Assembly: GCA_014381825.1 (NCBI GenBank)
Contig: JACNKX010000191.1
Location: 1 to 64,000 of the forward strand
Source of the DNA: Planctomycetota bacterium
Lineage (GTDB): Bacteria > Planctomycetota > Planctomycetia > Pirellulales > Pirellulaceae
Reading direction: 5' to 3'
Length of the DNA stretch: 64,000 nucleotides
The notes below the pieces were generated by a model. It saw nothing but the letters and a program-made list of their open reading frames with translations. It was not told the DNA's origin and did no database searches. Below, in pieces: positions 1 to 64,000 of this stretch. Made by a program: the position numbers and the translations under genes. Every line of letters begins with the position of its first letter. Position 1 is the stretch's first letter.

Positions 1-2844
1 GGGGGGGAGTCCATAGATGGGGGCGGGGAGGAGGAGCTGCTGAGGATGGCTGTCGGGTACGCCGATCAGGACCTACCGATGCCGACCGATGGAGAGTTGC
101 CTGAGCCCGACATCGACATCTTGGACGAGTGGATTGCGGACGGCGCGTTCGACCCGCGTGTAACGAATCCTGACTCGAACACCGCTGGCGATACGACAAG
201 CGTTTCGACAAGACAACTTTGGTCGTTGCAGCCGGTCGATCGAGCTGAAGTTCCCGACGCGGACAATAGTCGCTGGATTCGCAATGACATCGATCGATTC
301 ATCGTTAAGAAGCTTCGGGCGAGTGGTATCTCTCCAAACCAAGCCGCGGACAAACACGCGCTACTCCGCCGAGCGACCTTCGATCTTACCGGTTTGCCGC
401 CGACACTTGACGAGATCGACGAGTTTGTGAACGACGACCGGGCGGATGCCTACGAACGCCTGATCAATCGCTTGCTTGATTCACCCCATTATGGCGAACG
501 CTGGGGAAGGCACTGGCTCGACTTAGCTCGGTACGGAGATTCCAACGGCGGCGACATCAACTACGCCCATGCAAACGCTTGGCGATATCGTGACTATGTG
601 ATTAAGTCGCTCAACGACGACAAGCCGTATGACGAGTTTATCCGCGAACAACTGGCGGGGGATCTTCTGCCGGACGGCGGAAACTCAGAGCGACGTCGCG
701 ATCTACTAACGGCGACTGGCTTTCTCATGCTCGGCCCAAAAATGCTCGCCGAAGTCGACACCGACAAACTGCTGATTGATATTGTCGATGAACAACTCGA
801 TGTCACCGGTTTAACGTTTCTCGGCATGACGTTTGGTTGCGCGCGGTGTCATGATCACAAGTTCGATCCGATCACGACTGAAGACTACTACGCGATGGCC
901 GGCATCTTTCGCAGCACCAAAGTGATCGATGTGCTACGTCCTGATAACGGAGTCTCTGAATGGCTAGAAGTGGATGTCACCCCAACCGAAACGCTCGCGA
1001 CGATTGAGAAGTTCAACAGCGAGAAGGAGCGAGTGCAGCGACTGCTCGTTGACCTTGGCGAGACGACGCCCCGTAAAGGTAGTCGCGCCAACGTAGCATA
1101 CAAATCAATTCGGGCATCACTCTCGCCAATGCTGAGTTCAACAACCTGGACCGCGTGGGTTCGCATCCACACCCCGCAGAATCTTGGGGGAGTGATCTCC
1201 GCAACATTTACCGGAGCAAACCAGGGACACAGCTTGGGGTTTGATCGCGGAGGCACGCCTCGCGTCGTTTGGAATCACGGTTCGCGACCTCACACGATCA
1301 TCGCAGCTCCTCAGCCGATCTCCTTTGGCCAGTGGCATCACCTCGCTCTTACGTTCGATGCGAGTGCCGAGCAACTTCGACTTTACGTCGATGGAAGCGT
1401 TGCGGCGATGGCCTCGAATGTGGCGACTTCCGAGTTCAACACAATTGGAGTCGGACGACGCGAGGCATCTCAACAGTTTCAGTTCATCGGCGATGTGGAC
1501 GAAGTTCGCGTCTACGACGCGGCATTCAACGAGTCGCAGATCCAGCGTCTCGTAAAAAGCCAGCCAGCCACAGCCAATCCTGCGTTTCACTGGAACTTCG
1601 ACCAGGTGCGTGATGGCATTGTTGTCGACTCGGGCCCAGGCAGAGTTGATGGTCGTTTGATTGGCGTTTCGGCCAAAAGGGGTGTCATTGAAGATGGGGC
1701 AGTTGACCGGGCGTTCTCGTTTGACGCTGTGAACGAAGCGACGAAGCCAGATTCCGAACGAGATCGCACCGTCGATGAGCTTAGGAAACAGGTTCAACAG
1801 ATCGAATCCACCATGCCGCAAGCAACGCTAGTGATGGCGGTCACAGTGGAAACGCCGGTCGACTTGCCAGTACACATTCGCGGTAGCCACCTGAAGCTGG
1901 CTGATCAACCGACTGCCCGAAGTACGCCGAAAGCATTCGACGAAGTACTGAACCGTGTTGAAGTTCCATCGGACGAAAACGGTCGCCTGCAACTGGCGAA
2001 CTGGATTGCTAGCCCCGACAATCCGCTCACCGCACGTGTGATGGTCAACCGGATCTGGCAACATCATTTTGGTGAAGGGCTTGTCCGCTCATCTTCTAAT
2101 TTTGGTGTGCGTGGGGAAGCGCCCTCGCATTCTGAGTTACTCGATTGGCTGGCCAACGAGTTCGTCGCGAGCGGTTGGTCGATCAAGAATATGCATCGGC
2201 TGATCATGAACTCCGCCACCTATCGCACGAGCAGTCGGCGCAACGCTCTTGCAATGGAACACGATCCCGACAATCGCCTGCTGGGAAGATATTCGGTTCG
2301 TCGGCTGGAGGCGGAAGCGATCCGCGATTCCTTGCTCGCCGTGACTGGTGTTCTGGACAGAACCGTAGGTGGCACGCTCTTTAAGTCGCCTAATAAGAAG
2401 CGAGTGACGATGTCACCGGTCGATCCTGTGTACAAGAGCACTCGGCGTTCCGTCTATTTGCCTACTGTCCGAGTGCGCAGTTACGAAATGTTCTCGATCT
2501 TTGATGTCTCGGATAACGGACAACACGTCGCCCGCCGCGCGGAAACGATGGTCGCGCAACAGGCTTTGTTTCTGATGAATAACCCGATGGTTGTTGACCG
2601 AACCAAGACGCTGGCCCGTCGAGTCACGCAACAAGCTGGCAGCTTCGAAGATCGAGCCAACTGGCTCCACTTCCTCCTGTATGGCCGTCCGGCTATTGAC
2701 GCTGAAATATCAACGCTCGCGTCGGCGTTTGAAGAACTATCTGCTGCCAGTGCAGTAAGTGGCGATGACGATTCCGACGCTAGTGCGTGGCAACACATCG
2801 TCCATACAATGATTTGCGCAAACGAGTTCATTCACATTCGGTGA
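1..2844 (+). CDS. DUF1549/DUF1553 protein with LamG insert (5' truncated)
   Basis: This is a planctomycete-type large protein whose start lies outside the window. The frame is open from base 1, and the first residues (ELLRM, then DLPMP) look like the tail of a planctomycete cytochrome c (PSCyt1) domain. After it come a DUF1549 region (about bases 270-930) with a CARCHDH heme-like CxxCH motif near 838-855, a LamG/concanavalin-like beta sandwich (about 1080-1560), and a C-terminal DUF1553 region (about 1980-2840) with the typical NPLTARVMVNRIWQHHFG stretch. Such proteins are probably exported and heme-binding, but their substrate is unknown. The gene lies 8 bp upstream of a DUF1501 gene, the usual partner. 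An ATG at base 46 is the first in-frame methionine but lies inside the cytochrome domain, so it is not the real start. Confidence 0.9.
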   Translation, partial: GGESIDGGGEEELLRMAVGYADQDLPMPTDGELPEPDIDILDEWIADGAFDPRVTNPDSNTAGDTTSVSTRQLWSLQPVDRAEVPDADNSRWIRNDIDRFIVKKLRASGISPNQAADKHALLRRATFDLTGLPPTLDEIDEFVNDDRADAYERLINRLLDSPHYGERWGRHWLDLARYGDSNGGDINYAHANAWRYRDYVIKSLNDDKPYDEFIREQLAGDLLPDGGNSERRRDLLTATGFLMLGPKMLAEVDTDKLLIDIVDEQLDVTGLTFLGMTFGCARCHDHKFDPITTEDYYAMAGIFRSTKVIDVLRPDNGVSEWLEVDVTPTETLATIEKFNSEKERVQRLLVDLGETTPRKGSRANVAYKSIRASLSPMLSSTTWTAWVRIHTPQNLGGVISATFTGANQGHSLGFDRGGTPRVVWNHGSRPHTIIAAPQPISFGQWHHLALTFDASAEQLRLYVDGSVAAMASNVATSEFNTIGVGRREASQQFQFIGDVDEVRVYDAAFNESQIQRLVKSQPATANPAFHWNFDQVRDGIVVDSGPGRVDGRLIGVSAKRGVIEDGAVDRAFSFDAVNEATKPDSERDRTVDELRKQVQQIESTMPQATLVMAVTVETPVDLPVHIRGSHLKLADQPTARSTPKAFDEVLNRVEVPSDENGRLQLANWIASPDNPLTARVMVNRIWQHHFGEGLVRSSSNFGVRGEAPSHSELLDWLANEFVASGWSIKNMHRLIMNSATYRTSSRRNALAMEHDPDNRLLGRYSVRRLEAEAIRDSLLAVTGVLDRTVGGTLFKSPNKKRVTMSPVDPVYKSTRRSVYLPTVRVRSYEMFSIFDVSDNGQHVARRAETMVAQQALFLMNNPMVVDRTKTLARRVTQQAGSFEDRANWLHFLLYGRPAIDAEISTLASAFEELSAASAVSGDDDSDASAWQHIVHTMICANEFIHIR

Positions 2845-2852
2845 TTTTCGGC

Positions 2853-4220
2853 ATGCGACCATCAAGACGTCAAATCCTGCAACACGCCGCCGCCGGGTTC
2901 GCCATGCCCGCGCTCGCTGGATTGTTGTCTGAGGATTCGATCGCCTCACGCGCCACCTCGTCGCCGCACCGATCCAAGATCAAACGTGTGATTTTTCTTT
3001 TTATGTACGGCGGACCGTCGTCAATCGACACGTTCGACTACAAGCCGCAGCTCGCCAAAGACCACGGCAATCCTCTGCCGTTCGACAAACCGCGGGTCCA
3101 GTTTCGAGACACGAATAACCTGTTCGGCAGCCCGTGGAAGTTCCGTCAGCATGGCGAATCGGGTTCCTGGGTCAGCGAGCTGTTTCCGCACGTCGCTCAA
3201 CATTCCGATAAGCTGACTTTCGTGCATTCGCTGCACGGATCGAATGCGGCTCACGGCGGAGCCTTGCTGAAGATCCACACGGGTTCGGACACCTTCGTGC
3301 GGCCAAGCATGGGGGCGTGGATCAGTTACGGGCTTGGAACCGAGAACAGTAATCTGCCCGCATTCGTCACGATTGATCCAACCTTGAATCACGGCGGCGT
3401 ACAAAACTTTGGTTCTTCATTTCTGCCAGCTCAACACCAAGGAGTTCGGGTGCATGGTGGAATAGCCACGATTAACGACCTTGAACCGTCCGCCTCTGAT
3501 GCTGTGCAACACACGAAGCTGGCGTTACTGCGACAACTCAATGAACAACAACTTTCTGACTCTGGCCCAGAAGTTGGCCTGGATGCTCGCATCAAAACGT
3601 TCGAACTCGCCTTTCGCATGCAACGAGAAGCTCCCGAGGCACTTGACCTGAACGCCGAATCGCATCAAACGCATGAGATGTACGGAACGGATGACAAGCA
3701 CACGTCGGCCTTTGGACGACAATGCTTGCTTGCGCGTCGACTTGCCGAGCGCGGCGTTCGCTTTATCCAATGCACACACCGCGAAGGTGAAAGCATTACT
3801 TGGGATGACCATTCCAATCTTGTGAAACACCACCCCAAGTTATCCGCAGCAGTCGACAAGCCAATCGCGGGACTGTTAACCGACTTGCAGCAGCGAGGGT
3901 TGCTCGAAGACACCCTAGTAATGTGGGGCGGTGAGTTCGGACGCACTCCGACAGCAGAAGGCAATGATGGTCGCGATCACAATCCACACGGATTCACCTG
4001 GTGGCTGGCGGGTGGCGGACTTAAACCAAGCTATCACTTTGGTGCCACAGACGAATACGGCTACTACGCCGTCCAAGACCGAGTCCACATTCACGACCTC
4101 CACGCAACGCTGCTGCATTTGATGGGGCTCGACCACGAACGGTTAACCTACCGCCACAGCGGTCGAGACTTTCGCCTGACTGATGTCCATGGCCGAGTGG
4201 TCAAGGAGATCCTGAGCTGA
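2853..4220 (+). CDS. DUF1501 family protein, Tat-exported
   Basis: DUF1501 proteins belong to the alkaline phosphatase/sulfatase-like superfamily and are very abundant in planctomycetes; the reaction is not known. The ATG at 2853 is chosen because it directly precedes a twin-arginine signal (PSRRQILQHAAAGFAMPALAG) and lies 8 bp after the preceding stop. An earlier in-frame start at 2787 would overlap the upstream gene. Visible family features are FLFMYGGPSSIDTFDYKP near the N terminus, a QCLLARRLAERGVRF segment, and the C-terminal GGEFGRTPTAEG and DHNPHGFTWW motifs. It forms a two-gene operon with the DUF1549/DUF1553 protein. The stop codon is embedded in a strong terminator hairpin. Confidence 0.92.
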   Translation: MRPSRRQILQHAAAGFAMPALAGLLSEDSIASRATSSPHRSKIKRVIFLFMYGGPSSIDTFDYKPQLAKDHGNPLPFDKPRVQFRDTNNLFGSPWKFRQHGESGSWVSELFPHVAQHSDKLTFVHSLHGSNAAHGGALLKIHTGSDTFVRPSMGAWISYGLGTENSNLPAFVTIDPTLNHGGVQNFGSSFLPAQHQGVRVHGGIATINDLEPSASDAVQHTKLALLRQLNEQQLSDSGPEVGLDARIKTFELAFRMQREAPEALDLNAESHQTHEMYGTDDKHTSAFGRQCLLARRLAERGVRFIQCTHREGESITWDDHSNLVKHHPKLSAAVDKPIAGLLTDLQQRGLLEDTLVMWGGEFGRTPTAEGNDGRDHNPHGFTWWLAGGGLKPSYHFGATDEYGYYAVQDRVHIHDLHATLLHLMGLDHERLTYRHSGRDFRLTDVHGRVVKEILS

Positions 4221-4256
4221 GAAGGTGGATAGCCATTTTCTCAGCTCAGTCGTTTT
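4212..4256. terminator. Bidirectional terminator hairpin between convergent genes
   Basis: A 12-bp perfect stem (4212-4223 with 4238-4249) plus two wobble pairs is followed by TCGTTTT on the plus strand. The left arm contains the TGA stop of the DUF1501 gene (4218-4220). It sits in the 86-bp gap between convergent genes, so it can serve both strands. Confidence 0.75.
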
Positions 4257-4306
4257 GAGAGTGCCACATACGCTCCAGTTTACCGCTACATAGCGTCAAC
4301 GCGGGT

Positions 4307-5308
4307 CTAGGAGTTGGTCGACGGTGTGGTCGTGCGAGTAACTGGCGATAGATCTTTCTGTTTCGCACCAACGAATCGAACATTGTCGTTGACCTTCTGA
4401 AGTTGCCAGCCGCTAGCGCCGCGATACTTGTCATACGTGCGATGCATCTCTTGCAGATCGTCGAACCAACCGACCGCGTGGGCCACGCCAAACGTATCGC
4501 CGGGTTTGGTCGCCCAGCCACCGAATTCTTGAATCATGCAGACGTATCCACGCTGATGGCACCAGGCCTGGTAGACGTCCTCAGGTTCGAGCGTCATGCC
4601 GGCAAGCCACGGCCCCGGGCTACCCTTGTGCTTCACCTGATAGGCACGAATGAAGCGATCCGGTATTTGACGTTTAACATCTCGGCGGTAGAGATAACGC
4701 TCATCCGGCGCGAAGTCGTATTCGAAATCGACCGCCGTTAGAAATGCGTCTTCGTAGCTCAGATAAACGTGCTCAAAAGTATCGCCCGCCTTATGCCGAA
4801 TGTGGCCTGGCATGTCAATCCGCATGAACAAAGCATCGCACTCGTTAACCGTCGTAACGCGGTCGGCACTCAAAAAGTATCTGGCGTTTTCCGGAAAGAT
4901 CAAAACCTGTTCCCACTTCGATCCTGCCTCGTACGGCGCGTGCGCCTGATGCCAAGTAAACCACTGAGTCACGGCCACAAAACCGTCGCCCTCGATGATT
5001 TCATACGGGAGCTTTTTTGCCTGCGTACAGATTTGCGGACCTTCGACATACCGTTTCACAATGTTGCCGTGTACCAGTGCCGCGGCCCCGTACTTGTATT
5101 GCCCTGCCGGGTTGGGCTTGTTGGGATCACCAGGCTCAAGCAGGAAGTCAGCAATATCCAGACCGAATCCCAAGTCGGTCGCGCCGGTCTGTTTGTCCAG
5201 CAGCGTGCCGCGAGCTACACCGGATGTATAGCCTTCGGTGTGGATCTGGGCTTTCAAAGCGTCGGTTTCGATGTGGATGGTGGAGCCATCGACCGAATGA
5301 TTTAGCAT
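4307..5308 (-). CDS. Hypothetical protein, family not recognised
   Basis: I do not recognise this protein of about 333 residues. The ATG at 5308 (MLNHSVDGST) is preferred over the TTG at 5323 because a GGGAG ribosome site lies 6 nt upstream of it. No signal peptide, membrane helix or cofactor motif is visible. It is rich in aromatic and acidic residues (QWFTWHQAHAPYEAG, FEHVYLSYEDAF, MIQEFGGWATKPGDTFG) and looks like a soluble, mostly beta protein. Residues such as H, W and E in the middle resemble carbohydrate-active beta proteins, but that is only an impression. It is co-directional with the cytochrome-WD40 gene 51 bp upstream in transcription, so it may be the last gene of that cluster, and it converges on the DUF1501 gene to its left. 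Confidence 0.8.
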   Translation of the reverse strand: MLNHSVDGSTIHIETDALKAQIHTEGYTSGVARGTLLDKQTGATDLGFGLDIADFLLEPGDPNKPNPAGQYKYGAAALVHGNIVKRYVEGPQICTQAKKLPYEIIEGDGFVAVTQWFTWHQAHAPYEAGSKWEQVLIFPENARYFLSADRVTTVNECDALFMRIDMPGHIRHKAGDTFEHVYLSYEDAFLTAVDFEYDFAPDERYLYRRDVKRQIPDRFIRAYQVKHKGSPGPWLAGMTLEPEDVYQAWCHQRGYVCMIQEFGGWATKPGDTFGVAHAVGWFDDLQEMHRTYDKYRGASGWQLQKVNDNVRFVGAKQKDLSPVTRTTTPSTNS

Positions 5309-5359
5309 GAGAATCTCCCGCAAATGGACAGCGACAATAATCGCGACCGCTACGATTAA

Positions 5360-6778
5360 CTATTGTGCCGTAACACTCTCGGCGGGGGGAGCCATCGGCA
5401 CGGGCACAAGAGACTTGATCAATTTGCCTTCGGGAAGTTCGTAGACCTGCACTTGACCGCTTTTGCTGCCCAACGCTAGTCGCGTCCCATCGGCGTTTAA
5501 AGCAACGCCATAGACCGGATTCGGAGTGTTCCCGATCAGAGCGGTGCGCTGGCGATCTCCGATTTTGTAGACCCGAATGTCGCCGTAAGCCCCGGCGATG
5601 GCGACTAGTTTACGATCACCGCTAGTCGCGATATCAAGGATCTCGCCAGACTGTGTCTCGAAGTTCTTGGCGTACTGCGCTCGCTTGCTGATCGGCCGAG
5701 CTCCATTCCCAGCTCCCGAGACTTCAACACCACTGAGCGCGATCTTAAGTTCATAGCTAATCGGAATTCTCGCCTTCCCAGCACCAATCACGAACTGATC
5801 GTCTGCGGCAACGCTGCAGATCCACTCCGTTGAACCGTCGACAGATCGCAACAGTTCACCCGTCTCAACGGAACAAACCTTCGTTGATTTGTCGCGCCCA
5901 CCAGTAACCAACATCATTCCATCACCCGTGTAGGCAACATCCATGACCCAATCGCTGTGAAGATCGAAGCTGCGCACCTCGCCTTTGGGATCGACAGGAA
6001 TCACATGAGCCGCACCGTCAGCTCCGCCGACCGCGATGGCGTTGTTGTCCGGGGCAAACCCTCCTCGGAACAACGTATCGTGGCTGACGCGACGGGACGA
6101 CACGACAGTCCCATCCACTGGATTGAAGAAACGCACTTCGCCGTAATGCGCGGGCGAACCGCCAATCGCCGCGAGCAGCTTGCCATCAGAGCTGAACTCG
6201 ACGTGCGAGAGCAAATCACTATCTGTGGGCAAGCGTCGTGGAGGCTGCTCGCCTACGAGATCAATCAGAACGACTTCACTGCGACAAGCAGCGGCCAAGA
6301 CGCTGCCGTCCGAGCTGAAGGCGACACTTGTAACTGCTGGTGCGAACCGATACGTCTCTGGAATGTGAACCGCACGCCCGACATCACCGGGAGTCGAGTC
6401 GTCTTTCGCACCGGCGAAGATCCACTGTCGAAGAATTTGAATCTTTGCGGCGGAGAGTGGTGGTTGCTTTTGTGGCATCTCCGGCTCATCACCGGTGATC
6501 ATCTCAAGCAATGCACTTTCATCGGGTTTACCTACTTCAAACATCGCCCCACCATCACCGCCTTTGAGCATGTCGGCAACCGTATCAACACTCAGCCCGC
6601 CTTTCGCATCCCCACCCGAATGGCAGCCCCAACAATGACGCTTCATGATTGGCCAGACGTCGGCTCGATAGCTGATCTTGCCGGCAGTTTCCTTGTCCAA
6701 TGCTGGGAGAGCATCGTCCGCGCGCACGAGCGACCCCAAGGAAATCAGAATCGCGGTAAAGATCGATATCCGAAGCAT
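5360..6778 (-). CDS. Planctomycete cytochrome c domain fused to WD40 repeats
   Basis: The ATG at 6778 is chosen: GGGAGG lies 4 nt upstream and the product then begins with a clean signal peptide (MLRISIFTAILISLGSLVRA). The ATG at 6799 would add seven residues and spoil it. Next comes a PSCyt1 cytochrome c domain with a CWGCH heme motif (C49, C52, H53) and the GGDAKGGLSVDT and MPQKQPPLS segments typical of planctomycete c-type cytochromes. The rest (about residues 140-460) is a beta propeller of WD40-like repeats with FSSDGSVLAAA, FSSDGKLLAAI and YTGDGMMLVTGGRDKST. It probably acts in the periplasm as a heme protein scaffold. It is the last gene of the DUF1549/DUF1501 cluster, 44 bp after the stop of the Ig-like DUF1549 gene. 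Confidence 0.92.
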   Translation of the reverse strand: MLRISIFTAILISLGSLVRADDALPALDKETAGKISYRADVWPIMKRHCWGCHSGGDAKGGLSVDTVADMLKGGDGGAMFEVGKPDESALLEMITGDEPEMPQKQPPLSAAKIQILRQWIFAGAKDDSTPGDVGRAVHIPETYRFAPAVTSVAFSSDGSVLAAACRSEVVLIDLVGEQPPRRLPTDSDLLSHVEFSSDGKLLAAIGGSPAHYGEVRFFNPVDGTVVSSRRVSHDTLFRGGFAPDNNAIAVGGADGAAHVIPVDPKGEVRSFDLHSDWVMDVAYTGDGMMLVTGGRDKSTKVCSVETGELLRSVDGSTEWICSVAADDQFVIGAGKARIPISYELKIALSGVEVSGAGNGARPISKRAQYAKNFETQSGEILDIATSGDRKLVAIAGAYGDIRVYKIGDRQRTALIGNTPNPVYGVALNADGTRLALGSKSGQVQVYELPEGKLIKSLVPVPMAPPAESVTAQ

Positions 6779-6822
6779 TCGGCCTCCCAAAGTGGCCATT
6801 TCGTTCCGCCGAGATGGCTACA

Positions 6823-9270
6823 TTAATGAACCAACATAAAGTCCTTACTATTCAACAACGCCCACATCAAATCCTGAGCAGCATCAGCGCGTTTGTCGCC
6901 ATAGGACTTAATGAACGACTTCCCAAGCTCCACCTCTTCGTCTCGCGGCAGCCGTGCGAGCGACCAGAGATAAAGTTTTGCAACGAATTTATCATCATCG
7001 GTTTCCTTCAGTAATTGGGCGACTCGACCGCTGCCATTGGTCACACGACTGAGGATCGATTTGCCATTAATAAAGTGCAGCGCTTGCAGCATGTTCGATC
7101 CATCATCGCGCTCGCATTCGCACGCCTCCATCCGCTGAGGCTTGCCAAACAACGAAAGGAATTCGCTCTGGATATTTGCGTCGGGAAGTTGCTTCGCGGT
7201 GAATCCGGCGGGTGCACCGGGAAAGGCCTCGGGAACGCCCGTTGCTTGAACAAGCGAATCGAGCAGCGACTCCGCAGGAAGTCGCCGTGGGATGGCTCTC
7301 GAGAAGTTCATATCGTCGTGAGCGTTCGTTTCGTTGGCGACGCTGCTTCGTTGATAGGTCTCCGACGTCACGATCGTTCGCATTAAATGACGCACGTCGA
7401 ACTTGTGGTCGATAAAGTCCTGCGTCAGTCCGTCAAGCAGTTCAGGATTGATCGGCGGGTTCGTCGTTCGCAGATCGTCGACGGGATCGATGATGCCGCG
7501 ATGGAAAAAGTAACTCCATATCCGATTCGTCATGCTACGTCCAAAGAACGGATTCTCGGGCGACGCCAGCCACTCAGCGTAGACCTGTCGCCGATCGACT
7601 CCATCCGCGATGGCTGGCTCACCACCACCGAGGTAACGAGGAGGCTGTAGTTGGCCACTGCGAGGATTGCGCGAGTGAGCAGCTGAAACATTAACCAGGA
7701 TCGACTTTGCGTTAGCGACGCCAGTGAGCCGCGGGTCGTTCTTAGTCGCGACCTGATTGAAGAAGCTGTGCAGACCGTAGTAATCGCCTTGCGTCCAGTT
7801 CTCGAACGGATGCGGATGACACTTGGCGCACAACATCCGCACACCACAGAACACTTGCGTCGCGCGCTGCAAAGTATCATCAGTATCAACGCTGACGGCG
7901 AAGTACGCAGCCGTCGGATCATCGACAACACTGCCTCGACCGGTGAGCATCGTCCGCACAAATTCGTCCAGTGGCATATTTGAAGCGATCGCTCCGCGAA
8001 TCCACTCGCGGAATGCAAACACTGCGGGAGCGCTAAGGCGGTTGCGACTGATCTGCAACAGATCGCCCCACTTCAACGACCACTGATCAATAAACTCAGG
8101 TCGATTGAACAGCGCGTCAATCGTCTTCGAGCGCTTGCCGGGATCTTCGTCCTTGATGAACGCAAGAAGTTCATCCGGAGTGGGCTGGATGCCGATTAGG
8201 TCGAGGTGAACACGCCGCAGGAAAGTCGCATCGTCAGCAGATTCAGACGGCTTGGTCTTGAGATCGTTCAACTTCTTGATCACGAACTCATCGACGAGAT
8301 TGCTCTTAGGGATCGGTGTCGGCTCGAAATCGGGATTGGCTTGCAAGACGATGAAGTTCGCAGTCGCGAAGACTCGCTCGAAGCGAGCCACAACGGCGGT
8401 CTCGCCCAGATCAGTCGTGGAGACCAACCCCTCGTCAGAAACTTGAGCGACTCGCTGCGTGTTGACGTTGAAGATGCCCAGTCGTGTCACGTCGCGAGTG
8501 CTCCCATCGGAATAATGAGCGAGCAATTGCATCTGCTGCTGCATCCCTGGGCCGGTCACGACATTCTCCGGATAGATCTGAGTCGAAACCAGCTTCACCG
8601 GATCATCAACGTCTGACGTCGCGCCTTCCTCGACCCATCTCAATAGATACTCGTGCAACAGGCCGCCGTGTTCGAACCGTATTCCGCCTTGATGAGGCAA
8701 ATCGCCGAGAGGTTTCGAAATCAGCAGGCTAGCCGGCGGATTATGCTTGTTGATTCGTCGGCCAAAGAACTCATCCGTTAGCGAAGTGAAATCGAAACCG
8801 GCGTCGGAACCGCGCAACGACAACTTAAAACCGTTCTTGCCCAGTGAGTATCCGTGACATGATCCCTGATTGCAGCCAGCCTTCGACAGCACGGGCATCA
8901 CGTCGTGCCGGAAGCTGTGAAGCTTTGCCGTATCGGGAATCGCAACATCCACTTTCACCATCGCCGTCTTACCGACCGCCGAAACAGTAACCTCCGCTGA
9001 TCCGCTGGCCGTCGCTTGGACCCAACCCAAAAGACTCGGCTCGGCGATCTCCTCGTTACTGCTCGCAAAGGTTGCCTGTGAAGTTAAATCGACAAGCTGA
9101 CCATCCGCCGTTCGTCCGGAAACGATAATCGAATGCGGATGACGACGATGATCGAGCTTGATCTCGGTTGGATGGACCTGCAGTTCACTGACGATCGTTG
9201 GCTCGTCCGCGTGAACAAGTGCCATCACACCAAGAACGAGGCACATGGAGAGAGTGAGTCGTCGATTCAT
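6823..9270 (-). CDS. Ig-like (Big_2) / DUF1549 / DUF1553 exported protein
   Basis: The start at 9270 gives a signal peptide (MNRRLTLSMCLVLGVMALVHA); the open frame continues upstream through the 9298-9379 hairpin, which argues against earlier starts. The mature protein begins with a bacterial Ig-like domain (about residues 22-120), followed by an AGCNQGSCHG cysteine motif typical of these proteins, a second Ig-like segment, DUF1549 from about residue 345 (TFLRRVHLDLIGIQPTPDEL), a CAKCHPHPFENW heme-like motif, and a C-terminal DUF1553 domain. At about 815 residues it is a full-length example. It lies within the minus-strand cluster between the PPC-type protein and the cytochrome-WD40 protein, suggesting a shared envelope complex. 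Confidence 0.92.
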   Translation of the reverse strand: MNRRLTLSMCLVLGVMALVHADEPTIVSELQVHPTEIKLDHRRHPHSIIVSGRTADGQLVDLTSQATFASSNEEIAEPSLLGWVQATASGSAEVTVSAVGKTAMVKVDVAIPDTAKLHSFRHDVMPVLSKAGCNQGSCHGYSLGKNGFKLSLRGSDAGFDFTSLTDEFFGRRINKHNPPASLLISKPLGDLPHQGGIRFEHGGLLHEYLLRWVEEGATSDVDDPVKLVSTQIYPENVVTGPGMQQQMQLLAHYSDGSTRDVTRLGIFNVNTQRVAQVSDEGLVSTTDLGETAVVARFERVFATANFIVLQANPDFEPTPIPKSNLVDEFVIKKLNDLKTKPSESADDATFLRRVHLDLIGIQPTPDELLAFIKDEDPGKRSKTIDALFNRPEFIDQWSLKWGDLLQISRNRLSAPAVFAFREWIRGAIASNMPLDEFVRTMLTGRGSVVDDPTAAYFAVSVDTDDTLQRATQVFCGVRMLCAKCHPHPFENWTQGDYYGLHSFFNQVATKNDPRLTGVANAKSILVNVSAAHSRNPRSGQLQPPRYLGGGEPAIADGVDRRQVYAEWLASPENPFFGRSMTNRIWSYFFHRGIIDPVDDLRTTNPPINPELLDGLTQDFIDHKFDVRHLMRTIVTSETYQRSSVANETNAHDDMNFSRAIPRRLPAESLLDSLVQATGVPEAFPGAPAGFTAKQLPDANIQSEFLSLFGKPQRMEACECERDDGSNMLQALHFINGKSILSRVTNGSGRVAQLLKETDDDKFVAKLYLWSLARLPRDEEVELGKSFIKSYGDKRADAAQDLMWALLNSKDFMLVH

Positions 9271-9297
9271 TATTCCTACTCGCGTGTATATTTTTTT

Positions 9298-9379
9298 ACC
9301 ACGAAAGGCACGAATTAGACGAAAGGGAAGGAAGAACTCGCCAGTTGTCTTCTTTCGTATAATTCGTGCCTTTCGTGGT
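9298..9379. repeat. 82-bp inverted repeat with 20-nt perfect arms
   Basis: Bases 9298-9317 and 9360-9379 are perfect reverse complements (20 nt). After one mismatch the stem continues 7 bp further inward (9319-9325 with 9352-9358). It fills the gap between the stop of the PPC-type gene (9390) and the start of the DUF1549 gene (9270). No T tract follows on the minus strand, so it may be a REP-like element or an mRNA processing/stability structure rather than a simple terminator. Confidence 0.85.
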
Positions 9380-9389
9380 TGCAATCTTC

Positions 9390-12146
9390 CTATTCCGCGG
9401 GCAACAAACTTATCACCAACGGAATTTCGGTTCGAACAACGATGGTTGCCGCTTTCGGATTGGGTGGTCCGGTCGCGACGAGTTTGATTGTGTCGATATT
9501 TGCCGCCTTGAAGTTGGCCGGGAACTTTAGCTCTACTTCGAATTCACTCTTGTCTGGCTTGACGACGATCTTTGGCGCAGGGACTCCATTCGGCTGCCCC
9601 GTCGTCGTGACGGTTACATCGCCGCCAAATCCGCCGAGTCGTTCAATCATTCCGCTGATCTTAATCGTCGCGCCCGTCTTGGCGTCCAACTTCGCAACAA
9701 ACGCGGGATCTCCTGGCAATTTCAAGGCGAGTGGATTCTGCGGCGTAAGGCGACGGACAGTCGTGAAGACTTCCGCAAGCACCGTCTTGCTGTCGACGCT
9801 TCGGAGTTCCGCCTTCAGTACCAAGTCTTGAGACGTTACTGTTAGGTTTGGCGGCACGATCACATTGAATTCAACGTCCTTGTTAATCGCCGCTTCCGCG
9901 TCGCGCAGAGCCTTCTCGGATTCCACTCGTTTTTTCTCAGCCTCCGTCGCAGCGGCTGCCGCCGCATCGATTTCCACTTTCGACTTCGCCGCTGTCTCGG
10001 TCAAGACTTTCTTCACCGCCGCGAGTTCGCTGTCAGCGGCGACCAGCTTCGTCTTTGTATCGGTCAACGCGCCTTCGGCGGCGGCCATCTCGGCCATCGC
10101 TACTTTCAACTTCGCTACAGCAACTTTGGCGCGCGCGTCCGCGTCCGCGACGGCCTTCGCCGCGACGGCTTGCTTGTCGCCAGCGGCTTTCACCGCCGCG
10201 TCGGCAGTAGCAACTGCCTTTGCGCCAGCTTCGCGAGTGACCTTTTCCTTAGCTTTCGTGTCGACGAGCGCCTTTTCGGCGACTGCTAACGCGTCCAGTG
10301 CGGCCTTTGACTTCGGATCTACCGCGATGTCGACTACGGCTTTCGCTGCGCGGACTGACTGATTCGGGTCGGGTTTACCGTTGACAAGAGGAGCCGGCTC
10401 GCTGCTGACGAACGAGAGCTTAATCGGTCCAATCGCTCCTTCGGGGCGAGTCAGTTTGACTGGGACCTTAAACGTATTGCCGAGAAAGAGCTGCGTATCG
10501 GATGTCGGCTTGCCCCAATCAATCTTAAATGCGGAAGTATTGGGAGCAGCGAGTGCGAACGCGAGTTCCTCGCGCATCCAAGGTTGATGTTTGCTGAGCG
10601 GATGAGGTTCAAAAGCGGCCGTCGTCGTAATCGGAGGAGTTACGCCCACACTCGTGCCTCGGATTGAGGTCACGATGCCAGCGGTCGCACCGGTCGCTGC
10701 GGTCAGCGTGACTAGGGTGCCACTGCTGCCAGCCGCGATGCCCGTGCCGCTCGCCGAAACGTTTGTTGGAAGATTATTAAACGTCAACCGAATCGGGCCG
10801 TCATAGCCATCTCGCTCGGCGACCACTCGCAGCACATGCGTCGCGCCCTGGCGAACGTTATGTGTGTCGTTGAGAACTTTCAACCGAAAGCCGGGCTTCT
10901 TGGAAGCGTCGTCGAGTCGTGTGATGACGAGACGATAGATGCTCCGCTGATCACCGCGATCGACCTGGTCGCGGATGAGGACATCAACTGATGTTACTTC
11001 CGCGGGGACCGTGTAGTCGAGACGCGGGTCCGTCGTGCTGTCAACGTCGTCGTTACTCGCGTTACCCTTGGCCGTCCTCAGTTCGAGGAACGGATCGATC
11101 GGCGAGCCGAGTCGATCGGCGAAGACTTCAATACGGAGCTTGCTGCCCGCAACGGCGGGTACTCGATACACATCCTGTTGCCCGGCTGCGTCCAATCGGC
11201 CGCTAACGGAAACCGGAACGCTCGGCAAAGCTTGCGGTTCGTCACCAGTTCGTTCTTCGATCAGCTCGGGTAGATCGCTCACGATTACGCGAGGTTGAGT
11301 TCCGCTGATAGCCGCGATGGAGGACAGCGGAGCAGCCAACGGACGATCGAGAAACTGGCCTTCGAGTTCGACTTGCTGATCGGACGGGATGTTGCCTACG
11401 AGTTGCAGCTTCGTCTTCTTGCCTTGTTGAATCGCCGGCGGAAAGGTCTGGTCAGCGAAATGGAACTTGCCGACCTTCAGTCGGAAATGCCCGGGAGCTG
11501 GGCCGGCGTACTCGGAGTCATGCAGCTCGATTGTGTAGTCGCCATCGCTTGGCAAAGTCGCAGCCAAGCGTGCGTCACCGGCCAACCACGGAACTGGCAT
11601 GGCAAGAGCAACTTGCTTTCGCTGAGCATCGTAGAGATGCAACGTCGGGCGCAGTTTTCCGCCGAGTCGCTGTGCTTCAACTTCGATCAATAGCTCTTGC
11701 CCAGCTTTGCCCGCGAAGGCTGTCTTCGCGATCGCCGAACCGGTTAGCGTGCCATGCAGCGCAATCGGCAACGCCTCGATGCGATCCGCAAGTGGAGCTT
11801 CAGGCAAGCTATCGGCAGCCACGATAACACTCTTCGAAATACCCTTCTCACTCGCCACGCGAAGGTTGTAGAGGCCAGGTGACACGTCGTTGGCGAGAGT
11901 AACGTCGAGCGTCAGGTTTGTTGCGGTTGAGCCTTCAACAACGGATTGCTTTTCGACAGGGATGCCCACGGTCAACTTCGGTGCGGGCAGCAACTCGGTG
12001 CCTTGGATCGTGACCGTCGTCGTACCGCCGATTTGGAAGCCACGAAGCGACAAATTGGTGATGTTAGGGGCGGCGTTGGCGAGCGGCGTAAGTAAGAACA
12101 CCACGATCGCGATGCGAAGAATGAGTCTTAGGTCGAACATAATCAT
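9390..12146 (-). CDS. PPC-type exported protein with alanine-rich coiled-coil insert
   Basis: This 918-residue protein has a signal peptide (LILRIAIVVFLLTPLANAA), an IPT/TIG-like Ig fold (NITNLSLRGFQIGGTTTVTIQG) and two pre-peptidase C-terminal (PPC)-like beta domains (GKAGQELLIEVEAQRLGG; VAGSKLRIEVFADRLGS). More beta domains follow. About 145 residues (roughly bases 9885-10320) form an alanine/lysine/glutamate-rich coiled coil inserted between beta strands of the C-terminal part. Proteins of this plan are common next to planctomycete DUF1501/DUF1549 genes and are probably cell-surface or periplasmic binding or scaffold proteins. No catalytic motif is seen. A second ATG at 12140 is an equally good start. 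Confidence 0.88.
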   Translation of the reverse strand: MIMFDLRLILRIAIVVFLLTPLANAAPNITNLSLRGFQIGGTTTVTIQGTELLPAPKLTVGIPVEKQSVVEGSTATNLTLDVTLANDVSPGLYNLRVASEKGISKSVIVAADSLPEAPLADRIEALPIALHGTLTGSAIAKTAFAGKAGQELLIEVEAQRLGGKLRPTLHLYDAQRKQVALAMPVPWLAGDARLAATLPSDGDYTIELHDSEYAGPAPGHFRLKVGKFHFADQTFPPAIQQGKKTKLQLVGNIPSDQQVELEGQFLDRPLAAPLSSIAAISGTQPRVIVSDLPELIEERTGDEPQALPSVPVSVSGRLDAAGQQDVYRVPAVAGSKLRIEVFADRLGSPIDPFLELRTAKGNASNDDVDSTTDPRLDYTVPAEVTSVDVLIRDQVDRGDQRSIYRLVITRLDDASKKPGFRLKVLNDTHNVRQGATHVLRVVAERDGYDGPIRLTFNNLPTNVSASGTGIAAGSSGTLVTLTAATGATAGIVTSIRGTSVGVTPPITTTAAFEPHPLSKHQPWMREELAFALAAPNTSAFKIDWGKPTSDTQLFLGNTFKVPVKLTRPEGAIGPIKLSFVSSEPAPLVNGKPDPNQSVRAAKAVVDIAVDPKSKAALDALAVAEKALVDTKAKEKVTREAGAKAVATADAAVKAAGDKQAVAAKAVADADARAKVAVAKLKVAMAEMAAAEGALTDTKTKLVAADSELAAVKKVLTETAAKSKVEIDAAAAAATEAEKKRVESEKALRDAEAAINKDVEFNVIVPPNLTVTSQDLVLKAELRSVDSKTVLAEVFTTVRRLTPQNPLALKLPGDPAFVAKLDAKTGATIKISGMIERLGGFGGDVTVTTTGQPNGVPAPKIVVKPDKSEFEVELKFPANFKAANIDTIKLVATGPPNPKAATIVVRTEIPLVISLLPAE

Positions 12147-12162
12147 TTCTCATGCAGTCAAT

Positions 12163-12266
12163 GTAGCCATCACTCTCCGAGTGATGAGCACGCTACGTTC
12201 GAGACCAATTTGATTGCAGTTCAAAAGGTCCTCGATGGCGCTCATCACGCGGAGAGTGATGGCTAC
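12163..12266. repeat. REP/BIME-like inverted pair 1
   Basis: Two 27-nt copies in opposite orientation (12163-12189 and 12240-12266) with a 50-bp spacer. The left copy is itself a hairpin, CATCACTC-TCC-GAGTGATG (12168-12186). The right copy has one stem mismatch (CATCACGC). The right copy ends 1 bp from the TAA stop of the DUF1501 gene (12268). Confidence 0.9.
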
Positions 12267-12267
12267 G

Positions 12268-13644
12268 TTAAAACAACTCAGCAATCGGTTCGGCGTCGAT
12301 TAATCGGATCGGTCGGCTACCGGGACCGGGCATCATGGTGGTTTCTAGGTCGATACCCATGCCTCGATAGATTGAAGCAATGACTTCAGGTGGAGTGATC
12401 GGTCGGTCGTGAGGGCCAATACCTTGCTTGTCGGTCGAGCCAACGATCTGGCCGCCTTGGATATTGCCGCCGCACAGGAAATTCGTCCACGCGGGAGGAT
12501 AGTGATCGCGTCCACCTTTGGCATTCAGCTTCGGAGTTCGACCGAACTCGCTCAGCACCGCAACGACCGTATCTTCGAGCATCCCGCGATCTTCCAAATC
12601 CTCAATCAACGCCGTGAACGCCTGATCAAGCTGAGGACAAAGTAATCGCTCGTAATCGAGATAGGTGTTATCCAGCGACGAGCCGTTGGCATGCATGTCC
12701 CAGCAGCAAATGTTAAACACGGTATCGAAGTGATTCACCGTTACGTACCGCGAGCCGCGTTCAATCAGCCGCCTCGCCATTAAGCAGCTTTGCCCAAGTG
12801 TATTTCGTCCATAACGATCGCGGAGCTTGTCAGGTTCTTTAGTCAGCTCGAACGACGACTTCGCTTCAGGCGACGTCAACAAGTTGAAAGCGCGTGCATA
12901 AGCCGAGTCACGTTGAACCGTCGAACTAGTCTCGGCACGCCGCTGCAACTGATCGATCTGCTTCAGCAAGTCTTGTCGCGCGCTGATGCGGAAATCGGTT
13001 TGGCCTTCTTGAGGCACGAGATCCGCAACCTTGAAGTCGCTACGCGCCGGATCGGCACCGAGGAAGAAGGGTTCGTACGCGCTGCCGACATAGCGAGCCT
13101 CCTGGCCGTTGATCGAAGGTCCGCCGGTATTGCCGATCTTTCCCGGCAGGATGATCGACGATGGCAAGTTGCCTTTGGGGCCAAAGACGCGAGCGACAAC
13201 GGAGCCGACATGCGGCTGTTGATTCGGCCCGATCTGGTCTTTGCCCGTCATCATCCAGCGCGACCCGTTCGAATGAGCCGTGCCTGTTTTGTGGTGCAGG
13301 CTGCGGATCATCGCAACTTTGTCCATCTTGCGCGCAAGCAATGGAAAATGTTCGCAGATGTGTTCCCCTGGGATCGCCGTCTGAATCGGCCTGAACTTAC
13401 CGCGAATGTCGTCCGGCGCATCGGGCTTCATGTCGAAGGTGTCGATGTGACCGGGCGAGCCGACCAGGAACAGCGTGATACAGTTCTTGATCTTGGCCTT
13501 GTCGTAATCGACCGCGCCGGCAGCTTCCATGCTCATCAGCGATGGCAGGGTCAGCGCGCCGATGCCGGCGGCTCCAGCTTGGACGAAGCTCCGCCGGTTG
13601 ATGCCGCCGCAAAGCGGAACTTGTTCGTTGCCGATGTGTAGCAT
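12268..13644 (-). CDS. DUF1501 family protein (tandem copy 2)
   Basis: The start at 13644 gives MLHIGNEQVPLCGGINRRSFVQAGAAGIGALTLPS, which matches the start of the neighbouring paralogue and contains a Tat-like RRSFVQ motif; the open frame upstream runs into the repeat element and is discarded. Family segments are LFLVGSPGHIDTFDMKPDAP, CEHFPLLARKMDKVAMIRSLHHKTG, QSCLMARRLIERGSRYVTVNHFD, LSEFGRTPKLNAKGG, and RDHYPPAWTNFLCGG. It is in the sulfatase/alkaline-phosphatase-like superfamily, with unknown substrate. It is a close tandem duplicate of the gene at 13771-15147 and is flanked on both sides by REP-like pairs. Confidence 0.93.
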   Translation of the reverse strand: MLHIGNEQVPLCGGINRRSFVQAGAAGIGALTLPSLMSMEAAGAVDYDKAKIKNCITLFLVGSPGHIDTFDMKPDAPDDIRGKFRPIQTAIPGEHICEHFPLLARKMDKVAMIRSLHHKTGTAHSNGSRWMMTGKDQIGPNQQPHVGSVVARVFGPKGNLPSSIILPGKIGNTGGPSINGQEARYVGSAYEPFFLGADPARSDFKVADLVPQEGQTDFRISARQDLLKQIDQLQRRAETSSTVQRDSAYARAFNLLTSPEAKSSFELTKEPDKLRDRYGRNTLGQSCLMARRLIERGSRYVTVNHFDTVFNICCWDMHANGSSLDNTYLDYERLLCPQLDQAFTALIEDLEDRGMLEDTVVAVLSEFGRTPKLNAKGGRDHYPPAWTNFLCGGNIQGGQIVGSTDKQGIGPHDRPITPPEVIASIYRGMGIDLETTMMPGPGSRPIRLIDAEPIAELF

Positions 13645-13659
13645 GGTTTGGTCCCTATA

Positions 13660-13774
13660 GTGGCCATCACTCTCCGAGTGATGAGGTCCTTCCATTTGAC
13701 TTCGGATTGAAATCGATGTGTTCTTGGTCCTAGCTGTAGTCGACGGGGCTCATCACTCGGAGAGTGATGGCTAC
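13660..13774. repeat. REP/BIME-like inverted pair 2
   Basis: Copies at 13660-13685 and 13748-13774 in opposite orientation, about 62 bp apart, each with the CATCACTC-TCC-GAGTGATG hairpin or its complement. The right copy supplies the TAG stop codon of the upstream DUF1501 gene (complement of 13771-13773). Confidence 0.9.
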
Positions 13775-15147
13775 AGTAACTCTTCAATCGGTTCGGCATC
13801 GACGAATCGAATCGGTCGGCTGCCGGGGCCGGGCATCATGGTTGTTTCAGGGTCGATGCCCATCGCTGTGTAAATCGAAGCCAAGATCTGAGGCGGCAAG
13901 ATCGGGCGGTCGTGCGGGGCGGCTCCGATCTTGTCGGTCGAGCCAATCACCTGACCACCCTGGATACCGCCACCGCAAAAGAAATTCGTCCATGCGGAGG
14001 GATAGTGGTCGCGTCCGCCGCGGTTGTTCAACTTCGGAGTGCGCCCAAACTCGCTGAGCACGGTAATCACGGTATCTTCGAGCATGCCCCGCTGCTCCAG
14101 ATCTTCCACCAACGCCGTGAACGCCCAATCGAACTGTGGGCACAACGATCGTTCGTAATCGCTATAGGTGTTGTCGAGACTGCCGCCATCCGCGTGCATG
14201 TCCCAGCAAGAAAGATTGAAGACGGTATCAAAATGATTGACCGTCACGAACCGTGTTCCGTTCTCGATCAAGCGCCTGGCCATCAAACAGCTTTGGCCAA
14301 ACGTATTGCGACCGTAACGGTCGCGCACCTTGTCGGGTTCGTCCGCGACGTCGAATGCCTTCTTCGTTTCCGGCGAAGTCAGCAAGTTGAACGCGCGTGC
14401 ATAGGCCGTATCAAAATCGCGAGTCGTTTTCGTTTCGGTCCGTCGTTGCAACTCGTCGATCTGCGTGAGCAAGTTCTGCCGCGCGTTGATGCGGAAGTCG
14501 GTTTGGCCTTCAGGTGGCGTGAGATTGGCAACTTTGAAATCGCTGTTGGCGGGATCGCCACCAAGAAAGAAAGGCTCGTGAGCGCTCCCGATATACGCCG
14601 CCTTCTGGCCATGCGGTGTCGAAGTGCCAGTGTTGCCGATCTTGTCGGGCAAGATGATCGAAGCGGGCAAGTTGCCTTTCGGTCCGAAGATACGAGAGAT
14701 GACCGAGCCGATGTAGGGCTGCGGATTGTTGGCGTTGAAGTCGTGTCCGGTCATCATCCACCGCTGACCATTCTCGTGCGACGCGCCAGTCTTGTGATGC
14801 AGACTACGGACGAGTGCAACCTTGTCCATCATCCGCGCCATCAACGGAAAGTGCTCGCAGATCTGAATACCAGAGACATTCGTATCGATTGGCTTGAACT
14901 TGCCACGAATGTCGTCAGGCGCATCGGGCTTCATGTCCCACGTGTCGAGATGTCCAGGCGAGCCAACAAGGAACAGCGTGATGCAATTCTTGATCTTGGC
15001 TTTGTCGTAATCGACCGCACCGGAAGCTTCGAGTTGCGTGATCGTGGGCAGAGATAAACCGGCCAAACCTGCCGCACCTGCTTGGAGGAAACTGCGTCGA
15101 TCGACACCGCTGCAAAGTGGAACGCGTTCGTTGCCGATGTGAAGCAT
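13771..15147 (-). CDS. DUF1501 family protein (tandem copy 1)
   Basis: The product starts MLHIGNERVPLCSGVDRRSF, a Tat-type signal followed by the DUF1501 fold (LFLVGSPGHLDTWDMKPDAP, CEHFPLMARMMDKVALVRSL, QSCLMARRLIENGTRFVTVNHFD, LSEFGRTPKLNNRGG, RDHYPSAWTNFFCGG). It has 458 residues, the same length as its neighbour, and shares most of its sequence with it over the whole length, so the two arose by tandem duplication. Its last codon and stop lie within a REP-like repeat. It is co-directional with the small beta protein upstream and the PPC-type and DUF1549 genes downstream. Confidence 0.93.
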   Translation of the reverse strand: MLHIGNERVPLCSGVDRRSFLQAGAAGLAGLSLPTITQLEASGAVDYDKAKIKNCITLFLVGSPGHLDTWDMKPDAPDDIRGKFKPIDTNVSGIQICEHFPLMARMMDKVALVRSLHHKTGASHENGQRWMMTGHDFNANNPQPYIGSVISRIFGPKGNLPASIILPDKIGNTGTSTPHGQKAAYIGSAHEPFFLGGDPANSDFKVANLTPPEGQTDFRINARQNLLTQIDELQRRTETKTTRDFDTAYARAFNLLTSPETKKAFDVADEPDKVRDRYGRNTFGQSCLMARRLIENGTRFVTVNHFDTVFNLSCWDMHADGGSLDNTYSDYERSLCPQFDWAFTALVEDLEQRGMLEDTVITVLSEFGRTPKLNNRGGRDHYPSAWTNFFCGGGIQGGQVIGSTDKIGAAPHDRPILPPQILASIYTAMGIDPETTMMPGPGSRPIRFVDAEPIEELL

Positions 15148-15153
15148 GTTAGC

Positions 15154-15268
15154 GTAGCCATCACTCTCCGAGTGATGAGCCCTATACGTTGGAGTTTGAA
15201 CGGAGGCCAGCTTGTTTTGCGATTCGTGTGCTGAAACTTGCGAGGATCACTCGGAGAGTGATCGCTAC
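15154..15268. repeat. REP/BIME-like inverted pair 3
   Basis: Copies at 15154-15180 and 15245-15268, in opposite orientation, about 64 bp apart. The left copy is a perfect match to the left copy of pair 1. The right copy lacks its outer two bases and reaches the first base of the TAG stop (complement of 15268-15270) of the small gene upstream. Confidence 0.88.
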
Positions 15269-15570
15269 TAGATTGTGTAAGTCACTGGCTCTGAGATATC
15301 GATGAACTTGCTATCGATGAACTCGCCGTCTTTCTTTTTGTAGTTGACGTACTTCCACATCTGGAGAACGACTTCATACTTGCCGGGTGCTTCATCGGGA
15401 TGCGTGTAACTGATGTCGGCGCGAGCGGGCGGCGTGGCGATGACTTCGCCATCGCGTTTGATCTGCCATTGCAGTCGCAATCCCCAGTCGTTGGTAACAT
15501 CGCCGCGACTCAGCTTGCGACCGTCGAGGCGAATCTCCGCTTTGGGAGTTCCTTCAAACTTTTGGTCCAT
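15268..15570 (-). CDS. Small predicted beta-sandwich protein
   Basis: A 100-residue protein with no signal peptide. The ATG at 15570 (MDQKFEGTPKAEIRLDG) is preferred over the GTG at 15579 because AAGG lies 8 nt upstream. The sequence alternates hydrophobic and polar residues and contains PGKYEVVLQMWKYV and ISEPVTYTI, as in PKD/Ig-like beta sandwiches. I do not recognise the family more precisely. As the first gene of the minus-strand cluster, it may be a small partner of the DUF1501 proteins, but without an export signal its location is unclear. Confidence 0.75.
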   Translation of the reverse strand: MDQKFEGTPKAEIRLDGRKLSRGDVTNDWGLRLQWQIKRDGEVIATPPARADISYTHPDEAPGKYEVVLQMWKYVNYKKKDGEFIDSKFIDISEPVTYTI

Positions 15571-15798
15571 ATCGAGCACCTTCGATCAAAACGGGTTAGT
15601 AGTTGCCGGCGTGGGTGTGGTGTTCTTGGCGGGCAGGTGGGGGATGTGTTTGTATGGAGCGCTCCGGTGAGAAACGCCCTTCCATTCTAAACCTATTCGG
15701 CTCCAATGTCCCTACCGAAAGCCCAATCCACACCAGTTTGCGCTGTGACCCTCGATTTCACTCGCGATTTTGCTGACATGATCACGAACGAGCTTCCC
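15571..15798. other. Intergenic region upstream of the DUF1501 cluster
   Basis: This 228-bp gap separates the M14 peptidase gene (stop at 15799) from the six-gene minus-strand cluster and should hold the cluster's promoter. I see no clear hairpin, repeat or consensus promoter in it. Confidence 0.4.
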
Positions 15799-17019
15799 TC
15801 AGTCGGCATCTCCTTCCCGGAAGTGAGTGTTGACCCAAGCTTGAAGAATCACCTCGCCATACCGACGGCAACTCGCCGGATCCGTGGCTTTGCCTGGCGG
15901 GGCAAAGGGAATCTCCAACGTCACCGCCATGATCGCGCCGTCTTTGAAACCAAAGTAGCTGGAGTTCTTCGGTGACGGATCGACTTCGTCTCTCAGCCAA
16001 ACCAAGGGGCCGTAGGGAGCGTTGTTGGGCAGTCCTTTTTTTATCCAACTGGCAAATTCCGTCACGTTCTCGAAGTTGTATTGCGGGTGCACTTTGGCTC
16101 CGACAAAGTACATGACCTGATGGTCCTGCATGACGAGTGTTGGGCAATGAAAGTCTAATGCGAACTGAAAGCCTTGAGCCTTGTCCAGTTCTTTGATTGC
16201 TTGAATCTCTGGATAGATGCTCTCGTCGCCGTAGTCGCGATTGTGGTCGTGCGGTTTACGGTTCTTTCCTTGATCGCCCTCTTCTACGCCGTCCTTATCA
16301 ACCAAGGGCACCGCGAACATCGCATACTTTTTGCGAAACGCCTCGCCAGCCGGTCGATCTGACATCGCTTCTTGAAGGAAGCCTTCGAGGACGTAACTCG
16401 CGATCGTTTCGGTTGCGTGATGACGGGCAGTTACTAAGACTCGCTTCACTTCCGGGCTCGATTTACCAATCTGCAACAGCTTCACGTCGCGACCGTGTCG
16501 GCTCTTTGTCAACACGCTTGTCTTAAGGTGCGCGTTGTCGACGTTCTTCGTGAGGAACTCGTCCAGATTATGCTGCACATACGGAATGGTGACAGCAAAT
16601 CGGACTCGCTGGTTCGTTTCGCTGAAGACAAAGAAAAATGAACTCCCGTCGACGTTGTCTGCCCCCATCCATTTCCAAGTTGCTCCCGAATCGATACTGA
16701 TCGCAGGGCCCTGAAATCCGATAGCCCCGTTCTTGAAGCCAGCTACTTTCTCCGGAAAGACAAAATGCACACGCCCCGGCTTCGACGCCGTCGCCTCGAA
16801 GTACCAATAGAACCATGGGTTGTCACCGCGCAGATCAGGCGAGACATGGACCAAGCTTCCTTCGTTCCGCACTACAGAAATATTTCCGCCGGGAAAGTCC
16901 GAACGGATCATCGCGGCACCGTCCGTTGCTTCTGCGTGTGACTTGGCCAGCGGCAGCGCAACCACAATTAGTATCGCGACGACGTGTGCCATGCGCAAAT
17001 TCCTGTTGCCAAACGGCAT
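15799..17019 (-). CDS. M14-type zinc carboxypeptidase, exported
   Basis: A 406-residue metallocarboxypeptidase-like protein with a signal peptide (MAHVVAILIVVALPLAKSHA). An N-terminal beta domain (about 35-150) resembles that of cytosolic-carboxypeptidase/AGTPBP-type M14 enzymes. The catalytic domain shows the zinc ligands H201 and E204 in the HxxE motif (HHATE), N260-R261 (HDHNRD) for substrate carboxylate binding, the third zinc ligand H291 (DFHCP) and the catalytic glutamate E369 (TLEIPF). All M14 key residues are therefore present, and the enzyme should remove C-terminal residues from peptides, probably in the periplasm. The start could also be the ATG at 16992. It is not obviously in an operon. 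Confidence 0.88.
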   Translation of the reverse strand: MPFGNRNLRMAHVVAILIVVALPLAKSHAEATDGAAMIRSDFPGGNISVVRNEGSLVHVSPDLRGDNPWFYWYFEATASKPGRVHFVFPEKVAGFKNGAIGFQGPAISIDSGATWKWMGADNVDGSSFFFVFSETNQRVRFAVTIPYVQHNLDEFLTKNVDNAHLKTSVLTKSRHGRDVKLLQIGKSSPEVKRVLVTARHHATETIASYVLEGFLQEAMSDRPAGEAFRKKYAMFAVPLVDKDGVEEGDQGKNRKPHDHNRDYGDESIYPEIQAIKELDKAQGFQFALDFHCPTLVMQDHQVMYFVGAKVHPQYNFENVTEFASWIKKGLPNNAPYGPLVWLRDEVDPSPKNSSYFGFKDGAIMAVTLEIPFAPPGKATDPASCRRYGEVILQAWVNTHFREGDAD

Positions 17020-17280
17020 GCAACGTTCCTCAAATTCGGGGCTCGCACGCTAAACGGTCACGTTCGATCGCATGCTGCGCCTTAATCTCGACTCGAACTC
17101 TATAGGTTGTCGCAACTTAGCTCGGCCTCAGCATACCAAGACCTCAATTCACGGCAACTCTTGAGGGCGCCTCCGGACAACGAGTCATGCGTTTATTGAG
17201 AGGAACGCAAAAAACCGTGGCATGAACTTTTGAATCACGCCACCGTCCTATGGTTCGCTATCTACTGTTTGCGATATGCC
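17020..17280. other. Intergenic region, 261 bp
   Basis: Lies between the LolA-like gene (stop 17281) and the start of the M14 gene. It contains a short hairpin GCGTT/AACGC near 17189-17208, but no T tract follows it on the minus strand. It presumably carries the M14 promoter; no clear consensus is visible. Confidence 0.35.
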
Positions 17281-18522
17281 TTACTGAGACATCTTAACTG
17301 CACCGTCGACCTTCGGCGATTCATCCGATTCCCTTACCGTTAGGTCTGCGTAAACAACCCGATATTTCTCTGATCCCGCTGGCTTGTACCACAAGATCGC
17401 TCGCTCGGCATCGCCTTGCTTGGTGTTGGCTCCGGCGTAGTGAACGTCCGCCTCTTTCGGCAGCATGATTACGAATTGGAAGCCGCGACTGAGCTTCACG
17501 ACATCCTGCAATTGTTCGCCGGTTGGCCCTTTCTCCTGGTCGATGCCTAAACTCAGCACATATTTGGTCGCATATTTTGCGATCGAAACCGAATCCAACC
17601 CCGTTGGGAATTCGCCATCAGACAGTTCGCAACAGATGCGGAACGAAGTCAACAAATCTTTCTCGCTGGCGGGCGAAGCATCAACATTCGCTTCGGTGAC
17701 TGTGTAGCCTTCCGGAATCTCGACACTAAACAACGATTCGTCGAGTTCAATGTTGAACTCGTAGTTGGTCATGACGACTTCTGTTTTCGGCGGGCCAGCC
17801 ATCGTCGACTCAATTTGAACTGGCAACTCGGTCGTTGGATCGGCCCAAACGGTTAACGGCATGCCAGGCGTTTCAAAGCGAAAGCCAAGGACCTTACGAC
17901 CTTCGATTTGCTTTTCGCCAAGTGATATCACTTTCGAATTCTGGTCGGATGTCGCCGTTCGTAATGCCTGACGAATCATCTCGAACTGATTGCCCTCCCC
18001 CATTTGTTTCTTTGCTTCATCCGAGAGATTTGTCATGTTGAATACTGTAGCTTGCTTTTTCTCAACATCGAGGCCGACCATCTTGCCGACTGCCCAATCG
18101 GAAATGTTGATATAGCCGTTGATCAGTTCCTGACGCAAATGGTTAGGCTCGAGGTAAAACGCCTTTCCCTTCAGCGGCGGTTGACCTTCCACCGTAGCGA
18201 TCACGTCGTAGCGAGCTGTCCGCGCCTTCATCATGTTTTCGACGAGAGCATCCAGAGCAAACGCTGGCGTACTGGCTGACTGAAATAGCCAAAACATTCC
18301 CACTACGACCAGCGTAGCGATTGTCCAATGCGGTACTTTGTATTTCATCAGAGTGCTTCCTATGGCTTGAAGTGTGACGTACCGGGATCGCGGGATGGGA
18401 CGGTCTTCAAAGACTTGCAATACGCGCTTCTTGAGTTCTTCACGCTGCTCATCACGAGCCGTGGCATCAAGCGGCAACTGATCAAACAGTTTGTCCCAGT
18501 CGTCATGTGGATTGTCATGCAT
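17281..18522 (-). CDS. Membrane-anchored LolA-like protein (sigma-factor partner)
   Basis: A 413-residue protein with a cytoplasmic N-terminal stretch of about 65 residues (MHDNPHDDWDKLFDQL), one transmembrane helix (WTIATLVVVGMFWLFQSA) and a periplasmic domain that resembles LolA/LolB-like lipoprotein-binding folds or DUF2092-type proteins (ALVENMMKARTARYDVIATVEGQ; KVLGFRFETPGMPLTVWADPTTELPVQIES; FNIELDESLFSVEIPEGYTV). It starts 10 bp after the ECF sigma factor stop, so the two genes are cotranscribed. By position it could act as an anti-sigma factor or be the target of the sigma factor. There is no zinc-binding anti-sigma motif in the N terminus. Confidence 0.82.
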   Translation of the reverse strand: MHDNPHDDWDKLFDQLPLDATARDEQREELKKRVLQVFEDRPIPRSRYVTLQAIGSTLMKYKVPHWTIATLVVVGMFWLFQSASTPAFALDALVENMMKARTARYDVIATVEGQPPLKGKAFYLEPNHLRQELINGYINISDWAVGKMVGLDVEKKQATVFNMTNLSDEAKKQMGEGNQFEMIRQALRTATSDQNSKVISLGEKQIEGRKVLGFRFETPGMPLTVWADPTTELPVQIESTMAGPPKTEVVMTNYEFNIELDESLFSVEIPEGYTVTEANVDASPASEKDLLTSFRICCELSDGEFPTGLDSVSIAKYATKYVLSLGIDQEKGPTGEQLQDVVKLSRGFQFVIMLPKEADVHYAGANTKQGDAERAILWYKPAGSEKYRVVYADLTVRESDESPKVDGAVKMSQ

Positions 18523-18532
18523 TTCAGTAACC

Positions 18533-19141
18533 TCAACCCGGCGAGCCAGAAGCGGAGCGCCGCGGAATGTCTTGATCTCGGAGGCGGTCGCGGAGCTTGT
18601 CGAGAGCGCGGCTCAACGCGACGCGAATCGTTCCTGCTTTCACTTCCAACACGTCGGCAATTTGTTCGTGCTTCAGCCCGGCGAAGAAGCGCAGCGAGAT
18701 GATGGATTGCTCTCGGTCGGTCAACTCGCCCAACGCTTCGTAGACTTCTTGCCAATCGACTGGCGACTCGTCGGCCAACAGGGGAGCACTCGCGCTCGAG
18801 TTGATCTTCCCCATTTGCGCTGCTGCTTCGAGCAACTCGCGACGACGGATCGATTGCCGCAGATGGGCATTGATCTCGTTGGTTGCGATGCGAAACAGCC
18901 ATCGACGAAAGTCCTCGACACATGTACCCGAAAATTCGCGAATGCGGGCAGCAACTTTCAGGAAGACTTCGGAAGCAACGTCTTCTGCGACCGCGCGCAC
19001 CACCAAACGGCGCGAGCAGTACGCGAAGATTGGTGAATAGAAGTGATCAAATAGCTCGCCAAACGCAATACGATCCGTTCGAGCGGCTTTGACCAAGTCA
19101 TCCACCGGATCAAGTCGGTCTAGCTGATGGCTGTCGGTCAT
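18533..19141 (-). CDS. ECF-type RNA polymerase sigma factor
   Basis: A 202-residue sigma-70 family protein. Region 2 is visible at about residues 25-90 (FGELFDHFYSPIFAYCSRRL, AEDVASEVFLKVAARI, FRRWLFRIATNEINAHLR). Region 4 is at about 135-185 (LGELTDREQSIISLRFFAGL, HEQIADVLEVKAGTIRVALS). The -10 and -35 recognition regions are both intact, and there is no sigma-3 domain, as expected for extracytoplasmic-function sigma factors. It is followed by a membrane LolA-like gene, a common planctomycete arrangement. It is divergent from the spermidine synthase-like gene, with a 132-bp shared promoter region. Confidence 0.93.
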   Translation of the reverse strand: MTDSHQLDRLDPVDDLVKAARTDRIAFGELFDHFYSPIFAYCSRRLVVRAVAEDVASEVFLKVAARIREFSGTCVEDFRRWLFRIATNEINAHLRQSIRRRELLEAAAQMGKINSSASAPLLADESPVDWQEVYEALGELTDREQSIISLRFFAGLKHEQIADVLEVKAGTIRVALSRALDKLRDRLRDQDIPRRSASGSPG

Positions 19142-19273
19142 TCTGTAAATATCAATGCGCGAGATGTGAAAGTGTTACATCAGTGCTAACATCCGCTACC
19201 TCGTAAGAGCTTCCCCAACTGTTATGTTACGGCCTCGCTTAAGTCACATTCAATCTGAACGAGAAGCGACCTC

Positions 19274-19969
19274 ATGAATCCAATTAATCTCGAAATCCTG
19301 GCATACGAACAAACGTCGCTCGGGCCGTTGTGTCTTCGCCGACGTGAATTACTCTCTGAACCAGGCACGATCGTGACCGAGGTGACGCTCAATCACGAGT
19401 TTTTGATGAGCAGTTACAACACCGATTCAGAACGCGCGATCTCGAATCGGTCGATCGAGATACACGGCGGCAGCAATCTCAAGACGCTCGTCGGCGGTCT
19501 CGGTCTCGGTTATACGGCGCGCGAGTTACTGAATCTGAACAACGTCGCATCCGTCGAAGTCATTGAGTTCCTACCGCAGGTGATCGGGTGGCTCCGCAAC
19601 GGCCTCGTCCCACTATCGAATGAACTGAACGCAGCCTCGAATTTACGGCTCACTTCCGGCGACGTCTATCAGCGATTGTTGCACGAACCGCGCGAGCAAT
19701 TCGACCTGATCGTGATCGACGTCGATCATTCACCCAGCGACCAGCTTGGCGAAGAAGACCACGAATTTTACACCGCCGAGGGACTGCTAAAGGTGAAAGC
19801 ACACCTCAACGAAGGTGGCGTCTTAGCCGTATGGTCCTACGCCGAAAGCAGCACGTTCTCTGACGCCTTGCGAAGCACGTTCACCCAAGTACATGTCGAG
19901 CCGATTAAAACCATCAACACGCTTGTCGGCCACGAGCAAACTGACTGGCTGTTCTTTGGCGTACGGTAG
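19274..19969 (+). CDS. Spermidine synthase-like SAM-fold protein
   Basis: A 231-residue Rossmann-fold protein with the glycine-rich motif GGLGLGYTARELL, the acidic VEVIEFLPQVIGW segment and a DLIVIDVDHSPSDQL active-site region, all as in polyamine aminopropyltransferases. The N-terminal beta domain is shortened. True spermidine synthases have an xxGGGDG motif; here it is GGLGLG, so the substrate may differ and it may be a methyltransferase-like relative. It is monocistronic and converges on the DUF2314-ankyrin gene with only 27 bp between the stops. Confidence 0.82.
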   Translation: MNPINLEILAYEQTSLGPLCLRRRELLSEPGTIVTEVTLNHEFLMSSYNTDSERAISNRSIEIHGGSNLKTLVGGLGLGYTARELLNLNNVASVEVIEFLPQVIGWLRNGLVPLSNELNAASNLRLTSGDVYQRLLHEPREQFDLIVIDVDHSPSDQLGEEDHEFYTAEGLLKVKAHLNEGGVLAVWSYAESSTFSDALRSTFTQVHVEPIKTINTLVGHEQTDWLFFGVR

Positions 19970-19996
19970 CTACGTCAACGTGCGTCTCAACGGACA

Positions 19997-20836
19997 CTAT
20001 GTCGCGCCGCGTGCAGTCAAAACGTCGACGACCTGTTTCCAACCCAGAGACTCCGCGAGTTGAAGGGCCGTCGCACCATCGCTTGTCAGCGCATCAGGAT
20101 CAGCGCCGTGTTCAAGCAAGATTGAAACTCCGATCGCTGTGCCTGCCAGCGCCTGTTGATGCAGCATTGTCCAGCCGTTGTCATCGGTGGCATGAACGTT
20201 CATCGGATCTTGGCCCAAATACTCTTTGAGTGAATCGGCCATGTTGACGGCCATCGGGTGCTCGGCCGTCTCTAAATCCAGCGGGGGCGCTTCGTCACCG
20301 CCACCACCGAAAAGCCTCTTGAAGAACCCAGGCTTCGGCTTCTTGCCCAACCATTCCGGAGGCACGACCTCGATCTCGTCGGGATCTCCAAAGTCTAAAC
20401 CCCACGCCGCATCATGCTGCGCCCGCTCGCCTCGGCTCATTTGTGAACGCAACAAGTTGACGGTGTACGCACCGTAAACGCGGTCACTGATCGCGTACAT
20501 CCAATCGGAGATGCCGCTGATTGGCACTTGCGATTGGTCTCCTTCGCTGATCGACTTGAGCCAGTGTGGTTCGTTCAGAAGTGTGCCTGTAATGACACTT
20601 CCATCAAACTCGATGTCGCTCAGCCACATTTGTTCGACGGCGGGTTCCTCTTCGTCATGTTCGATCTCGGGCGGATCCGAGAACGGAACTTTGACAGCGG
20701 CCAACGACAACCCGGGAATAATGCGCCGTTGCTCCCAAGCCAACTCACGCCAGAAGTAGCGGAACGTTTCGCGTGCGCGTTCGATCGCACTTTGCATCTC
20801 AGGATCTTTATCTGGTACGAAGTAGACTTGAGCCAT
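19997..20836 (-). CDS. DUF2314 domain protein with ankyrin repeats
   Basis: The ATG at 20836 (MAQVYFVPDKDPEMQSAIERARETF) is preferred; the open frame upstream adds a segment without recognisable domain. The N-terminal 120 residues match a DUF2314-type domain (FRYFWRELAWEQRRIIPGLSLAAVKVPF, with a DRVYGAYTVNLLRSQ segment after it). A proline/glycine-rich linker (KKPKPGFFKRLFGGGGDEAPP) follows, then at least two ankyrin repeats at the C terminus (DDNGWTMLHQQALAGTAIGVSILLEHGADPDALTSDGATALQLAES). It has no signal peptide and is likely a cytoplasmic protein-interaction module. The function is unknown. Confidence 0.82.
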   Translation of the reverse strand: MAQVYFVPDKDPEMQSAIERARETFRYFWRELAWEQRRIIPGLSLAAVKVPFSDPPEIEHDEEEPAVEQMWLSDIEFDGSVITGTLLNEPHWLKSISEGDQSQVPISGISDWMYAISDRVYGAYTVNLLRSQMSRGERAQHDAAWGLDFGDPDEIEVVPPEWLGKKPKPGFFKRLFGGGGDEAPPLDLETAEHPMAVNMADSLKEYLGQDPMNVHATDDNGWTMLHQQALAGTAIGVSILLEHGADPDALTSDGATALQLAESLGWKQVVDVLTARGAT

Positions 20837-21208
20837 AGATTCAACCGAGGTGTATTGAGTTCGAAGAAGTCCGAGCCGAAAGGCCACATCGCCCGCCGTC
20901 GCCTAATCGCGGCAGGGAGCTAATAAGATACCAAAACGAAGCTCAATGAAATCCCCACTCTCGTGCAAAAAGCATTCGCCAAACGGTTCATCGACTGATC
21001 AACTACCTGCGATGCTAGGTACACTTGTGCGTCAATCGAGACGTGTTAACACGTCACATCAATTAAACTCACGAATCCGGCACCCTAGCACGATGTTCAG
21101 GCAAGTGGGACAATCACGCCAATCTCGTGTGCCTCGCGTCGGCAGCTCCTTCTCGCACGGCCCGCGTCGGGCGAATTTACTGGATTCACAGGCGGAGTAT
21201 CTCGTTCA
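20837..21208. promoter_or_regulatory. Divergent promoter region with 16-bp perfect palindrome
   Basis: This 372-bp gap lies between divergent genes (DUF2314-ankyrin to the left, RluA-type to the right) and must contain both promoters. It holds the perfect palindrome GACGTGTTAACACGTC at 21040-21055, a plausible operator for a dimeric regulator. No other gene or RNA is visible. Confidence 0.5.
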
Positions 21209-22129
21209 ATGGCGATGACGACACTTTCGACGACGGTCGACGAAGGCAACACTGGGCGTGTTGACCTCGTGGTCCGACAGCTATCCGACTCCTCACGGAG
21301 TCAAGTTCGAGGAATGGTTGACCATGGCTGTGTGTCGATCAACGGCGCGCCATGCAAATCCGTTGGTACCCCAGTCGCGACCGGAGACGTCGTTTCGATT
21401 CGCTTCAATCCGACACAACGTTATCACGAAAAGAAGAAACGTTGGGACGATCGAACGTTCACCGTATCGTTCGAGGACGATCACTTGATTGTCGTGGATA
21501 AATCCGCCGGTACTTTGACGGTGCCGACTGACCGCGACGAGGTAAACACCTTGGTGGAACGCGTTTCGATTTATCTCAGTCATTCACGTAGCAAACGACA
21601 GGCCTGCCTCGTTCATCGGCTAGACCGAGACGTCAGCGGCTTGGTCGTATTCGGCAAAAATGAAAGGATCGCCGCGCAGTTAATCGAGCAGTTCAAACAA
21701 CGAAAGCCGCAACGGGTCTATACGGCGATCGTTGCTGGTGTGATCTCGAGCGACGAAGGAACTTATCATTCTCATTTGGCGACGGGAAAGAATCTTGATC
21801 GGTATGTCACTCGCAAATCGCCCGAAACTGAAACCGCCATCACCCACTACCGCGTCGTCAGGCGAATGGCCGACACGACACTGGTCGAAGCAACCTTAGA
21901 GACAGGCAAGCGAAACCAGATTCGCGTTCAATTCGCAGACGCAGGCCATCCAGTTCTGGGCGATCCGCGTTACAAAACGGAACAGGCCGCGCACGTGCGA
22001 TGGATCCGCAAACGAATCGCGTTGCACGCCAAGTCACTCGGTTTTGAGCATCCCGTCTCAGGCGAAGCAATGCAGTTCGACTCGCCACTCCCCTCGGCGA
22101 TCGCAAAATTCTTAGCAGGAAGCCGCTGA
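21209..22129 (+). CDS. RluA-family 23S rRNA/tRNA pseudouridine synthase
   Basis: A 306-residue enzyme that isomerises uridine to pseudouridine in RNA. An N-terminal S4 RNA-binding domain (about 16-66, RVDLVVRQLSDSSRSQVRGM) is followed by the RluA/RsuA catalytic core. The active-site motif HRLDRDVSG places the catalytic aspartate at D139. Other family signatures are DDHLIVVDKSAG, LVEATLETGKRNQIRVQFADAGHPVLGDPRY and RIALHAKSLGFEHPVSG. The exact uridine target (RluC, RluD or another) cannot be assigned by reading. The start could be ATG 21209 or ATG 21215. The gene stands alone downstream of the divergent promoter region. Confidence 0.93.
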   Translation: MAMTTLSTTVDEGNTGRVDLVVRQLSDSSRSQVRGMVDHGCVSINGAPCKSVGTPVATGDVVSIRFNPTQRYHEKKKRWDDRTFTVSFEDDHLIVVDKSAGTLTVPTDRDEVNTLVERVSIYLSHSRSKRQACLVHRLDRDVSGLVVFGKNERIAAQLIEQFKQRKPQRVYTAIVAGVISSDEGTYHSHLATGKNLDRYVTRKSPETETAITHYRVVRRMADTTLVEATLETGKRNQIRVQFADAGHPVLGDPRYKTEQAAHVRWIRKRIALHAKSLGFEHPVSGEAMQFDSPLPSAIAKFLAGSR

Positions 22130-22243
22130 ACGCTGACGGAAGCAAAGTCAACCGCAGCCCCCGCAGCCTGCGTCATCGACTCAGCAATCTGCCTCCTGTT
22201 CACTACCGACGCGGCAATTCTTGAATTGGACTACCCGTGACCC

Positions 22244-22288
22244 TTGCATTACCTAGCATTGCAAGGTATAAAGCCTAGCATCATTAGG
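22244..22288 (+). promoter_or_regulatory. Promoter with palindromic operator upstream of PadR gene
   Basis: A sigma-70-like promoter with TTGCAT (22244-22249), a 17-nt spacer and TATAAA (22267-22272). The spacer is occupied by a near-perfect 19-bp palindrome, TACCTAGCATTGCAAGGTA (22250-22268), with one mismatched pair. The octamer CCTAGCAT recurs downstream at 22274-22281, within CCTA(7 nt)TAGG (22274-22288). This is the expected layout for repression by the PadR protein encoded 27 bp downstream. Confidence 0.65.
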
Positions 22289-22314
22289 TATGTGTCTGCT
22301 GCGAGGAATGCTCC

Positions 22315-22653
22315 ATGGTTTCCAAAGAACTAATCGCTGCATCAACGCGTCCGCTTGTCTTGGCGGTGCTGGCGAGAGGTGAGAGCTATGGATATGCGAT
22401 CATCCAACAAGTTCGCGATCTTTCGAGTGGCGAGCTGGAATGGTCCGAAGGAATGCTCTATCCAGTGCTGCATCGGATGGAGCGTGACAAGTTGATCATT
22501 AGCTCGTGGAAAGTGTCCAAAAACGGCAGGCGGCGCAAGTACTACCGCCTTAGTGCCTCGGGTACTCGCGCCATCGAAACCGAACGGCAACAATGGTTTG
22601 CCGTCCACGACACTTTATCCGCTCTCTGGGGAGTTAAGCCATGTTTGATCTAG
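22315..22653 (+). CDS. PadR family transcriptional regulator
   Basis: A 112-residue winged-helix regulator. It shows the PadR signature throughout: LVLAVLARGESYGYAIIQQV, SSGELEWSEGMLYPVLHRMERDKLI, and RRRKYYRLSASGTRAIE. Its short C-terminal helix is typical of small subfamily-2 PadR proteins. It overlaps the next gene by 13 bp, so translation is coupled and the two act together. A palindrome in its own promoter suggests autorepression. PadR proteins of this kind commonly control the membrane protein encoded next to them, often in response to envelope stress or antimicrobial compounds; the signal here is unknown. Confidence 0.93.
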   Translation: MVSKELIAASTRPLVLAVLARGESYGYAIIQQVRDLSSGELEWSEGMLYPVLHRMERDKLIISSWKVSKNGRRRKYYRLSASGTRAIETERQQWFAVHDTLSALWGVKPCLI

Positions 22654-23333
22654 AACAAGCAATCACCGACTGGAAAAGCGGCTTTGAAAATGTCGAGTCG
22701 ATGACTGGCGAGCATCTTCAAGAGCTAGAAGCACATCTTCGTGACAATATACTGAACTTGACCGATAGCGGGCTCAGCGAAGACGAAGCGTTTCTCGTCG
22801 CAACGAAACGGCTTGGGCACCCAGTCGCATTAGAACAGGAATACGCAAAGGTAAACGGTTCGTTGATCTGGCGAAAACGAGTTCTCTGGATGCTCTGCGG
22901 CTACGTAGGAGTCGGAGCGTGTGGTGCATTTCTCGCAGGTCTCGGTTCGGTGGGAGCAGGAGTTGCAGCTCTGAGTGGATTTTCAGGAACTGCGACTGGC
23001 TTGTTGTCGATTGCAGTACTATCAGCCGGCTGGGCAATTCTCCTTGCACTAATCTACCGAAGTGCAACTGGCCGGAATGGTCGCCAAACCAGTGACCACG
23101 TTTCGCTCAAGTGGTGCATCGGACTTGTCGTTGTAATGATCGTTGGCAACAGTATGGGCTTACTGGCGAGACTCTTCCATTTCAAACTTGTAGAGCCGCC
23201 TGCACTTGGCGAATCGTATGTGTGGATCGGTCCCGGCGGCTCCCTCGTTCACTTCGCCGTAGTAGTTGCTTGCGCCGCCATGATGTATTTACTGAGTCGG
23301 CCAACGCGACAATCGCTTGTCTCTGCCGCATGA
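22641..23333 (+). CDS. HAAS/permease-prefix domain membrane protein
   Basis: A 230-residue protein. The cytoplasmic N-terminal domain of about 75 residues (ITDWKSGFENVESMTGEHLQELEAHLRDNI, GLSEDEAFLVATKRLG) matches the HAAS/permease-prefix helical domain that typically follows PadR regulators. About four transmembrane helices follow (VLWMLCGYVGVGACGAFLAG; TGLLSIAVLSAGWAILLALIY; WCIGLVVVMIVGNSMGLLA; VHFAVVVACAAMMYLLS). The gene overlaps the PadR gene by 13 bp. It is probably the regulated partner of PadR. No transporter motor or catalytic motif is visible. Confidence 0.85.
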   Translation: MFDLEQAITDWKSGFENVESMTGEHLQELEAHLRDNILNLTDSGLSEDEAFLVATKRLGHPVALEQEYAKVNGSLIWRKRVLWMLCGYVGVGACGAFLAGLGSVGAGVAALSGFSGTATGLLSIAVLSAGWAILLALIYRSATGRNGRQTSDHVSLKWCIGLVVVMIVGNSMGLLARLFHFKLVEPPALGESYVWIGPGGSLVHFAVVVACAAMMYLLSRPTRQSLVSAA

Positions 23334-23413
23334 GAGAAACGCAGCTACAACGTGGATCATTGCTCAACGGACAGTCTGATTACTCAGTATCCGGTGCTAT
23401 TGGCTAGCGCCGT

Positions 23414-23428
23414 TCGGCTCACAGCCGA
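23414..23428. terminator. Short hairpin between convergent genes
   Basis: TCGGCT (23414-23419) pairs with AGCCGA (23423-23428) around a 3-nt loop, in the 130-bp gap between the HAAS gene and the convergent heme protein gene. There is no T tract on either side, so its role as a terminator is uncertain. Confidence 0.35.
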
Positions 23429-23463
23429 CAACTTCACAGCATCGGAATGTCGGGGCTACATTG

Positions 23464-26391
23464 TCATTGTCCGGCATTCAGGTATGCCAGCAGATCAGCA
23501 ACTTCTTCCGCCGTAAACATGTTTAGTAGTCCGTTGGGCATCCAGGAAGTTTGCGCGGGACGTATTTCTTCGATGTTTGCTTTCTCGATTTCAGTGATGG
23601 CGTACGGGTCTAAGACGTTCGTCGCAAGACGCAACTTCGTGGAACGATAATCGCCACCAAGCGCCGGGATTCCTACGAAGACGCGGCCATCGTCGGTGAC
23701 GACTTGCATCGACTGATATTTCTCGGGAATCACTTTCGAGGGTTCAATCATCGAGGTGAGCAAGTCGCGTTGGCTGAATCGACGGCTCACATTCGTAAGA
23801 TCAGGCCCGATCAATCGACCATATCCGCCAACGCGATGACAATGCACGCAGGAAGCTTCCGCGAAGAGCAACTTGCCTCGTTTCGGATCGCCGCGTCGAT
23901 CGATCTTTGCGGTCGCGGCGGCCAACTTATCGAGCGTCCAATGCTCAACGATCGGCCGTTGCGTCGCGATTTGCACCAATAACGTACGGTTTGGATCACT
24001 TGCCTCGATCAGCGCGGCAAGCTTGTCGCGATCACTTGGAGCAAGCGTCTCGATGGCGTCTGACCGAATCTTCGTGAGGAACTCGTTCATCCCCTGTCCG
24101 CCGGTGTAGTCACTTGTGCCAGCAAGCAGCTGAAAGTAGGACCTTCGGCTATCGATCGTCCAACCCGCTTGGGCGTCACGAATGACAAACAGATAGTGCA
24201 GTTGCTCGGCCTGCACCGTCGCGCCCGCTGCCAGTTCAAGCGTCTTTCCAACTACTGACTCTGATTTCAGTCGCACTAATACCTCGCTAATGACTCGGTT
24301 AACCGAGAACTCACGATCTGGATAAACGCTGTCGAGGGCTGAGCAAAGTCGAGCCGCAAGCTCTTTGCGAGGCTGCCAACTCTCCGTGCAAAGAGCCAAA
24401 GTATAGACGGCTGCCTCTCGCCATGAGCGACTCATCGCGTGCCAATTCATATTACAGATTCGTTCGACGATTTTCTCTCGCGATGCCTCGTCACCACTAC
24501 GAGCCAACGACAGCATCGCTGCCAGTGCCACCTTGTTCGATGATTCCACAACCGCCGCGTCCTTCCAATCGGACACGTCTTTCCGCTCAAGCAGATTCCT
24601 CGCGGCGGCACGTATCCACGGATCATCGCTTCCAAGCAGAGGCGTTATCCCAAGCGTGCCATCGACAAGTTCCGATTCAAGTCGCCGTCGCTTCTGATGC
24701 ATCGTGGTGGCGATTGTTTGGCGGTATTGCTGTTGCTGAGTGAGCACCGATCGCGACATCTTTGGACCTGTGTAGCGGATACGATATAAGGCGGACTGTG
24801 TGGCGCGACCTCCCGTCACCAGATACATCGATCCATCGGGACCGAAGTCGAGATCTGTAACGTTCAGCGGTCGACCCTGCAAAAAAGTCTCCGCCGTCAT
24901 CAAGTAGCTGCCACCGCGTGGGAGGGCATGGACCGCGATAACCCGACCGTACGTCCAATCAAGAATGAATAAGGCATCGCGGTATCGCGAAGGAAAGTTG
25001 CTCCAAGTGCCAAATTTCACTGCTGTCGGCGAGCCCTTGCCGATGTCGACGCCCGGCGTCGCATTGTCCATGTGATCGGGATAGTAAGGTGGCCACTGCT
25101 TGGTGACGCCTCGCCAGCCGTAATCTCCGCCGAGCGTCAGGTGACTGACGCGAGTGGGGCGGTACCACGGAGCGCCCATGTCGTACTCGGCATCCGCGTC
25201 GTAAGTAAAGCAGTCGCCGCGAAGGTTGAATGCGATCCCAAATGGGTTCCGCAGTCCGCCGACCAAGAGTTCGACTTCTTTGGAATCGGGGTCGATCCGC
25301 AACAGATGGCCTTCACTCGTCTTGATGCCTCGCCGCGCGTCACGAAAGAGGGATGTGAAGTCGCGACTGCCAGATGGCAGATCGACCGAGTCGCCTTGAA
25401 TGCTGTAGATCTTGCCGTCGGGACCGAGCGTTAGATCGTTACGCCCATGCCCTACCCCGCCACCAGATTCGTAAATCAGCTCTGGCTCGCCAAATCGACC
25501 GTCATCGCTCGCCGGCAGACGGTAAAGCCCTTTCGAATTGTTGGCATTCACAAAAAGGTCGTTGCCGACGAACAACAGCCCGCGACATTCCCGCATAGTG
25601 TCGTTAACCGTCTCGACCTTGTCGACGGCGCCAGCGTCACCCAAGGTCATTCGCAGCAGACCGACTTTCTCCTTCGCGATGAGTAAACGTCCTTGACTAT
25701 CAAACGCCATCGACACCCACGAGTCTTCGTCTTTCGCCGCCGAACGCAGCAACTCAATCTCAAACCCGTCGGTCAACTGAAACGACGCAGGATCGGTGCC
25801 TTCGGTCGCGCCGCTGGCTTGCTTCCACTGGTCGTAGTTTTCCGCCACATTAATGTCCGTACTGCGCTCACCCGGGATCAGCAGTCGATCGTCGACCGCG
25901 CCGAGCCGAATCGGCGCGTTCCAATCAGAATCATCGAACGCGACCGCGGCCCACTCTTCCGAAGCCTTCGCTCGGCATCGCCAACTGCAGTCCGTTACGA
26001 TCGTACGCTGCGAGCCATCTGCAAACTTGAGATCCAGCTGCACGAAACCGGCACAGTGGAGCGGTGGGCTCGCTTCGAGTTGCATTGCGATGGCGAGTTC
26101 GTCACCTACACACAAATTCGTCACATCAACTCGCAACACAGCGTCATACGGCTCAAGCTCTGCGACGAGGTTGCCGCTGACGAAGACCTTCAAGAAAGTT
26201 CCATCACCGCAAGCACGAAGCGTCGCCAGCGTAACTGGTTGGTCAACGGAGAAGCTCTTTCGAAAGAAGCCTTCGCCAGCGGAGGATGGTTCCGACGCGC
26301 ACCGCACCCACTCAGGTTGAGGCTCGACAGCGTGAGCGAGCGTTGCGAAGAGAGTCAGCCCAACGAACGCAACTCGAAAGAAAGACGACAT
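23464..26391 (-). CDS. PVC-type heme-binding CxxCH protein with sorbosone dehydrogenase-like propeller
   Basis: A 975-residue exported protein with signal peptide MSSFFRVAFVGLTLFATLAHA. The N terminus (about 25-190) resembles a jelly-roll domain. Residues about 200-560 form a PQQ-dependent sugar dehydrogenase-like propeller (GFEIELLRSAAKDEDSWVSMAFD, GRNDLTLGPDGKIYSIQGD, GGLRNPFGIAFNLRGDCFTYDADAEYDMGAPW). A helical HEAT-like region (about 590-830) follows, then a C-terminal cytochrome c domain with CVHCH (encoded near 23835-23850) and MIEPSKVIPEKYQS, as in planctomycete and verrucomicrobial putative membrane-bound dehydrogenases. Heme and PQQ-like redox chemistry on sugars or alcohols is likely but unproven. 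It is divergent from the sulfatase gene. Confidence 0.92.
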   Translation of the reverse strand: MSSFFRVAFVGLTLFATLAHAVEPQPEWVRCASEPSSAGEGFFRKSFSVDQPVTLATLRACGDGTFLKVFVSGNLVAELEPYDAVLRVDVTNLCVGDELAIAMQLEASPPLHCAGFVQLDLKFADGSQRTIVTDCSWRCRAKASEEWAAVAFDDSDWNAPIRLGAVDDRLLIPGERSTDINVAENYDQWKQASGATEGTDPASFQLTDGFEIELLRSAAKDEDSWVSMAFDSQGRLLIAKEKVGLLRMTLGDAGAVDKVETVNDTMRECRGLLFVGNDLFVNANNSKGLYRLPASDDGRFGEPELIYESGGGVGHGRNDLTLGPDGKIYSIQGDSVDLPSGSRDFTSLFRDARRGIKTSEGHLLRIDPDSKEVELLVGGLRNPFGIAFNLRGDCFTYDADAEYDMGAPWYRPTRVSHLTLGGDYGWRGVTKQWPPYYPDHMDNATPGVDIGKGSPTAVKFGTWSNFPSRYRDALFILDWTYGRVIAVHALPRGGSYLMTAETFLQGRPLNVTDLDFGPDGSMYLVTGGRATQSALYRIRYTGPKMSRSVLTQQQQYRQTIATTMHQKRRRLESELVDGTLGITPLLGSDDPWIRAAARNLLERKDVSDWKDAAVVESSNKVALAAMLSLARSGDEASREKIVERICNMNWHAMSRSWREAAVYTLALCTESWQPRKELAARLCSALDSVYPDREFSVNRVISEVLVRLKSESVVGKTLELAAGATVQAEQLHYLFVIRDAQAGWTIDSRRSYFQLLAGTSDYTGGQGMNEFLTKIRSDAIETLAPSDRDKLAALIEASDPNRTLLVQIATQRPIVEHWTLDKLAAATAKIDRRGDPKRGKLLFAEASCVHCHRVGGYGRLIGPDLTNVSRRFSQRDLLTSMIEPSKVIPEKYQSMQVVTDDGRVFVGIPALGGDYRSTKLRLATNVLDPYAITEIEKANIEEIRPAQTSWMPNGLLNMFTAEEVADLLAYLNAGQ

Positions 26392-26521
26392 TACAGTAAC
26401 CTGTTTTAAATAGACGGGTGCTCGATGGCTTTCCGAAGCCGTTGATTGTTGTCAACATTCGTTTGAGCTATCGTAAGCTCTTTAGCGGGCGTCCTCAAAT
26501 CAAGCTACTAGAGTGGAATTC

Positions 26522-27856
26522 ATGAACGGCAAATCTGACCTATCGCGAGTCGCACTGTTTTCACTCGTCTTTGTGTCGCTACAGACCGCTCTCTTCGCGG
26601 ACCAGCAACGCCCCAACATCGTCATGATCATGGCGGATGACCTCGGATTCGAATGCATCGGAGCCAACGGCGGGACCTCTTACAAGACACCCGTGTTGGA
26701 CAAACTTGCCAGCGAAGGAGTGCGATTCGAGCACTGTTACTCGCAGCCAATCTGCACGCCATCGCGCGTGAAGCTGATGACGGGCCGCTACAACGTGCGA
26801 AACTACGCCGAATTCGGCTTGCTTCATAAGTCGCAGACCACCTTTGGCAATATCGTTCGCGAGGCGGGTTACAAAACGTGCATTGTCGGCAAGTGGCAGT
26901 TAGGTGCCGAGGCGTCGTTGCCCGATCATTTCGGTTTCGATGAATACTGCTTGTGGCACATGCTCCGACGAGCCAGTCGCTATCCCTCGCCGGGACTCGA
27001 TATCAACGGCGTAAAGAAGGACTTTGCTCCTGGTTACGGTCCCGATGTGACGACGGAATACGCCATCGACTTCATCGGCCGACATCGCGACAAACCGTTC
27101 TTGCTCTACTATCCGATGATCTTGACCCATTGCCCCTTCGAGCCGACTCCCGATTCGAAAGATTGGGATCCTGAAAGTGCAGGCTCGAAGACCTACAAGG
27201 GCGACCCCAAGTACTTTGGCGACATGGTCACTTACATGGACAAGCAGATTGGTCGCATCCTCGAGCAACTCGATCGCGTCGGTGTGCGCGAAAACACGCT
27301 CGTGCTATTCACCGGTGACAATGGAACGGACCAGCCCGTCGTCTCGATGATGCGTGGCCGTGAGGTGGCGGGCGGGAAAGGGAAAACGACCGACGGAGGC
27401 ACGCGAGTGCCATTGATTGCACATTGGCAAGGCAAGACCGCGAAGGGAGTGACCTGCAATGACATCGTCGACTTCAGCGACTTCTTGCCGACGATGTGCG
27501 AGGCCGCCAGTGTAAGCGTTCCGACATCGCAGGGTGCCGATGGTCGAAGCTTCCTCCCACAACTGATGGGAAAGCAGGGAAAGCCTCGCGAGTGGATTTA
27601 CGTTTGGTACGCGCGAAACGGAGGTCCGAAGGGGGCCGAGTTTACACGCAACCAAAGGTACAAGCTGTATCGCAGTGGCAAATTCTATGACGTCGAGAAA
27701 GATGTCTTGGAGACGAAGCGTCTCGATCAGAGTGCTTTGTCATCCAAAGTGCAAGCCATCCGTGACAAATTGCAAGCGGCACTGGATCAATACTCGGACG
27801 CCCGTCCCGAGAAGTTCGCGAACTGGAAGCAGTACAAGAAAAAGAAGATTAAGTAG
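26522..27856 (+). CDS. Sulfatase (arylsulfatase family), exported
   Basis: A 444-residue enzyme expected to hydrolyse sulfate esters, probably on sulfated polysaccharides. The ATG at 26522 starts a signal peptide (SRVALFSLVFVSLQTALFA); a GTG at 26513 is in frame but less likely. The active site is CTPSR (C78-R82), in which the cysteine would be converted to formylglycine; the metal-binding aspartates MADDLG (D39, D40) and the C-terminal LFTGDNGT motif are present. All hallmarks of an active enzyme are visible. The TAG stop lies within a long hairpin shared with the convergent ceramidase-like gene. Confidence 0.93.
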   Translation: MNGKSDLSRVALFSLVFVSLQTALFADQQRPNIVMIMADDLGFECIGANGGTSYKTPVLDKLASEGVRFEHCYSQPICTPSRVKLMTGRYNVRNYAEFGLLHKSQTTFGNIVREAGYKTCIVGKWQLGAEASLPDHFGFDEYCLWHMLRRASRYPSPGLDINGVKKDFAPGYGPDVTTEYAIDFIGRHRDKPFLLYYPMILTHCPFEPTPDSKDWDPESAGSKTYKGDPKYFGDMVTYMDKQIGRILEQLDRVGVRENTLVLFTGDNGTDQPVVSMMRGREVAGGKGKTTDGGTRVPLIAHWQGKTAKGVTCNDIVDFSDFLPTMCEAASVSVPTSQGADGRSFLPQLMGKQGKPREWIYVWYARNGGPKGAEFTRNQRYKLYRSGKFYDVEKDVLETKRLDQSALSSKVQAIRDKLQAALDQYSDARPEKFANWKQYKKKKIK

Positions 27857-27952
27857 GCCGGACCAAGGCTTTGCGAAGTTCCGGCAGCAGCGAGTTGTGG
27901 CCTCAACGGAATTCCGGAACGGCGTCGCCAAGCCTCCTTGTTACCGGCCTAC
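27853..27952. terminator. Long imperfect hairpin overlapping the sulfatase stop codon
   Basis: The outer stem pairs GTAGGCCGG (27853-27861) with CCGGCCTAC (27944-27952). Next CAAGG (27864-27868) pairs with CCTTG (27936-27940), and GTTCCGG (27878-27884) pairs with CCGGAAC (27914-27920). The TAG stop of the sulfatase (27854-27856) is in the left arm and the stop of the convergent gene is 5 bp beyond the right arm. It could act as a bidirectional terminator or be a repeat element. Confidence 0.75.
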
Positions 27953-27956
27953 GGCG

Positions 27957-29390
27957 CTACGGTGCAGCAACTTGATCGAGTAGCTTCGCCAACTCCAGTT
28001 CGATTTTTTCAGACGCTTCGATCTCAAGAATGTTCGTGCCAAGCCACGTTTCGTAACCACCGAGTCGATGTTGTTGCGGGTCGGGCAAGTATCCATAGTG
28101 TCCGTTGGCCAACTCGATGGTAAAGGTCGGTTTGAGCGGGCTGCTGGCCTTGATTCGCAGTCCAATCTCGACGAGAACTTCGCACGGGATCGATGTGATG
28201 CCGACGTCGCCAATGCGGACGGCTTGAAGTACTAGTTCTTCCGTTCCCTTGTGCTCATCGAGCACTAGCGTCCACTTGGCATACGGCTTGGCACGAGGCG
28301 GCAGCTTCTTCTCGTCAGACTCGGCGAGGAATTCCTTGGCCTGAGCCACCTGCTCCGCCGATGGCTTGCGAACCTTTAGCGTTAGTTCTGTTTGTGCCAT
28401 CGCCAATGCGACTGAACTCTGATACTTGACCTTTGGCATCGCTTCGTGAACGCGATCAGCAACCAAACTCGCGACGTGACGAACCTGCTCGAATGGCTTC
28501 TTTCGCGGACGGGGATTCATGAACTGGATATTGTTAATGTCGCCACTCGTGCCGTTCGACATGATGCCCACGAATGGAGCCAGCGCGTCTTGTTGTCCTT
28601 CAGGGAACAGGCGTTGTTCGATCTGGCGTGCGAACTCGCCGAAGTAGTCCGCCGAAACGCCACCGCCAGGAATGTTACCGACGTAGTGCAACGAATAGTT
28701 CGCTAACAGTGCTATCGGACGTCCTTCGGGAGTTCGTACCGACAGAAACATCACCTCGGGATCAACCGGGCCTGCGGGACGATCAAGCACGGTCGGACCT
28801 CGCGGCGGATTCATCTTCACTTGATCGTCGATGCCACCGAACGGGTTCATCGACATACGACCGGGCTTCAAATGCCAACGCCGATTGTTAATCTCCTCAG
28901 GGACTTCACAACGGCCCCAGCCAAACTCTGCCGGCGCAAGATTCGATGTGGCTTGATGCAGTGCCGACACGATTCCGCGAGTGACATGCTCAACATATCC
29001 GGGATCAGCAGCAACCTCACGCCGATCGCGAGACGCTGGAGCAGTATGCGTATGTGTCGCTGACGCCAGAATGTGATCCGCAGGCATTCCACATATTTCC
29101 GCAGCTCGACGTTTCGCCTCGTCGAATAATTCTCGCGGACAATAACAGCTGTCAACGACCACAAATCCTAATCGCGTCGATCCGTTGTCCAACACCAACG
29201 CTCTGGCATTTAACGGATCCCAAGCATGTGTCGCCAGCCGCTCGCTGAACGAGCCCACCATTGGCACGGGCCATTTTTGCGGCGTGATGTCCGCCGTGGC
29301 TGCACCAGCTCGGAATTCTTCGGCCGCAGAAGCGTTAGAAACAACAATGCCTAGGATGAGGCAGTGCAGTGCAAATCGAAGCCCATTCAT
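27957..29390 (-). CDS. Neutral/alkaline non-lysosomal ceramidase-like protein, exported
   Basis: The ATG at 29390 gives a signal peptide (MNGLRFALHCLILGIVVSNASA); the 32 residues upstream in the open frame lack such a signal. The 477-residue product has the N-terminal FRAGAATADITP motif of the ceramidase family and a metal-binding HILASATHTHTAPASRD segment, followed by SLHYVGN and GTSGDINNI. Ceramidases cleave the amide bond of ceramide. Planctomycetes have many divergent members with this fold, and the substrate may be another amide or sugar-lipid. It is convergent with the sulfatase and divergent from ligA. Confidence 0.88.
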   Translation of the reverse strand: MNGLRFALHCLILGIVVSNASAAEEFRAGAATADITPQKWPVPMVGSFSERLATHAWDPLNARALVLDNGSTRLGFVVVDSCYCPRELFDEAKRRAAEICGMPADHILASATHTHTAPASRDRREVAADPGYVEHVTRGIVSALHQATSNLAPAEFGWGRCEVPEEINNRRWHLKPGRMSMNPFGGIDDQVKMNPPRGPTVLDRPAGPVDPEVMFLSVRTPEGRPIALLANYSLHYVGNIPGGGVSADYFGEFARQIEQRLFPEGQQDALAPFVGIMSNGTSGDINNIQFMNPRPRKKPFEQVRHVASLVADRVHEAMPKVKYQSSVALAMAQTELTLKVRKPSAEQVAQAKEFLAESDEKKLPPRAKPYAKWTLVLDEHKGTEELVLQAVRIGDVGITSIPCEVLVEIGLRIKASSPLKPTFTIELANGHYGYLPDPQQHRLGGYETWLGTNILEIEASEKIELELAKLLDQVAAP

Positions 29391-29536
29391 GATTGTTAAT
29401 CCTGGTTTTTGCAAGCAGTAACATCGTGGAGCGGAGCCAATTGTAGCAAGTCGCCCCACCCTCACAACAAACGAGATTTTTGGCACAATGCCGTTGTGTT
29501 AGAGATCTGTTCTGTCAGAGATCAGTAAGTTCCTAG

Positions 29537-31567
<2,031 letters not shown>

Positions 31568-31699
31568 TCGATCTAACAGACACAGCGAGCGGCGGCGTGG
31601 ATAATCGACGCGGTTAGTAGATCAGTTGTGGTCGCATTTTAAGTGACGGCTACGTTTCGCCCGGCTTCGCCGCACTAGCAACAAGCAAATGGAGTTGTC
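31568..31699. other. Gap between ligA and DUF547 gene
   Basis: A 132-bp gap. AGTGACGGCTAC at 31642-31653 matches 11 of 12 bases of the right end of the REP-like repeat seen at 12266 and 13774, so it may be a decayed copy. No terminator with a T tract is visible. Confidence 0.3.
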
Positions 31700-32575
31700 A
31701 TGAACCTCGGAAGAGTGAGTTCGTTGTTAAAGCTCTTAATCACCATCGGCATCTTTGCCGGAAGCGTCTGCCTGATCAGCGGCACCGCGACGGCTGGGGC
31801 GAAGGTCACAGTCGGTCGCAACGTCGCCGCAAGCGAACGGATTTCAATCGATCAGATTGATCACTCGCACTGGAACGTTTTGCTGAAGAAGTATGTCGAC
31901 CAAGCAGGGAACGTTAACTATACGGCGTGGAAACATTCGCGGCAGGACGAGCAACAGCTGGACGCGTATCTGGCGCAACTTTCACATGCCGACTCGCGCA
32001 AACGAGCCAGTCGTGAAGCAATCCTCGCGTTTTGGATCAATGCTTACAACGCTGTCACGATCAAGGGAATACTTCGCGAGTATCCAACCACTAGCATTCG
32101 AAATCACACGGCCCGCGTGTTTGGCTACAACATTTGGAAAGATCTGCTGTTGGTCGTCGGTGGCGAGGCTTACTATCTCGAACAGATCGAGCACGAGATC
32201 CTCCGCAAGATGAACGAACCACGAATTCACTTTGCGATTGTCTGTGCATCGACAAGCTGCCCCAAACTCCGCAACGAGGCTTATCTGGGCCAGACGCTGG
32301 ACGAACAACTTGCCGACAACGCGCGCGATTTCTTCGCGAAATCTGGCAATTTCCGTTATGACCCAAGCAGTCGTCGATTCCACGTCTCTTCAATTCTAAG
32401 TTGGTTCGCGGAAGATTTTGGCAAGGATCAAGCGGCGCAACTCCGCGCGATCGCCCCACATCTGCCGACTCCAGCAACGCAGCAAGCGGCTCGTACGAAT
32501 GCAGTTCGCATCTCGTACTTGGATTACGACTGGGGGCTGAATGATCAAGCGACCGTTCGCTCTGCGCGGAGGTAG
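31700..32575 (+). CDS. DUF547 domain protein, exported
   Basis: A 291-residue protein with a signal peptide (LLKLLITIGIFAGSVCLISGTATA). The DUF547 signature is clear: HWNVLLKKYVDQAGNVNYTAW near the start, then REAILAFWINAYNAVTIKGIL, and the conserved RIHFAIVCASTSCPKLRNEAY with two cysteines, followed by SSILSWFAEDFG. The family is widespread among Proteobacteria and planctomycetes; its conserved H and C residues suggest a catalytic, possibly thiol-based, activity in the periplasm. The gene appears to stand alone. Confidence 0.92.
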   Translation: MNLGRVSSLLKLLITIGIFAGSVCLISGTATAGAKVTVGRNVAASERISIDQIDHSHWNVLLKKYVDQAGNVNYTAWKHSRQDEQQLDAYLAQLSHADSRKRASREAILAFWINAYNAVTIKGILREYPTTSIRNHTARVFGYNIWKDLLLVVGGEAYYLEQIEHEILRKMNEPRIHFAIVCASTSCPKLRNEAYLGQTLDEQLADNARDFFAKSGNFRYDPSSRRFHVSSILSWFAEDFGKDQAAQLRAIAPHLPTPATQQAARTNAVRISYLDYDWGLNDQATVRSARR

Positions 32576-32809
32576 CTGGAATTGAAACGCCGTGGGGACG
32601 CCGGCGGATGAGAGCATTGGCGGTCGACACACCCTCCGTAGACCGGTGTTGCCATCCGTGGGTTAATCTTCAGGGGCGATTGTGACTATAATACTAGGCT
32701 CCGTTTTAAAAGTCGTAGCAGAAGTCGTGAGACTTTTGATTCCTCGGAAGCCTCACGAGTTCCCCGACGTGTGGACTTCGTACGAACGCAAATCTAGGGT
32801 GTGAGCAGA
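32576..32809. promoter_or_regulatory. Leader region with hairpins upstream of FGE-like gene
   Basis: Within this 234-bp gap, AAAAGTC (32708-32714) pairs with GACTTTT (32731-32737), and an alternative 4-nt-loop hairpin can form at about 32720-32737. An AGGG ribosome site at 32796-32799 lies 10 nt before the ATG at 32810. No clear promoter consensus is seen. Confidence 0.35.
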
Positions 32810-33889
32810 ATGAAGTCATCTAGCCGCGCAAGCCGCTACGCACGAGTAACGATCGGAATGTCTCTAGCACTTATCGCAGTCGAAACATCGTCTGCGGCCG
32901 ATCGCCCTGCCCCCTTGCCGATCGCGAACTCGGACGCCGCTTCCGAAGCAGAGATGAAGCCCTACGTCGAGTTGGTAGAGCATGCGAATGCGAAGATCGA
33001 TATGGTCGCGATTCCAAGCGGCAAATTCGTCATGGGAAGTCTCGCGACAGAAGCGGATCGCAACAACGACGAAGGGCCACAGCGTGAAGTTGCGATCGAT
33101 GCGTTCTGGATGGGCAAGCACGAGATCACTTGGGATGCCTACGAAGTCTGGATGTCGGATCTTGATGTGTTTCGTCGCACGGCGCTCAGCGTGGAACCAA
33201 CCGCTCGCGATAAAGCCGCCGACGAGTTTCAACTGAGCCAACCGACGGAACCGTACACCGACATGAGCTTCGGGATGGGAACACGCGGCTATCCGGCGAT
33301 CTGTATGACGCAACATGCCGCGCGAACGTTTTGCAAGTGGCTGAGCGCTAAGACCGGGCGCTATTATCGATTGCCCACCGAAGCCGAATGGGAGTACGCC
33401 TGCCGCGCGGGAACGACGACGACGTACTCGTTCGGGGATGATGTGTCGAAGATCAAGGAGTATGCGTGGTTCTACGACAACAGCGAAGCCTATGCGAAAG
33501 TTGGCAAGAAGAAGCCCAATCCGTGGGGGCTGCACGATATGCATGGCAATGTCTCGGAATGGGTCCTCGACCAATATGTCCCGGATTTTTACGCCAGCGA
33601 CGCGGCTCGCGGCAAACTTCCCCTTGCAATTCCGACGACTCTATACCCTCGCGTGGTGCGCGGCGGAGGGTGGGATGACGATCCTGATCGGCTACGAAGT
33701 GCGGCGCGGATTGCGTCGAGTGAAGAATGGAAAGAGCGAGACCCTCAATTGCCTCAAAGCATTTGGTATCACACAGATGCGTTGAGTGTTGGCTTTCGCA
33801 TCGTCCGCCCGCTGGTTGAACCGACCGACGCCGAGAAGGCAGAAAAATGGGGCAAGACTGAACCGCCACAAATTGACGAAGAAGAGTGA
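32810..33889 (+). CDS. FGE-sulfatase-like (SUMF1 fold) secreted protein lacking the active-site cysteines
   Basis: A 359-residue protein with a signal-like N terminus (YARVTIGMSLALIAVETSSA), started at ATG 32810 because AGGG lies 10 nt upstream, whereas the GTG at 32801 is too close to it. The body is the formylglycine-generating-enzyme fold: IPSGKFVMGSLATEADRNNDEGPQ, FWMGKHEITWDAYEVWM, YYRLPTEAEWEYACRAGTTT, GLHDMHGNVSEWVLD, and VVRGGGWDDDPDRLRSAAR. True FGEs carry two cysteines just after RGGSW; here D and R occupy that stretch, so it is unlikely to activate the sulfatase at 26522 by the known mechanism. It may bind ligands or be an enzyme of another type. It is 185 bp upstream of the oxidoreductase gene. 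Confidence 0.87.
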   Translation: MKSSSRASRYARVTIGMSLALIAVETSSAADRPAPLPIANSDAASEAEMKPYVELVEHANAKIDMVAIPSGKFVMGSLATEADRNNDEGPQREVAIDAFWMGKHEITWDAYEVWMSDLDVFRRTALSVEPTARDKAADEFQLSQPTEPYTDMSFGMGTRGYPAICMTQHAARTFCKWLSAKTGRYYRLPTEAEWEYACRAGTTTTYSFGDDVSKIKEYAWFYDNSEAYAKVGKKKPNPWGLHDMHGNVSEWVLDQYVPDFYASDAARGKLPLAIPTTLYPRVVRGGGWDDDPDRLRSAARIASSEEWKERDPQLPQSIWYHTDALSVGFRIVRPLVEPTDAEKAEKWGKTEPPQIDEEE

Positions 33890-33995
33890 CAAGTGAGTCG
33901 GTTTAGGGCACAATACGATTCGCCTCATGCACTTGTCTACCAAGTCCAAGGTCGTCGCTGGATTCGCTAAGAATTCAGTGAATCGAATTGTAAAT

Positions 33996-34016
33996 CTGAA
34001 GTCTTGGCGACTTCAG
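33996..34016. repeat. 8-bp hairpin palindrome, possible REP-like element
   Basis: CTGAAGTC (33996-34003) pairs with GACTTCAG (34009-34016) around a 5-nt loop, between the FGE-like and oxidoreductase genes. It is followed by CTAAAAGATTTAG and not by a T tract. Its core GAAGTC/GACTTC resembles the hairpin at 32721-32737. Confidence 0.5.
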
Positions 34017-34074
34017 CTAAAAGATTTAGAAGTCCCACCAAAAACAATCCCTCCTAGTCTCGAAAGGCCGGATC

Positions 34075-35451
34075 ATGACTGACACCCCGAAACCCGCTTC
34101 GTCGCGTCGCGACTTTCTCAAAAGCACAAGCAGTATCGCCGCTGCTGGTGCGTTAGTCGCCGGAGCCGTCCCGCACGTTCATGCAGCAGCGGACGGCACG
34201 ATCAAAGTGGCTTTGATCGGGTGCGGCGGTCGTGGAACCGGAGCGGCAGCAAACGCGCTGCGAGTCAAGAACGGCCCAACCAAGCTTGTCGCGATGGCCG
34301 ACGTGTTTCAAGATCGACTGGACATCAGCTACCGCAGTCTTTCGACACAGTTTCCGAACGAAGTCGACGTGCCCAAGACGCAACAGTTCGTTGGCTTCGA
34401 TGCTTACAAAGACGCAATCGATTGCTTAGCCCCCGGCGATGTCGCAATCTTCACGACGCCGCTTGCATTCCGCTGGGTGCATTTCGGTTACGCCATCGAA
34501 AAGGGCATCAACGTCTTCATGGAAAAACCGTTAACGGCGGACGGCCCCAGCAGCAAGAAGATGTTTGCGCTCGCAAAGAAAGCCGAAGAGAAGAACTTAA
34601 AAGTCGGTGTTGGCTTGATGGTTCGACATTGCAAGGCACGCCAAGCGTTGGCCAACAAGATTCACGATGGTGACTTGGGCGACGTCCTGACCCTGCGAGC
34701 TTATCGCATGGCGGGACCGACCGGTTCGGCTGCTGTCGGACCAGCCAAAGAAGGAGTTAGCGAACTCGAACATCAGATCCGCAACTTCCACGGCTTCCTA
34801 TGGGCCAGCGGCGGTGCGGTCAGTGACTTCCTGATTCACAATATCGACGAAGGATGTTGGGCGAAGGGAGCTTGGCCCGTTCAAGCAATCGCCAGTGGTG
34901 GTCGTCACTATCGTGGCAACACGGTCGATCAAAACTTCGACAGCTACTCGATTGAATATACGTTCGAGGACGGTACGAAGCTGTTGGTCGATGGTCGAAC
35001 AATTCCTGGCTGTCACAAGGACTTTGCGACCTACGTTCACGGAACAAAGGGCTCCGCGATCTTCTCGACAGCAGGTCACGTCCCCGCCAGGAGTCGGATC
35101 TACAAAGGGCAGAACTTTGTGAAAGATGACCTTGTGTGGGCGTATCCCGATCCTGAGCCCAACCCTTATCAAGTCGAGTGGGACGATTTGATCGATGCCA
35201 TCAAGGGAGACAAAGCGTACAACGAAGTGGAACGCGGCGTGAAAGCCAGCGTCGTCACCTCGATGGGCCGGATGGCGGCGCACACCGGTCAAATCATTAC
35301 GTACGACCAAATGCTGAACTGCGACCACGCCTTCGCTCCGGACGCCGACAAGATGACCCTCGACGGTCCTGCCCCTCTGTTGGCCGATGCAAGCGGCAAG
35401 TATCCAGTTCCACTGCCAGGGCTAAACGTTGATCGGGAATACGTAGCCTAG
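34075..35451 (+). CDS. Gfo/Idh/MocA family oxidoreductase, Tat-exported
   Basis: A 458-residue NAD(P)-dependent sugar or polyol dehydrogenase-like protein. It has a twin-arginine signal (SSRRDFLKSTSSIAAAGALVAGAVPHVHA), a Rossmann dinucleotide-binding motif (VALIGCGGRGTGAAANAL), and the family's EKPLT motif (FMEKPLTADGPSSKKMF). The C-terminal domain contains GGAVSDFLIHNIDEGCWA, where D and H suggest the catalytic region. Tat export suggests cofactor loading in the cytoplasm before transport. Secreted members are numerous in planctomycetes and likely process unusual sugars. The gene ends in a strong terminator 30 bp after the stop. Confidence 0.93.
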   Translation: MTDTPKPASSRRDFLKSTSSIAAAGALVAGAVPHVHAAADGTIKVALIGCGGRGTGAAANALRVKNGPTKLVAMADVFQDRLDISYRSLSTQFPNEVDVPKTQQFVGFDAYKDAIDCLAPGDVAIFTTPLAFRWVHFGYAIEKGINVFMEKPLTADGPSSKKMFALAKKAEEKNLKVGVGLMVRHCKARQALANKIHDGDLGDVLTLRAYRMAGPTGSAAVGPAKEGVSELEHQIRNFHGFLWASGGAVSDFLIHNIDEGCWAKGAWPVQAIASGGRHYRGNTVDQNFDSYSIEYTFEDGTKLLVDGRTIPGCHKDFATYVHGTKGSAIFSTAGHVPARSRIYKGQNFVKDDLVWAYPDPEPNPYQVEWDDLIDAIKGDKAYNEVERGVKASVVTSMGRMAAHTGQIITYDQMLNCDHAFAPDADKMTLDGPAPLLADASGKYPVPLPGLNVDREYVA

Positions 35452-35480
35452 GTCCGAAGCAGAGTTCCACTACTTCTTAG

Positions 35481-35508
35481 AGAGCGACGAGTAATCGTCG
35501 CTCTTTTT
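35481..35508 (+). terminator. Intrinsic terminator after the oxidoreductase gene
   Basis: A perfect 10-bp stem (35481-35490 with 35495-35504), GTAA tetraloop and a run of T to 35508. The convergent antiporter gene ends at 35522. Confidence 0.9.
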
Positions 35509-35521
35509 GTTTGCTTTCGCA

Positions 35522-36565
35522 TCAATGCCCGCCAGCCATCTCACTGCCAGAGACGAGAATACTGATCGCCGTCACGGCAACGTAAGTTCCGAGTAAAACA
35601 AATCCGAAGCCTCGCCGCAGCGTTCCGTCCTTTGCCGTCCAGATGCCAATACGAAATACGATCAGCACGAACAACATTGCTGGGAACTGCATGTGAAAGA
35701 AGTGTACGTTCGCGCCCAAGCCTTGCGGAGTTACCGCGGCGGCGGCACCTGCGACGAACAGCACATTCAAAATGTCGGCACCAATCACGTTCCCGATCGC
35801 CAGTTCGCCTTGTCCCTTTAAGGTTGCTGTGACAACAATTGTTAACTCCGGTAACGAAGTTCCAAACGCGACCAATGTAGCCGCGATAATGCTTGGCGGC
35901 ACGTGTATGCGAACTGCCAGTTCTTCGGCGGTCGCGATCAAACACGAAGAAGCAGCGACAACGATGATGACAGCGACCAAAACACTGAACAAGATCTTCG
36001 CAGCACCGGATTCTTCGCAGCGATTCAGTTCCTCAGTATCGGGCGCGGTGCGTGCGATCCGAATTGACCACACCATGTAAACCGCAAGCAATCCAATCAG
36101 TAACCACCCACCAACCTGCGTCAACGTCCCGCCGTTTACGAAGGTGGCGCCGAGGTTCGTCCAGGGAACACACAAAGCAACAAGTAAGACACCAGATGCG
36201 AACTGCATCCATCCTTGGCGATTGGCCAATTGCCGATCGATCGGCAGTGGCGCAATCAAACAACCAATACCCAGGATCAAACCCGTATCGCATATGATTG
36301 ACCCGACGGCATTTCCGAGCGCCATATCGGGACGCCCCTGGAAGGCCGCCATCACCGAGACAACCGCTTCGGGCGTCGTGGTGCCCAGGCTTACGATCGT
36401 CGCGCCAACAACGACGCGAGGCATACCCCATCGCAGTGAAAGCTTGACGGCGTCTTCGACCAGCCGATCAGCTCCCTTGCCCAACGCAAGGATGCTCACC
36501 ACCATCACGCCAGCAATCGCCTGCCATGGCCAATCTGAGATCAAACTCGAAAGGAAGGCGTGCAT
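35522..36565 (-). CDS. Calcium/sodium antiporter (CaCA superfamily)
   Basis: A membrane antiporter of about 347 residues that probably exchanges Ca2+ (or another cation) for Na+ across the inner membrane. The ATG at 36565 (MHAFLSSLISDWPWQAIAGV) places the first helix at the N terminus; an earlier start at 36613 is possible. Both alpha repeats of the family are visible: VVGATIVSLGTTTPEAVVSVM with ALGNAVGSIICDTGLILG, and IIAATLVAFGTSLPELTIVV with AIGNVIGADILNVLFVAG. The acidic ion-binding glutamates (E in PEA and PEL) are present. About ten helices are seen. It is the only transporter in this part of the window. Confidence 0.92.
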   Translation of the reverse strand: MHAFLSSLISDWPWQAIAGVMVVSILALGKGADRLVEDAVKLSLRWGMPRVVVGATIVSLGTTTPEAVVSVMAAFQGRPDMALGNAVGSIICDTGLILGIGCLIAPLPIDRQLANRQGWMQFASGVLLVALCVPWTNLGATFVNGGTLTQVGGWLLIGLLAVYMVWSIRIARTAPDTEELNRCEESGAAKILFSVLVAVIIVVAASSCLIATAEELAVRIHVPPSIIAATLVAFGTSLPELTIVVTATLKGQGELAIGNVIGADILNVLFVAGAAAAVTPQGLGANVHFFHMQFPAMLFVLIVFRIGIWTAKDGTLRRGFGFVLLGTYVAVTAISILVSGSEMAGGH

Positions 36566-36803
36566 CTTGTGAAGAGATCCAATGGGAAGGGCGGCGCGCG
36601 AGTCGGAGGGCATCTGGCTGGAAGTTAGACACTTTATGTCGAACCCCGAGGCAAGTGCAATGGCTGGCAACTGCTAGTGGCCATCGAGCTCCGGGAGATG
36701 AGCCCAGAGCGCACGAGTTCGATCCAAAAGGGAAACTACAACCTAGCAAGCCTGCCATCAGTCACTTGAAGACTCGACCACCAGCCACCCAAATACGTCT
36801 CTC
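36566..36803. other. Gap with possible decayed REP-like copy
   Basis: A 238-bp gap between two minus-strand genes. The stretch around 36672-36695 keeps GTGGCCATC...GATGAGCC of the REP-like repeat but has a changed core, so only CATC and GATG can pair. I regard it as a likely degenerate copy. Nothing else is recognised. Confidence 0.3.
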
Positions 36804-37346
36804 TCACTGCTGCTTCTTCTTCGGCAGCCGGCAATAGAATCCTGCCTTGTTCAACGCGGCGACGGCTTCGGGCACGTTGATCGCGTCGCCGGTTAATTTG
36901 ATGGTCTTCTCGTTGCGGTCGATATCGATCAGTGTGACACCTTTGACGTCGACGAGAGCCTTTTGCGAACCGGAGACGCAAGCCGTGCAGCAGAGATGCA
37001 CTCCCGTCAGCATGATGGAATTGGCCTTCATTCCCTTCTTAGCGCCGGATTCTGGGTAAGGCAATTTCTTTGCCCCGTGCGTGGCCGTGCCGTAGAACCC
37101 AGCAGTCGCCAACGCTTCGATACCAGCTGCCGCGGCTTTATCGCTGGCGGCCTGATAGCTGATCACTTTGGTATTCAAATCGCACGCAATCGCTGATATC
37201 CCTTCAACATCGGACAACGCTTCATCCGCCGAGGCTTGACAGCCTCCACAGCATAGGTGGGTTCCTCGAACCGCAACGGTCGCTGAATGGGCATAAGACG
37301 AAGACAGGGCAACGAAAATGGTGGTTAGCAATGTTACAAATCGCAT
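36804..37346 (-). CDS. Exported protein with two HMA-like metal-binding domains
   Basis: A 180-residue protein with a signal peptide (MRFVTLLTTIFVALSSSYAHSA) followed by two ferredoxin-like heavy-metal-associated domains. Each has a modified metal site, HLCCGGC (C32, C33, C36) and HLCCTAC (C119, C120, C123), in place of the usual GMxCxxC. The second half repeats the first: TVAVRGTHLCCGGC against IMLTGVHLCCTAC, and GFYGTAT against GFYCRLP. It probably binds or carries copper or another soft metal in the periplasm. A redox role for the vicinal cysteines is also possible. It is divergent from the DUF1549/DUF1553 gene. Confidence 0.85.
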   Translation of the reverse strand: MRFVTLLTTIFVALSSSYAHSATVAVRGTHLCCGGCQASADEALSDVEGISAIACDLNTKVISYQAASDKAAAAGIEALATAGFYGTATHGAKKLPYPESGAKKGMKANSIMLTGVHLCCTACVSGSQKALVDVKGVTLIDIDRNEKTIKLTGDAINVPEAVAALNKAGFYCRLPKKKQQ

Positions 37347-37611
37347 GGCGTCTAAGACTCCGTAATATTTGTGTACTTTGTGTTATTTCTTGAGTACAAA
37401 AGCACATTGGCTCGCTAATAATAGTCGTCGTGGTGACTAAATTGAAGATGCCGGTTGCTCAGACGGCGCCGAATACTCACGAACTCGTTGCCGAGATGCC
37501 GATACGAGGTGGCATTCTTCGATAAGATCGGCCACAATAAAGCCCGCCTACCTTGAGGGACGCTCCCTTAATCGGAACAGTTGAACAAGACATAAGTAAA
37601 GGGATGGTGAC
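37347..37611. promoter_or_regulatory. Divergent promoter region with small hairpin
   Basis: A 265-bp gap between the HMA protein gene and the DUF1549 gene. TTGAGGGA (37553-37560) pairs with TCCCTTAA (37564-37571) around a 3-nt loop in the leader of the plus-strand gene. The strong ribosome site AAAGGGA (37598-37604) follows. Confidence 0.4.
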
Positions 37612-39774
37612 TTGAATACCAGACTTTTCCCGGCTGTCGCTGCATCGCTCGCCTGTGTGTGCTTCGGCCCATCAGTTCACCTTGGTGCTGCGGAACCAAC
37701 TTCGAACTCCAATCAGATCAATCAAATTCTGATGGCGGAGAACGCACAACTGGGCGTCGAACTGCAGCCGATGCCCATCGCCAACGACGCGACGTTTTTG
37801 CGGCGCGTTTATGTTGATATGATCGGACGAATTCCGACCGAAGCAGAGATTCGTCGGTTCGCTGCGATGCCAAAGCAATCTCGACGGGCCACCCTCGTTG
37901 ACGAGTTGATCCAGAATGAGCGGTTTGCGGATACATGGACCGTCTTCTACGCCGACATGCTTCGGCTCCGATCCAATGCGGATGGTGGAGCTGCCGCGAT
38001 CGCATTTGTGCATAAAGCGATCGAGGATGGTACGCCCTACGACGAGTTAGCCAGAGGTTTCATCTCGGCAAATGGCAAAGCTGGCGCGACACCGGAAGTT
38101 GGCTTCGTCCTCGGCGACAACGCCGATCCTATGGCGCTGGCTGGAGTGACCTCGCAAGTATTTCTTGGTGTCCGCGTCGCGTGCGCTCAATGCCACGATC
38201 ATCCTTTCGACGTGTGGACTCAACACGACTTTTACGGACTCGCAGCGTATTTTGGAAAGACTCGACGGGTCGAGACGCAATTCACAAATACGGTTTATAC
38301 GACCGAAGCCAATCAATCGACGGTGCTTTGGCCACCCGAAGGTGAAGCCGACGCCAACGAGCGGAAGCCGATGCCACCGCGATTCCCGTTCGCGCTCGCC
38401 AGCACCGACCGTCCCTCGCGATACATCAGCCGGCTTAAGAATCTTCGTGCGGAGCAACTCGTCGCATTAAACGCGAAGCAGAAAAAAAATCCGGAAGCTT
38501 CCATCGACGACTTGTTAACGTCCTTAGATGACAAGGTCGCAAGCGCTACGCGCGGAAAGAAACGCAACGCGTTCGACGTTGCTGCGGAAGCCAAACGCGA
38601 CGCCCGCAACCTCAAAATTCAACCGGGCATGGCCAGCGAAAGTGAACTGCGAGCGGAACTCGCCAAGCTGATCACCGACCCAAAGAACCGATACTTCTCG
38701 CGTTCCTTCGCCAATCGCGTTTGGGCGCATCTTGTCGGGCGTGGATTCGTCGAACCGATCGACGACTTTAGCGACAACAACCCGCCTAGTCATCCCAAGA
38801 CGCTGGACTACATCGCCGATGAGTTCGTTGCCAACGGCTACGACTTAAAAACGCTAGTTCGAATGATTGTGACGAGCGAGCCCTATCAGCGCTCCCATGT
38901 CTATGGACTGGACGATTTGACACAATCCCAGCTAGAAGAGTCGTTCCTGGCCACGCCCATGCGACGCATGCTGAGCGAGGTTATTTACGACAGCGTCGTA
39001 ACTGCCGGGCATCTGTTCGATGCGAAGCACGCCGCCGGAAAGAATCTCAAAACAGTCTGGCAACAGAACCGTATCGCGAAGGCGTCGACGGGCGGCGAAT
39101 CGGTCGCCGACCAGCTGACACAAGCGGGTGGCGCGAAAATGAAAGCGCTGCCGGGAAAAAACCAGCTCGCATCCGCCGGCAGTTATAACCTGGAGAGTGC
39201 AATCGAGTTGGATTTCGATGCCATACTCAAGAAGAACAAAGAAGCCGAAAGCGTTGCGATCGAGAAGATGAAAGTCATGTCGACGGAGCAGCTAGAAGCG
39301 ATGCGAATGGAGCAACAAGCCCGCGAACGTCGAAACGTCGAGTATGTCGATCGTTTTGTCAAAGCCACGATCGATGACAATCCTAGCTTCAGCTCGTCGT
39401 TCCGCATGGCTTCCCCCGCAGCACCCGAGCATTTCCTCCGCGTCTTCGGCCAGACTTCTCGCACACAGTTAGGCGAACATCGCGATCAGAGTCCATCGAT
39501 GCGGCAAGCGCTAATGATGCTGAACGGACGCCTGACGCACGAAGCGTCGCGGGTTGGTGAACTAGAGCCCGTTTTCCCGTTGCTCATTGGCGAAACAGCC
39601 AACTTGCCACAGGCGATACAACTTGTGTATCGCGAGATCCTGACTCGACAGCCATCCTCAAATGAACTTGCTGAAGCCAAAGCCATCATCGCCGACGCAG
39701 GGAGCCCGCTGGAAGGTGTGGCTGACCTTCGTTGGCTGCTACTGAATTGCGACGAATTCCGCTTCTTACCGTAA
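37612..39774 (+). CDS. DUF1549/DUF1553 exported protein
   Basis: A 720-residue protein starting at a TTG codon. AAAGGGA lies 7 nt upstream and the product begins with a signal peptide (NTRLFPAVAASLACVCFGPSVHLGAA), so this start is well supported. DUF1549 occupies about residues 30-270 (DATFLRRVYVDMIGRIPTEAEI, GVRVACAQCHDHPFDVWTQHDFYGL with a CxxCH motif). A charged linker is followed by DUF1553 (FSRSFANRVWAHLVGRGFVEPIDDF, LVRMIVTSEPYQRSH, HFLRVFGQTSRTQLGEHRDQSPSMRQAL). There is no N-terminal cytochrome domain, unlike the copy at the window start. It is paired with the DUF1501 gene 56 bp downstream. Confidence 0.93.
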   Translation: MNTRLFPAVAASLACVCFGPSVHLGAAEPTSNSNQINQILMAENAQLGVELQPMPIANDATFLRRVYVDMIGRIPTEAEIRRFAAMPKQSRRATLVDELIQNERFADTWTVFYADMLRLRSNADGGAAAIAFVHKAIEDGTPYDELARGFISANGKAGATPEVGFVLGDNADPMALAGVTSQVFLGVRVACAQCHDHPFDVWTQHDFYGLAAYFGKTRRVETQFTNTVYTTEANQSTVLWPPEGEADANERKPMPPRFPFALASTDRPSRYISRLKNLRAEQLVALNAKQKKNPEASIDDLLTSLDDKVASATRGKKRNAFDVAAEAKRDARNLKIQPGMASESELRAELAKLITDPKNRYFSRSFANRVWAHLVGRGFVEPIDDFSDNNPPSHPKTLDYIADEFVANGYDLKTLVRMIVTSEPYQRSHVYGLDDLTQSQLEESFLATPMRRMLSEVIYDSVVTAGHLFDAKHAAGKNLKTVWQQNRIAKASTGGESVADQLTQAGGAKMKALPGKNQLASAGSYNLESAIELDFDAILKKNKEAESVAIEKMKVMSTEQLEAMRMEQQARERRNVEYVDRFVKATIDDNPSFSSSFRMASPAAPEHFLRVFGQTSRTQLGEHRDQSPSMRQALMMLNGRLTHEASRVGELEPVFPLLIGETANLPQAIQLVYREILTRQPSSNELAEAKAIIADAGSPLEGVADLRWLLLNCDEFRFLP

Positions 39775-39830
39775 ACCTCACCCAACAGAAGGCGCACGCA
39801 CGCTGCGTGCCCTACGCAAGGAGTTACCGC

Positions 39831-41084
39831 ATGCACTGTCTCGAATACAAACTCAGCCGCCGCGCGATGCTGGGCGCTACCAGCGCAACTTTCCTCGGAT
39901 TCAATGTTCGCCAACTGTTGGCCCTTGAAGGTACGAGCCATCCGACCAAAGCAGAGCACGTCATCCTGTTCTGGAACGGTGGCGGCATGTCGCACATCGA
40001 CACTTGGGATCCTAAGCCCGGTCGCCCGACACAAGGTGAATTCCAAGCGATCAAAACGTCCGCGCCGGGTGTCGAAATCTCGGAGATCTTTCCCGAACTC
40101 GCCAAACAGATGCATCACTGCTCGTTGATTCGGTCCATCGCCGGCACGCAAGGCGCGCATGGGCGAGCGACTTACAATCTGCAGACTAGCTACAGTGAAT
40201 TCCCAAACCTCGTGCACCCTGGCTTCGGCTCGGTTGTGACTCACGAGAAGGAGAAGGTCGGTGATTTGCCAGCTTATGTCTCCGTCAGCGGTCGCGCTCC
40301 GCGAGCTGGCTATCTCGGCCAGAATTGCGAAGCCTACTTCGTCGGCGAACCCGGTGCGAAAGATCCTTACCTGTCATTCCCCGAAGGTATCGCGCAAGAG
40401 CGCGGGAACAAGCGACTCGAGCGACTGGCGAAGTTCAACAGCCGTTTTTCTACCGGCAACACGAATGAAACGCTAAAGGCAACGCAGACATCCATTAAAG
40501 ATGCCGTTCGGCTAATGCGAAGTCCCGCGCTGCAGGCTTTCGAGCTGGACAAGGTGCCAACTTCAACGCTGAACCGTTACGGCGACACGGCCTTTGGTCG
40601 CGGAGCGCTCGTAGCGAAGCAGCTGGTCGAAACCGGTGTTCGCTTTGTGCAAGTAAATCGAGGTGGATTCGATACGCACATGAACAACTTCCCTGCAATG
40701 CGAAATCACGGTGAAGTGATGGATCCGGCATTGGCTTCGTTGGTCGAAGATCTGGCGGAATCAGGAATGCTTGAGAAGACGCTAGTCGTCATGCTCAGCG
40801 AATTTGGTCGTACGCCGAAGATCAACAAAGACGCCGGGCGCGACCATTACCCGACTGTCTTCAGCGGTTTCTTGGCCGGTGGCGGTATCAAGGGCGGCAC
40901 GGTCGTTGGCTCTTCCGACGAAGACGGCATGCAGCCCAAGGATCGTCCGGTCAAAGTGCCCGATTTGCACGCGACCTTCTGCCACGCACTCGGGATCGAC
41001 CCAACAAAAGAAGTCATGACACCGTTGGCACGCCCGCTGACCTTGGTCGACGGCGGCAAGCCGGTTTCCGAGCTGTTTGGATAA
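39831..41084 (+). CDS. DUF1501 family protein, Tat-exported
   Basis: The ATG at 39831 is chosen because AAGGAG lies 7 nt upstream and the product begins with a Tat-type signal (LSRRAMLGATSATFLGFNVRQLLALEG). The open frame begins earlier, within the upstream gene, and is not used. The 417-residue product has the usual DUF1501 features: LFWNGGGMSHIDTWDPKPGRP, IFPELAKQMHHCSLIRSIAGTQGAHG, RGALVAKQLVETGVRFVQVNRGGFDTH, LSEFGRTPKINKDAGRDHYPTVFSGFLAGGG. It is the partner of the DUF1549/DUF1553 protein upstream and shows the same pair order as at 1-4220. Confidence 0.94.
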   Translation: MHCLEYKLSRRAMLGATSATFLGFNVRQLLALEGTSHPTKAEHVILFWNGGGMSHIDTWDPKPGRPTQGEFQAIKTSAPGVEISEIFPELAKQMHHCSLIRSIAGTQGAHGRATYNLQTSYSEFPNLVHPGFGSVVTHEKEKVGDLPAYVSVSGRAPRAGYLGQNCEAYFVGEPGAKDPYLSFPEGIAQERGNKRLERLAKFNSRFSTGNTNETLKATQTSIKDAVRLMRSPALQAFELDKVPTSTLNRYGDTAFGRGALVAKQLVETGVRFVQVNRGGFDTHMNNFPAMRNHGEVMDPALASLVEDLAESGMLEKTLVVMLSEFGRTPKINKDAGRDHYPTVFSGFLAGGGIKGGTVVGSSDEDGMQPKDRPVKVPDLHATFCHALGIDPTKEVMTPLARPLTLVDGGKPVSELFG

Positions 41085-41151
41085 AACGTGGTATAGAGGC
41101 ACCCATGCGATCCAGCCGACAGATCGAATCGCACGGAAGCAGTTACGAAGC

Positions 41152-41178
41152 AGCCGCATGAGGCGGCTTGTTGATTTG
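41152..41178 (+). terminator. Putative terminator before the TPR operon
   Basis: AGCCGC (41152-41157) pairs with GCGGCT (41163-41168) around ATGAG, followed by the T-rich TGTTGATTTG. It lies 68 bp after the DUF1501 stop and about 145 bp before the first TPR gene. Confidence 0.45.
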
Positions 41179-41313
41179 TCTGAATTACAATGAGTAGTAG
41201 TCGCATCAACCGTGATGCGACTCGTGGCTCCGCGTGAAGCAGGCAGTTTAAGTCCGCGTCACGGAGTGGCGCGACGACATTTCCGGAACATTCCCGCCTC
41301 AAGTAGCCCACCC

Positions 41314-43644
41314 ATGCGTTTACTGCCTTTGCTCACGCTCGTTGCGGTCGTTTCTCTGATTCAATCCCTTCCGGCTCAAGATAGCGCGCCCACGCCACCG
41401 GCTCGTGGTTCTCTGATCGAAGATCGAGCGGCTCGCAAATTAGTAGAAGCGGGCGACGCGCGGTTGGAAGCTGACGAATCGGCAAAGGCAGTTGAGATTT
41501 GGCAGTCCGTGATCGAGCGGTATCCAACGAGCCGCGTGCGATTTCTTGCGCATCTGCGACTCGGCGACTACTTCCTCGAACGCGACCGAGCCTTCGAGAA
41601 AGCTCGCGTGCAATTTGAAGCCATCGCCACCGAAGAGAATCGCGACGAGGAGCAACGAGCGGAAGCAACACTCAAAATGGGCGTCTGCTTTTATGAAGCG
41701 CGCAACTTCGGCAAATGCTTCCAGGTGATGCGGGACGTCATCGAGAAATTTCCGGTCAGCGAACACGTCAACCAAGCTTACTACTACATCGGACTTGGCC
41801 ACTTCCAACTGGGGCACTATAGCCGAGCGATCGCCGCCCTCGAAAAAGTTGGGACAGCACTGTCGACTGACGACGATCAGGTGCAAAAAGTTGAAGCTGG
41901 GAAACGATTATTCATCAAGATCGAAGACGCTGATCTCGCTGCATTAGAATCGGGTGAGGCGGTTAAAGTCGAATGCCAAGCCGCCAGCGGAGACAAGGAA
42001 ATCGTTGACTGCTTCCCCGTAGGACGCAATGTACGTATTGTCCTCGGCAGCATCACAACTCGGCTCGGTCGTCCGCAACCCGACAACGGCTCGCTCGAAG
42101 TTAAAGGTGACGACAAAGTATCAGTCACCTATATCGATCAGCACACCGCCGACAAGCAGTTCGACCGCAAACTGTTGCACGAAGTAACCGTTGTTGGCGA
42201 CGGCGTTGTCACGATCACCGATGGTGCGTTCAGCGAAACGCTACAGGGAGTCGTACTTGGAAAAACTGTCAACATTCAAACCAACGATCCGGATCGCGAC
42301 CTCAGCGACAATGCCGATCGACTAAGTGCGATCGTCGAAATCTATCGCGCGAAAACGGACGAAGAACTAGAAGCGGAAGCGATTGCGGCGGTCAATGAGG
42401 GAACAGGTGGCGACAGCGATACGCCTTCGGTGGATGAGGACGATTCCGAAGAAGCGGATCAATTCAAGCTCGTCGATCGCGCGCAGGTCCAGCTCGTCGA
42501 AGCCGTCGTTGAAAGCCAAGCGGCTTCTTTGGACGGTGCGACAACAATTATTGAGGCAAACGGGGGCGCGGACGCCACTCCACCCGCGGCAGAGATCGGC
42601 TCCGTCGAATCAAAAGATCCATCCATTCACAGCGGGATGTTTCGAACGACGATCCAAATCGCTCGGGCGGAAGAAGCTGTCATGGGAGACGACACACTCC
42701 AAGCCCTCCCAGGCGACATCGTTCGCGTGATTTATCAAGACGACAAGAACACGACCGACAGTGTTCGCCAAGTCCAAGTCGATGCCAAGTGCATTGAAGG
42801 AAATCTGGGCGGCGTCCGCGTAACTCGCTCGCAGATCTCTGATCGCGAACTGCGGGTCAAAACGCGACTGAAGACGGCCGACGCGCTGACGAACATCGGC
42901 AACCGCTACAAAGAATTCGGATTGAAAGACAACGCCCGAGGCAAGTACGACCAGGCCCTTGTGTTGTGTGAAGAGATCATGACGGAAGCGCGACAGCTCG
43001 GCGGGCGTCTGCTAGAAGAAACGTACGTACAGCTCTGGCAGATCTATTTCGAGATGGATCGGCTGGAACTCGCTGCTGCGATGGCTCAGCGTCTGCAGCG
43101 TGACTTCCCGAACAGCGGATTCGTAGACGATGCTCTGTTGCAACTCGCTGAAGTGGCTCGCAAACAAGGCGACTTAAACCGAGCGATCGGTGTCTACTCG
43201 CGGCTGGTCAATATGCAGACGAGTCAACTGCGTGGAGAGGCTCAGTTCGGTATCGCCGAATGCTACACCGAGATGGCGGACGCGACCGAAGGCGCACGCG
43301 CGACGCAGCTGTACGATCGAGCATTCCAGGAATATAAGAAGGTCTTCGATCAGTTCTCCGAGAGTGGGCGCGTTGGCGAAGCGGTCGCGCAAATGGCCAA
43401 TTATTACTATCGACAGCAAGACTACGCTCGCGCGGTCGACACCTTCGAGACCGTCCTATCAAACTATCCCGACGCGAAATTCCTTGATGTCATCCTGTTC
43501 AACTACGGTCGCTGCCTCTACCGCATGGATCGCAAGGCGGAAGCACGCCGTCGATTCGATCAACTGATCGGCGACTATCCTGAGAGTACGCTTGCGGGTG
43601 ACGCCAAGAAGATTTCCGAAGCTCTCGCCCGAGCGAGCGGTTGA
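41314..43644 (+). CDS. Secreted TPR protein with central beta modules (first gene of the TolQR-like operon)
   Basis: A 776-residue exported protein. The ATG at 41314 starts a signal peptide (MRLLPLLTLVAVVSLIQSLPA); the frame is open further upstream but has no better start. Its plan is TPR repeats (about 25-195: VEIWQSVIERYPTSRVRFLAHLRLGDYFLE, YYYIGLGHFQLGHYSRAIAALEKV), a beta region (about 205-520) and C-terminal TPR repeats (about 540-776: VDDALLQLAEVARKQGDLNRAIGVYSRL, VLFNYGRCLYRMDRKAEARRRF). The C-terminal TPRs resemble the CpoB/YbgF type that works with Tol-Pal. The beta region contains the same D-rich, SGxF-type modules as the giant protein downstream (NDPDRDLSDN; IHSGMFRTTI; GDIVRVIYQDD), so the two are related in architecture. 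It lies 48 bp upstream of the giant gene. Confidence 0.88.
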   Translation: MRLLPLLTLVAVVSLIQSLPAQDSAPTPPARGSLIEDRAARKLVEAGDARLEADESAKAVEIWQSVIERYPTSRVRFLAHLRLGDYFLERDRAFEKARVQFEAIATEENRDEEQRAEATLKMGVCFYEARNFGKCFQVMRDVIEKFPVSEHVNQAYYYIGLGHFQLGHYSRAIAALEKVGTALSTDDDQVQKVEAGKRLFIKIEDADLAALESGEAVKVECQAASGDKEIVDCFPVGRNVRIVLGSITTRLGRPQPDNGSLEVKGDDKVSVTYIDQHTADKQFDRKLLHEVTVVGDGVVTITDGAFSETLQGVVLGKTVNIQTNDPDRDLSDNADRLSAIVEIYRAKTDEELEAEAIAAVNEGTGGDSDTPSVDEDDSEEADQFKLVDRAQVQLVEAVVESQAASLDGATTIIEANGGADATPPAAEIGSVESKDPSIHSGMFRTTIQIARAEEAVMGDDTLQALPGDIVRVIYQDDKNTTDSVRQVQVDAKCIEGNLGGVRVTRSQISDRELRVKTRLKTADALTNIGNRYKEFGLKDNARGKYDQALVLCEEIMTEARQLGGRLLEETYVQLWQIYFEMDRLELAAAMAQRLQRDFPNSGFVDDALLQLAEVARKQGDLNRAIGVYSRLVNMQTSQLRGEAQFGIAECYTEMADATEGARATQLYDRAFQEYKKVFDQFSESGRVGEAVAQMANYYYRQQDYARAVDTFETVLSNYPDAKFLDVILFNYGRCLYRMDRKAEARRRFDQLIGDYPESTLAGDAKKISEALARASG

Positions 43645-43692
43645 TGAGTGTGTACGTCCTACCATTCTGCTTTCTTTAAGAGCACAAAACAC

Positions 43693-46600
43693 ATGTTGCG
43701 TTCGACAATTGCTTCCTGTTTGTTGCTGTTTTGCGCTGTGACTCAGGTTGCTGTGACTCAGGTTGCTGCACAGGATCAACCAACAGCCGAGACTTCAATC
43801 GATACTGTCTCGCAAGCGGCAACGGCGCTCGAGGCAGAGCTTGGAAAGTATAAGGACAACGCACCGGAAGCCGGCGAAGCGTTATTCAAACTGACTGACT
43901 TGTATTACGAAAACGGTCGGGTCTTTGGATTGGTGCGATCGGCTCAGCGATTTGTCGCTGCGCATCCGACCGACCCCCGACATGCGGCCATGATGTTGAA
44001 GCTGCTCGATGGGCTCGAAGCACTTTCTCGCAACAAAGAGTTCGCTGTTATCGCACGGCAGTTCCTCACTCGTTATCCGACCACGCCCGACTGCCCGAAG
44101 GTTGAAGAGCGGCTCGCCTCGATTCTTGAAAAAGTGGGCAAACGTGAAGATGCCGCGAAAGTCTACCAAGCTCGTTGGCGGCGCGAGCCCAATCCGAACG
44201 GTCGTCGCTTTGCGGAAAAGGCATGCTTGCTCTTCGCGCAGGTTGGCACTCCGGGTATCGCCCAGCAGGCCGAACTCGCAGAAGAGATGTTCGACCGACT
44301 GCCAAAGGACCAATATGCAAAGTTCGTAGGGCAGCGCTCTTACTACGAGTGGCGTCGGATTAGCAAATGGGCCGAGGCGAATGCGATCGGCAATAAGCTT
44401 GTTGCTTCGAATCTGCTTACGGTTCCGGAGGAGAAACGAGAAGTATTGCGGACGATGGCCGAGAACTACGGCTACGTCGGCCAACATTCCAACGCCGTCG
44501 AAATGCTCAAGCAAGTCCGAGCGATCCGCGACGATCAATGGTCACACTACTATCACATTCAACGGTTGTACGACTCGGCGGCCCCGGCGGCTCAGATGGA
44601 ACCGATCGTCAAGGACTACTTTGCAAAGTATCCGGATCGCGAAGATCGTTACGAGCGGATCGCACTCCTGGCTGTTGCCTGGAATCGCGAGCAAAATCCC
44701 GAACGCGCTAAGACGATGTTCCGCACTTTGTTGCCCACCGCGCCTCAAGCCCAGAGCGTTGCCTCTTACTTCGTTCAGCTGAACGGCAATGAACCCGAGC
44801 AATTGGCCGACACGGAGAAGGCGCTCCGTGAAGCAATCGCCAAAAACCCGAAGAATGTGTGGTTCCTGCGATACCAGCTGGGCTTTTCGCTCTGTCGCGA
44901 TCGCATGAAGGACAACGCCAAGGCCAAGCAAGTTCTTCGAGAGTTGCTCGCCCAATCTCCGACCAACGATGGCAATATTTGGAACGTCATCTCGTGGTTG
45001 CTATCTAACCCAGAGAGCGAAGCCGAATTTCGAGCGGACGTAGCTCGGATCATCAAGGTGCGTCGCGAATACATTCATTGGAAAAATTTGCGCCAGTACT
45101 TGGGCAACTGGGAGAAGACCGCGAGGCGCAATAAAGACCTCCGCGATCGGGCGGACTTCGTTAAAGCAGAGTTAGACAAGGCAGACCGAGATCCGATCGC
45201 TGCGTTGGTCCAACAAATTGCACGTGGTCCTTACGATGCGAAGGACGCCCGCATCCGCGACCAACTGCTTCGTCCAGAGAACTTCAACAAGCTGAACAAA
45301 GAGCTACAACGCTACGTGCTTTGGGACCACGGATACTACTATCAGCACTACGCACCTGGTGATCAGCGTTCAAACGCGGCGACCCACTACGCCAAACTCG
45401 TACAAATGTTTCCCGAGAACTTCGAGTATCGGTATCGGTACTTGCAAGTCGCCAGCGATTATGGACAGCCCGAAGTCGCCAAAGAGGCAGCGTTGTCGAT
45501 GATGTCCGTCGCGGCCCCAGCCAACAACAGCGATGTGTGGCGGCGTCTTGGAATCGCGGCAGACAAGATGAAAGATGCCGGTCTCGCGCGCCAGACGCTC
45601 GCGTATGCAAAGAACTCACAACAAAAGCATGGTCCCGAATTTGGCAACATGACGGGGCTTGGAGACGTCTTTGGGCGACTTGAACTCGCCGACGAGGCGA
45701 CCGCACTCTGGAAGGAAGTTGCGGAGCAAAAGCAGAATCTCTACGAAGCTCGTGAATCGTCGTGGCGACTTTTCCAAAAGCTCGAAGATCCACAACAGAA
45801 GATCGCTTTTGCCACAAGTCGTTTCGCGCAAGACACCGACTATCACGGTCGCTACGCGATGTGGTTGGCTGACACGCAGTTGCGAGTCGGTGATCTCAAT
45901 GCCTTCGAGAAAACGCTGAAGGACACGCTGACTCGTGCGCGAAATCGTCCGTTCCAGGGCTGGGACATTGATGCGTGGAGCTTGCACTACATGCTGAATA
46001 ACTTCCGAACCAGTCACGCAGACTATCGACTCGACAAAGAGAAGGAAAACACTCCCGAGAACATCTTGCGAGTCGCACGAGCGGTTCGTGATATGGAATT
46101 TGATTGGCCATCGGCACAAGCCGATTTGGTACTCCTGGAGAGTGAAGCGGCGGATGCTCGCAGTTCGATGGATCGTGCGCTTGCCTGGCAACGAGTCGCC
46201 CGTCCGTTGCCTCCCGATTCCCATCGCTGGGATCAACTGATGCCATTCGCGCAGGGTGCCGTCACGCGTCAAGAGTACAGTATCGCCGCCACTTTGCTGA
46301 CGAGCATGCTCGAAAACTTGACATCTGCGAACGACCAACGCAAAACGCAGGGTCGTGCGATGATCGGCCAGTGCTACACACGCCTTGGCACGGTCGGCTT
46401 GACGATCGACGAAAACAGTCCGATCGCGCCGCTGTTGCAAGCCGCGTTGTATTTGCGACTCGGCGACGAATCGCTCGCGCTGGAAGCATTTCTGGCGAAC
46501 AAAGCGCTCTTCGACCAACATCGAGACGAAGTTCCTGTCGACTTGCTGGTGTTTGTCTGCGAAAACTTGATGGCGGCGAGCGGTGAAGAGAATCACAACA

Positions 46601-49600
46601 AGGTCGAAGACACGCTACGGTCTTGGCTGATCAAGAACAGCGAAGCCGCAACGGTCGACGATACGCTCAAGGCAGAGATCCAGTATCTCCTAGCAAAGAA
46701 CTTCTTCGGCGCAAAGCGGTACGACGTCGCTCGCAGCGAGTACACAACGGTCATCAATCGCTATCCCAGCACCCCTTTCGCCACCGAGGCAGAGTTTGGA
46801 ATCGGCGAAACGTTCATGGCTCAAAAGGTCTACGATCAAGCGGAGATCGTCTTCGAGAAACTTGCCAACAATCGCGACCCCGAGATCATCATCCGCGCAG
46901 AGTTTCTTCGCGGTGTTCTCGCGCATCGACGCGGCGACAATGATGAAGCTCGCGACATTTTCCGCAACGTGCTAGAGCGTGTTCCGAATATCGAGCTCGC
47001 CAATCAAGCACTCTTCAACTTGGCCGAAGTCTATAGCGACGAAGAACGTTACATGGACCAGTTGCAGCTGCTGATGACGGTTGGACGACTCGGTCGCGTC
47101 AGTAAGCGACAGCACGCTCCGGGAATGGCCCTTTCCATTGTCGTTCAGGACAGCGACCTCGGAATCAGTCGCGGACACAACCGTATCCCTGTCATCGTAC
47201 GCACCGAACCCGGTGGTGATGAAGAGGTGATCTATTTGACGAGTGGCGGTGCCGGGAAAGGCGTGTTTCGAGCTGACGTCGATACGGAGCTAGGAGCAGT
47301 TGCCAAGTTGGACAAGGTGCTACAGCTGACGGGCCAAGACACGATTCGTTGCGACTATCCCGAACAATTCAAATCTGAATTCAAGACCGTCCCGCTTTCT
47401 GATGTCGAGATTCGAATTGCATCCGACGCACAGTTCGAGGTCGCGAGCAGCCGAATCATCGACGAAGAGGAAGAATCTTTTAGCGAACGTTTGGAGCGTG
47501 AAGCACGCCAACGTCAACAAGCCGACTCACGGCAATCGACGAGACGACCAACCAATCAGATAAAGCCTGGAAATCCGATTTACCTGCGAGTCAAGGACGG
47601 CGATCGAGATCTCGGCGACGCGCCAGACATAATCGTGGCGAAGTTAGTCGCTGATAGCGGCGATCAAGTTCAGGTCAAGTTAACGGAAACAGAACCACAC
47701 TCGGGTGTCTTCGAAGGAGTCGCCAAGTCGGGCGAACTACCCGCTGGCGCTCTCGCCAGCGACACCGCGATCGATCACAACCCGCTCATGGCGATCGACC
47801 AAGATCCGGAAACCTATTGGCAGAGCGAACCGGACGGGGCAACTCCCAAAACGCTGACCGTCGACATGAAGGATTTACGCTCGATCTCACGGGCCAAGTT
47901 CTTCGTGCCTCAGTCGGACGACAACAAGCCCATTCGCGCTGAACTTCGGGCGAGCTACGACGGCGAGTTCTGGTATCGCGTCGCCGCCCACCCAGCAATT
48001 CCAGACGCTGCGCCGATTGCCGGTGACTATGGAGCCATGACGTATCAGCTGTTCTCGGGCAATGCGACCAGCTACACGACGTGGGCGCAGGTTTTGAATC
48101 TGGCGAACGGCGAGCCAATCGAAGAAGGGCCCGTCGCGGAAGGGCAACTCGTTTGGAATCGACCGGAGAACGACGACGAGCAACCTCGATACGTCTCGAT
48201 GCTCTGGTACGGCAAGATTGCTCAACCACGAGCCGGCGCGGTCCGTTTCCAAGTTCGCGGTTATCGAACCGGTTTAGCGTTGAATGGCCGGCTCGAAATG
48301 AATCTCGCGCAAGGCAATCAGTCGGTCGATGTCTGGCTTGAGAAAGGTGTTCACGACCTGACGATTTTTGCAGCGGCTCATCCGAACACTCAAGAACTTT
48401 CGGCGATGCGCGCACGTGCAAGTTTGAACGAACAGCGAGTAACAATGAGTCCGTTTTTGACGAGTGATTTCGATTTGGATTCCGTCGCAGGATGGAGTTC
48501 TACACCGGCGGCCAGCGCCGAAGACCATGAAAAGGACGGAGTAGAACTCCGTACTACGCCAGGCACGATCACGCTGACCGCCGACACTGCTCACTTCGAT
48601 AAGAAGTCCGAGAACTTTGGTATTCAAGAGCAAGGCGAGAACAAACAGATCGCAAGTTGGCAGGCAGTCGAAGATGTCGCGAATTGGGAGTTCGACGCTC
48701 CGATCGGTGTTTACGATGTGTGGCTGAATTACTCGCATCAAGGCGGTGGTTCTATCATCCGCGTTGAACTTGGCGACCAGTATTTCAGCTCGAATTTGCC
48801 AAACACAGGCAATTGGAACACCTATCGCAACGATCGCTTCGGAACGCTCACGGTGGATGAACCGGGCAAAGTGCGGTTGGCAATTCGCCCTGAAGAGATC
48901 CAACGAGGGTATGCGATGGGGCTGCGCGGCGTCGAGTTGCGACCTGCAATCGGTTCACGAGTTGTATTATCGGATAATGCCTGGGAGTATCGATTCGACC
49001 CGATCGACGTACGTTATACGCGTTTTGTGATCAACGAGTACCTCGGCGAAGCCGTGGCCGTAAATCATGTTGAGATTTCCGGTGAGGACCGCGCGAATCC
49101 ATTCATTCCCACCGAAGCCGACGTCTTGGCGCTGTCCGAGAATGACGTATTGGAAATCGCAGGCGGCGATCTCGTCACGGCAAGTTACACCGACGAAGTG
49201 ACGCAAGCAAACGCAGGCGGCAGTCGGTTGCTGACCGATCGACTACAAGCGACTTACTTTGACGCGGCGATTGCGCCAATCTCGTACGACTTCGAGCGTG
49301 ATCGAAACGGCTCGGTACAAACGGTTCGTAAGCTGTTGAAGCGAGTCGAGCCAGGCGAACGGCTTGTTGTCGAAATTGTTGATTACGATCGCGATCAGAC
49401 TGCGGCGCCCGATCAAGTCCAGTTCGAAGTGACCGTCAATGACGGCGAACCGGTGAAATTTGCGGCAACGGAAACGGAAGAGTATTCAGGTATCTTCACG
49501 AAAGAAGTTGATACAACCGCCGAAGTAGAAGAAGACAAGCTGACCGTCCGCCGCGGAGATCGTGTTTACGTGCGATACATCGACGAGCAAAACACATTCC

Positions 49601-51426
49601 CCGGTCATTCGGTGCCGCGCGAGAGTGTCGTTTACGTGAACGAACCAACCGACGCTCGAATTCGTATTTTGGAGACTCGTGTTATTCCGCCGCCAGAAGG
49701 TCGCGAAGGTCCACCCCGAATCACGTATCACGAACCTGATCCTGAGGCTCAAGTCAGTAGCGTTGCCTTCGAAGCTCCGCTGACCGTCGAAGTGATCGAC
49801 CCCGACGCAGCGCGCGACAGCCTTAGTGAAATCACAGTCACCGTCACCACTTCCGACGGCGCGACGGCTGATGTCCGTTGCGTTGTGTCGGGCGCAATGT
49901 CGCAAGTTCCAAGACAAACGGCTGATGAATGGGCTTTGGAGGAAGGAAGGTTTATTGGACAAGTCATCTTGCAACTCGGCAGCAGCACGAGTGCCGATGT
50001 TGTCCCGATCACATCCGAGATGCCGCGAAATCTGATCGGTGGCGGGCGACTGGATGAAGACGAAGAATCTTCACTGAGTGATAACCTTGTGGCTCGCGTG
50101 CTGAACTTATCCGGTAAGGATCAAATCACATCGACCTATCACGACGAGTTCCGAGCGGACGAGAAACCGATCGATGTTCCAGCTCGCGGGAGATTGATCT
50201 CGAATGGATTGCTTGCTTGCACGGATCGCGACTACGACAAACTCGCATCGCAGTTGCACGTTGGCGAAAAGCTCTTCCTCATGGTGACCGATCCGGATCA
50301 AGACACCTCGGACGATCGCGATGTGACGGATGTCGAAATCGCAACGGAATTTGGCGAAAAGGAAACCGTTCAACTCTTCGAAACGCTCGTTCACAGCGGC
50401 ATCTTCACCGGGTCGCTTACACTTCGATCGAACGAGCAGCCAACGCCCGGCAACTTGCAACCGAGTGATCCGCTCATCGAATGCTACTTCGGCGACACAG
50501 TTCGGGTGAAATACTTCGATTCCGCAGCCAGTACCGAGAGCGGCAATCTTGAATTGGCTCAAGAGATCCCGGTCGTGATTGGAACCGACGGGCTGGTTTC
50601 CGGGTTCAGCAAGACCTTCAACGACGAAAAACTGGCCGTCGAGACCAAGTTCCACATCGCGGAGAGCTACTTCGAGCTGTTCAAGAGTCATCGCGAGTTG
50701 AAGCGCAGCGCCGAAGAAAAAATTGACTTGGCAGCAGGTCGCCGAATTCTTCAGGAAGTCATGGAAGACTATCCCGATCCGAAGTACGTGCCACGAATCG
50801 CTTACCTACTCGGACAGTTCTCGCAAGAGTTGGAAAGCTGGACCGAAGCGATCGAGTCCTACGAAATGATCGTGCGTCAGTATCCTGATCATCCGCTGGC
50901 CGCTGACGCGCAGTACAAGTTGGCACAAAGCCACGAGGAAGCCGGTGATTTCGACGAAGCTCTCGAAGCTTATGTCACGCTCGCCGCGACATACCCCAAA
51001 AGTCCGCTGATCGCGAGCGTGATGATTCGCATTAGCGACCACTTCTACAAAGCGGAAGAGTATATGATCGCGGCACAGGTCGGCGAGAAGTTTCTAGATC
51101 GATTCGATGGTCATCAGCATGCCGCGCGAATTGCCTTTCGGATCGGCCAGTGTGCCTACAAAGCCGAGACGTTCCAAGACGCGGGAAGTTCCTTTGATCG
51201 CTTCATGAAACTGTTCCCGGAAGACGAGCTGTCGCCCGACGCGCTCTTCTGGTCGGGCGAAAGCTTCCGCATGGCGAACAACAATCGCGAAGCCTTCCGC
51301 CGCTACAACCGATGTCGATGGGACTTCCCCGAAAGCGAAGCGGCCCGATATGCGCGCGGCCGACTGGCGCTACCCGAGATGCTTCAGCAATTCGAGGCCG
51401 AAGCACGATCCGTCGAAGACCAATAA
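43693..51426 (+). CDS. Giant (2577-residue) secreted TPR / beta-module / carbohydrate-binding-like protein
   Basis: The ATG at 43693 gives a signal peptide (MLRSTIASCLLLFCAVTQVA). Residues about 30-1130 are TPR-type helical repeats. The central part contains at least five beta modules with a DxDxD-like start, an ETxxxSGxF motif and a GDxVxVxYxD end (bases about 47140-47360, 47569-47745, 49358-49590, 49778-50160, 50263-50530). Between modules 2 and 3 lie a discoidin-like segment (NPLMAIDQDPETYWQSE, about 47770-47990), a PA14-like segment (about 48130-48430) and a CBM6/35-like segment (GVYDVWLNYSHQGGGSIIRVELG, about 48560-48960). The C terminus (about 2310-2577) returns to CpoB/YbgF-like TPRs (EAIESYEMIVRQYPDHPLAADAQYKLAQ). 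It probably spans or decorates the cell envelope and binds glycans, driven by or anchored to the downstream ExbB/ExbD-type proteins. No catalytic site is seen. Confidence 0.9.
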   Translation: MLRSTIASCLLLFCAVTQVAVTQVAAQDQPTAETSIDTVSQAATALEAELGKYKDNAPEAGEALFKLTDLYYENGRVFGLVRSAQRFVAAHPTDPRHAAMMLKLLDGLEALSRNKEFAVIARQFLTRYPTTPDCPKVEERLASILEKVGKREDAAKVYQARWRREPNPNGRRFAEKACLLFAQVGTPGIAQQAELAEEMFDRLPKDQYAKFVGQRSYYEWRRISKWAEANAIGNKLVASNLLTVPEEKREVLRTMAENYGYVGQHSNAVEMLKQVRAIRDDQWSHYYHIQRLYDSAAPAAQMEPIVKDYFAKYPDREDRYERIALLAVAWNREQNPERAKTMFRTLLPTAPQAQSVASYFVQLNGNEPEQLADTEKALREAIAKNPKNVWFLRYQLGFSLCRDRMKDNAKAKQVLRELLAQSPTNDGNIWNVISWLLSNPESEAEFRADVARIIKVRREYIHWKNLRQYLGNWEKTARRNKDLRDRADFVKAELDKADRDPIAALVQQIARGPYDAKDARIRDQLLRPENFNKLNKELQRYVLWDHGYYYQHYAPGDQRSNAATHYAKLVQMFPENFEYRYRYLQVASDYGQPEVAKEAALSMMSVAAPANNSDVWRRLGIAADKMKDAGLARQTLAYAKNSQQKHGPEFGNMTGLGDVFGRLELADEATALWKEVAEQKQNLYEARESSWRLFQKLEDPQQKIAFATSRFAQDTDYHGRYAMWLADTQLRVGDLNAFEKTLKDTLTRARNRPFQGWDIDAWSLHYMLNNFRTSHADYRLDKEKENTPENILRVARAVRDMEFDWPSAQADLVLLESEAADARSSMDRALAWQRVARPLPPDSHRWDQLMPFAQGAVTRQEYSIAATLLTSMLENLTSANDQRKTQGRAMIGQCYTRLGTVGLTIDENSPIAPLLQAALYLRLGDESLALEAFLANKALFDQHRDEVPVDLLVFVCENLMAASGEENHNKVEDTLRSWLIKNSEAATVDDTLKAEIQYLLAKNFFGAKRYDVARSEYTTVINRYPSTPFATEAEFGIGETFMAQKVYDQAEIVFEKLANNRDPEIIIRAEFLRGVLAHRRGDNDEARDIFRNVLERVPNIELANQALFNLAEVYSDEERYMDQLQLLMTVGRLGRVSKRQHAPGMALSIVVQDSDLGISRGHNRIPVIVRTEPGGDEEVIYLTSGGAGKGVFRADVDTELGAVAKLDKVLQLTGQDTIRCDYPEQFKSEFKTVPLSDVEIRIASDAQFEVASSRIIDEEEESFSERLEREARQRQQADSRQSTRRPTNQIKPGNPIYLRVKDGDRDLGDAPDIIVAKLVADSGDQVQVKLTETEPHSGVFEGVAKSGELPAGALASDTAIDHNPLMAIDQDPETYWQSEPDGATPKTLTVDMKDLRSISRAKFFVPQSDDNKPIRAELRASYDGEFWYRVAAHPAIPDAAPIAGDYGAMTYQLFSGNATSYTTWAQVLNLANGEPIEEGPVAEGQLVWNRPENDDEQPRYVSMLWYGKIAQPRAGAVRFQVRGYRTGLALNGRLEMNLAQGNQSVDVWLEKGVHDLTIFAAAHPNTQELSAMRARASLNEQRVTMSPFLTSDFDLDSVAGWSSTPAASAEDHEKDGVELRTTPGTITLTADTAHFDKKSENFGIQEQGENKQIASWQAVEDVANWEFDAPIGVYDVWLNYSHQGGGSIIRVELGDQYFSSNLPNTGNWNTYRNDRFGTLTVDEPGKVRLAIRPEEIQRGYAMGLRGVELRPAIGSRVVLSDNAWEYRFDPIDVRYTRFVINEYLGEAVAVNHVEISGEDRANPFIPTEADVLALSENDVLEIAGGDLVTASYTDEVTQANAGGSRLLTDRLQATYFDAAIAPISYDFERDRNGSVQTVRKLLKRVEPGERLVVEIVDYDRDQTAAPDQVQFEVTVNDGEPVKFAATETEEYSGIFTKEVDTTAEVEEDKLTVRRGDRVYVRYIDEQNTFPGHSVPRESVVYVNEPTDARIRILETRVIPPPEGREGPPRITYHEPDPEAQVSSVAFEAPLTVEVIDPDAARDSLSEITVTVTTSDGATADVRCVVSGAMSQVPRQTADEWALEEGRFIGQVILQLGSSTSADVVPITSEMPRNLIGGGRLDEDEESSLSDNLVARVLNLSGKDQITSTYHDEFRADEKPIDVPARGRLISNGLLACTDRDYDKLASQLHVGEKLFLMVTDPDQDTSDDRDVTDVEIATEFGEKETVQLFETLVHSGIFTGSLTLRSNEQPTPGNLQPSDPLIECYFGDTVRVKYFDSAASTESGNLELAQEIPVVIGTDGLVSGFSKTFNDEKLAVETKFHIAESYFELFKSHRELKRSAEEKIDLAAGRRILQEVMEDYPDPKYVPRIAYLLGQFSQELESWTEAIESYEMIVRQYPDHPLAADAQYKLAQSHEEAGDFDEALEAYVTLAATYPKSPLIASVMIRISDHFYKAEEYMIAAQVGEKFLDRFDGHQHAARIAFRIGQCAYKAETFQDAGSSFDRFMKLFPEDELSPDALFWSGESFRMANNNREAFRRYNRCRWDFPESEAARYARGRLALPEMLQQFEAEARSVEDQ

Positions 51427-51471
51427 CGCCCCGCCTCGCTCGGGCTCAACCTTGAACCGACCACTCTGATT

Positions 51472-52383
51472 ATGAACACGCTCCTTCTGCTGACATTGAT
51501 GCTCCCCGCGCAGACCGCTGCCGAAGAAGGCGGTGCCGAATCACCTCCAACCGAGGCTGTCACATCCGAAGTTGAAGTCGGAACCACCGACACGACGGAC
51601 GCTGGAGCATCAGAAACCACAGAGACGCCGACGCCCACCGTAGCGGACGCAGACGACGATGGCTCGTCAATCGGCGGCACCTTGAATGACATTCTCAGTT
51701 CGGGGGCAATCGGATTACTTCGCCAAGGCGGTTGGTTTATGTGGCCGATTCTCATTATGGGGATCGTCGCCGCCGGAGTAATCATCGAGCGATATCGGAG
51801 CTTGAAGATGCTCTCCTCGGACAGCGAAGACTTGCGGCGGCAAGTTCATGCGTTGCTTGACAAGGATCGCGTCGAAGAAGCGTTGCGACTTTGCGATCAG
51901 GAGCAGGGCCCCGTGCCAGCGATTCTGTCATCGGGGCTGCGAAAATTCCTGGTCTTGAGGCGACTCAACCACGATCCCGGAAGGATTGAGGAGCAGGTCG
52001 TTAAAGCAATGGACGATTACAGCGTACACGTCGTGGCTGCATTGGAGCGGCATTTGTCTGTGCTGGCGACCGTCTCCAGTGTCGCGCCGATGCTCGGTTT
52101 TCTTGGAACCGTCTCCGGCATGATCAACTCGTTCCAAGACATCGTCGCAAAGATGGGCGAAATGAACATCGTCGAAGCGGCGGCTGGCGGTATCAGCGAA
52201 GCCTTGCTGACGACGTGCTTTGGGTTGATCATCGGAATTCCAGCCTTCATGGCGTTTAACTACTTTACGAGCGTTATCAATAGCTTCGTATTGGACGTCG
52301 AAGAGTCCGCCACGGAATTGATCGAAGGCGTTACATTGCAGATGGCTCTTGAACAACAAGCGGAAGCCACGAGCGGTGGCTAA
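51472..52383 (+). CDS. MotA/TolQ/ExbB-type proton channel subunit
   Basis: A 303-residue inner-membrane protein. A signal-like first helix (NTLLLLTLMLPAQTAA) is followed by a Thr/Glu-rich periplasmic stretch (about 18-70), then the conserved core: helix GGWFMWPILIMGIVAAGVIIERY, the cytoplasmic helical domain (EALRLCDQEQGPVPAILSSGL), and the channel helices LSVLATVSSVAPMLGFLGTVSGMINSF and GISEALLTTCFGLIIGIPAFMAFNYF. The GTVxGM and ALLTT motifs with their threonines are family hallmarks for the proton path. It should form a pentameric channel around an ExbD/TolR dimer encoded immediately downstream. The additional N-terminal helix and acidic region are common in planctomycete and myxobacterial members. 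Confidence 0.95.
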   Translation: MNTLLLLTLMLPAQTAAEEGGAESPPTEAVTSEVEVGTTDTTDAGASETTETPTPTVADADDDGSSIGGTLNDILSSGAIGLLRQGGWFMWPILIMGIVAAGVIIERYRSLKMLSSDSEDLRRQVHALLDKDRVEEALRLCDQEQGPVPAILSSGLRKFLVLRRLNHDPGRIEEQVVKAMDDYSVHVVAALERHLSVLATVSSVAPMLGFLGTVSGMINSFQDIVAKMGEMNIVEAAAGGISEALLTTCFGLIIGIPAFMAFNYFTSVINSFVLDVEESATELIEGVTLQMALEQQAEATSGG

Positions 52384-52388
52384 CGGTA

Positions 52389-52817
52389 ATGCGAGTTGCA
52401 CGAACAACGAAACTGATGGTCGAGCCGCCGTCCAGCGCGACGGGCGATATCGCGTTCAATTTGATCGTATTCTTTCTTGTTTGTGCTTCCGTTCAACCAG
52501 ATGCCGGCCGACGCCAATCGATTCCAAGTAGTGAGACCGTGGATGAAGAATCGAAGCAGACGGAAAACATCGAGGTGTCCCTGACGCGAACGGCGGTATT
52601 GGTTAACGGGGATGTGATTCCGACGAACCGACTGCTGTCTCGCCTGAAGACGCTACTTTCCGGAAAGGCGCAGCCTGAGGAGAAAGTTGTTGTCGTGAAA
52701 AGCGAACCCGATACGCCGTACAGCCATTGGATATTTGTTACTTCGATCGTCGAAGATGCCGGCGGTATTGTGACGTTGCAGTTGGAAGAAGAACGCGAGA
52801 TACAAGTTCCAGGTTAG
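52389..52817 (+). CDS. ExbD/TolR-type subunit 1
   Basis: A 142-residue inner-membrane protein, 5 bp after the ExbB-type gene. A short cytoplasmic N terminus precedes one helix, GDIAFNLIVFFLVCASVQP, where D20 matches the proton-accepting aspartate of ExbD/TolR. The periplasmic domain (about 45-142) has the ExbD fold (IEVSLTRTAVLVNGDVIPTNRLLSRLKTLLS and EKVVVVKSEPDTPYSHWIFVTSIVEDAGG). Together with the ExbB-type protein it should convert proton flow into movement. An asparagine four residues after the aspartate, inside the helix, is shared with the second copy. Confidence 0.93.
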   Translation: MRVARTTKLMVEPPSSATGDIAFNLIVFFLVCASVQPDAGRRQSIPSSETVDEESKQTENIEVSLTRTAVLVNGDVIPTNRLLSRLKTLLSGKAQPEEKVVVVKSEPDTPYSHWIFVTSIVEDAGGIVTLQLEEEREIQVPG

Positions 52818-52839
52818 CGGGCTGTGCGAATACTCAACA

Positions 52840-52893
52840 GTAGCCGTCACGCTCCGAGTGACAAGCGCTCATCACTCGGAGAGTGATGGCCAC
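52840..52893. repeat. REP/BIME-like inverted pair 4, no spacer, inside the operon
   Basis: Two 27-nt copies back to back in opposite orientation (52840-52866 and 52867-52893), between the two ExbD-type genes. The left copy reads GTCACGC-TCC-GAGTGAC, where an A-to-G change on one side of the stem is matched by a T-to-C change on the other side, keeping the pair. The right copy matches the consensus. Confidence 0.88.
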
Positions 52894-52907
52894 AACAACG
52901 ACAAACC

Positions 52908-53312
52908 ATGAAAATCACACGGCGAAAATCTCGAGCAGAAGTACCCAGCATGGCGATGGGCGACATCGCCTTCAACCTGCTGATCTTCTTCGTGATTCTT
53001 GCTCGGGCACAAGACGACAGCCATTTGCAGTGGACGCCGGCGAAGGCCGACAATCTTGAAAACGCGGGCCACACGATGGTCAGCGTTTTGATCGACTCGG
53101 ACAGCAAGCTCTATCTCAATGGACAACAGATCGGCGTTGCACAACTCGCAGGTCAAATTGAAACCGCCTTGGGCGATGCCCCTCAAGGCGAGCGATCTGT
53201 CCTCGTCAAAGTTCATAACGACACACTCGCTCAACGGTTTGAACCAGTCATCGAAGCAATCAGTGAAGCAGGCGGCGACTTAATTCACATCGTCGAAGAG
53301 CAGCGGGACTAA
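52908..53312 (+). CDS. ExbD/TolR-type subunit 2
   Basis: A 134-residue protein of the same kind as the previous one, but clearly diverged in sequence. Its helix is MAMGDIAFNLLIFFVILARAQ with D19 as the predicted proton-binding aspartate. The periplasmic part (HTMVSVLIDSDSKLYLNGQQIGVAQLAGQIETAL; RSVLVKVHNDTLAQRFEPVIEAISEAGGDLIHI) has the ExbD fold. The two could form a heterodimer inside the ExbB-type ring, as in the Agl system with its two TolR-like proteins. A REP-like pair separates it from subunit 1 by 90 bp. Confidence 0.94.
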   Translation: MKITRRKSRAEVPSMAMGDIAFNLLIFFVILARAQDDSHLQWTPAKADNLENAGHTMVSVLIDSDSKLYLNGQQIGVAQLAGQIETALGDAPQGERSVLVKVHNDTLAQRFEPVIEAISEAGGDLIHIVEEQRD

Positions 53313-53341
53313 CCGACTCGACCGTGCCAAGGAAGTATGAA

Positions 53342-53830
53342 ATGGACAGCACCAAAGAACATCTCGAACAGCAACAGACTCGACCTGGCGGAATCGCGGG
53401 TGATCTCCAACGCGTAAAGACTGAAGGTGGCGCAGCAGCCGCCGAACTACGCGAGTTTCTCAGTCGTCTGAAAGGCCGAAGCCCACAGGAAGTGATGGGG
53501 ATCGCGGCTGAAAGCAATCTGTTTCGAAGCGTCCTCACCGCGACTGCAGGCTGTGTTGTACTGTTGGTTATTTTGACGGTTGTTCCCTACGCGATTAAGG
53601 GCGCGCCCGCGAGCGTCAGCAAGAAACCGAAAACAGCTGCGGCAGCACAATCAACGAACGAGAAACAGCCCGTTCCTGCGGCGACCGAGGATCAAACTAC
53701 GGCCGCCACCAGCGAGCCGGATCTCGAACGCGCGGCGGAAGCGATGGGAATCGGCGGCGCGGCAGAGGCCGATCCCAACTCGAATCCGCTCGACAGTAAG
53801 CTCGATAATCTTCTTGACGGAGTTGAATAG
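53342..53830 (+). CDS. Single-helix membrane protein, family not recognised
   Basis: A 162-residue protein. The ATG at 53342 has AAGGAAG 6 nt upstream and is preferred to the GTG at 53324. It has a hydrophilic N-terminal part of about 65 residues (LEQQQTRPGGIAGDLQRVKTEGG), one transmembrane helix (TATAGCVVLLVILTVVPYAI) and an Ala/Glu-rich tail of about 80 residues (KPKTAAAAQSTNEKQPVP; NPLDSKLDNLLDGVE). By position it should be the link between the ExbB/ExbD motor and the outer components, a role played by TonB or TolA elsewhere, but there is no sequence evidence beyond the membrane topology. It is followed 11 bp later by the DUF4159 gene. Confidence 0.75.
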   Translation: MDSTKEHLEQQQTRPGGIAGDLQRVKTEGGAAAAELREFLSRLKGRSPQEVMGIAAESNLFRSVLTATAGCVVLLVILTVVPYAIKGAPASVSKKPKTAAAAQSTNEKQPVPAATEDQTTAATSEPDLERAAEAMGIGGAAEADPNSNPLDSKLDNLLDGVE

Positions 53831-53841
53831 CTGATCGACTG

Positions 53842-55350
53842 ATGGAAGCAGCAAACAACCGGGCACTGCAGATTTCACGACGCGCCGCACAATTAATTTG
53901 TGCCTATGCAGTGATCTGGCTGCTCTGCTTGGCGAATTGGATGTGGATTCAGTTCGAGGCATCGGTCGTAAGCTGGCTACAAGCGATCGTCTTCGTCGCC
54001 TCTCTGCCGATTTCTATCAGTTGGATTCGCTGGGCGACACGTCCGAGTCAACGTCAAACGCAACTGGTGTGTTTCGTGCTGACGGTGGCATACGTTTTAC
54101 TGTGGCATTTGGGCGTTTTCAGCTTCGACGCGGTTGAGTGGGACGTTCCACGAACTCATCTCGCTCGCGTCGGTACGGCCGGATTGTTCTTTGTCGGACT
54201 CGCGTGGTCGATCTGGGCAGTCGAGCGCGCCTCACAAGTGCACGAATCCCGAAGGCGATCCGGGCAGTCTGAACTGCCAATTGTTCGGGCAACGCCGGCG
54301 ACTTCAAGAGCTGGCGACGTCCAGAGCGATCAACGAATCAATAATCCGTTCGATCCATCGGCATGGTACTACGGCCGGCGCAACGCGAAACTAAATCAAT
54401 CAGTCACGGCGTTGTCAGGGTATTCGGTCGCGTTCCTTATCCTGTTTTTGATCTTCACACAAATGGGTGGCTGCCAAGAGCTGTACGAAATGCCAGCAGG
54501 TGGCGGTCAACAACAAACAATCGCCCAAACGCTCAAAGTTCAAAAAGTGATCAAGAAGAAGTTCGTCGTGAATCCGTTCAGCGCGATCAGCTTTAAAGTG
54601 CCTCCGATCGACGAAGTCAAACTGCAACTGACCGAGATCACCGAACATGCTTATACGGTAGGTTACGGTGAAGGGGCTGGAGCTGGCTTCGCTGGAGGAA
54701 CGCCGAAGGGGCAAGTTCGCTTCATACGGCTGGAGTATGCCGGAGGCGACTGGGATCAGGACTTTGGTATCGGTGCCGATGTAAACATGCTGATCGAGTA
54801 CGGTATCCGAACTAAACAAAAGGTCGCCAAGCAAACCGAATCACGAACCGTCGGCCAATTGAAGAATTTTCTGCCAGAGAAGAGCCCGCCGATGGTCTAT
54901 CTCACAGGGCAACGCAACATCTCGATCTCCGATAGCGAGGTGAAGGTACTCCGCGAGTACGTCATTGATAAGCACGGGATGATCTTTGGGGACAACGGCG
55001 GCAGCGGCCACTTTCACAACCAGTTCGTTGGCTTGATGCGTCGGGTGTTGCCAAACGTGCGACCCAGCAAAATCCCGCTCGATGATTCAATCCACCGCAT
55101 ACCGTTTCAGATCCCCTTCCTGCCGTACGTCGCTCCTCACGGCGGTAAGGATGCGCTCGGATGGCGAGTCGACGGGCGGTTGGTTTGCTATTACCATCCA
55201 GGTGACATCGGCGACGCCTGGACCGACGATCATTCCGGCGTATCGCCGGAAATTTACGAAGCGTGTTATCAACTCGGAACAAATGTTATCTTCTACGCCC
55301 ATTCGGAATACAGTAAATGGCTGGCCTCGCGACAACAGAAAGCAAAGTGA
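53842..55350 (+). CDS. Membrane-anchored DUF4159 protein
   Basis: A 502-residue protein. The N-terminal third holds about five transmembrane helices (LICAYAVIWLLCLANWMWIQF, AIVFVASLPISISWIRWA, LVCFVLTVAYVLLWHLGVF, GTAGLFFVGLAWSIWAV, VTALSGYSVAFLILFLIF). The C-terminal domain is DUF4159, with the typical PPMVYLTGQRNISISDSEVKVLREYV, GMIFGDNGGSGHFHNQFVGLMRRVLP, and GRLVCYYHPGDIGDAWTDD. DUF4159 resembles a glutamine amidotransferase-like sandwich; its activity is not known. It is found near TolQR-like genes in other bacteria, consistent with a shared envelope complex. It ends 5 bp before the next gene. Confidence 0.9.
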   Translation: MEAANNRALQISRRAAQLICAYAVIWLLCLANWMWIQFEASVVSWLQAIVFVASLPISISWIRWATRPSQRQTQLVCFVLTVAYVLLWHLGVFSFDAVEWDVPRTHLARVGTAGLFFVGLAWSIWAVERASQVHESRRRSGQSELPIVRATPATSRAGDVQSDQRINNPFDPSAWYYGRRNAKLNQSVTALSGYSVAFLILFLIFTQMGGCQELYEMPAGGGQQQTIAQTLKVQKVIKKKFVVNPFSAISFKVPPIDEVKLQLTEITEHAYTVGYGEGAGAGFAGGTPKGQVRFIRLEYAGGDWDQDFGIGADVNMLIEYGIRTKQKVAKQTESRTVGQLKNFLPEKSPPMVYLTGQRNISISDSEVKVLREYVIDKHGMIFGDNGGSGHFHNQFVGLMRRVLPNVRPSKIPLDDSIHRIPFQIPFLPYVAPHGGKDALGWRVDGRLVCYYHPGDIGDAWTDDHSGVSPEIYEACYQLGTNVIFYAHSEYSKWLASRQQKAK

Positions 55351-55355
55351 GACAG

Positions 55356-56975
55356 ATGAAGTCAATCTCAGCGAATCTCGTCGTGGCATTCTTGGCATGC
55401 ATCGTTCTTACGAGGTCTGCGTATGCCGAACCGCTCGACCAATTGCCTCTTGAGCGTTGGAAGGAGCTGCGCGAGGTCGAGCGATATCAGCTGAACATCG
55501 CCGAGAAATACTATCGCGAGAAGAACTTCAAAGTCGCGTTGTCCGAGTACGAGAAATTCCTGACGCTCTACGAGCAAAGCGACGGTGCGGCTTACTCGCA
55601 GTTGAAGTGGAGCCTCTGCCTGATAGAACTGCGGCGACAAAACACTGCAATCAAGGAAGGGTTCCAGTCGATTCTTGACTATTGGCCGGATGCACCGGAA
55701 GCGGTTGCAGCGGGTTACTATATCGGGCGAGCCTACAAAGACATCGGTGAAGTTCGCAAAGCCAAGAAGGCTTACCAGGAGGTTCTTGAAAATCATCCGA
55801 AACATCTTGTGGCGGTTTATGCGACGGTTGATTTGATCGATATCGCATCGATTGATGATGATGTTGACGATCGAGTCAAATTGTGGCGTCGGCTTGCCTT
55901 CGATTTCGAGCGAACGCGCGAGTCGAAGAACCATTGCGTAGCCGCATCGCAGCAACTCGCGGCCTATCTGTTCGAGAACGGTTCCTTCGAAGAGGCCGTT
56001 AAGGCGTTGGCAACCACCTATCCAGAAGACCAGTTGGTCGCCCAAGTCGCCAGTTTCAGTCGCGGCCCAATATCACGCTTGACAGGCAATGATGAAACGC
56101 GATCGAAAGGCGAACAGATCGCCGATAAAGGCGTTGCCTGGATTCGTCAGCGAATCCCAACGGATCGTTCGACGGATGAAGCGAAACAAGCGGCGCTCCA
56201 GCACTGGTATGCGATGGCCGATCTCCACGCTGCCTCACGACGAGAGGATAAAGTTGCGGGAACGTACGAGCAACTCTCGAAGAGCTTCGGCACGAACGAC
56301 ACAACGCTACAGCGACTGGGTGACTGGTACAAATCGATCACGAAATATGATCAGGCACGCGCTCAGTATGCGAAATTCGGGAACAAGATCGAAGCTCAGA
56401 ATCAAATCGCCTACAGCTATCGGCAACAGCAGAATTACGATGCTGCGGTCCAAGCGTACCAGCGCAACGTCGCGTCTGATCCCGAGAATCAGGCGCGGTG
56501 GAGTAGTGAGGTTGGTAATGCTTATCGTGAGGCCCGAAAGTATGATCAGGCGATCGCTGTCTACAACGAGCTGTTAAAGACCGACGGTGAGAATGCAGAG
56601 AAATGGCTGTGGCTGATCGCGACGAGCTATCGCGACGCGGGGAAGCACAAAGAAGCGATCGGTTACTACCGCCAATGCAACAACTTTCCGAGCAACTACT
56701 CGGAAATGGCAGCTTGTCATCGAGCGATGAAGGACTTTGGAGAAGCCGTGATTCTGTATAACCAAGTGGTCGGCGGCGCTCCGAATTCAGCCCCCTGGGC
56801 GATGCTCCAGATTGGCTATACGCAGGAGCAAGCAGGAAAAAAGGAAGCCGCAATCAGGGCCTTTCAACAAGTCTGCAAGAATTTCCCAAAGGATCGTTAC
56901 GCCAGCCAGGCACATGCGCATCTCCAGACCAAGTATAAGATTACGGTCACCCTGGGCGGTGCCAAAGACGAGTGA
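55356..56975 (+). CDS. Secreted TPR protein (last gene of the operon)
   Basis: A 539-residue exported protein. The ATG at 55356, 5 bp after the preceding stop, begins a signal peptide (ANLVVAFLACIVLTRSAYA); the open frame upstream overlaps the DUF4159 gene. The mature protein is made of TPR repeats with the usual pattern (YYREKNFKVALSEYEKFLTLYEQSDGAAYSQL, AVAAGYYIGRAYKDIGEVRKAKKAYQEVLENHP, YDAAVQAYQRNVASDPENQ, YDQAIAVYNELLKTDGENAEKWLWLIATSYRDAGKHKEAIGYY). It is likely a periplasmic scaffold, like the CpoB/YbgF-type proteins of Tol-Pal. It completes the eight-gene unit that starts at 41314. Confidence 0.9.
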   Translation: MKSISANLVVAFLACIVLTRSAYAEPLDQLPLERWKELREVERYQLNIAEKYYREKNFKVALSEYEKFLTLYEQSDGAAYSQLKWSLCLIELRRQNTAIKEGFQSILDYWPDAPEAVAAGYYIGRAYKDIGEVRKAKKAYQEVLENHPKHLVAVYATVDLIDIASIDDDVDDRVKLWRRLAFDFERTRESKNHCVAASQQLAAYLFENGSFEEAVKALATTYPEDQLVAQVASFSRGPISRLTGNDETRSKGEQIADKGVAWIRQRIPTDRSTDEAKQAALQHWYAMADLHAASRREDKVAGTYEQLSKSFGTNDTTLQRLGDWYKSITKYDQARAQYAKFGNKIEAQNQIAYSYRQQQNYDAAVQAYQRNVASDPENQARWSSEVGNAYREARKYDQAIAVYNELLKTDGENAEKWLWLIATSYRDAGKHKEAIGYYRQCNNFPSNYSEMAACHRAMKDFGEAVILYNQVVGGAPNSAPWAMLQIGYTQEQAGKKEAAIRAFQQVCKNFPKDRYASQAHAHLQTKYKITVTLGGAKDE

Positions 56976-57179
56976 ACGGCGGTCGACTCCCAATTGACCA
57001 GATTTCTTCAGGCTGATAAATTCAGTCGCTTGTACCCTCGCCGCAAACTGGGCGTGTAGCACGATTTGCGAACGGCGGGGAACCTCTTTTTTTCCTTCGG
57101 CTGAATGAGCGAAGGTTCGACCTGTGACGGGTTTGGCTCGTCATCGCTCGTTGGTCACTAGAAGTTAGGGAGTTTGTTT
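56976..57179 (+). promoter_or_regulatory. rpsB leader region with alternative hairpins
   Basis: In this 204-bp gap CCTTCG (57094-57099) pairs with CGAAGG (57110-57115). AACCT (57081-57085) could instead pair with AGGTT (57113-57117), so the two are mutually exclusive. The T7 run at 57086-57093 lies before the first hairpin. The ribosome site AGGGAG is at 57167-57172. This could be an S2-responsive leader, but that is a guess. Confidence 0.35.
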
Positions 57180-57968
57180 GTGGCAAATACACTAGTTCAA
57201 GAACTCGTCGAAGCTGGCGTGCATTTCGGCCATCGTGCCAGCCGCTGGAATCCGAAGATGGCGGCGTACATCTACGCCCGCAAGAACCTGATTCACATCA
57301 TCGATATCCGCGAGACCGTTCGCGGTCTACTGCGAGCCAAGAAGTATCTTAGCGATGTCGCAGCTGGTGGAAGCTTGATTCTGTTTGTCGGAACCAAGCG
57401 TCAGGCCAGTGGAACGATCGAGCGTGAAGCGCTTCGTTGTGGCATGCCGTTCGTGAACGAGCGCTGGCTTGGCGGTGCTCTGACCAACTTCCGCACGATT
57501 CGTAATCGACTCGCCCGCTTGGAAGAGTTGGAGCGACTACGTGGGAGTGAAGAGCTTTCGACTTACTCGAAAAAGATGCAATCGGCATTGAATCGAGAGT
57601 ATCGAAAGATGTATCGCAACCTGAACGGTTTGCGAACCATGAATCGTCTGCCCGAGTGCTTGATTGTCTTCGACCCCAAGAAGGAACGCAACGCAATCCA
57701 AGAAGCTCGCAAACTTGGCATCACGACGGTCGCCTTGATCGATACGGATTGCGATCCGGATTTGGTCGACTTGCCGATTCCCGGCAACGATGACGGCATC
57801 CGATCGATCGAGTTGATCGCCAAGCAAGTGGCGGATGCGATCGTCGCGGCGAAAACCAACGTCGAGTTACAGAACAAGGACGCGGAGCCTGACGTCACCG
57901 AAGTAGCACCCGATGTGCAAGCCGAAGCGGATGCGAAGTCGGAAGCCGACGGAGCAGCTGACGCGTAG
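57180..57968 (+). CDS. rpsB: 30S ribosomal protein S2
   Basis: A 262-residue protein of the small ribosomal subunit. The start is the GTG at 57180 (product [13 protein letters not shown]): AGGGAG lies 7 nt upstream. The TTG at 57174 would be 1 nt from the ribosome site and is unlikely. Family motifs are [55 protein letters not shown], and [24 protein letters not shown]. An acidic, alanine-rich tail follows residue 235. It heads the conserved rpsB-tsf-pyrH-frr gene order. Confidence 0.97.
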
Positions 57969-58133
57969 TAACTCTCTCGGATCGCTGGAATGTTTCGGGG
58001 CGAGATTCGCCACCAAAGCAGGATTCCGTTGCGAGTTCGAGTCGATCTTCATTGAACTCTTCCGGCCCAGTGGTGTCGTACCGATACGGGTCGGATTCAA
58101 ATAGCTGAACGAATAACAGCAAGGAGAAATATC

Positions 58134-58964
58134 ATGGCTGCAATCACAGCGGCTGCCGTGAAGGCATTGCGAGAAAAGACTAGTTTGCCGTTGATGGACT
58201 GCAAGAAGGCACTCGCGGAATGTGACGGGAACGAAGAGGCCGCAATTCAGTGGCTTCGTGAACGTGGTCTCAAGGTCATGGGCGGTCGAACCGATCGTGA
58301 AACAGCCTTTGGCCGTTTCGGCCTTTACTCCGGGCTAGACAAAGCGACGGGGGGAATTGTCGAACTAAAATGCGAAAGCGATCCTGTTGCCAAGAACGAA
58401 GATTTCATCCAACTGGCGAACGATTTGGCGGAGCAACTCGCCACAGGCCCTGGAGCTTCCTCGGCAGACGAGCTTCTCGCCCAGCCTTCGCCAAGCAAGA
58501 GCGGCCAGAGTCTTGCAGAGCAACGTGACGATCTTATGAACAAAATTCGCGAGGTCTTCAACATCGGTCGTATGCAACGTATTGATGGAACCAGCGGCGG
58601 TTACAGCCACAACTCCGGCACAGTTGCGGGAGTGCTGACCAGCGTGAAAGGCGGTAACGACGTAGCTGCCAAGGACGTTTGCATGCATGTCGCCGCCATG
58701 AGACCAGCGGCTTTGAACGTCGCGGATCTGGACGTGGCCGAAGTCGAGAAGGAACGAGGCATCCTCCGTGAAGCCGCTCTTCAAGAGGGCAAGCCGGAGA
58801 ACATTGTCGACAAGATGGTGGAAGGCCGAATTCGCAGCTACTACGCCGAGCGCGTTCTCCTCGAGCAGCCGTTTGTCAAAGAACCGAAGCAGACGGTCGG
58901 CCAGTATGCCAAAGAGAACGGTATGGAAGTCACTCAGTTTATTCACTGGGTATTGGGCGAGTAA
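58134..58964 (+). CDS. tsf: Elongation factor Ts
   Basis: A 276-residue EF-Ts, the nucleotide exchange factor for EF-Tu. AAGGAG is 7 nt upstream of the ATG at 58134. The N-terminal UBA-like domain ([38 protein letters not shown]) is standard. The conserved TDFVAxN motif reads [11 protein letters not shown]: the phenylalanine that contacts the EF-Tu Mg2+ site in E. coli is replaced by proline. The C-terminal part ([47 protein letters not shown]) is normal, so the protein is functional in outline. It lies downstream of rpsB and has a terminator 18 bp after its stop. Confidence 0.96.
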
Positions 58965-58981
58965 GCAATTGTTTCTCGAAC

Positions 58982-59009
58982 GGCCCCGGATACGTCTGGG
59001 GCCTTTTTT
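58982..59009 (+). terminator. Intrinsic terminator between tsf and pyrH
   Basis: GGCCCCGGA (58982-58990) pairs with TCTGGGGCC (58995-59003), a 9-bp stem with one wobble and a TACG loop, followed by T6 (59004-59009). It lies 30 bp before the pyrH start, so pyrH may need its own promoter or readthrough. Confidence 0.9.
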
Positions 59010-59038
59010 GTGCTTGCATCTATGTCTTTGGAGTTTCG

Positions 59039-59788
59039 ATGAGTGAAACAATGAGCGAAGCGCCTCGCTACAAGCGAGTGATCCTCAAGCTTTCGGGCGA
59101 GAGTTTTTCGCGTGGCGGCGAGCGCGGAATCAGCATGGAAGAAGTCGTGCATATCGCCCGACAAGTCCATAAAGCAGCGGAACTTGGTTGTCAGATCGCG
59201 GTAGTCATCGGTGGTGGCAACATTCTCCGCGGTGCTCAGTTCAAAGACGCTAGCGCGTGTATCCACGAGGCGACCGCTCACTACATGGGAATGTTGGCAA
59301 CGGTCATCAACGGACTTGCTCTGCAAGACGCCCTGGAATCGATCGGCTGCGAAACTCGCTTGATGTCGGCGATTCAAATGGATGGCGTAGCCGAACCTTA
59401 CCTCCGCCGGCGAGCCCATCGCCACTTGGAAAAGGGACGGATCATCATTCTCGCGGCCGGAACTGGCGGGCCGTTCGTGACGACTGATACTGCTGCGGCT
59501 TTGCGGGCATTGGAACTAGAAGCCGAGATCGTCATGAAGGCGACTCGCGTTGATGGTGTCTACAGCGAAGACCCCGAGAAGAACCCGCACGCCGTCCTCT
59601 ATCGCGAACTGGATTTCAGCACTGTGCTCGAAAAGAATCTCCGTGTGATGGACTCGACCGCGATTACTCACTGCATGGAACACGCAGTTCCGATCCTAGT
59701 CTTCAATTATCAAAAGGACGGCAACATTCAGCGCGCCGTGCGTGGAGAAAAAGTAGGCACGTTAATCGCTCCAACATCCAAGGCTTAA
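59039..59788 (+). CDS. pyrH: UMP kinase
   Basis: A 249-residue bacterial UMP kinase, which phosphorylates UMP to UDP in pyrimidine nucleotide synthesis. Amino acid kinase fold motifs: [13 protein letters not shown] (phosphate-binding lysine), [32 protein letters not shown]-like stretch ([19 protein letters not shown]), [14 protein letters not shown], and [21 protein letters not shown]. The start at 59039 adds four residues to a second ATG at 59051; both are possible. It is in its usual position between tsf and frr. Confidence 0.97.
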
Positions 59789-59806
59789 CTGGACATTTTT
59801 CCGCTT

Positions 59807-59822
59807 CTCGCCGAGCGGCGAG
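59807..59822. other. Hairpin between pyrH and frr
   Basis: CTCGCC (59807-59812) pairs with GGCGAG (59817-59822) around GAGC. No T tract follows, so it is more likely an RNA stability or processing structure than a terminator. Confidence 0.4.
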
Positions 59823-59905
59823 GAACTTGCCATGTGTTGGCTTGACTCCGTATCATCTTTAGATGAACCACTTCAAATCATTCGTCTTCAAATTGGGAAG
59901 CTGCC

Positions 59906-60466
59906 ATGTCCGCCGAAGAAATCCTGTTTGACGCCGAAGATCGCATGGACAAAGCGATCACCCACCTGAAGTCTTCTCTTGCTGGCATCCGAACAGGACG
60001 CGCAAACCCTGGTTTGGTCGATACGCTCCGGGTCGACGTGTATGGTTCGCCGACGCCGATCAAGCAGTTGGCGTCTGTTGGAGCGCCAGAGCCGACTCAG
60101 ATCGTCATCCGTCCCTACGATCCCAGCACAATTAAAGAGATCGAAAAAGCGATCATCGCCAGCGACTTGGGGTTCAATCCGCAGAGCGACGGTCGCTTGG
60201 TCCGCATCAACATTCCCCCGCTGTCCGGTGAAGTTCGCAAGAAAATGGTTAGTCGGATCAAGGAGTTGGCAGAAGAGGCGAAGGTCTCGCTTCGTAATGT
60301 GCGTCGCGACGCCAACAAAGCCGCTGACACAGCCGAAAAGGACAAGTCGATCAGCGAAGACATTCGGGACGACACGAAGAACGAAGTCCAAGAACTGATC
60401 AAGAAGTATGAGGAACAGGTAAACGATCTAGCGAGAAAACGCGAGTCTGATGTGATGGAGGAGTAG
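59906..60466 (+). CDS. frr: Ribosome recycling factor
   Basis: A 186-residue ribosome recycling factor, which splits post-termination ribosomes with EF-G. The long three-helix bundle domain and the small beta domain are visible: MDKAITHLKSSLAGIRTGRANPGLVDTLRV, YGSPTPIKQLASV, QIVIRPYDPSTIKEIEKAI, LGFNPQSDGRLVRINIPPLSGEVRKKMV, and EVQELIKKYEEQVNDLARKRESDVMEE. The length matches the family. It closes the rpsB-tsf-pyrH-frr cluster and is followed by a 285-bp gap before rplM. Confidence 0.98.
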   Translation: MSAEEILFDAEDRMDKAITHLKSSLAGIRTGRANPGLVDTLRVDVYGSPTPIKQLASVGAPEPTQIVIRPYDPSTIKEIEKAIIASDLGFNPQSDGRLVRINIPPLSGEVRKKMVSRIKELAEEAKVSLRNVRRDANKAADTAEKDKSISEDIRDDTKNEVQELIKKYEEQVNDLARKRESDVMEE

Positions 60467-60751
60467 CCAACGGGTTGCCCTGAGATTTCTAGAATTCTAT
60501 GGCCAACGAAGAACGAGACGAACGGTTACTACTCCGCCGGGTGGGGCTATCTGGGACATTCGGAACACGAAATCCTTTGTCTTACGCCAGAGAGCGGTTG
60601 CTGCCCCCGATTCGAGTCGCTAAAATCACTCGTTTCCCCTGACGAAATAGTCGTGAGCAGGACGTTCTCGTCGCCGCTTCGCGATTTTAGTTGATACAGC
60701 CAAGCAACCAGACGTTGCTTCCAAACACACTGCCTCCGGGAGGATGCAAAG
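60467..60751 (+). promoter_or_regulatory. Structured leader region upstream of rplM
   Basis: A 285-bp gap that must hold the rplM-rpsI promoter and leader. CTAAAATC (60620-60627) and GATTTTAG (60683-60690) are perfect inverted repeats enclosing two small hairpins (ACGA/TCGT at about 60642-60653 and GACG/CGTC at 60661-60672). L13 is known to repress its own operon in E. coli by binding the leader; a similar role here is conjecture. The GGGAGGA ribosome site is at 60738-60744. Confidence 0.4.
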
Positions 60752-61195
60752 TTGGTCACCACAAAGACTTATATGGCGAAGCCCGGCGAGTTGACACCAA
60801 AATGGTGGCACGTCGATGCGAGCGATAAGATCGTTGGCCGATTGGCCAGTGATATTGCCGTCATCCTGATGGGCAAACACCGCCCGACCTATACTCCACA
60901 CGTCGACACCGGCGATTTCATTGTCGTCACAAATGCCGAGAAGGTGCAGTTCACCGGCAAGAAGTGGGAGCAAAAGAAGTACACCTGGTATACCGGATAT
61001 CCTGGGCTGCGAAGTGAAACAGCCGAGAAGCGACTCGAAAAGAAACCAGAGGAAATCCTTCGCGAAGCCGTACGCCGCATGCTGCCGAAGAATCGTCTTG
61101 GTCGACAAATGTTATCAAAGCTAAAGATCTTCACCGGGCCCGATCATACACACCAAGCGCAAAAGCCTGAGTCGCGTGATATGGGCTGTAGCTAA
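60752..61195 (+). CDS. rplM: 50S ribosomal protein L13
   Basis: A 147-residue large-subunit protein starting at TTG 60752 (MVTTKTYMAKPGEL). GGGAGGA lies 7 nt upstream, and the N terminus aligns with the usual M-x-T-x-x-AKP of L13, so this start is preferred to the ATG at 60773. Motifs: WWHVDASDKIVGRLASDIAVILMGKHRPTYTPHVDTGDFIVVTNAEKVQFTGKK, GLRSETAEKRLEKKPEEILREAVRRMLPKNRLGR. It is followed by rpsI 49 bp downstream, the standard pair. Confidence 0.97.
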   Translation: MVTTKTYMAKPGELTPKWWHVDASDKIVGRLASDIAVILMGKHRPTYTPHVDTGDFIVVTNAEKVQFTGKKWEQKKYTWYTGYPGLRSETAEKRLEKKPEEILREAVRRMLPKNRLGRQMLSKLKIFTGPDHTHQAQKPESRDMGCS

Positions 61196-61244
61196 ACACC
61201 GCCGCTAGTAAACGACTTACTGAAATTCAGGTAGAGCGAATCAA

Positions 61245-61658
61245 ATGGTCGCAGTAAAGAAAGACAAGATTAACGGCGATGCCTTAGGCACGGGACGACG
61301 CAAGTCGTCAGTCGCTCGCGTTCGTGTTCGTGCCGGTAGCGGTAAGATCACCATCAACGACCGTGACATCGCTGAGTACTTTACCGAAGATCAAGACCGA
61401 AGTTGGATCTTGGATGTTCTCGATGCATGCGAGCAACGTGAGAGCGTTGACGTTCTCGTCCGTGCGTCGGGTGGCGGTAATACAGGCCAGTCGGGTGCTA
61501 TCCGCATGGGATTGGCTCGAGCCTTGATGAGCTACAACGAAGAACTCTTTCCGGCCCTTCGTGACGGAGGCTTCCTCACGCGAGATGCTCGTATGAAAGA
61601 ACGCAAGAAGCCTGGACTGCACGGTGCACGTCGCGGCACACAGTTCTCGAAGCGTTAA
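61245..61658 (+). CDS. rpsI: 30S ribosomal protein S9
   Basis: A 137-residue small-subunit protein whose C-terminal tail reaches the P site. Visible motifs: GTGRRKSSVARVRVRAGSGKITINDRDIAEYF, VDVLVRASGGGNTGQSGAIRMGLARALM, LTRDARMKERKKPGLHGARRGTQFSKR. The final KR is normal for the family. It forms an operon with rplM and ends in a strong intrinsic terminator. Confidence 0.98.
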   Translation: MVAVKKDKINGDALGTGRRKSSVARVRVRAGSGKITINDRDIAEYFTEDQDRSWILDVLDACEQRESVDVLVRASGGGNTGQSGAIRMGLARALMSYNEELFPALRDGGFLTRDARMKERKKPGLHGARRGTQFSKR

Positions 61659-61689
61659 CGTTTCGTTGCACATTGAATCAATCGGAATA

Positions 61690-61718
61690 CGTCGCAGGTT
61701 TCCCCTGCGGCGTTTTTT
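61690..61718 (+). terminator. Intrinsic terminator of the rplM-rpsI operon
   Basis: A 9-bp stem with one wobble (61690-61698 with 61704-61712), a 5-nt loop and T6 (61713-61718), 31 bp after the rpsI stop. Confidence 0.93.
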
Positions 61719-61909
61719 CGTGGACGCTTCGGTTCTCATCCGTGCTGCCCGCGGCAGCCTCGCCATTGTCGCAAACAGGAAGGCGAGCGGGGCGGCAGTC
61801 GCTACTTGACATCCAATCGTGGGGGGGAGGTAAGTTGGTGTCTCGAATGAAACTGCCGTTCGAGAAACCGTAGTCTTGATGAATACTCTTTTGCCCCTCG
61901 GAGGCGACC
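61719..61909. other. Gap with short hairpin and G run
   Basis: GCTGCC (61744-61749) pairs with GGCAGC (61753-61758) around a 3-nt loop. A G7 run lies near 61821-61827. GGAGG at 61900-61904 is the ribosome site of the next gene. No gene is visible. Confidence 0.35.
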
Positions 61910-62410
61910 GTGCAAAACAAAATCTGTTCTCTACTCACCGTCTTGTTGTTGGCAACCGCCTATGTCCCAACCGCACGTGGTAACTTTTTTGAAATGATCA
62001 CAGAGCGCACGGAAACTCAACGTTCCGGAACGAAAGCTGATCCCACAATAACGGAGACATGGGAAGACCTTGCCTCCAATGGCATCGGTACTTCACATCT
62101 GATCTATGAAAGCACCTACTACGGGCGCGCAAATTGGGGAGACACTCGTGACTTCTATGGAGAAGGTAAAGTTTGGTATGAATCGCAGGACGAAGATAAG
62201 ATCAAAGAGTGGCAATGGACCAACGGATTTCAAAGCGGTAGTGAGAAAGTACTTACAACTTTTAGCGGTTACTACTTGTACTACAAGAGCGTCGATAAGT
62301 CCAACCTCTTTGGTCTAGTCGACACGGACGAAAAAATTCAAGATCTTTGGTACATGAACGCGACAGAAGCATCGTTTTTAGTCCCGTGGTTGATGCGACT
62401 CTGGAGGTAA
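61910..62410 (+). CDS. Secreted hypothetical protein, N-terminal fragment of a frameshifted gene
   Basis: This is the first part of an unrecognised exported protein. The GTG at 61910 has GGAGG 5 nt upstream and starts a signal peptide (MQNKICSLLTVLLLATAYVPTARG). The mature part is rich in aromatic and acidic residues (HLIYESTYYGRANWGDTRDFYGEGKVWYESQDEDKIKEW; SGYYLYYKSVDKSNLFGLVDTDEKIQD). The last stretch (about 62340-62410, YMNATEASFLVPWLMRLWR) looks out of character and probably results from a frameshift at the A6 run 62331-62336; the next frame continues naturally in the C-terminal fragment. No function can be given. Confidence 0.6.
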   Translation: MQNKICSLLTVLLLATAYVPTARGNFFEMITERTETQRSGTKADPTITETWEDLASNGIGTSHLIYESTYYGRANWGDTRDFYGEGKVWYESQDEDKIKEWQWTNGFQSGSEKVLTTFSGYYLYYKSVDKSNLFGLVDTDEKIQDLWYMNATEASFLVPWLMRLWR

Positions 62411-62760
62411 TAGGCTCGCTCACCAAAAACAAGCATACGTGGAACGAACGTATCGAGTACGAGATACTTGAAAGCGAGGTGATGACTGACCACGCGCCCA
62501 ATCCAGTGCCAGGCCTAGATAAACTGAAAGATGGATACAAAATTGAACGGTCGGAAACGGTTACTCCACCGATCGTATTGAACGTAACGAAGACAGACTG
62601 GTGGGTCGAGTTAGTCGGCGGGATTTGGACGCAACAGGAGCAGGTCACAAATAGTGTTGAAGATGGCCCGTGGGCTGGGGATGCTGGCATCGATATGGAT
62701 CCCGGCATGGGTGTGGATCCAGACCCTGCGGACTGCCCCTTTAATGATCTATGCATGTAG
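62347..62760 (+). CDS. Hypothetical protein, C-terminal fragment of the frameshifted gene
   Basis: The frame overlaps the end of the previous one and is open from about 62299. It has no convincing start or ribosome site of its own (the first candidate is a TTG at 62347), so it is best read as the continuation of the gene at 61910. It contains DRSIVFSPVVDATLEVIGSLTKNKHTWNERIEYEI and an acidic, glycine-rich end (DAGIDMDPGMGVDPDPADCPF). No family is recognised. A joined reading of both parts would give an exported protein of about 283 residues. Confidence 0.55.
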   Translation: MVHERDRSIVFSPVVDATLEVIGSLTKNKHTWNERIEYEILESEVMTDHAPNPVPGLDKLKDGYKIERSETVTPPIVLNVTKTDWWVELVGGIWTQQEQVTNSVEDGPWAGDAGIDMDPGMGVDPDPADCPFNDLCM

Positions 62761-62824
62761 TGGGACCTAGATCGATCGGTGGCGGATCAGCGCCCCTAAA
62801 TATGTATCTCGCGAGGCAAATACT

Positions 62825-63991
62825 ATGATCTCGTTTCACAAAGCACCGACAATCGCCACGCTCATGGCTCTCACCGTGGTTATCAATCCGCAACATGGTG
62901 TGGGTGCCGAGCCGTTGACGTCGCTGCCTGACGGTTTCCTCGGCATCCGCCCTTTGGAGGCAGTAATTCGCTATGAGCAAATTCGGAAGGAGATCAAATT
63001 CACGGACATTCAGCTGGTCGAAGCCAGAAATCTTCTCAACGAATATAAGGCAATGCGACAGAGTACGATTCGAGAAGCAAGACGTTATTCGAACGAGGAG
63101 GCAAACGTGTTTTTGAATGCCGAACTTCCTAAACATAAAACTCCTATTCGGGTGCGGTTTGATGAAGTTTTGCGTCCTGAACAAAGTGCCCGGCTTCAAC
63201 AAATTGTGTTGCAACAGTCGATTCGCTACGTCGGCGTTCTGGTTTTACAATCGGATACGTTCGCAGAACTTCTTGGGTTAAATGACGAACAGCACGTGGC
63301 GTGGAAGGTCGTCCTCCAGCGGGAGCATAAGCGGTTGAACGAGGCGGGGGAAATCCGTGTTGCCAACCGCGCGGAGGTAATTGATGCGATTCTAACCGAT
63401 TTGCAACAGGCCAAATTTGATAACATTTATGGCGAGCGATATCGCGCCGGGTCGTTACCGGCACCTAACGAGGACAAAGGACTCTTGGGGCGTATCCCGT
63501 GGAGTGCGAATGTAAACTTATTGCGGTTTGCAAACGTCAGAAAGGAACTAGAGGTAATTGAAGAACAACACAAGCAACTTCAGGAGTTACTCACAACTTT
63601 TGCAGACAACTACGAGGCTGCTCAAAGAGACGACCTGAAAGGGCTGGAACTTAAGAACTTAGTAGCGTTGCTTGTCGAGCGAGAACAATCACAACTACCG
63701 AAGATTCTTTTGCCACACCAACTGAAGCGTCTGAATCAATTGGTTTTTCAAGCAGCCGTGTATCGGTACCGTCGGGATCCACTGCGTAGCCCGATCGTTG
63801 CCGAAGCTTTGGCCCTGACCAAACGCCAGCAGAAGGAATTATCTCAGAAGCTAGATGAATATGACGCCGAGTCGAAATTGAAGCGGGACGAACGCTGGAA
63901 AAACGCACTGGAAGCATGTATCAACGCTCTACTTCCCGAGCAACAAGCGAGATACTACCGGCTGATTGGGAAGCCATTTGAGACGACTTGA
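62825..63991 (+). CDS. Secreted helical protein with two LTxxQ-like halves
   Basis: A 388-residue exported protein (signal peptide about 1-28, ending near HGVGA). The rest is almost all helical. It consists of two similar halves: ITYEQIRKEIKF-type helices (AVIRYEQIRKEIKFTDIQL against VNLLRFANVRKELEVIEEQ), each followed by an LxPEQxxRL motif (VLRPEQSARLQQIVLQQ against LLPHQLKRLNQLVFQ) and a leucine-rich LxLxxxQ segment (LLGLNDEQHVAW against ALALTKRQQKEL). A third copy of the short motif (LLPEQQARYYRLIG) closes the protein. This pattern recalls Spy/CpxP-type LTxxQ proteins, which bind unfolded proteins or metals in the periplasm. The function is not known. Confidence 0.8.
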   Translation: MISFHKAPTIATLMALTVVINPQHGVGAEPLTSLPDGFLGIRPLEAVIRYEQIRKEIKFTDIQLVEARNLLNEYKAMRQSTIREARRYSNEEANVFLNAELPKHKTPIRVRFDEVLRPEQSARLQQIVLQQSIRYVGVLVLQSDTFAELLGLNDEQHVAWKVVLQREHKRLNEAGEIRVANRAEVIDAILTDLQQAKFDNIYGERYRAGSLPAPNEDKGLLGRIPWSANVNLLRFANVRKELEVIEEQHKQLQELLTTFADNYEAAQRDDLKGLELKNLVALLVEREQSQLPKILLPHQLKRLNQLVFQAAVYRYRRDPLRSPIVAEALALTKRQQKELSQKLDEYDAESKLKRDERWKNALEACINALLPEQQARYYRLIGKPFETT

Positions 63992-64000
63992 GACGCAAAG

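Follow-up and report, generated by a model that had tools for sequence, protein, structure and literature searches.

ExbB/ExbD-type motors are described by a rotation model, and CpoB (a TPR partner in Tol-Pal) and BamD are well-known proteins of envelope biology. In Akkermansia, a mucin-utilization locus combining a TolQ/ExbD motor with TPR proteins is reportedly needed for mucin import. A force transducer is characterized, in the available text of PMC12204202, by a TM helix with the SHLS motif and its histidine, followed by a linker and a C-terminal domain. As far as the available text of the two sources goes, the passage of large polysaccharides across the planctomycete outer membrane is an open question (PMC5394234, PMC5520146). 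Dextran was taken up by 23% of 1,065 Gemmata cells and by none of 816 cells with CCCP (PMC5394234), and the uptake of chondroitin sulphate by planctomycetes was termed 'analogous but unknown' (PMC5520146). No published description of the block reported here was found by literature search, and no mention of DUF4159 was found in the literature searched.

The window analyzed here, a stretch of 64,000 nucleotides from a Planctomycetota bacterium, harbors eight tightly packed, co-directional genes on the + strand between positions 41314 and 56975 (Table 1). The ORF coordinates confirmed all eight genes and the small gaps between them that an earlier note had described. From A to H, the order of the products is TPR protein, giant protein, ExbB, ExbD, ExbD, one-TM protein, membrane DUF4159 protein and TPR protein. 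The intergenic gaps were 3 or 48 bp (A-B, depending on the start codon), 45 bp (B-C), 5 bp (C-D), 90 bp (D-E), 29 bp (E-F, with the ATG at 53342) and 11 bp (F-G), and G and H are separated by 5 bp or overlap. The next gene downstream of the block is rpsB. An Rfam scan of the window showed no match at the gathering score, and promoter-like sites (5 against 6.8 in shuffled sequences) and terminator-like sites (21 against 19.3) were no more frequent than expected by chance; hence, the operon structure is drawn solely from gene spacing and conservation. The inverted repeat between the two exbD genes was found once against a mean of 0.00 in 100 shuffles, and a tie between it and the D/E block split of a same-genus relative (loci L047 and L091) is only suggestive.

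Table 1. Coordinates of the eight genes, their modules and associated features in the window.
Feature	Coordinates	Strand	Basis
Gene A: secreted TPR protein, 776 aa	41314..43644	+	signal peptide by eye; Pfam TPR at both ends
Gene B: giant secreted protein, ~2,580 aa	43648..51426	+	TPR at both ends, beta-rich middle
Gene B discoidin-type (weak)/PA14-like region, ~residues 1335-1620	47692..48549	+	limits read off model
Gene B CBM6/CBM35-fold module, residues 1625-1752	48562..48945	+	structure match
Gene C: ExbB/TolQ-type motor subunit, acidic N-terminal extension	51472..52383	+	PF01618
Gene D: ExbD1, one TM, Asp20 invariant	52389..52817	+	PF02472
Perfect 10-bp inverted repeat between exbD genes	52852..52881	.	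repeat search against shuffles
Gene E: ExbD2, one TM, Asp19 invariant	52908..53312	+	PF02472
Gene F: one-TM transducer-like protein	53342..53830	+	alignments of homologues
Gene G: five TM helices (model) and C-terminal DUF4159 domain	53842..55350	+	PF13709, model
Gene H: secreted TPR protein, C-terminal VTLGGAKDE	55356..56975	+	Pfam; relatives
Upstream associated pair: DUF1549/DUF1553 protein and DUF1501 protein	37612..41084	+	

The Pfam scores, the pore aspartate of the ExbD proteins and the threonines of the ExbB protein place C in the MotA/TolQ/ExbB family (MotA_ExbB, 2.1e-27, 95.8 bits against a cut-off of 22.9) and D and E in the ExbD/TolR family (3.4e-13, 50.2 bits and 7.4e-14, 52.3 bits, respectively, cut-off 25.4). 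The aspartates of D and E were invariant in alignments of 10 and 8, respectively, as were T213, T247 and T248 of C in an alignment of 10. In an ExbB tree that takes in 8 of the 11 MotA_ExbB proteins of the same genome, and whose branches are long and deep nodes weak, the ExbBs of the block formed a clade of their own with a support of 100/100. Zorya defence (ZorAB) was set aside, as C, D, E and G showed no PADLOC match at E 0.01; F gave one 14.8-bit match, to PD-T4-6.

Protein F showed no match in Pfam. An alignment of the window protein with 36 core homologues (out of 65 core loci listed) and 7 distant ones (no clean frame in L082 and L085; L086 cut) revealed a conserved ELREFLxxLKGRSPQEV-type stretch, a TM helix, a variable linker and a conserved C-terminal NPLDxxxDDLL-type peptide. 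Structural modeling of G (mean pLDDT 84.1) showed five TM helices, a KVQKVIKKKFVVNP segment, a Gly-rich linker and a C-terminal domain that belongs to the DUF4159 family (PF13709, 8.2e-30, 104.3 bits, cut-off 25.9). This domain, as modeled, is glutamine-amidotransferase-like, with a Z score of 23.2 over 186 residues against structure 4i66. The positive-inside rule relates loop charge to membrane-protein topology, and the charge of the loops predicted a periplasmic location for the DUF4159 domain.

A histidine within the TM helix of F was present in 7/7 distant homologues aligned and in 0/37 core sequences. Similarly, in the alignment of G (the window, 48 of the 66 listed loci and 10 distant proteins), SxxxH within a TM helix was observed in 9/10 distant and 2/2 L164-type proteins, and in 0/2 L167-type and 0/45 core proteins. 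The transducer-type histidine helix (SHLS type) was accordingly absent from both F and G of the window, and the alignments suggest that the histidine has been lost in the clade of the window and kept in the distant homologues. As F and G of this clade are devoid of the histidine, they lack the classical ExbB contact, and the coupling must differ or be absent. F and G stand where a transducer of the TonB/TolA type would, and they probably represent the missing TonB/TolA, since in their distant homologues the transducer-type histidine lies within a TM helix. The presence of F and DUF4159 proteins at the transducer position, together with this apparent loss, is new here as judged from the sequences.

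A, B and H carry plain signal peptides (by eye), and Pfam TPR models matched all three. B comprises 2,592 residues if translation starts at the GTG at 43648, or 2,577 residues from the ATG at 43693, and is most conserved in blocks 901-1400 and 2301-2578 (residues numbered from 43690). Among the matches listed, short A-B matches indicated that A is partly paralogous to B, and full-length relatives of B were present in related genomes. A holds its position in relatives, where counterparts of H also occur. As general TPR matches, the TPR parts of A and B exceeded the NCBIfam tol_pal_ybgF cut-off (113.1 and 158.8 against 90.1 bits) and B exceeded that of BamD (83.6 against 81.4 bits), and the CpoB model stayed far under its cut-off for all eight proteins (best 72.8 against 383 bits).

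The middle of B matched F5_F8_type_C in Pfam below the cut-off (2.2e-5, 25.0 bits, cut-off 28.2), and Foldseek matched B, at a position not given, to the PA14 carbohydrate-binding domain 6x8d (E 1.5e-5). The CBM6/35 module superposed on 2cdp_D with a Z score of 17.5 and an rmsd of 1.7 over 123 aligned residues; it is carried by 25 of 50 other giants, and among the matches listed a GH29 fucosidase terminates in a stretch that resembles it. The CBM6/35 fold and the PA14-like parts favor glycan binding, and the giant is probably a glycan-binding protein on the strength of these structural matches, which agree with the sugar-binding-type part of the giant proposed earlier.

Of 60 related genomes, the same 10 were found to encode both the giant and the DUF4159 protein and the other 50 neither (for the giant, among the matches listed). 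This co-occurrence has a probability of 1.3e-11 under independence of the genomes, an assumption that does not hold. Among public loci (the best 80 of 101 were retained), the order from B to G was kept in 52 of 78. These loci are labeled Planctomycetota, Verrucomicrobiota or Kiritimatiellia, the labels being those deposited, some of which look wrong (e.g., Kuenenia or Akkermansia on lake MAGs). Within the best 80 of 101, wherever the flanks were long enough, G was adjoined by B in 53/62 loci, C in 56/66, D in 63/69, E in 66/71, F in 66/72 and H in 51/67, H being missing downstream in 16 of these 67. The giant was still present in 10/10 tested genomes whose block looked broken, these being 10 of the 11 loci without B or C beside G (L164 and L165 excluded; L168 left out); in L101 it lay on the same locus, further downstream. 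In seven of the loci whose block is broken, ExbB and ExbD were not neighbors; four of these seven kept both ExbD genes with F-G-H, a fifth kept ExbD2, and two kept neither. L164 and L165 showed another gene order without F, with one ExbD in L164, and their ExbBs grouped in the tree near the other ExbBs of the genome. No giant was seen upstream within the available 5 to 6 kb of the distant loci L083 and L084.

The same order in relatives and the joint presence thus mark a gene set far beyond chance, and on this sequence evidence the eight genes form a unit. Non-conservation of the motor and TPR genes together, which the earlier note had named as a refutation, was looked for and not found in these comparisons. 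Together with the Pfam matches, the conserved neighborhood supports its proposal that TPR proteins are coupled to a motor of the ExbB/ExbD type. The block is nevertheless patchy, being detected in 17/392 genomes of a phylum sample with a wider profile. The DUF4159 protein was present in 18/79 genomes of the verrucomicrobial family of L142, and the figure for the family of the verrucomicrobial genome of L155 was 1/13. Such patchiness (10/60; 17/392) indicates that the block is not a general planctomycete uptake apparatus; a 'planctomycete' machine holds insofar as planctomycetes have it, and fails in that Verrucomicrobiota- and Kiritimatiellia-labeled records have it too. A DUF1501 gene was located directly upstream of A in 8/9 relatives having the giant, which makes the conserved neighborhood larger than previously stated. 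The stretch examined took in the DUF1549 partner in only 2 of those 9. DUF1501 is likewise present in L080, whereas in L079 it does not adjoin A.

There is about an even chance that the block encodes a proton-driven envelope machine in which two transducer-type subunits act on glycan-binding TPR proteins. It is well grounded, from family knowledge and the conserved residues, that an ExbB pentamer would hold the ExbD1/ExbD2 pair in its pore, with protons passing via the invariant aspartates and driving rotation. Homology and position make it fairly well grounded that F and G would be two transducer-type inner-membrane proteins riding on this motor, F as a helix followed by a flexible linker that terminates in the conserved acidic-leucine peptide and G as a membrane protein whose linker carries the periplasmic DUF4159 domain. 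The tail of F and the DUF4159 domain may dock on the secreted A, B and H, and motor strokes could thereby exert a pull on the giant or remodel it. B, in turn, might grip glycan by its CBM6/35, PA14-like and discoidin-like modules, and the stroke might move polysaccharide, most likely helping the cell to take it up into the periplasm or to handle it there. Glycan uptake is a plausible role of the block. Counting against a glycan machine, the CBM module is absent from half of the giants; moreover, as no outer-membrane channel is encoded among the eight proteins (Pfam) and rpsB follows downstream, the block is not visibly part of a polysaccharide-utilization locus. A wider proposal is that one ExbB/ExbD motor acts on a glycan-binding TPR giant through two unlike transducers, one a helix whose tail docks and the other the membrane protein with DUF4159. 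The block would then represent a novel class of envelope machine driven by protons, and an energy source with which planctomycetes and verrucomicrobia bring polysaccharides into their periplasm; this is tentative and rather unlikely to hold in full. The interpretation of the earlier note stands in its motor-TPR link, its unit and its sugar-binding-type part, and not in a planctomycete-only range; the outer location that it gave the glycan-binding component is putative, and no evidence was obtained here for membrane invagination or movement as roles.

A structural machine that tethers or constricts the envelope in a Tol-Pal-like manner, the modules of B holding the cell's own wall or surface glycan, is possible though improbable. 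It would fit the tol_pal_ybgF and BamD scores, read as general TPR matches, and the neighboring rpsB. TolB_N was found in 0/60 genomes, the present one included (the search control rang in 3/14), which means that this order lacks classical Tol-Pal. However, 50/60 genomes lack both TolB_N and the block, and replacement of Tol-Pal as a general explanation was rejected. Pfam also assigned none of the eight proteins a TolB, Pal or OmpA-type domain, and the CpoB score argues in the same direction.

The genes might also be co-inherited and serve two functions, with C-E as a motor for other transducers and a separate TPR/DUF4159 complex, which appears improbable. The absence of TolA, TolB, Pal, TonB and a receptor noted earlier is true of the block, but two TonB_C proteins, candidate partners of such a motor, are encoded on other contigs without any of the 11 MotA_ExbB matches. 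Several genomes have split blocks, and in the seven loci inspected ExbB is separated from D-E, which would be in agreement with two functions; against this, both ExbD genes stayed with F-G-H in four of the seven, ExbD2 did so in a fifth and neither in two, the ExbB of the block has its own clade, and the giant shares its pattern of presence and absence with the DUF4159 protein. Adhesins can contain discoidin, PA14 and CBM modules, and the ExbB/ExbD motor class is employed by gliding machines, so the motor could drive surface movement or attachment with the giant as adhesin. This is very improbable, as GltE of Agl-Glt reached just 27.1 bits for B against a cut-off of 225, no further gliding model was among the NCBIfam matches listed for the eight proteins, and these contain no pilus or surface-export domain.

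If the proton-driven machine acting on glycan is true, TonB, TolA and the vWA proteins would be joined by a further type of transducer, and DUF4159 would gain a setting and a set of partners. In species having the block, the motor genes and the probably glycan-binding giant are a concrete, deletable candidate for part of polysaccharide uptake.

With the Ton system, the block shares the ExbB and ExbD families and, in the distant homologues of F and G, the TM-linker layout with the histidine; unlike it, the eight proteins contain no TonB_C domain (Pfam, E 0.01) and no TonB-dependent receptor, and C scored under the NCBIfam exbB cut-off (79.6 against 206.2 bits). A motor of the TolQ/TolR class and a TPR partner are likewise shared with Tol-Pal, whereas the block has a giant partner and DUF4159, and C scored 117.9 bits against the tolQ cut-off of 221. 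Three other loci of the same genome (C227, C236 and C66) resemble the block in a TPR gene, ExbB and ExbD, followed by a protein whose end is squalene-cyclase-like (37.2 bits on C66; 24.7 on C227 and 21.3 on C236, both under the cut-off of 26.1). They differ from the block in having one ExbD and no DUF4159 or giant within the stretches seen, and their ExbBs fall outside its clade. In the available text of PMC12204202, the vWA force-transducer loci likewise occur in PVC bacteria, with a TPR gene, a TolQ-like gene and two unlike TolR-like genes, followed by the gene of a TM-linker-domain protein proposed as a PMF-driven transducer. They carry, in that text, a von Willebrand A domain and an SHLS helix, whereas the block has DUF4159 and a helix without the motif. 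In place of a von Willebrand A domain behind the linker, Pfam gave no match for F and DUF4159 for G, the latter assigned by its fold as well. A separate locus of the same genome, L195 on C238, adjoins TPR, ExbB and two ExbD genes, showed a VWA_2 match under the cut-off (E 1.1e-3, 20 bits, cut-off 27), and may fit the vWA transducer type as given there (PMC12204202). Identity of the block with those loci, whose gene order it matches, was set aside, as G is a DUF4159 protein and this separate vWA-like locus, itself below the cut-off, exists. Structure 4i66 (Hoch_4089) shares the domain fold of DUF4159; in the block, unlike there, this domain follows five TM helices and a linker and is encoded next to motor genes.

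The genome carrying the block measures 9.7 Mb (238 contigs), and rpsB is the next gene downstream of H. A scan of the eight proteins showed that each named family of the block was backed by Pfam. Signal peptides were judged by eye to start A, B and H; the hydropathy scan showed a single N-terminal stretch in each of these and a single transmembrane (TM) helix in each of D, E and F. The earlier note had described eight co-directional genes combining an ExbB/ExbD-type motor with TPR proteins and DUF4159, and this was confirmed by coordinates, Pfam, hydropathy and the model of G.

Features of the block and its surroundings in the window
Feature	Position	Strand	Description
Block A-H	41314-56975	+	eight genes
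Gene A		+	secreted TPR protein, 776 aa
Gene B		+	giant, about 2,580 aa
Gene C		+	ExbB
Gene D		+	ExbD1
Gene E		+	ExbD2
Gene F		+	one-TM protein without Pfam match
Gene G		+	DUF4159 membrane protein
Gene H		+	secreted TPR protein
DUF1549/DUF1501 pair	37612-41084		
Inverted pair of TCACTCGGAG	52852-52881		between the two exbD genes
Inverted pair of TCACTCGGAG	13672-13762		
Inverted pair of TCACTCGGAG	15166-15256		
Inverted pair of TCACTCGGAG	12175-12254		

With the giant as query, long matches were found in 10 of 60 genomes, its own included; among the matches listed, the remaining genomes gave short ones only, many to TPR parts. A profile search of the same 60 genomes found the DUF4159 protein, at ≥390 bits, in exactly these 10; one further genome showed a 50-bit match to the domain. 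Five of the nine relatives with the giant carried A-H complete and in order, and in three the order agreed up to the contig ends (H being short in one). In the ninth, G002, of the same genus, the block was split between D and E. G323 and G277, two genomes from other parts of the phylum, also showed A-H in order. The eight genes very probably form a machine unit with a proton-driven motor. The DUF1549/DUF1501 pair accompanies the block, the DUF1501 gene lying immediately upstream of A in eight of the nine relatives; at loci L101 and L102, the pair is instead found after H, together with gene A. The 10-bp palindrome half TCACTCGGAG (12 matches at ≤1 mismatch versus 5.5 expected) recurs as REP-like inverted pairs, one of which lies between the exbD genes, the interval in which the same-genus relative has its block split.

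Scanning a single genome for each species gave 127 stretches, of which 101 were related to the DUF4159 protein; the best 80 of these 101 yielded 78 loci, labeled Planctomycetota, Verrucomicrobiota, Kiritimatiellia and others. Among these best-80 loci, B-G were in order in 52 of 78, with H next in 39 of the 52; the other 26 showed contig-end cuts, breaks or a different order. Where the flank sufficed, the same sample contained B in 53/62, C in 56/66, D in 63/69, E in 66/71, F in 66/72 and H in 51/67 loci. Seven exceptional loci, inspected closely, were breaks, the remaining part being D-E-F-G-H in four and E-F-G-H, F-G-H or G-H in the rest. The giant's profile found a giant in all 10 gapped-block genomes that were searched, at L101 on the same locus. 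Either of two profiles detected the DUF4159 protein in 17 of 392 genomes of the phylum sample, and the family of locus L142 had it in 18 of 79, six with at least two matches.

The match to the diverged DUF4159 protein of more distant loci (L081-L090) begins at about residue 180. ExbB, two ExbD and DUF4159 occurred together in eight of these ten loci, L086 and L090 being cut. A giant lay upstream in L082, L085, L087, L088 and L089, ending at the stretch edge with 1,880-2,284 aa visible; none was found upstream in L083 and L084, and L081 is too short to show its presence or absence. Both types coexist in genomes G449 and G451. In the ExbB tree (38 rows), the window's type formed one clade (support 100/100), adjoined by L081 and L084 (96/84); deeper joins are unsure owing to long branches. 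Eight other MotA_ExbB proteins of the window's genome fell outside this clade, and the ExbB of L164 and L165 lay near them.

The AlphaFold2 model of G (mean pLDDT 84.1) placed five long helices ahead of the DUF4159 domain, which matched 4i66 (Hoch_4089) with Z 23.2 over 186 residues. The next matches were class I glutamine-amidotransferase-like folds (Z about 9), which the modeled domain resembles. Positive loops between helices two/three and four/five suggest, on our own reading of the sequence, that the domain is periplasmic.

The giant's most conserved regions are residues 901-1400 and 2301-2578. When the segment 1335-1775 was modeled (mean pLDDT 82.3), residues 1625-1752 showed a CBM6/CBM35 fold (Z 17.5, rmsd 1.7, 123 residues), and the Foldseek matches of the model included PA14 carbohydrate-binding domains; a discoidin match was under Pfam's cut-off. 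Of 50 other giants, 25 carry the CBM module, and a GH29 fucosidase of another genome ends in a stretch 36% identical to it. The modeled fold, the PA14 and discoidin matches and the module on the fucosidase indicate that the giant likely binds glycan. That the block as a whole handles glycan is possible, at slightly less than an even chance, and a role in uptake in particular is rather doubtful.

Excerpts of PMC5394234 report dextran uptake by Gemmata in 23% of 1,065 cells and, with CCCP, in none of 816, the dextran entering the periplasm by an unknown route; the planctomycete uptake of chondroitin sulphate is likewise called unknown in part of PMC5520146. In species carrying it, the block is a candidate component of a polysaccharide uptake process; owing to its patchy distribution, it is not the general planctomycete uptake route. 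In the literature searched, no mention of DUF4159 was found, nor, in titles and abstract beginnings, a description of the block; the excerpts of PMC13274419 and PMC12505986 contained none.

TonB_C occurs twice in the window's genome, once, by eye, adjoining a TonB-dependent receptor. Both TonB_C contigs are without any of the genome's 11 MotA_ExbB matches (on C218, neither an ExbB nor a receptor gene was seen in the 3.2 kb around the TonB_C protein, L170), and TolB_N was found in none of the 60 genomes. Hence, the block is neither a classical Ton or Tol locus nor a general replacement of Tol-Pal, its patchiness also speaking against the latter.

PMC12204202 describes TonB/TolA-like transducers as proteins in which a TM helix bearing SHLS, with its histidine, is joined through a disordered linker to a C-terminal domain. 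In the distant F, a histidine lies within the TM helix; the linker is charged or rich in proline, and the C-terminus is short and acidic. The aligned column carried His in 7/7 distant and 0/37 core (window-type) F proteins, the window's own F having Cys; core F terminates in a conserved peptide of NPLDxxxDDLL type (strict pattern in 30/37, variants in the other seven). Similarly, SxxxH was present in the fifth TM helix of G in 9/10 distant and 2/2 L164-type proteins, and in 0/2 L167-type and 0/45 core proteins. Set against the published SHLS description, these histidines make F and G look like relatives of TonB/TolA-like transducers, the motif apparently having been lost in the window's clade; that F or G acts as transducer appears somewhat probable. 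Downstream of a distant-type block (L197, 3347-8436), a small membrane protein and a PDZ/DUF6288/HEAT protein were observed, the C-terminus of the latter, FDDLDLDL, recalling the F tail.

Other motor loci were observed in the window's genome. L046, L192 and L193 (C227, C236 and C66) are TPR-ExbB-ExbD loci with a protein whose C-terminal part is squalene-cyclase-like, that part exceeding Pfam's cut-off on C66 only; the protein is possibly another transducer type. L195 (C238, 3304-7274) has a vWA-like gene, with VWA_2 below the cut-off and SVALH in its TM helix, beside TPR, ExbB and two ExbD genes. For PVC bacteria, PMC12204202 describes a vWA transducer family encoded after a TPR gene, tolQ and a pair of tolR genes; L195 is similar to this published type and may fit it.
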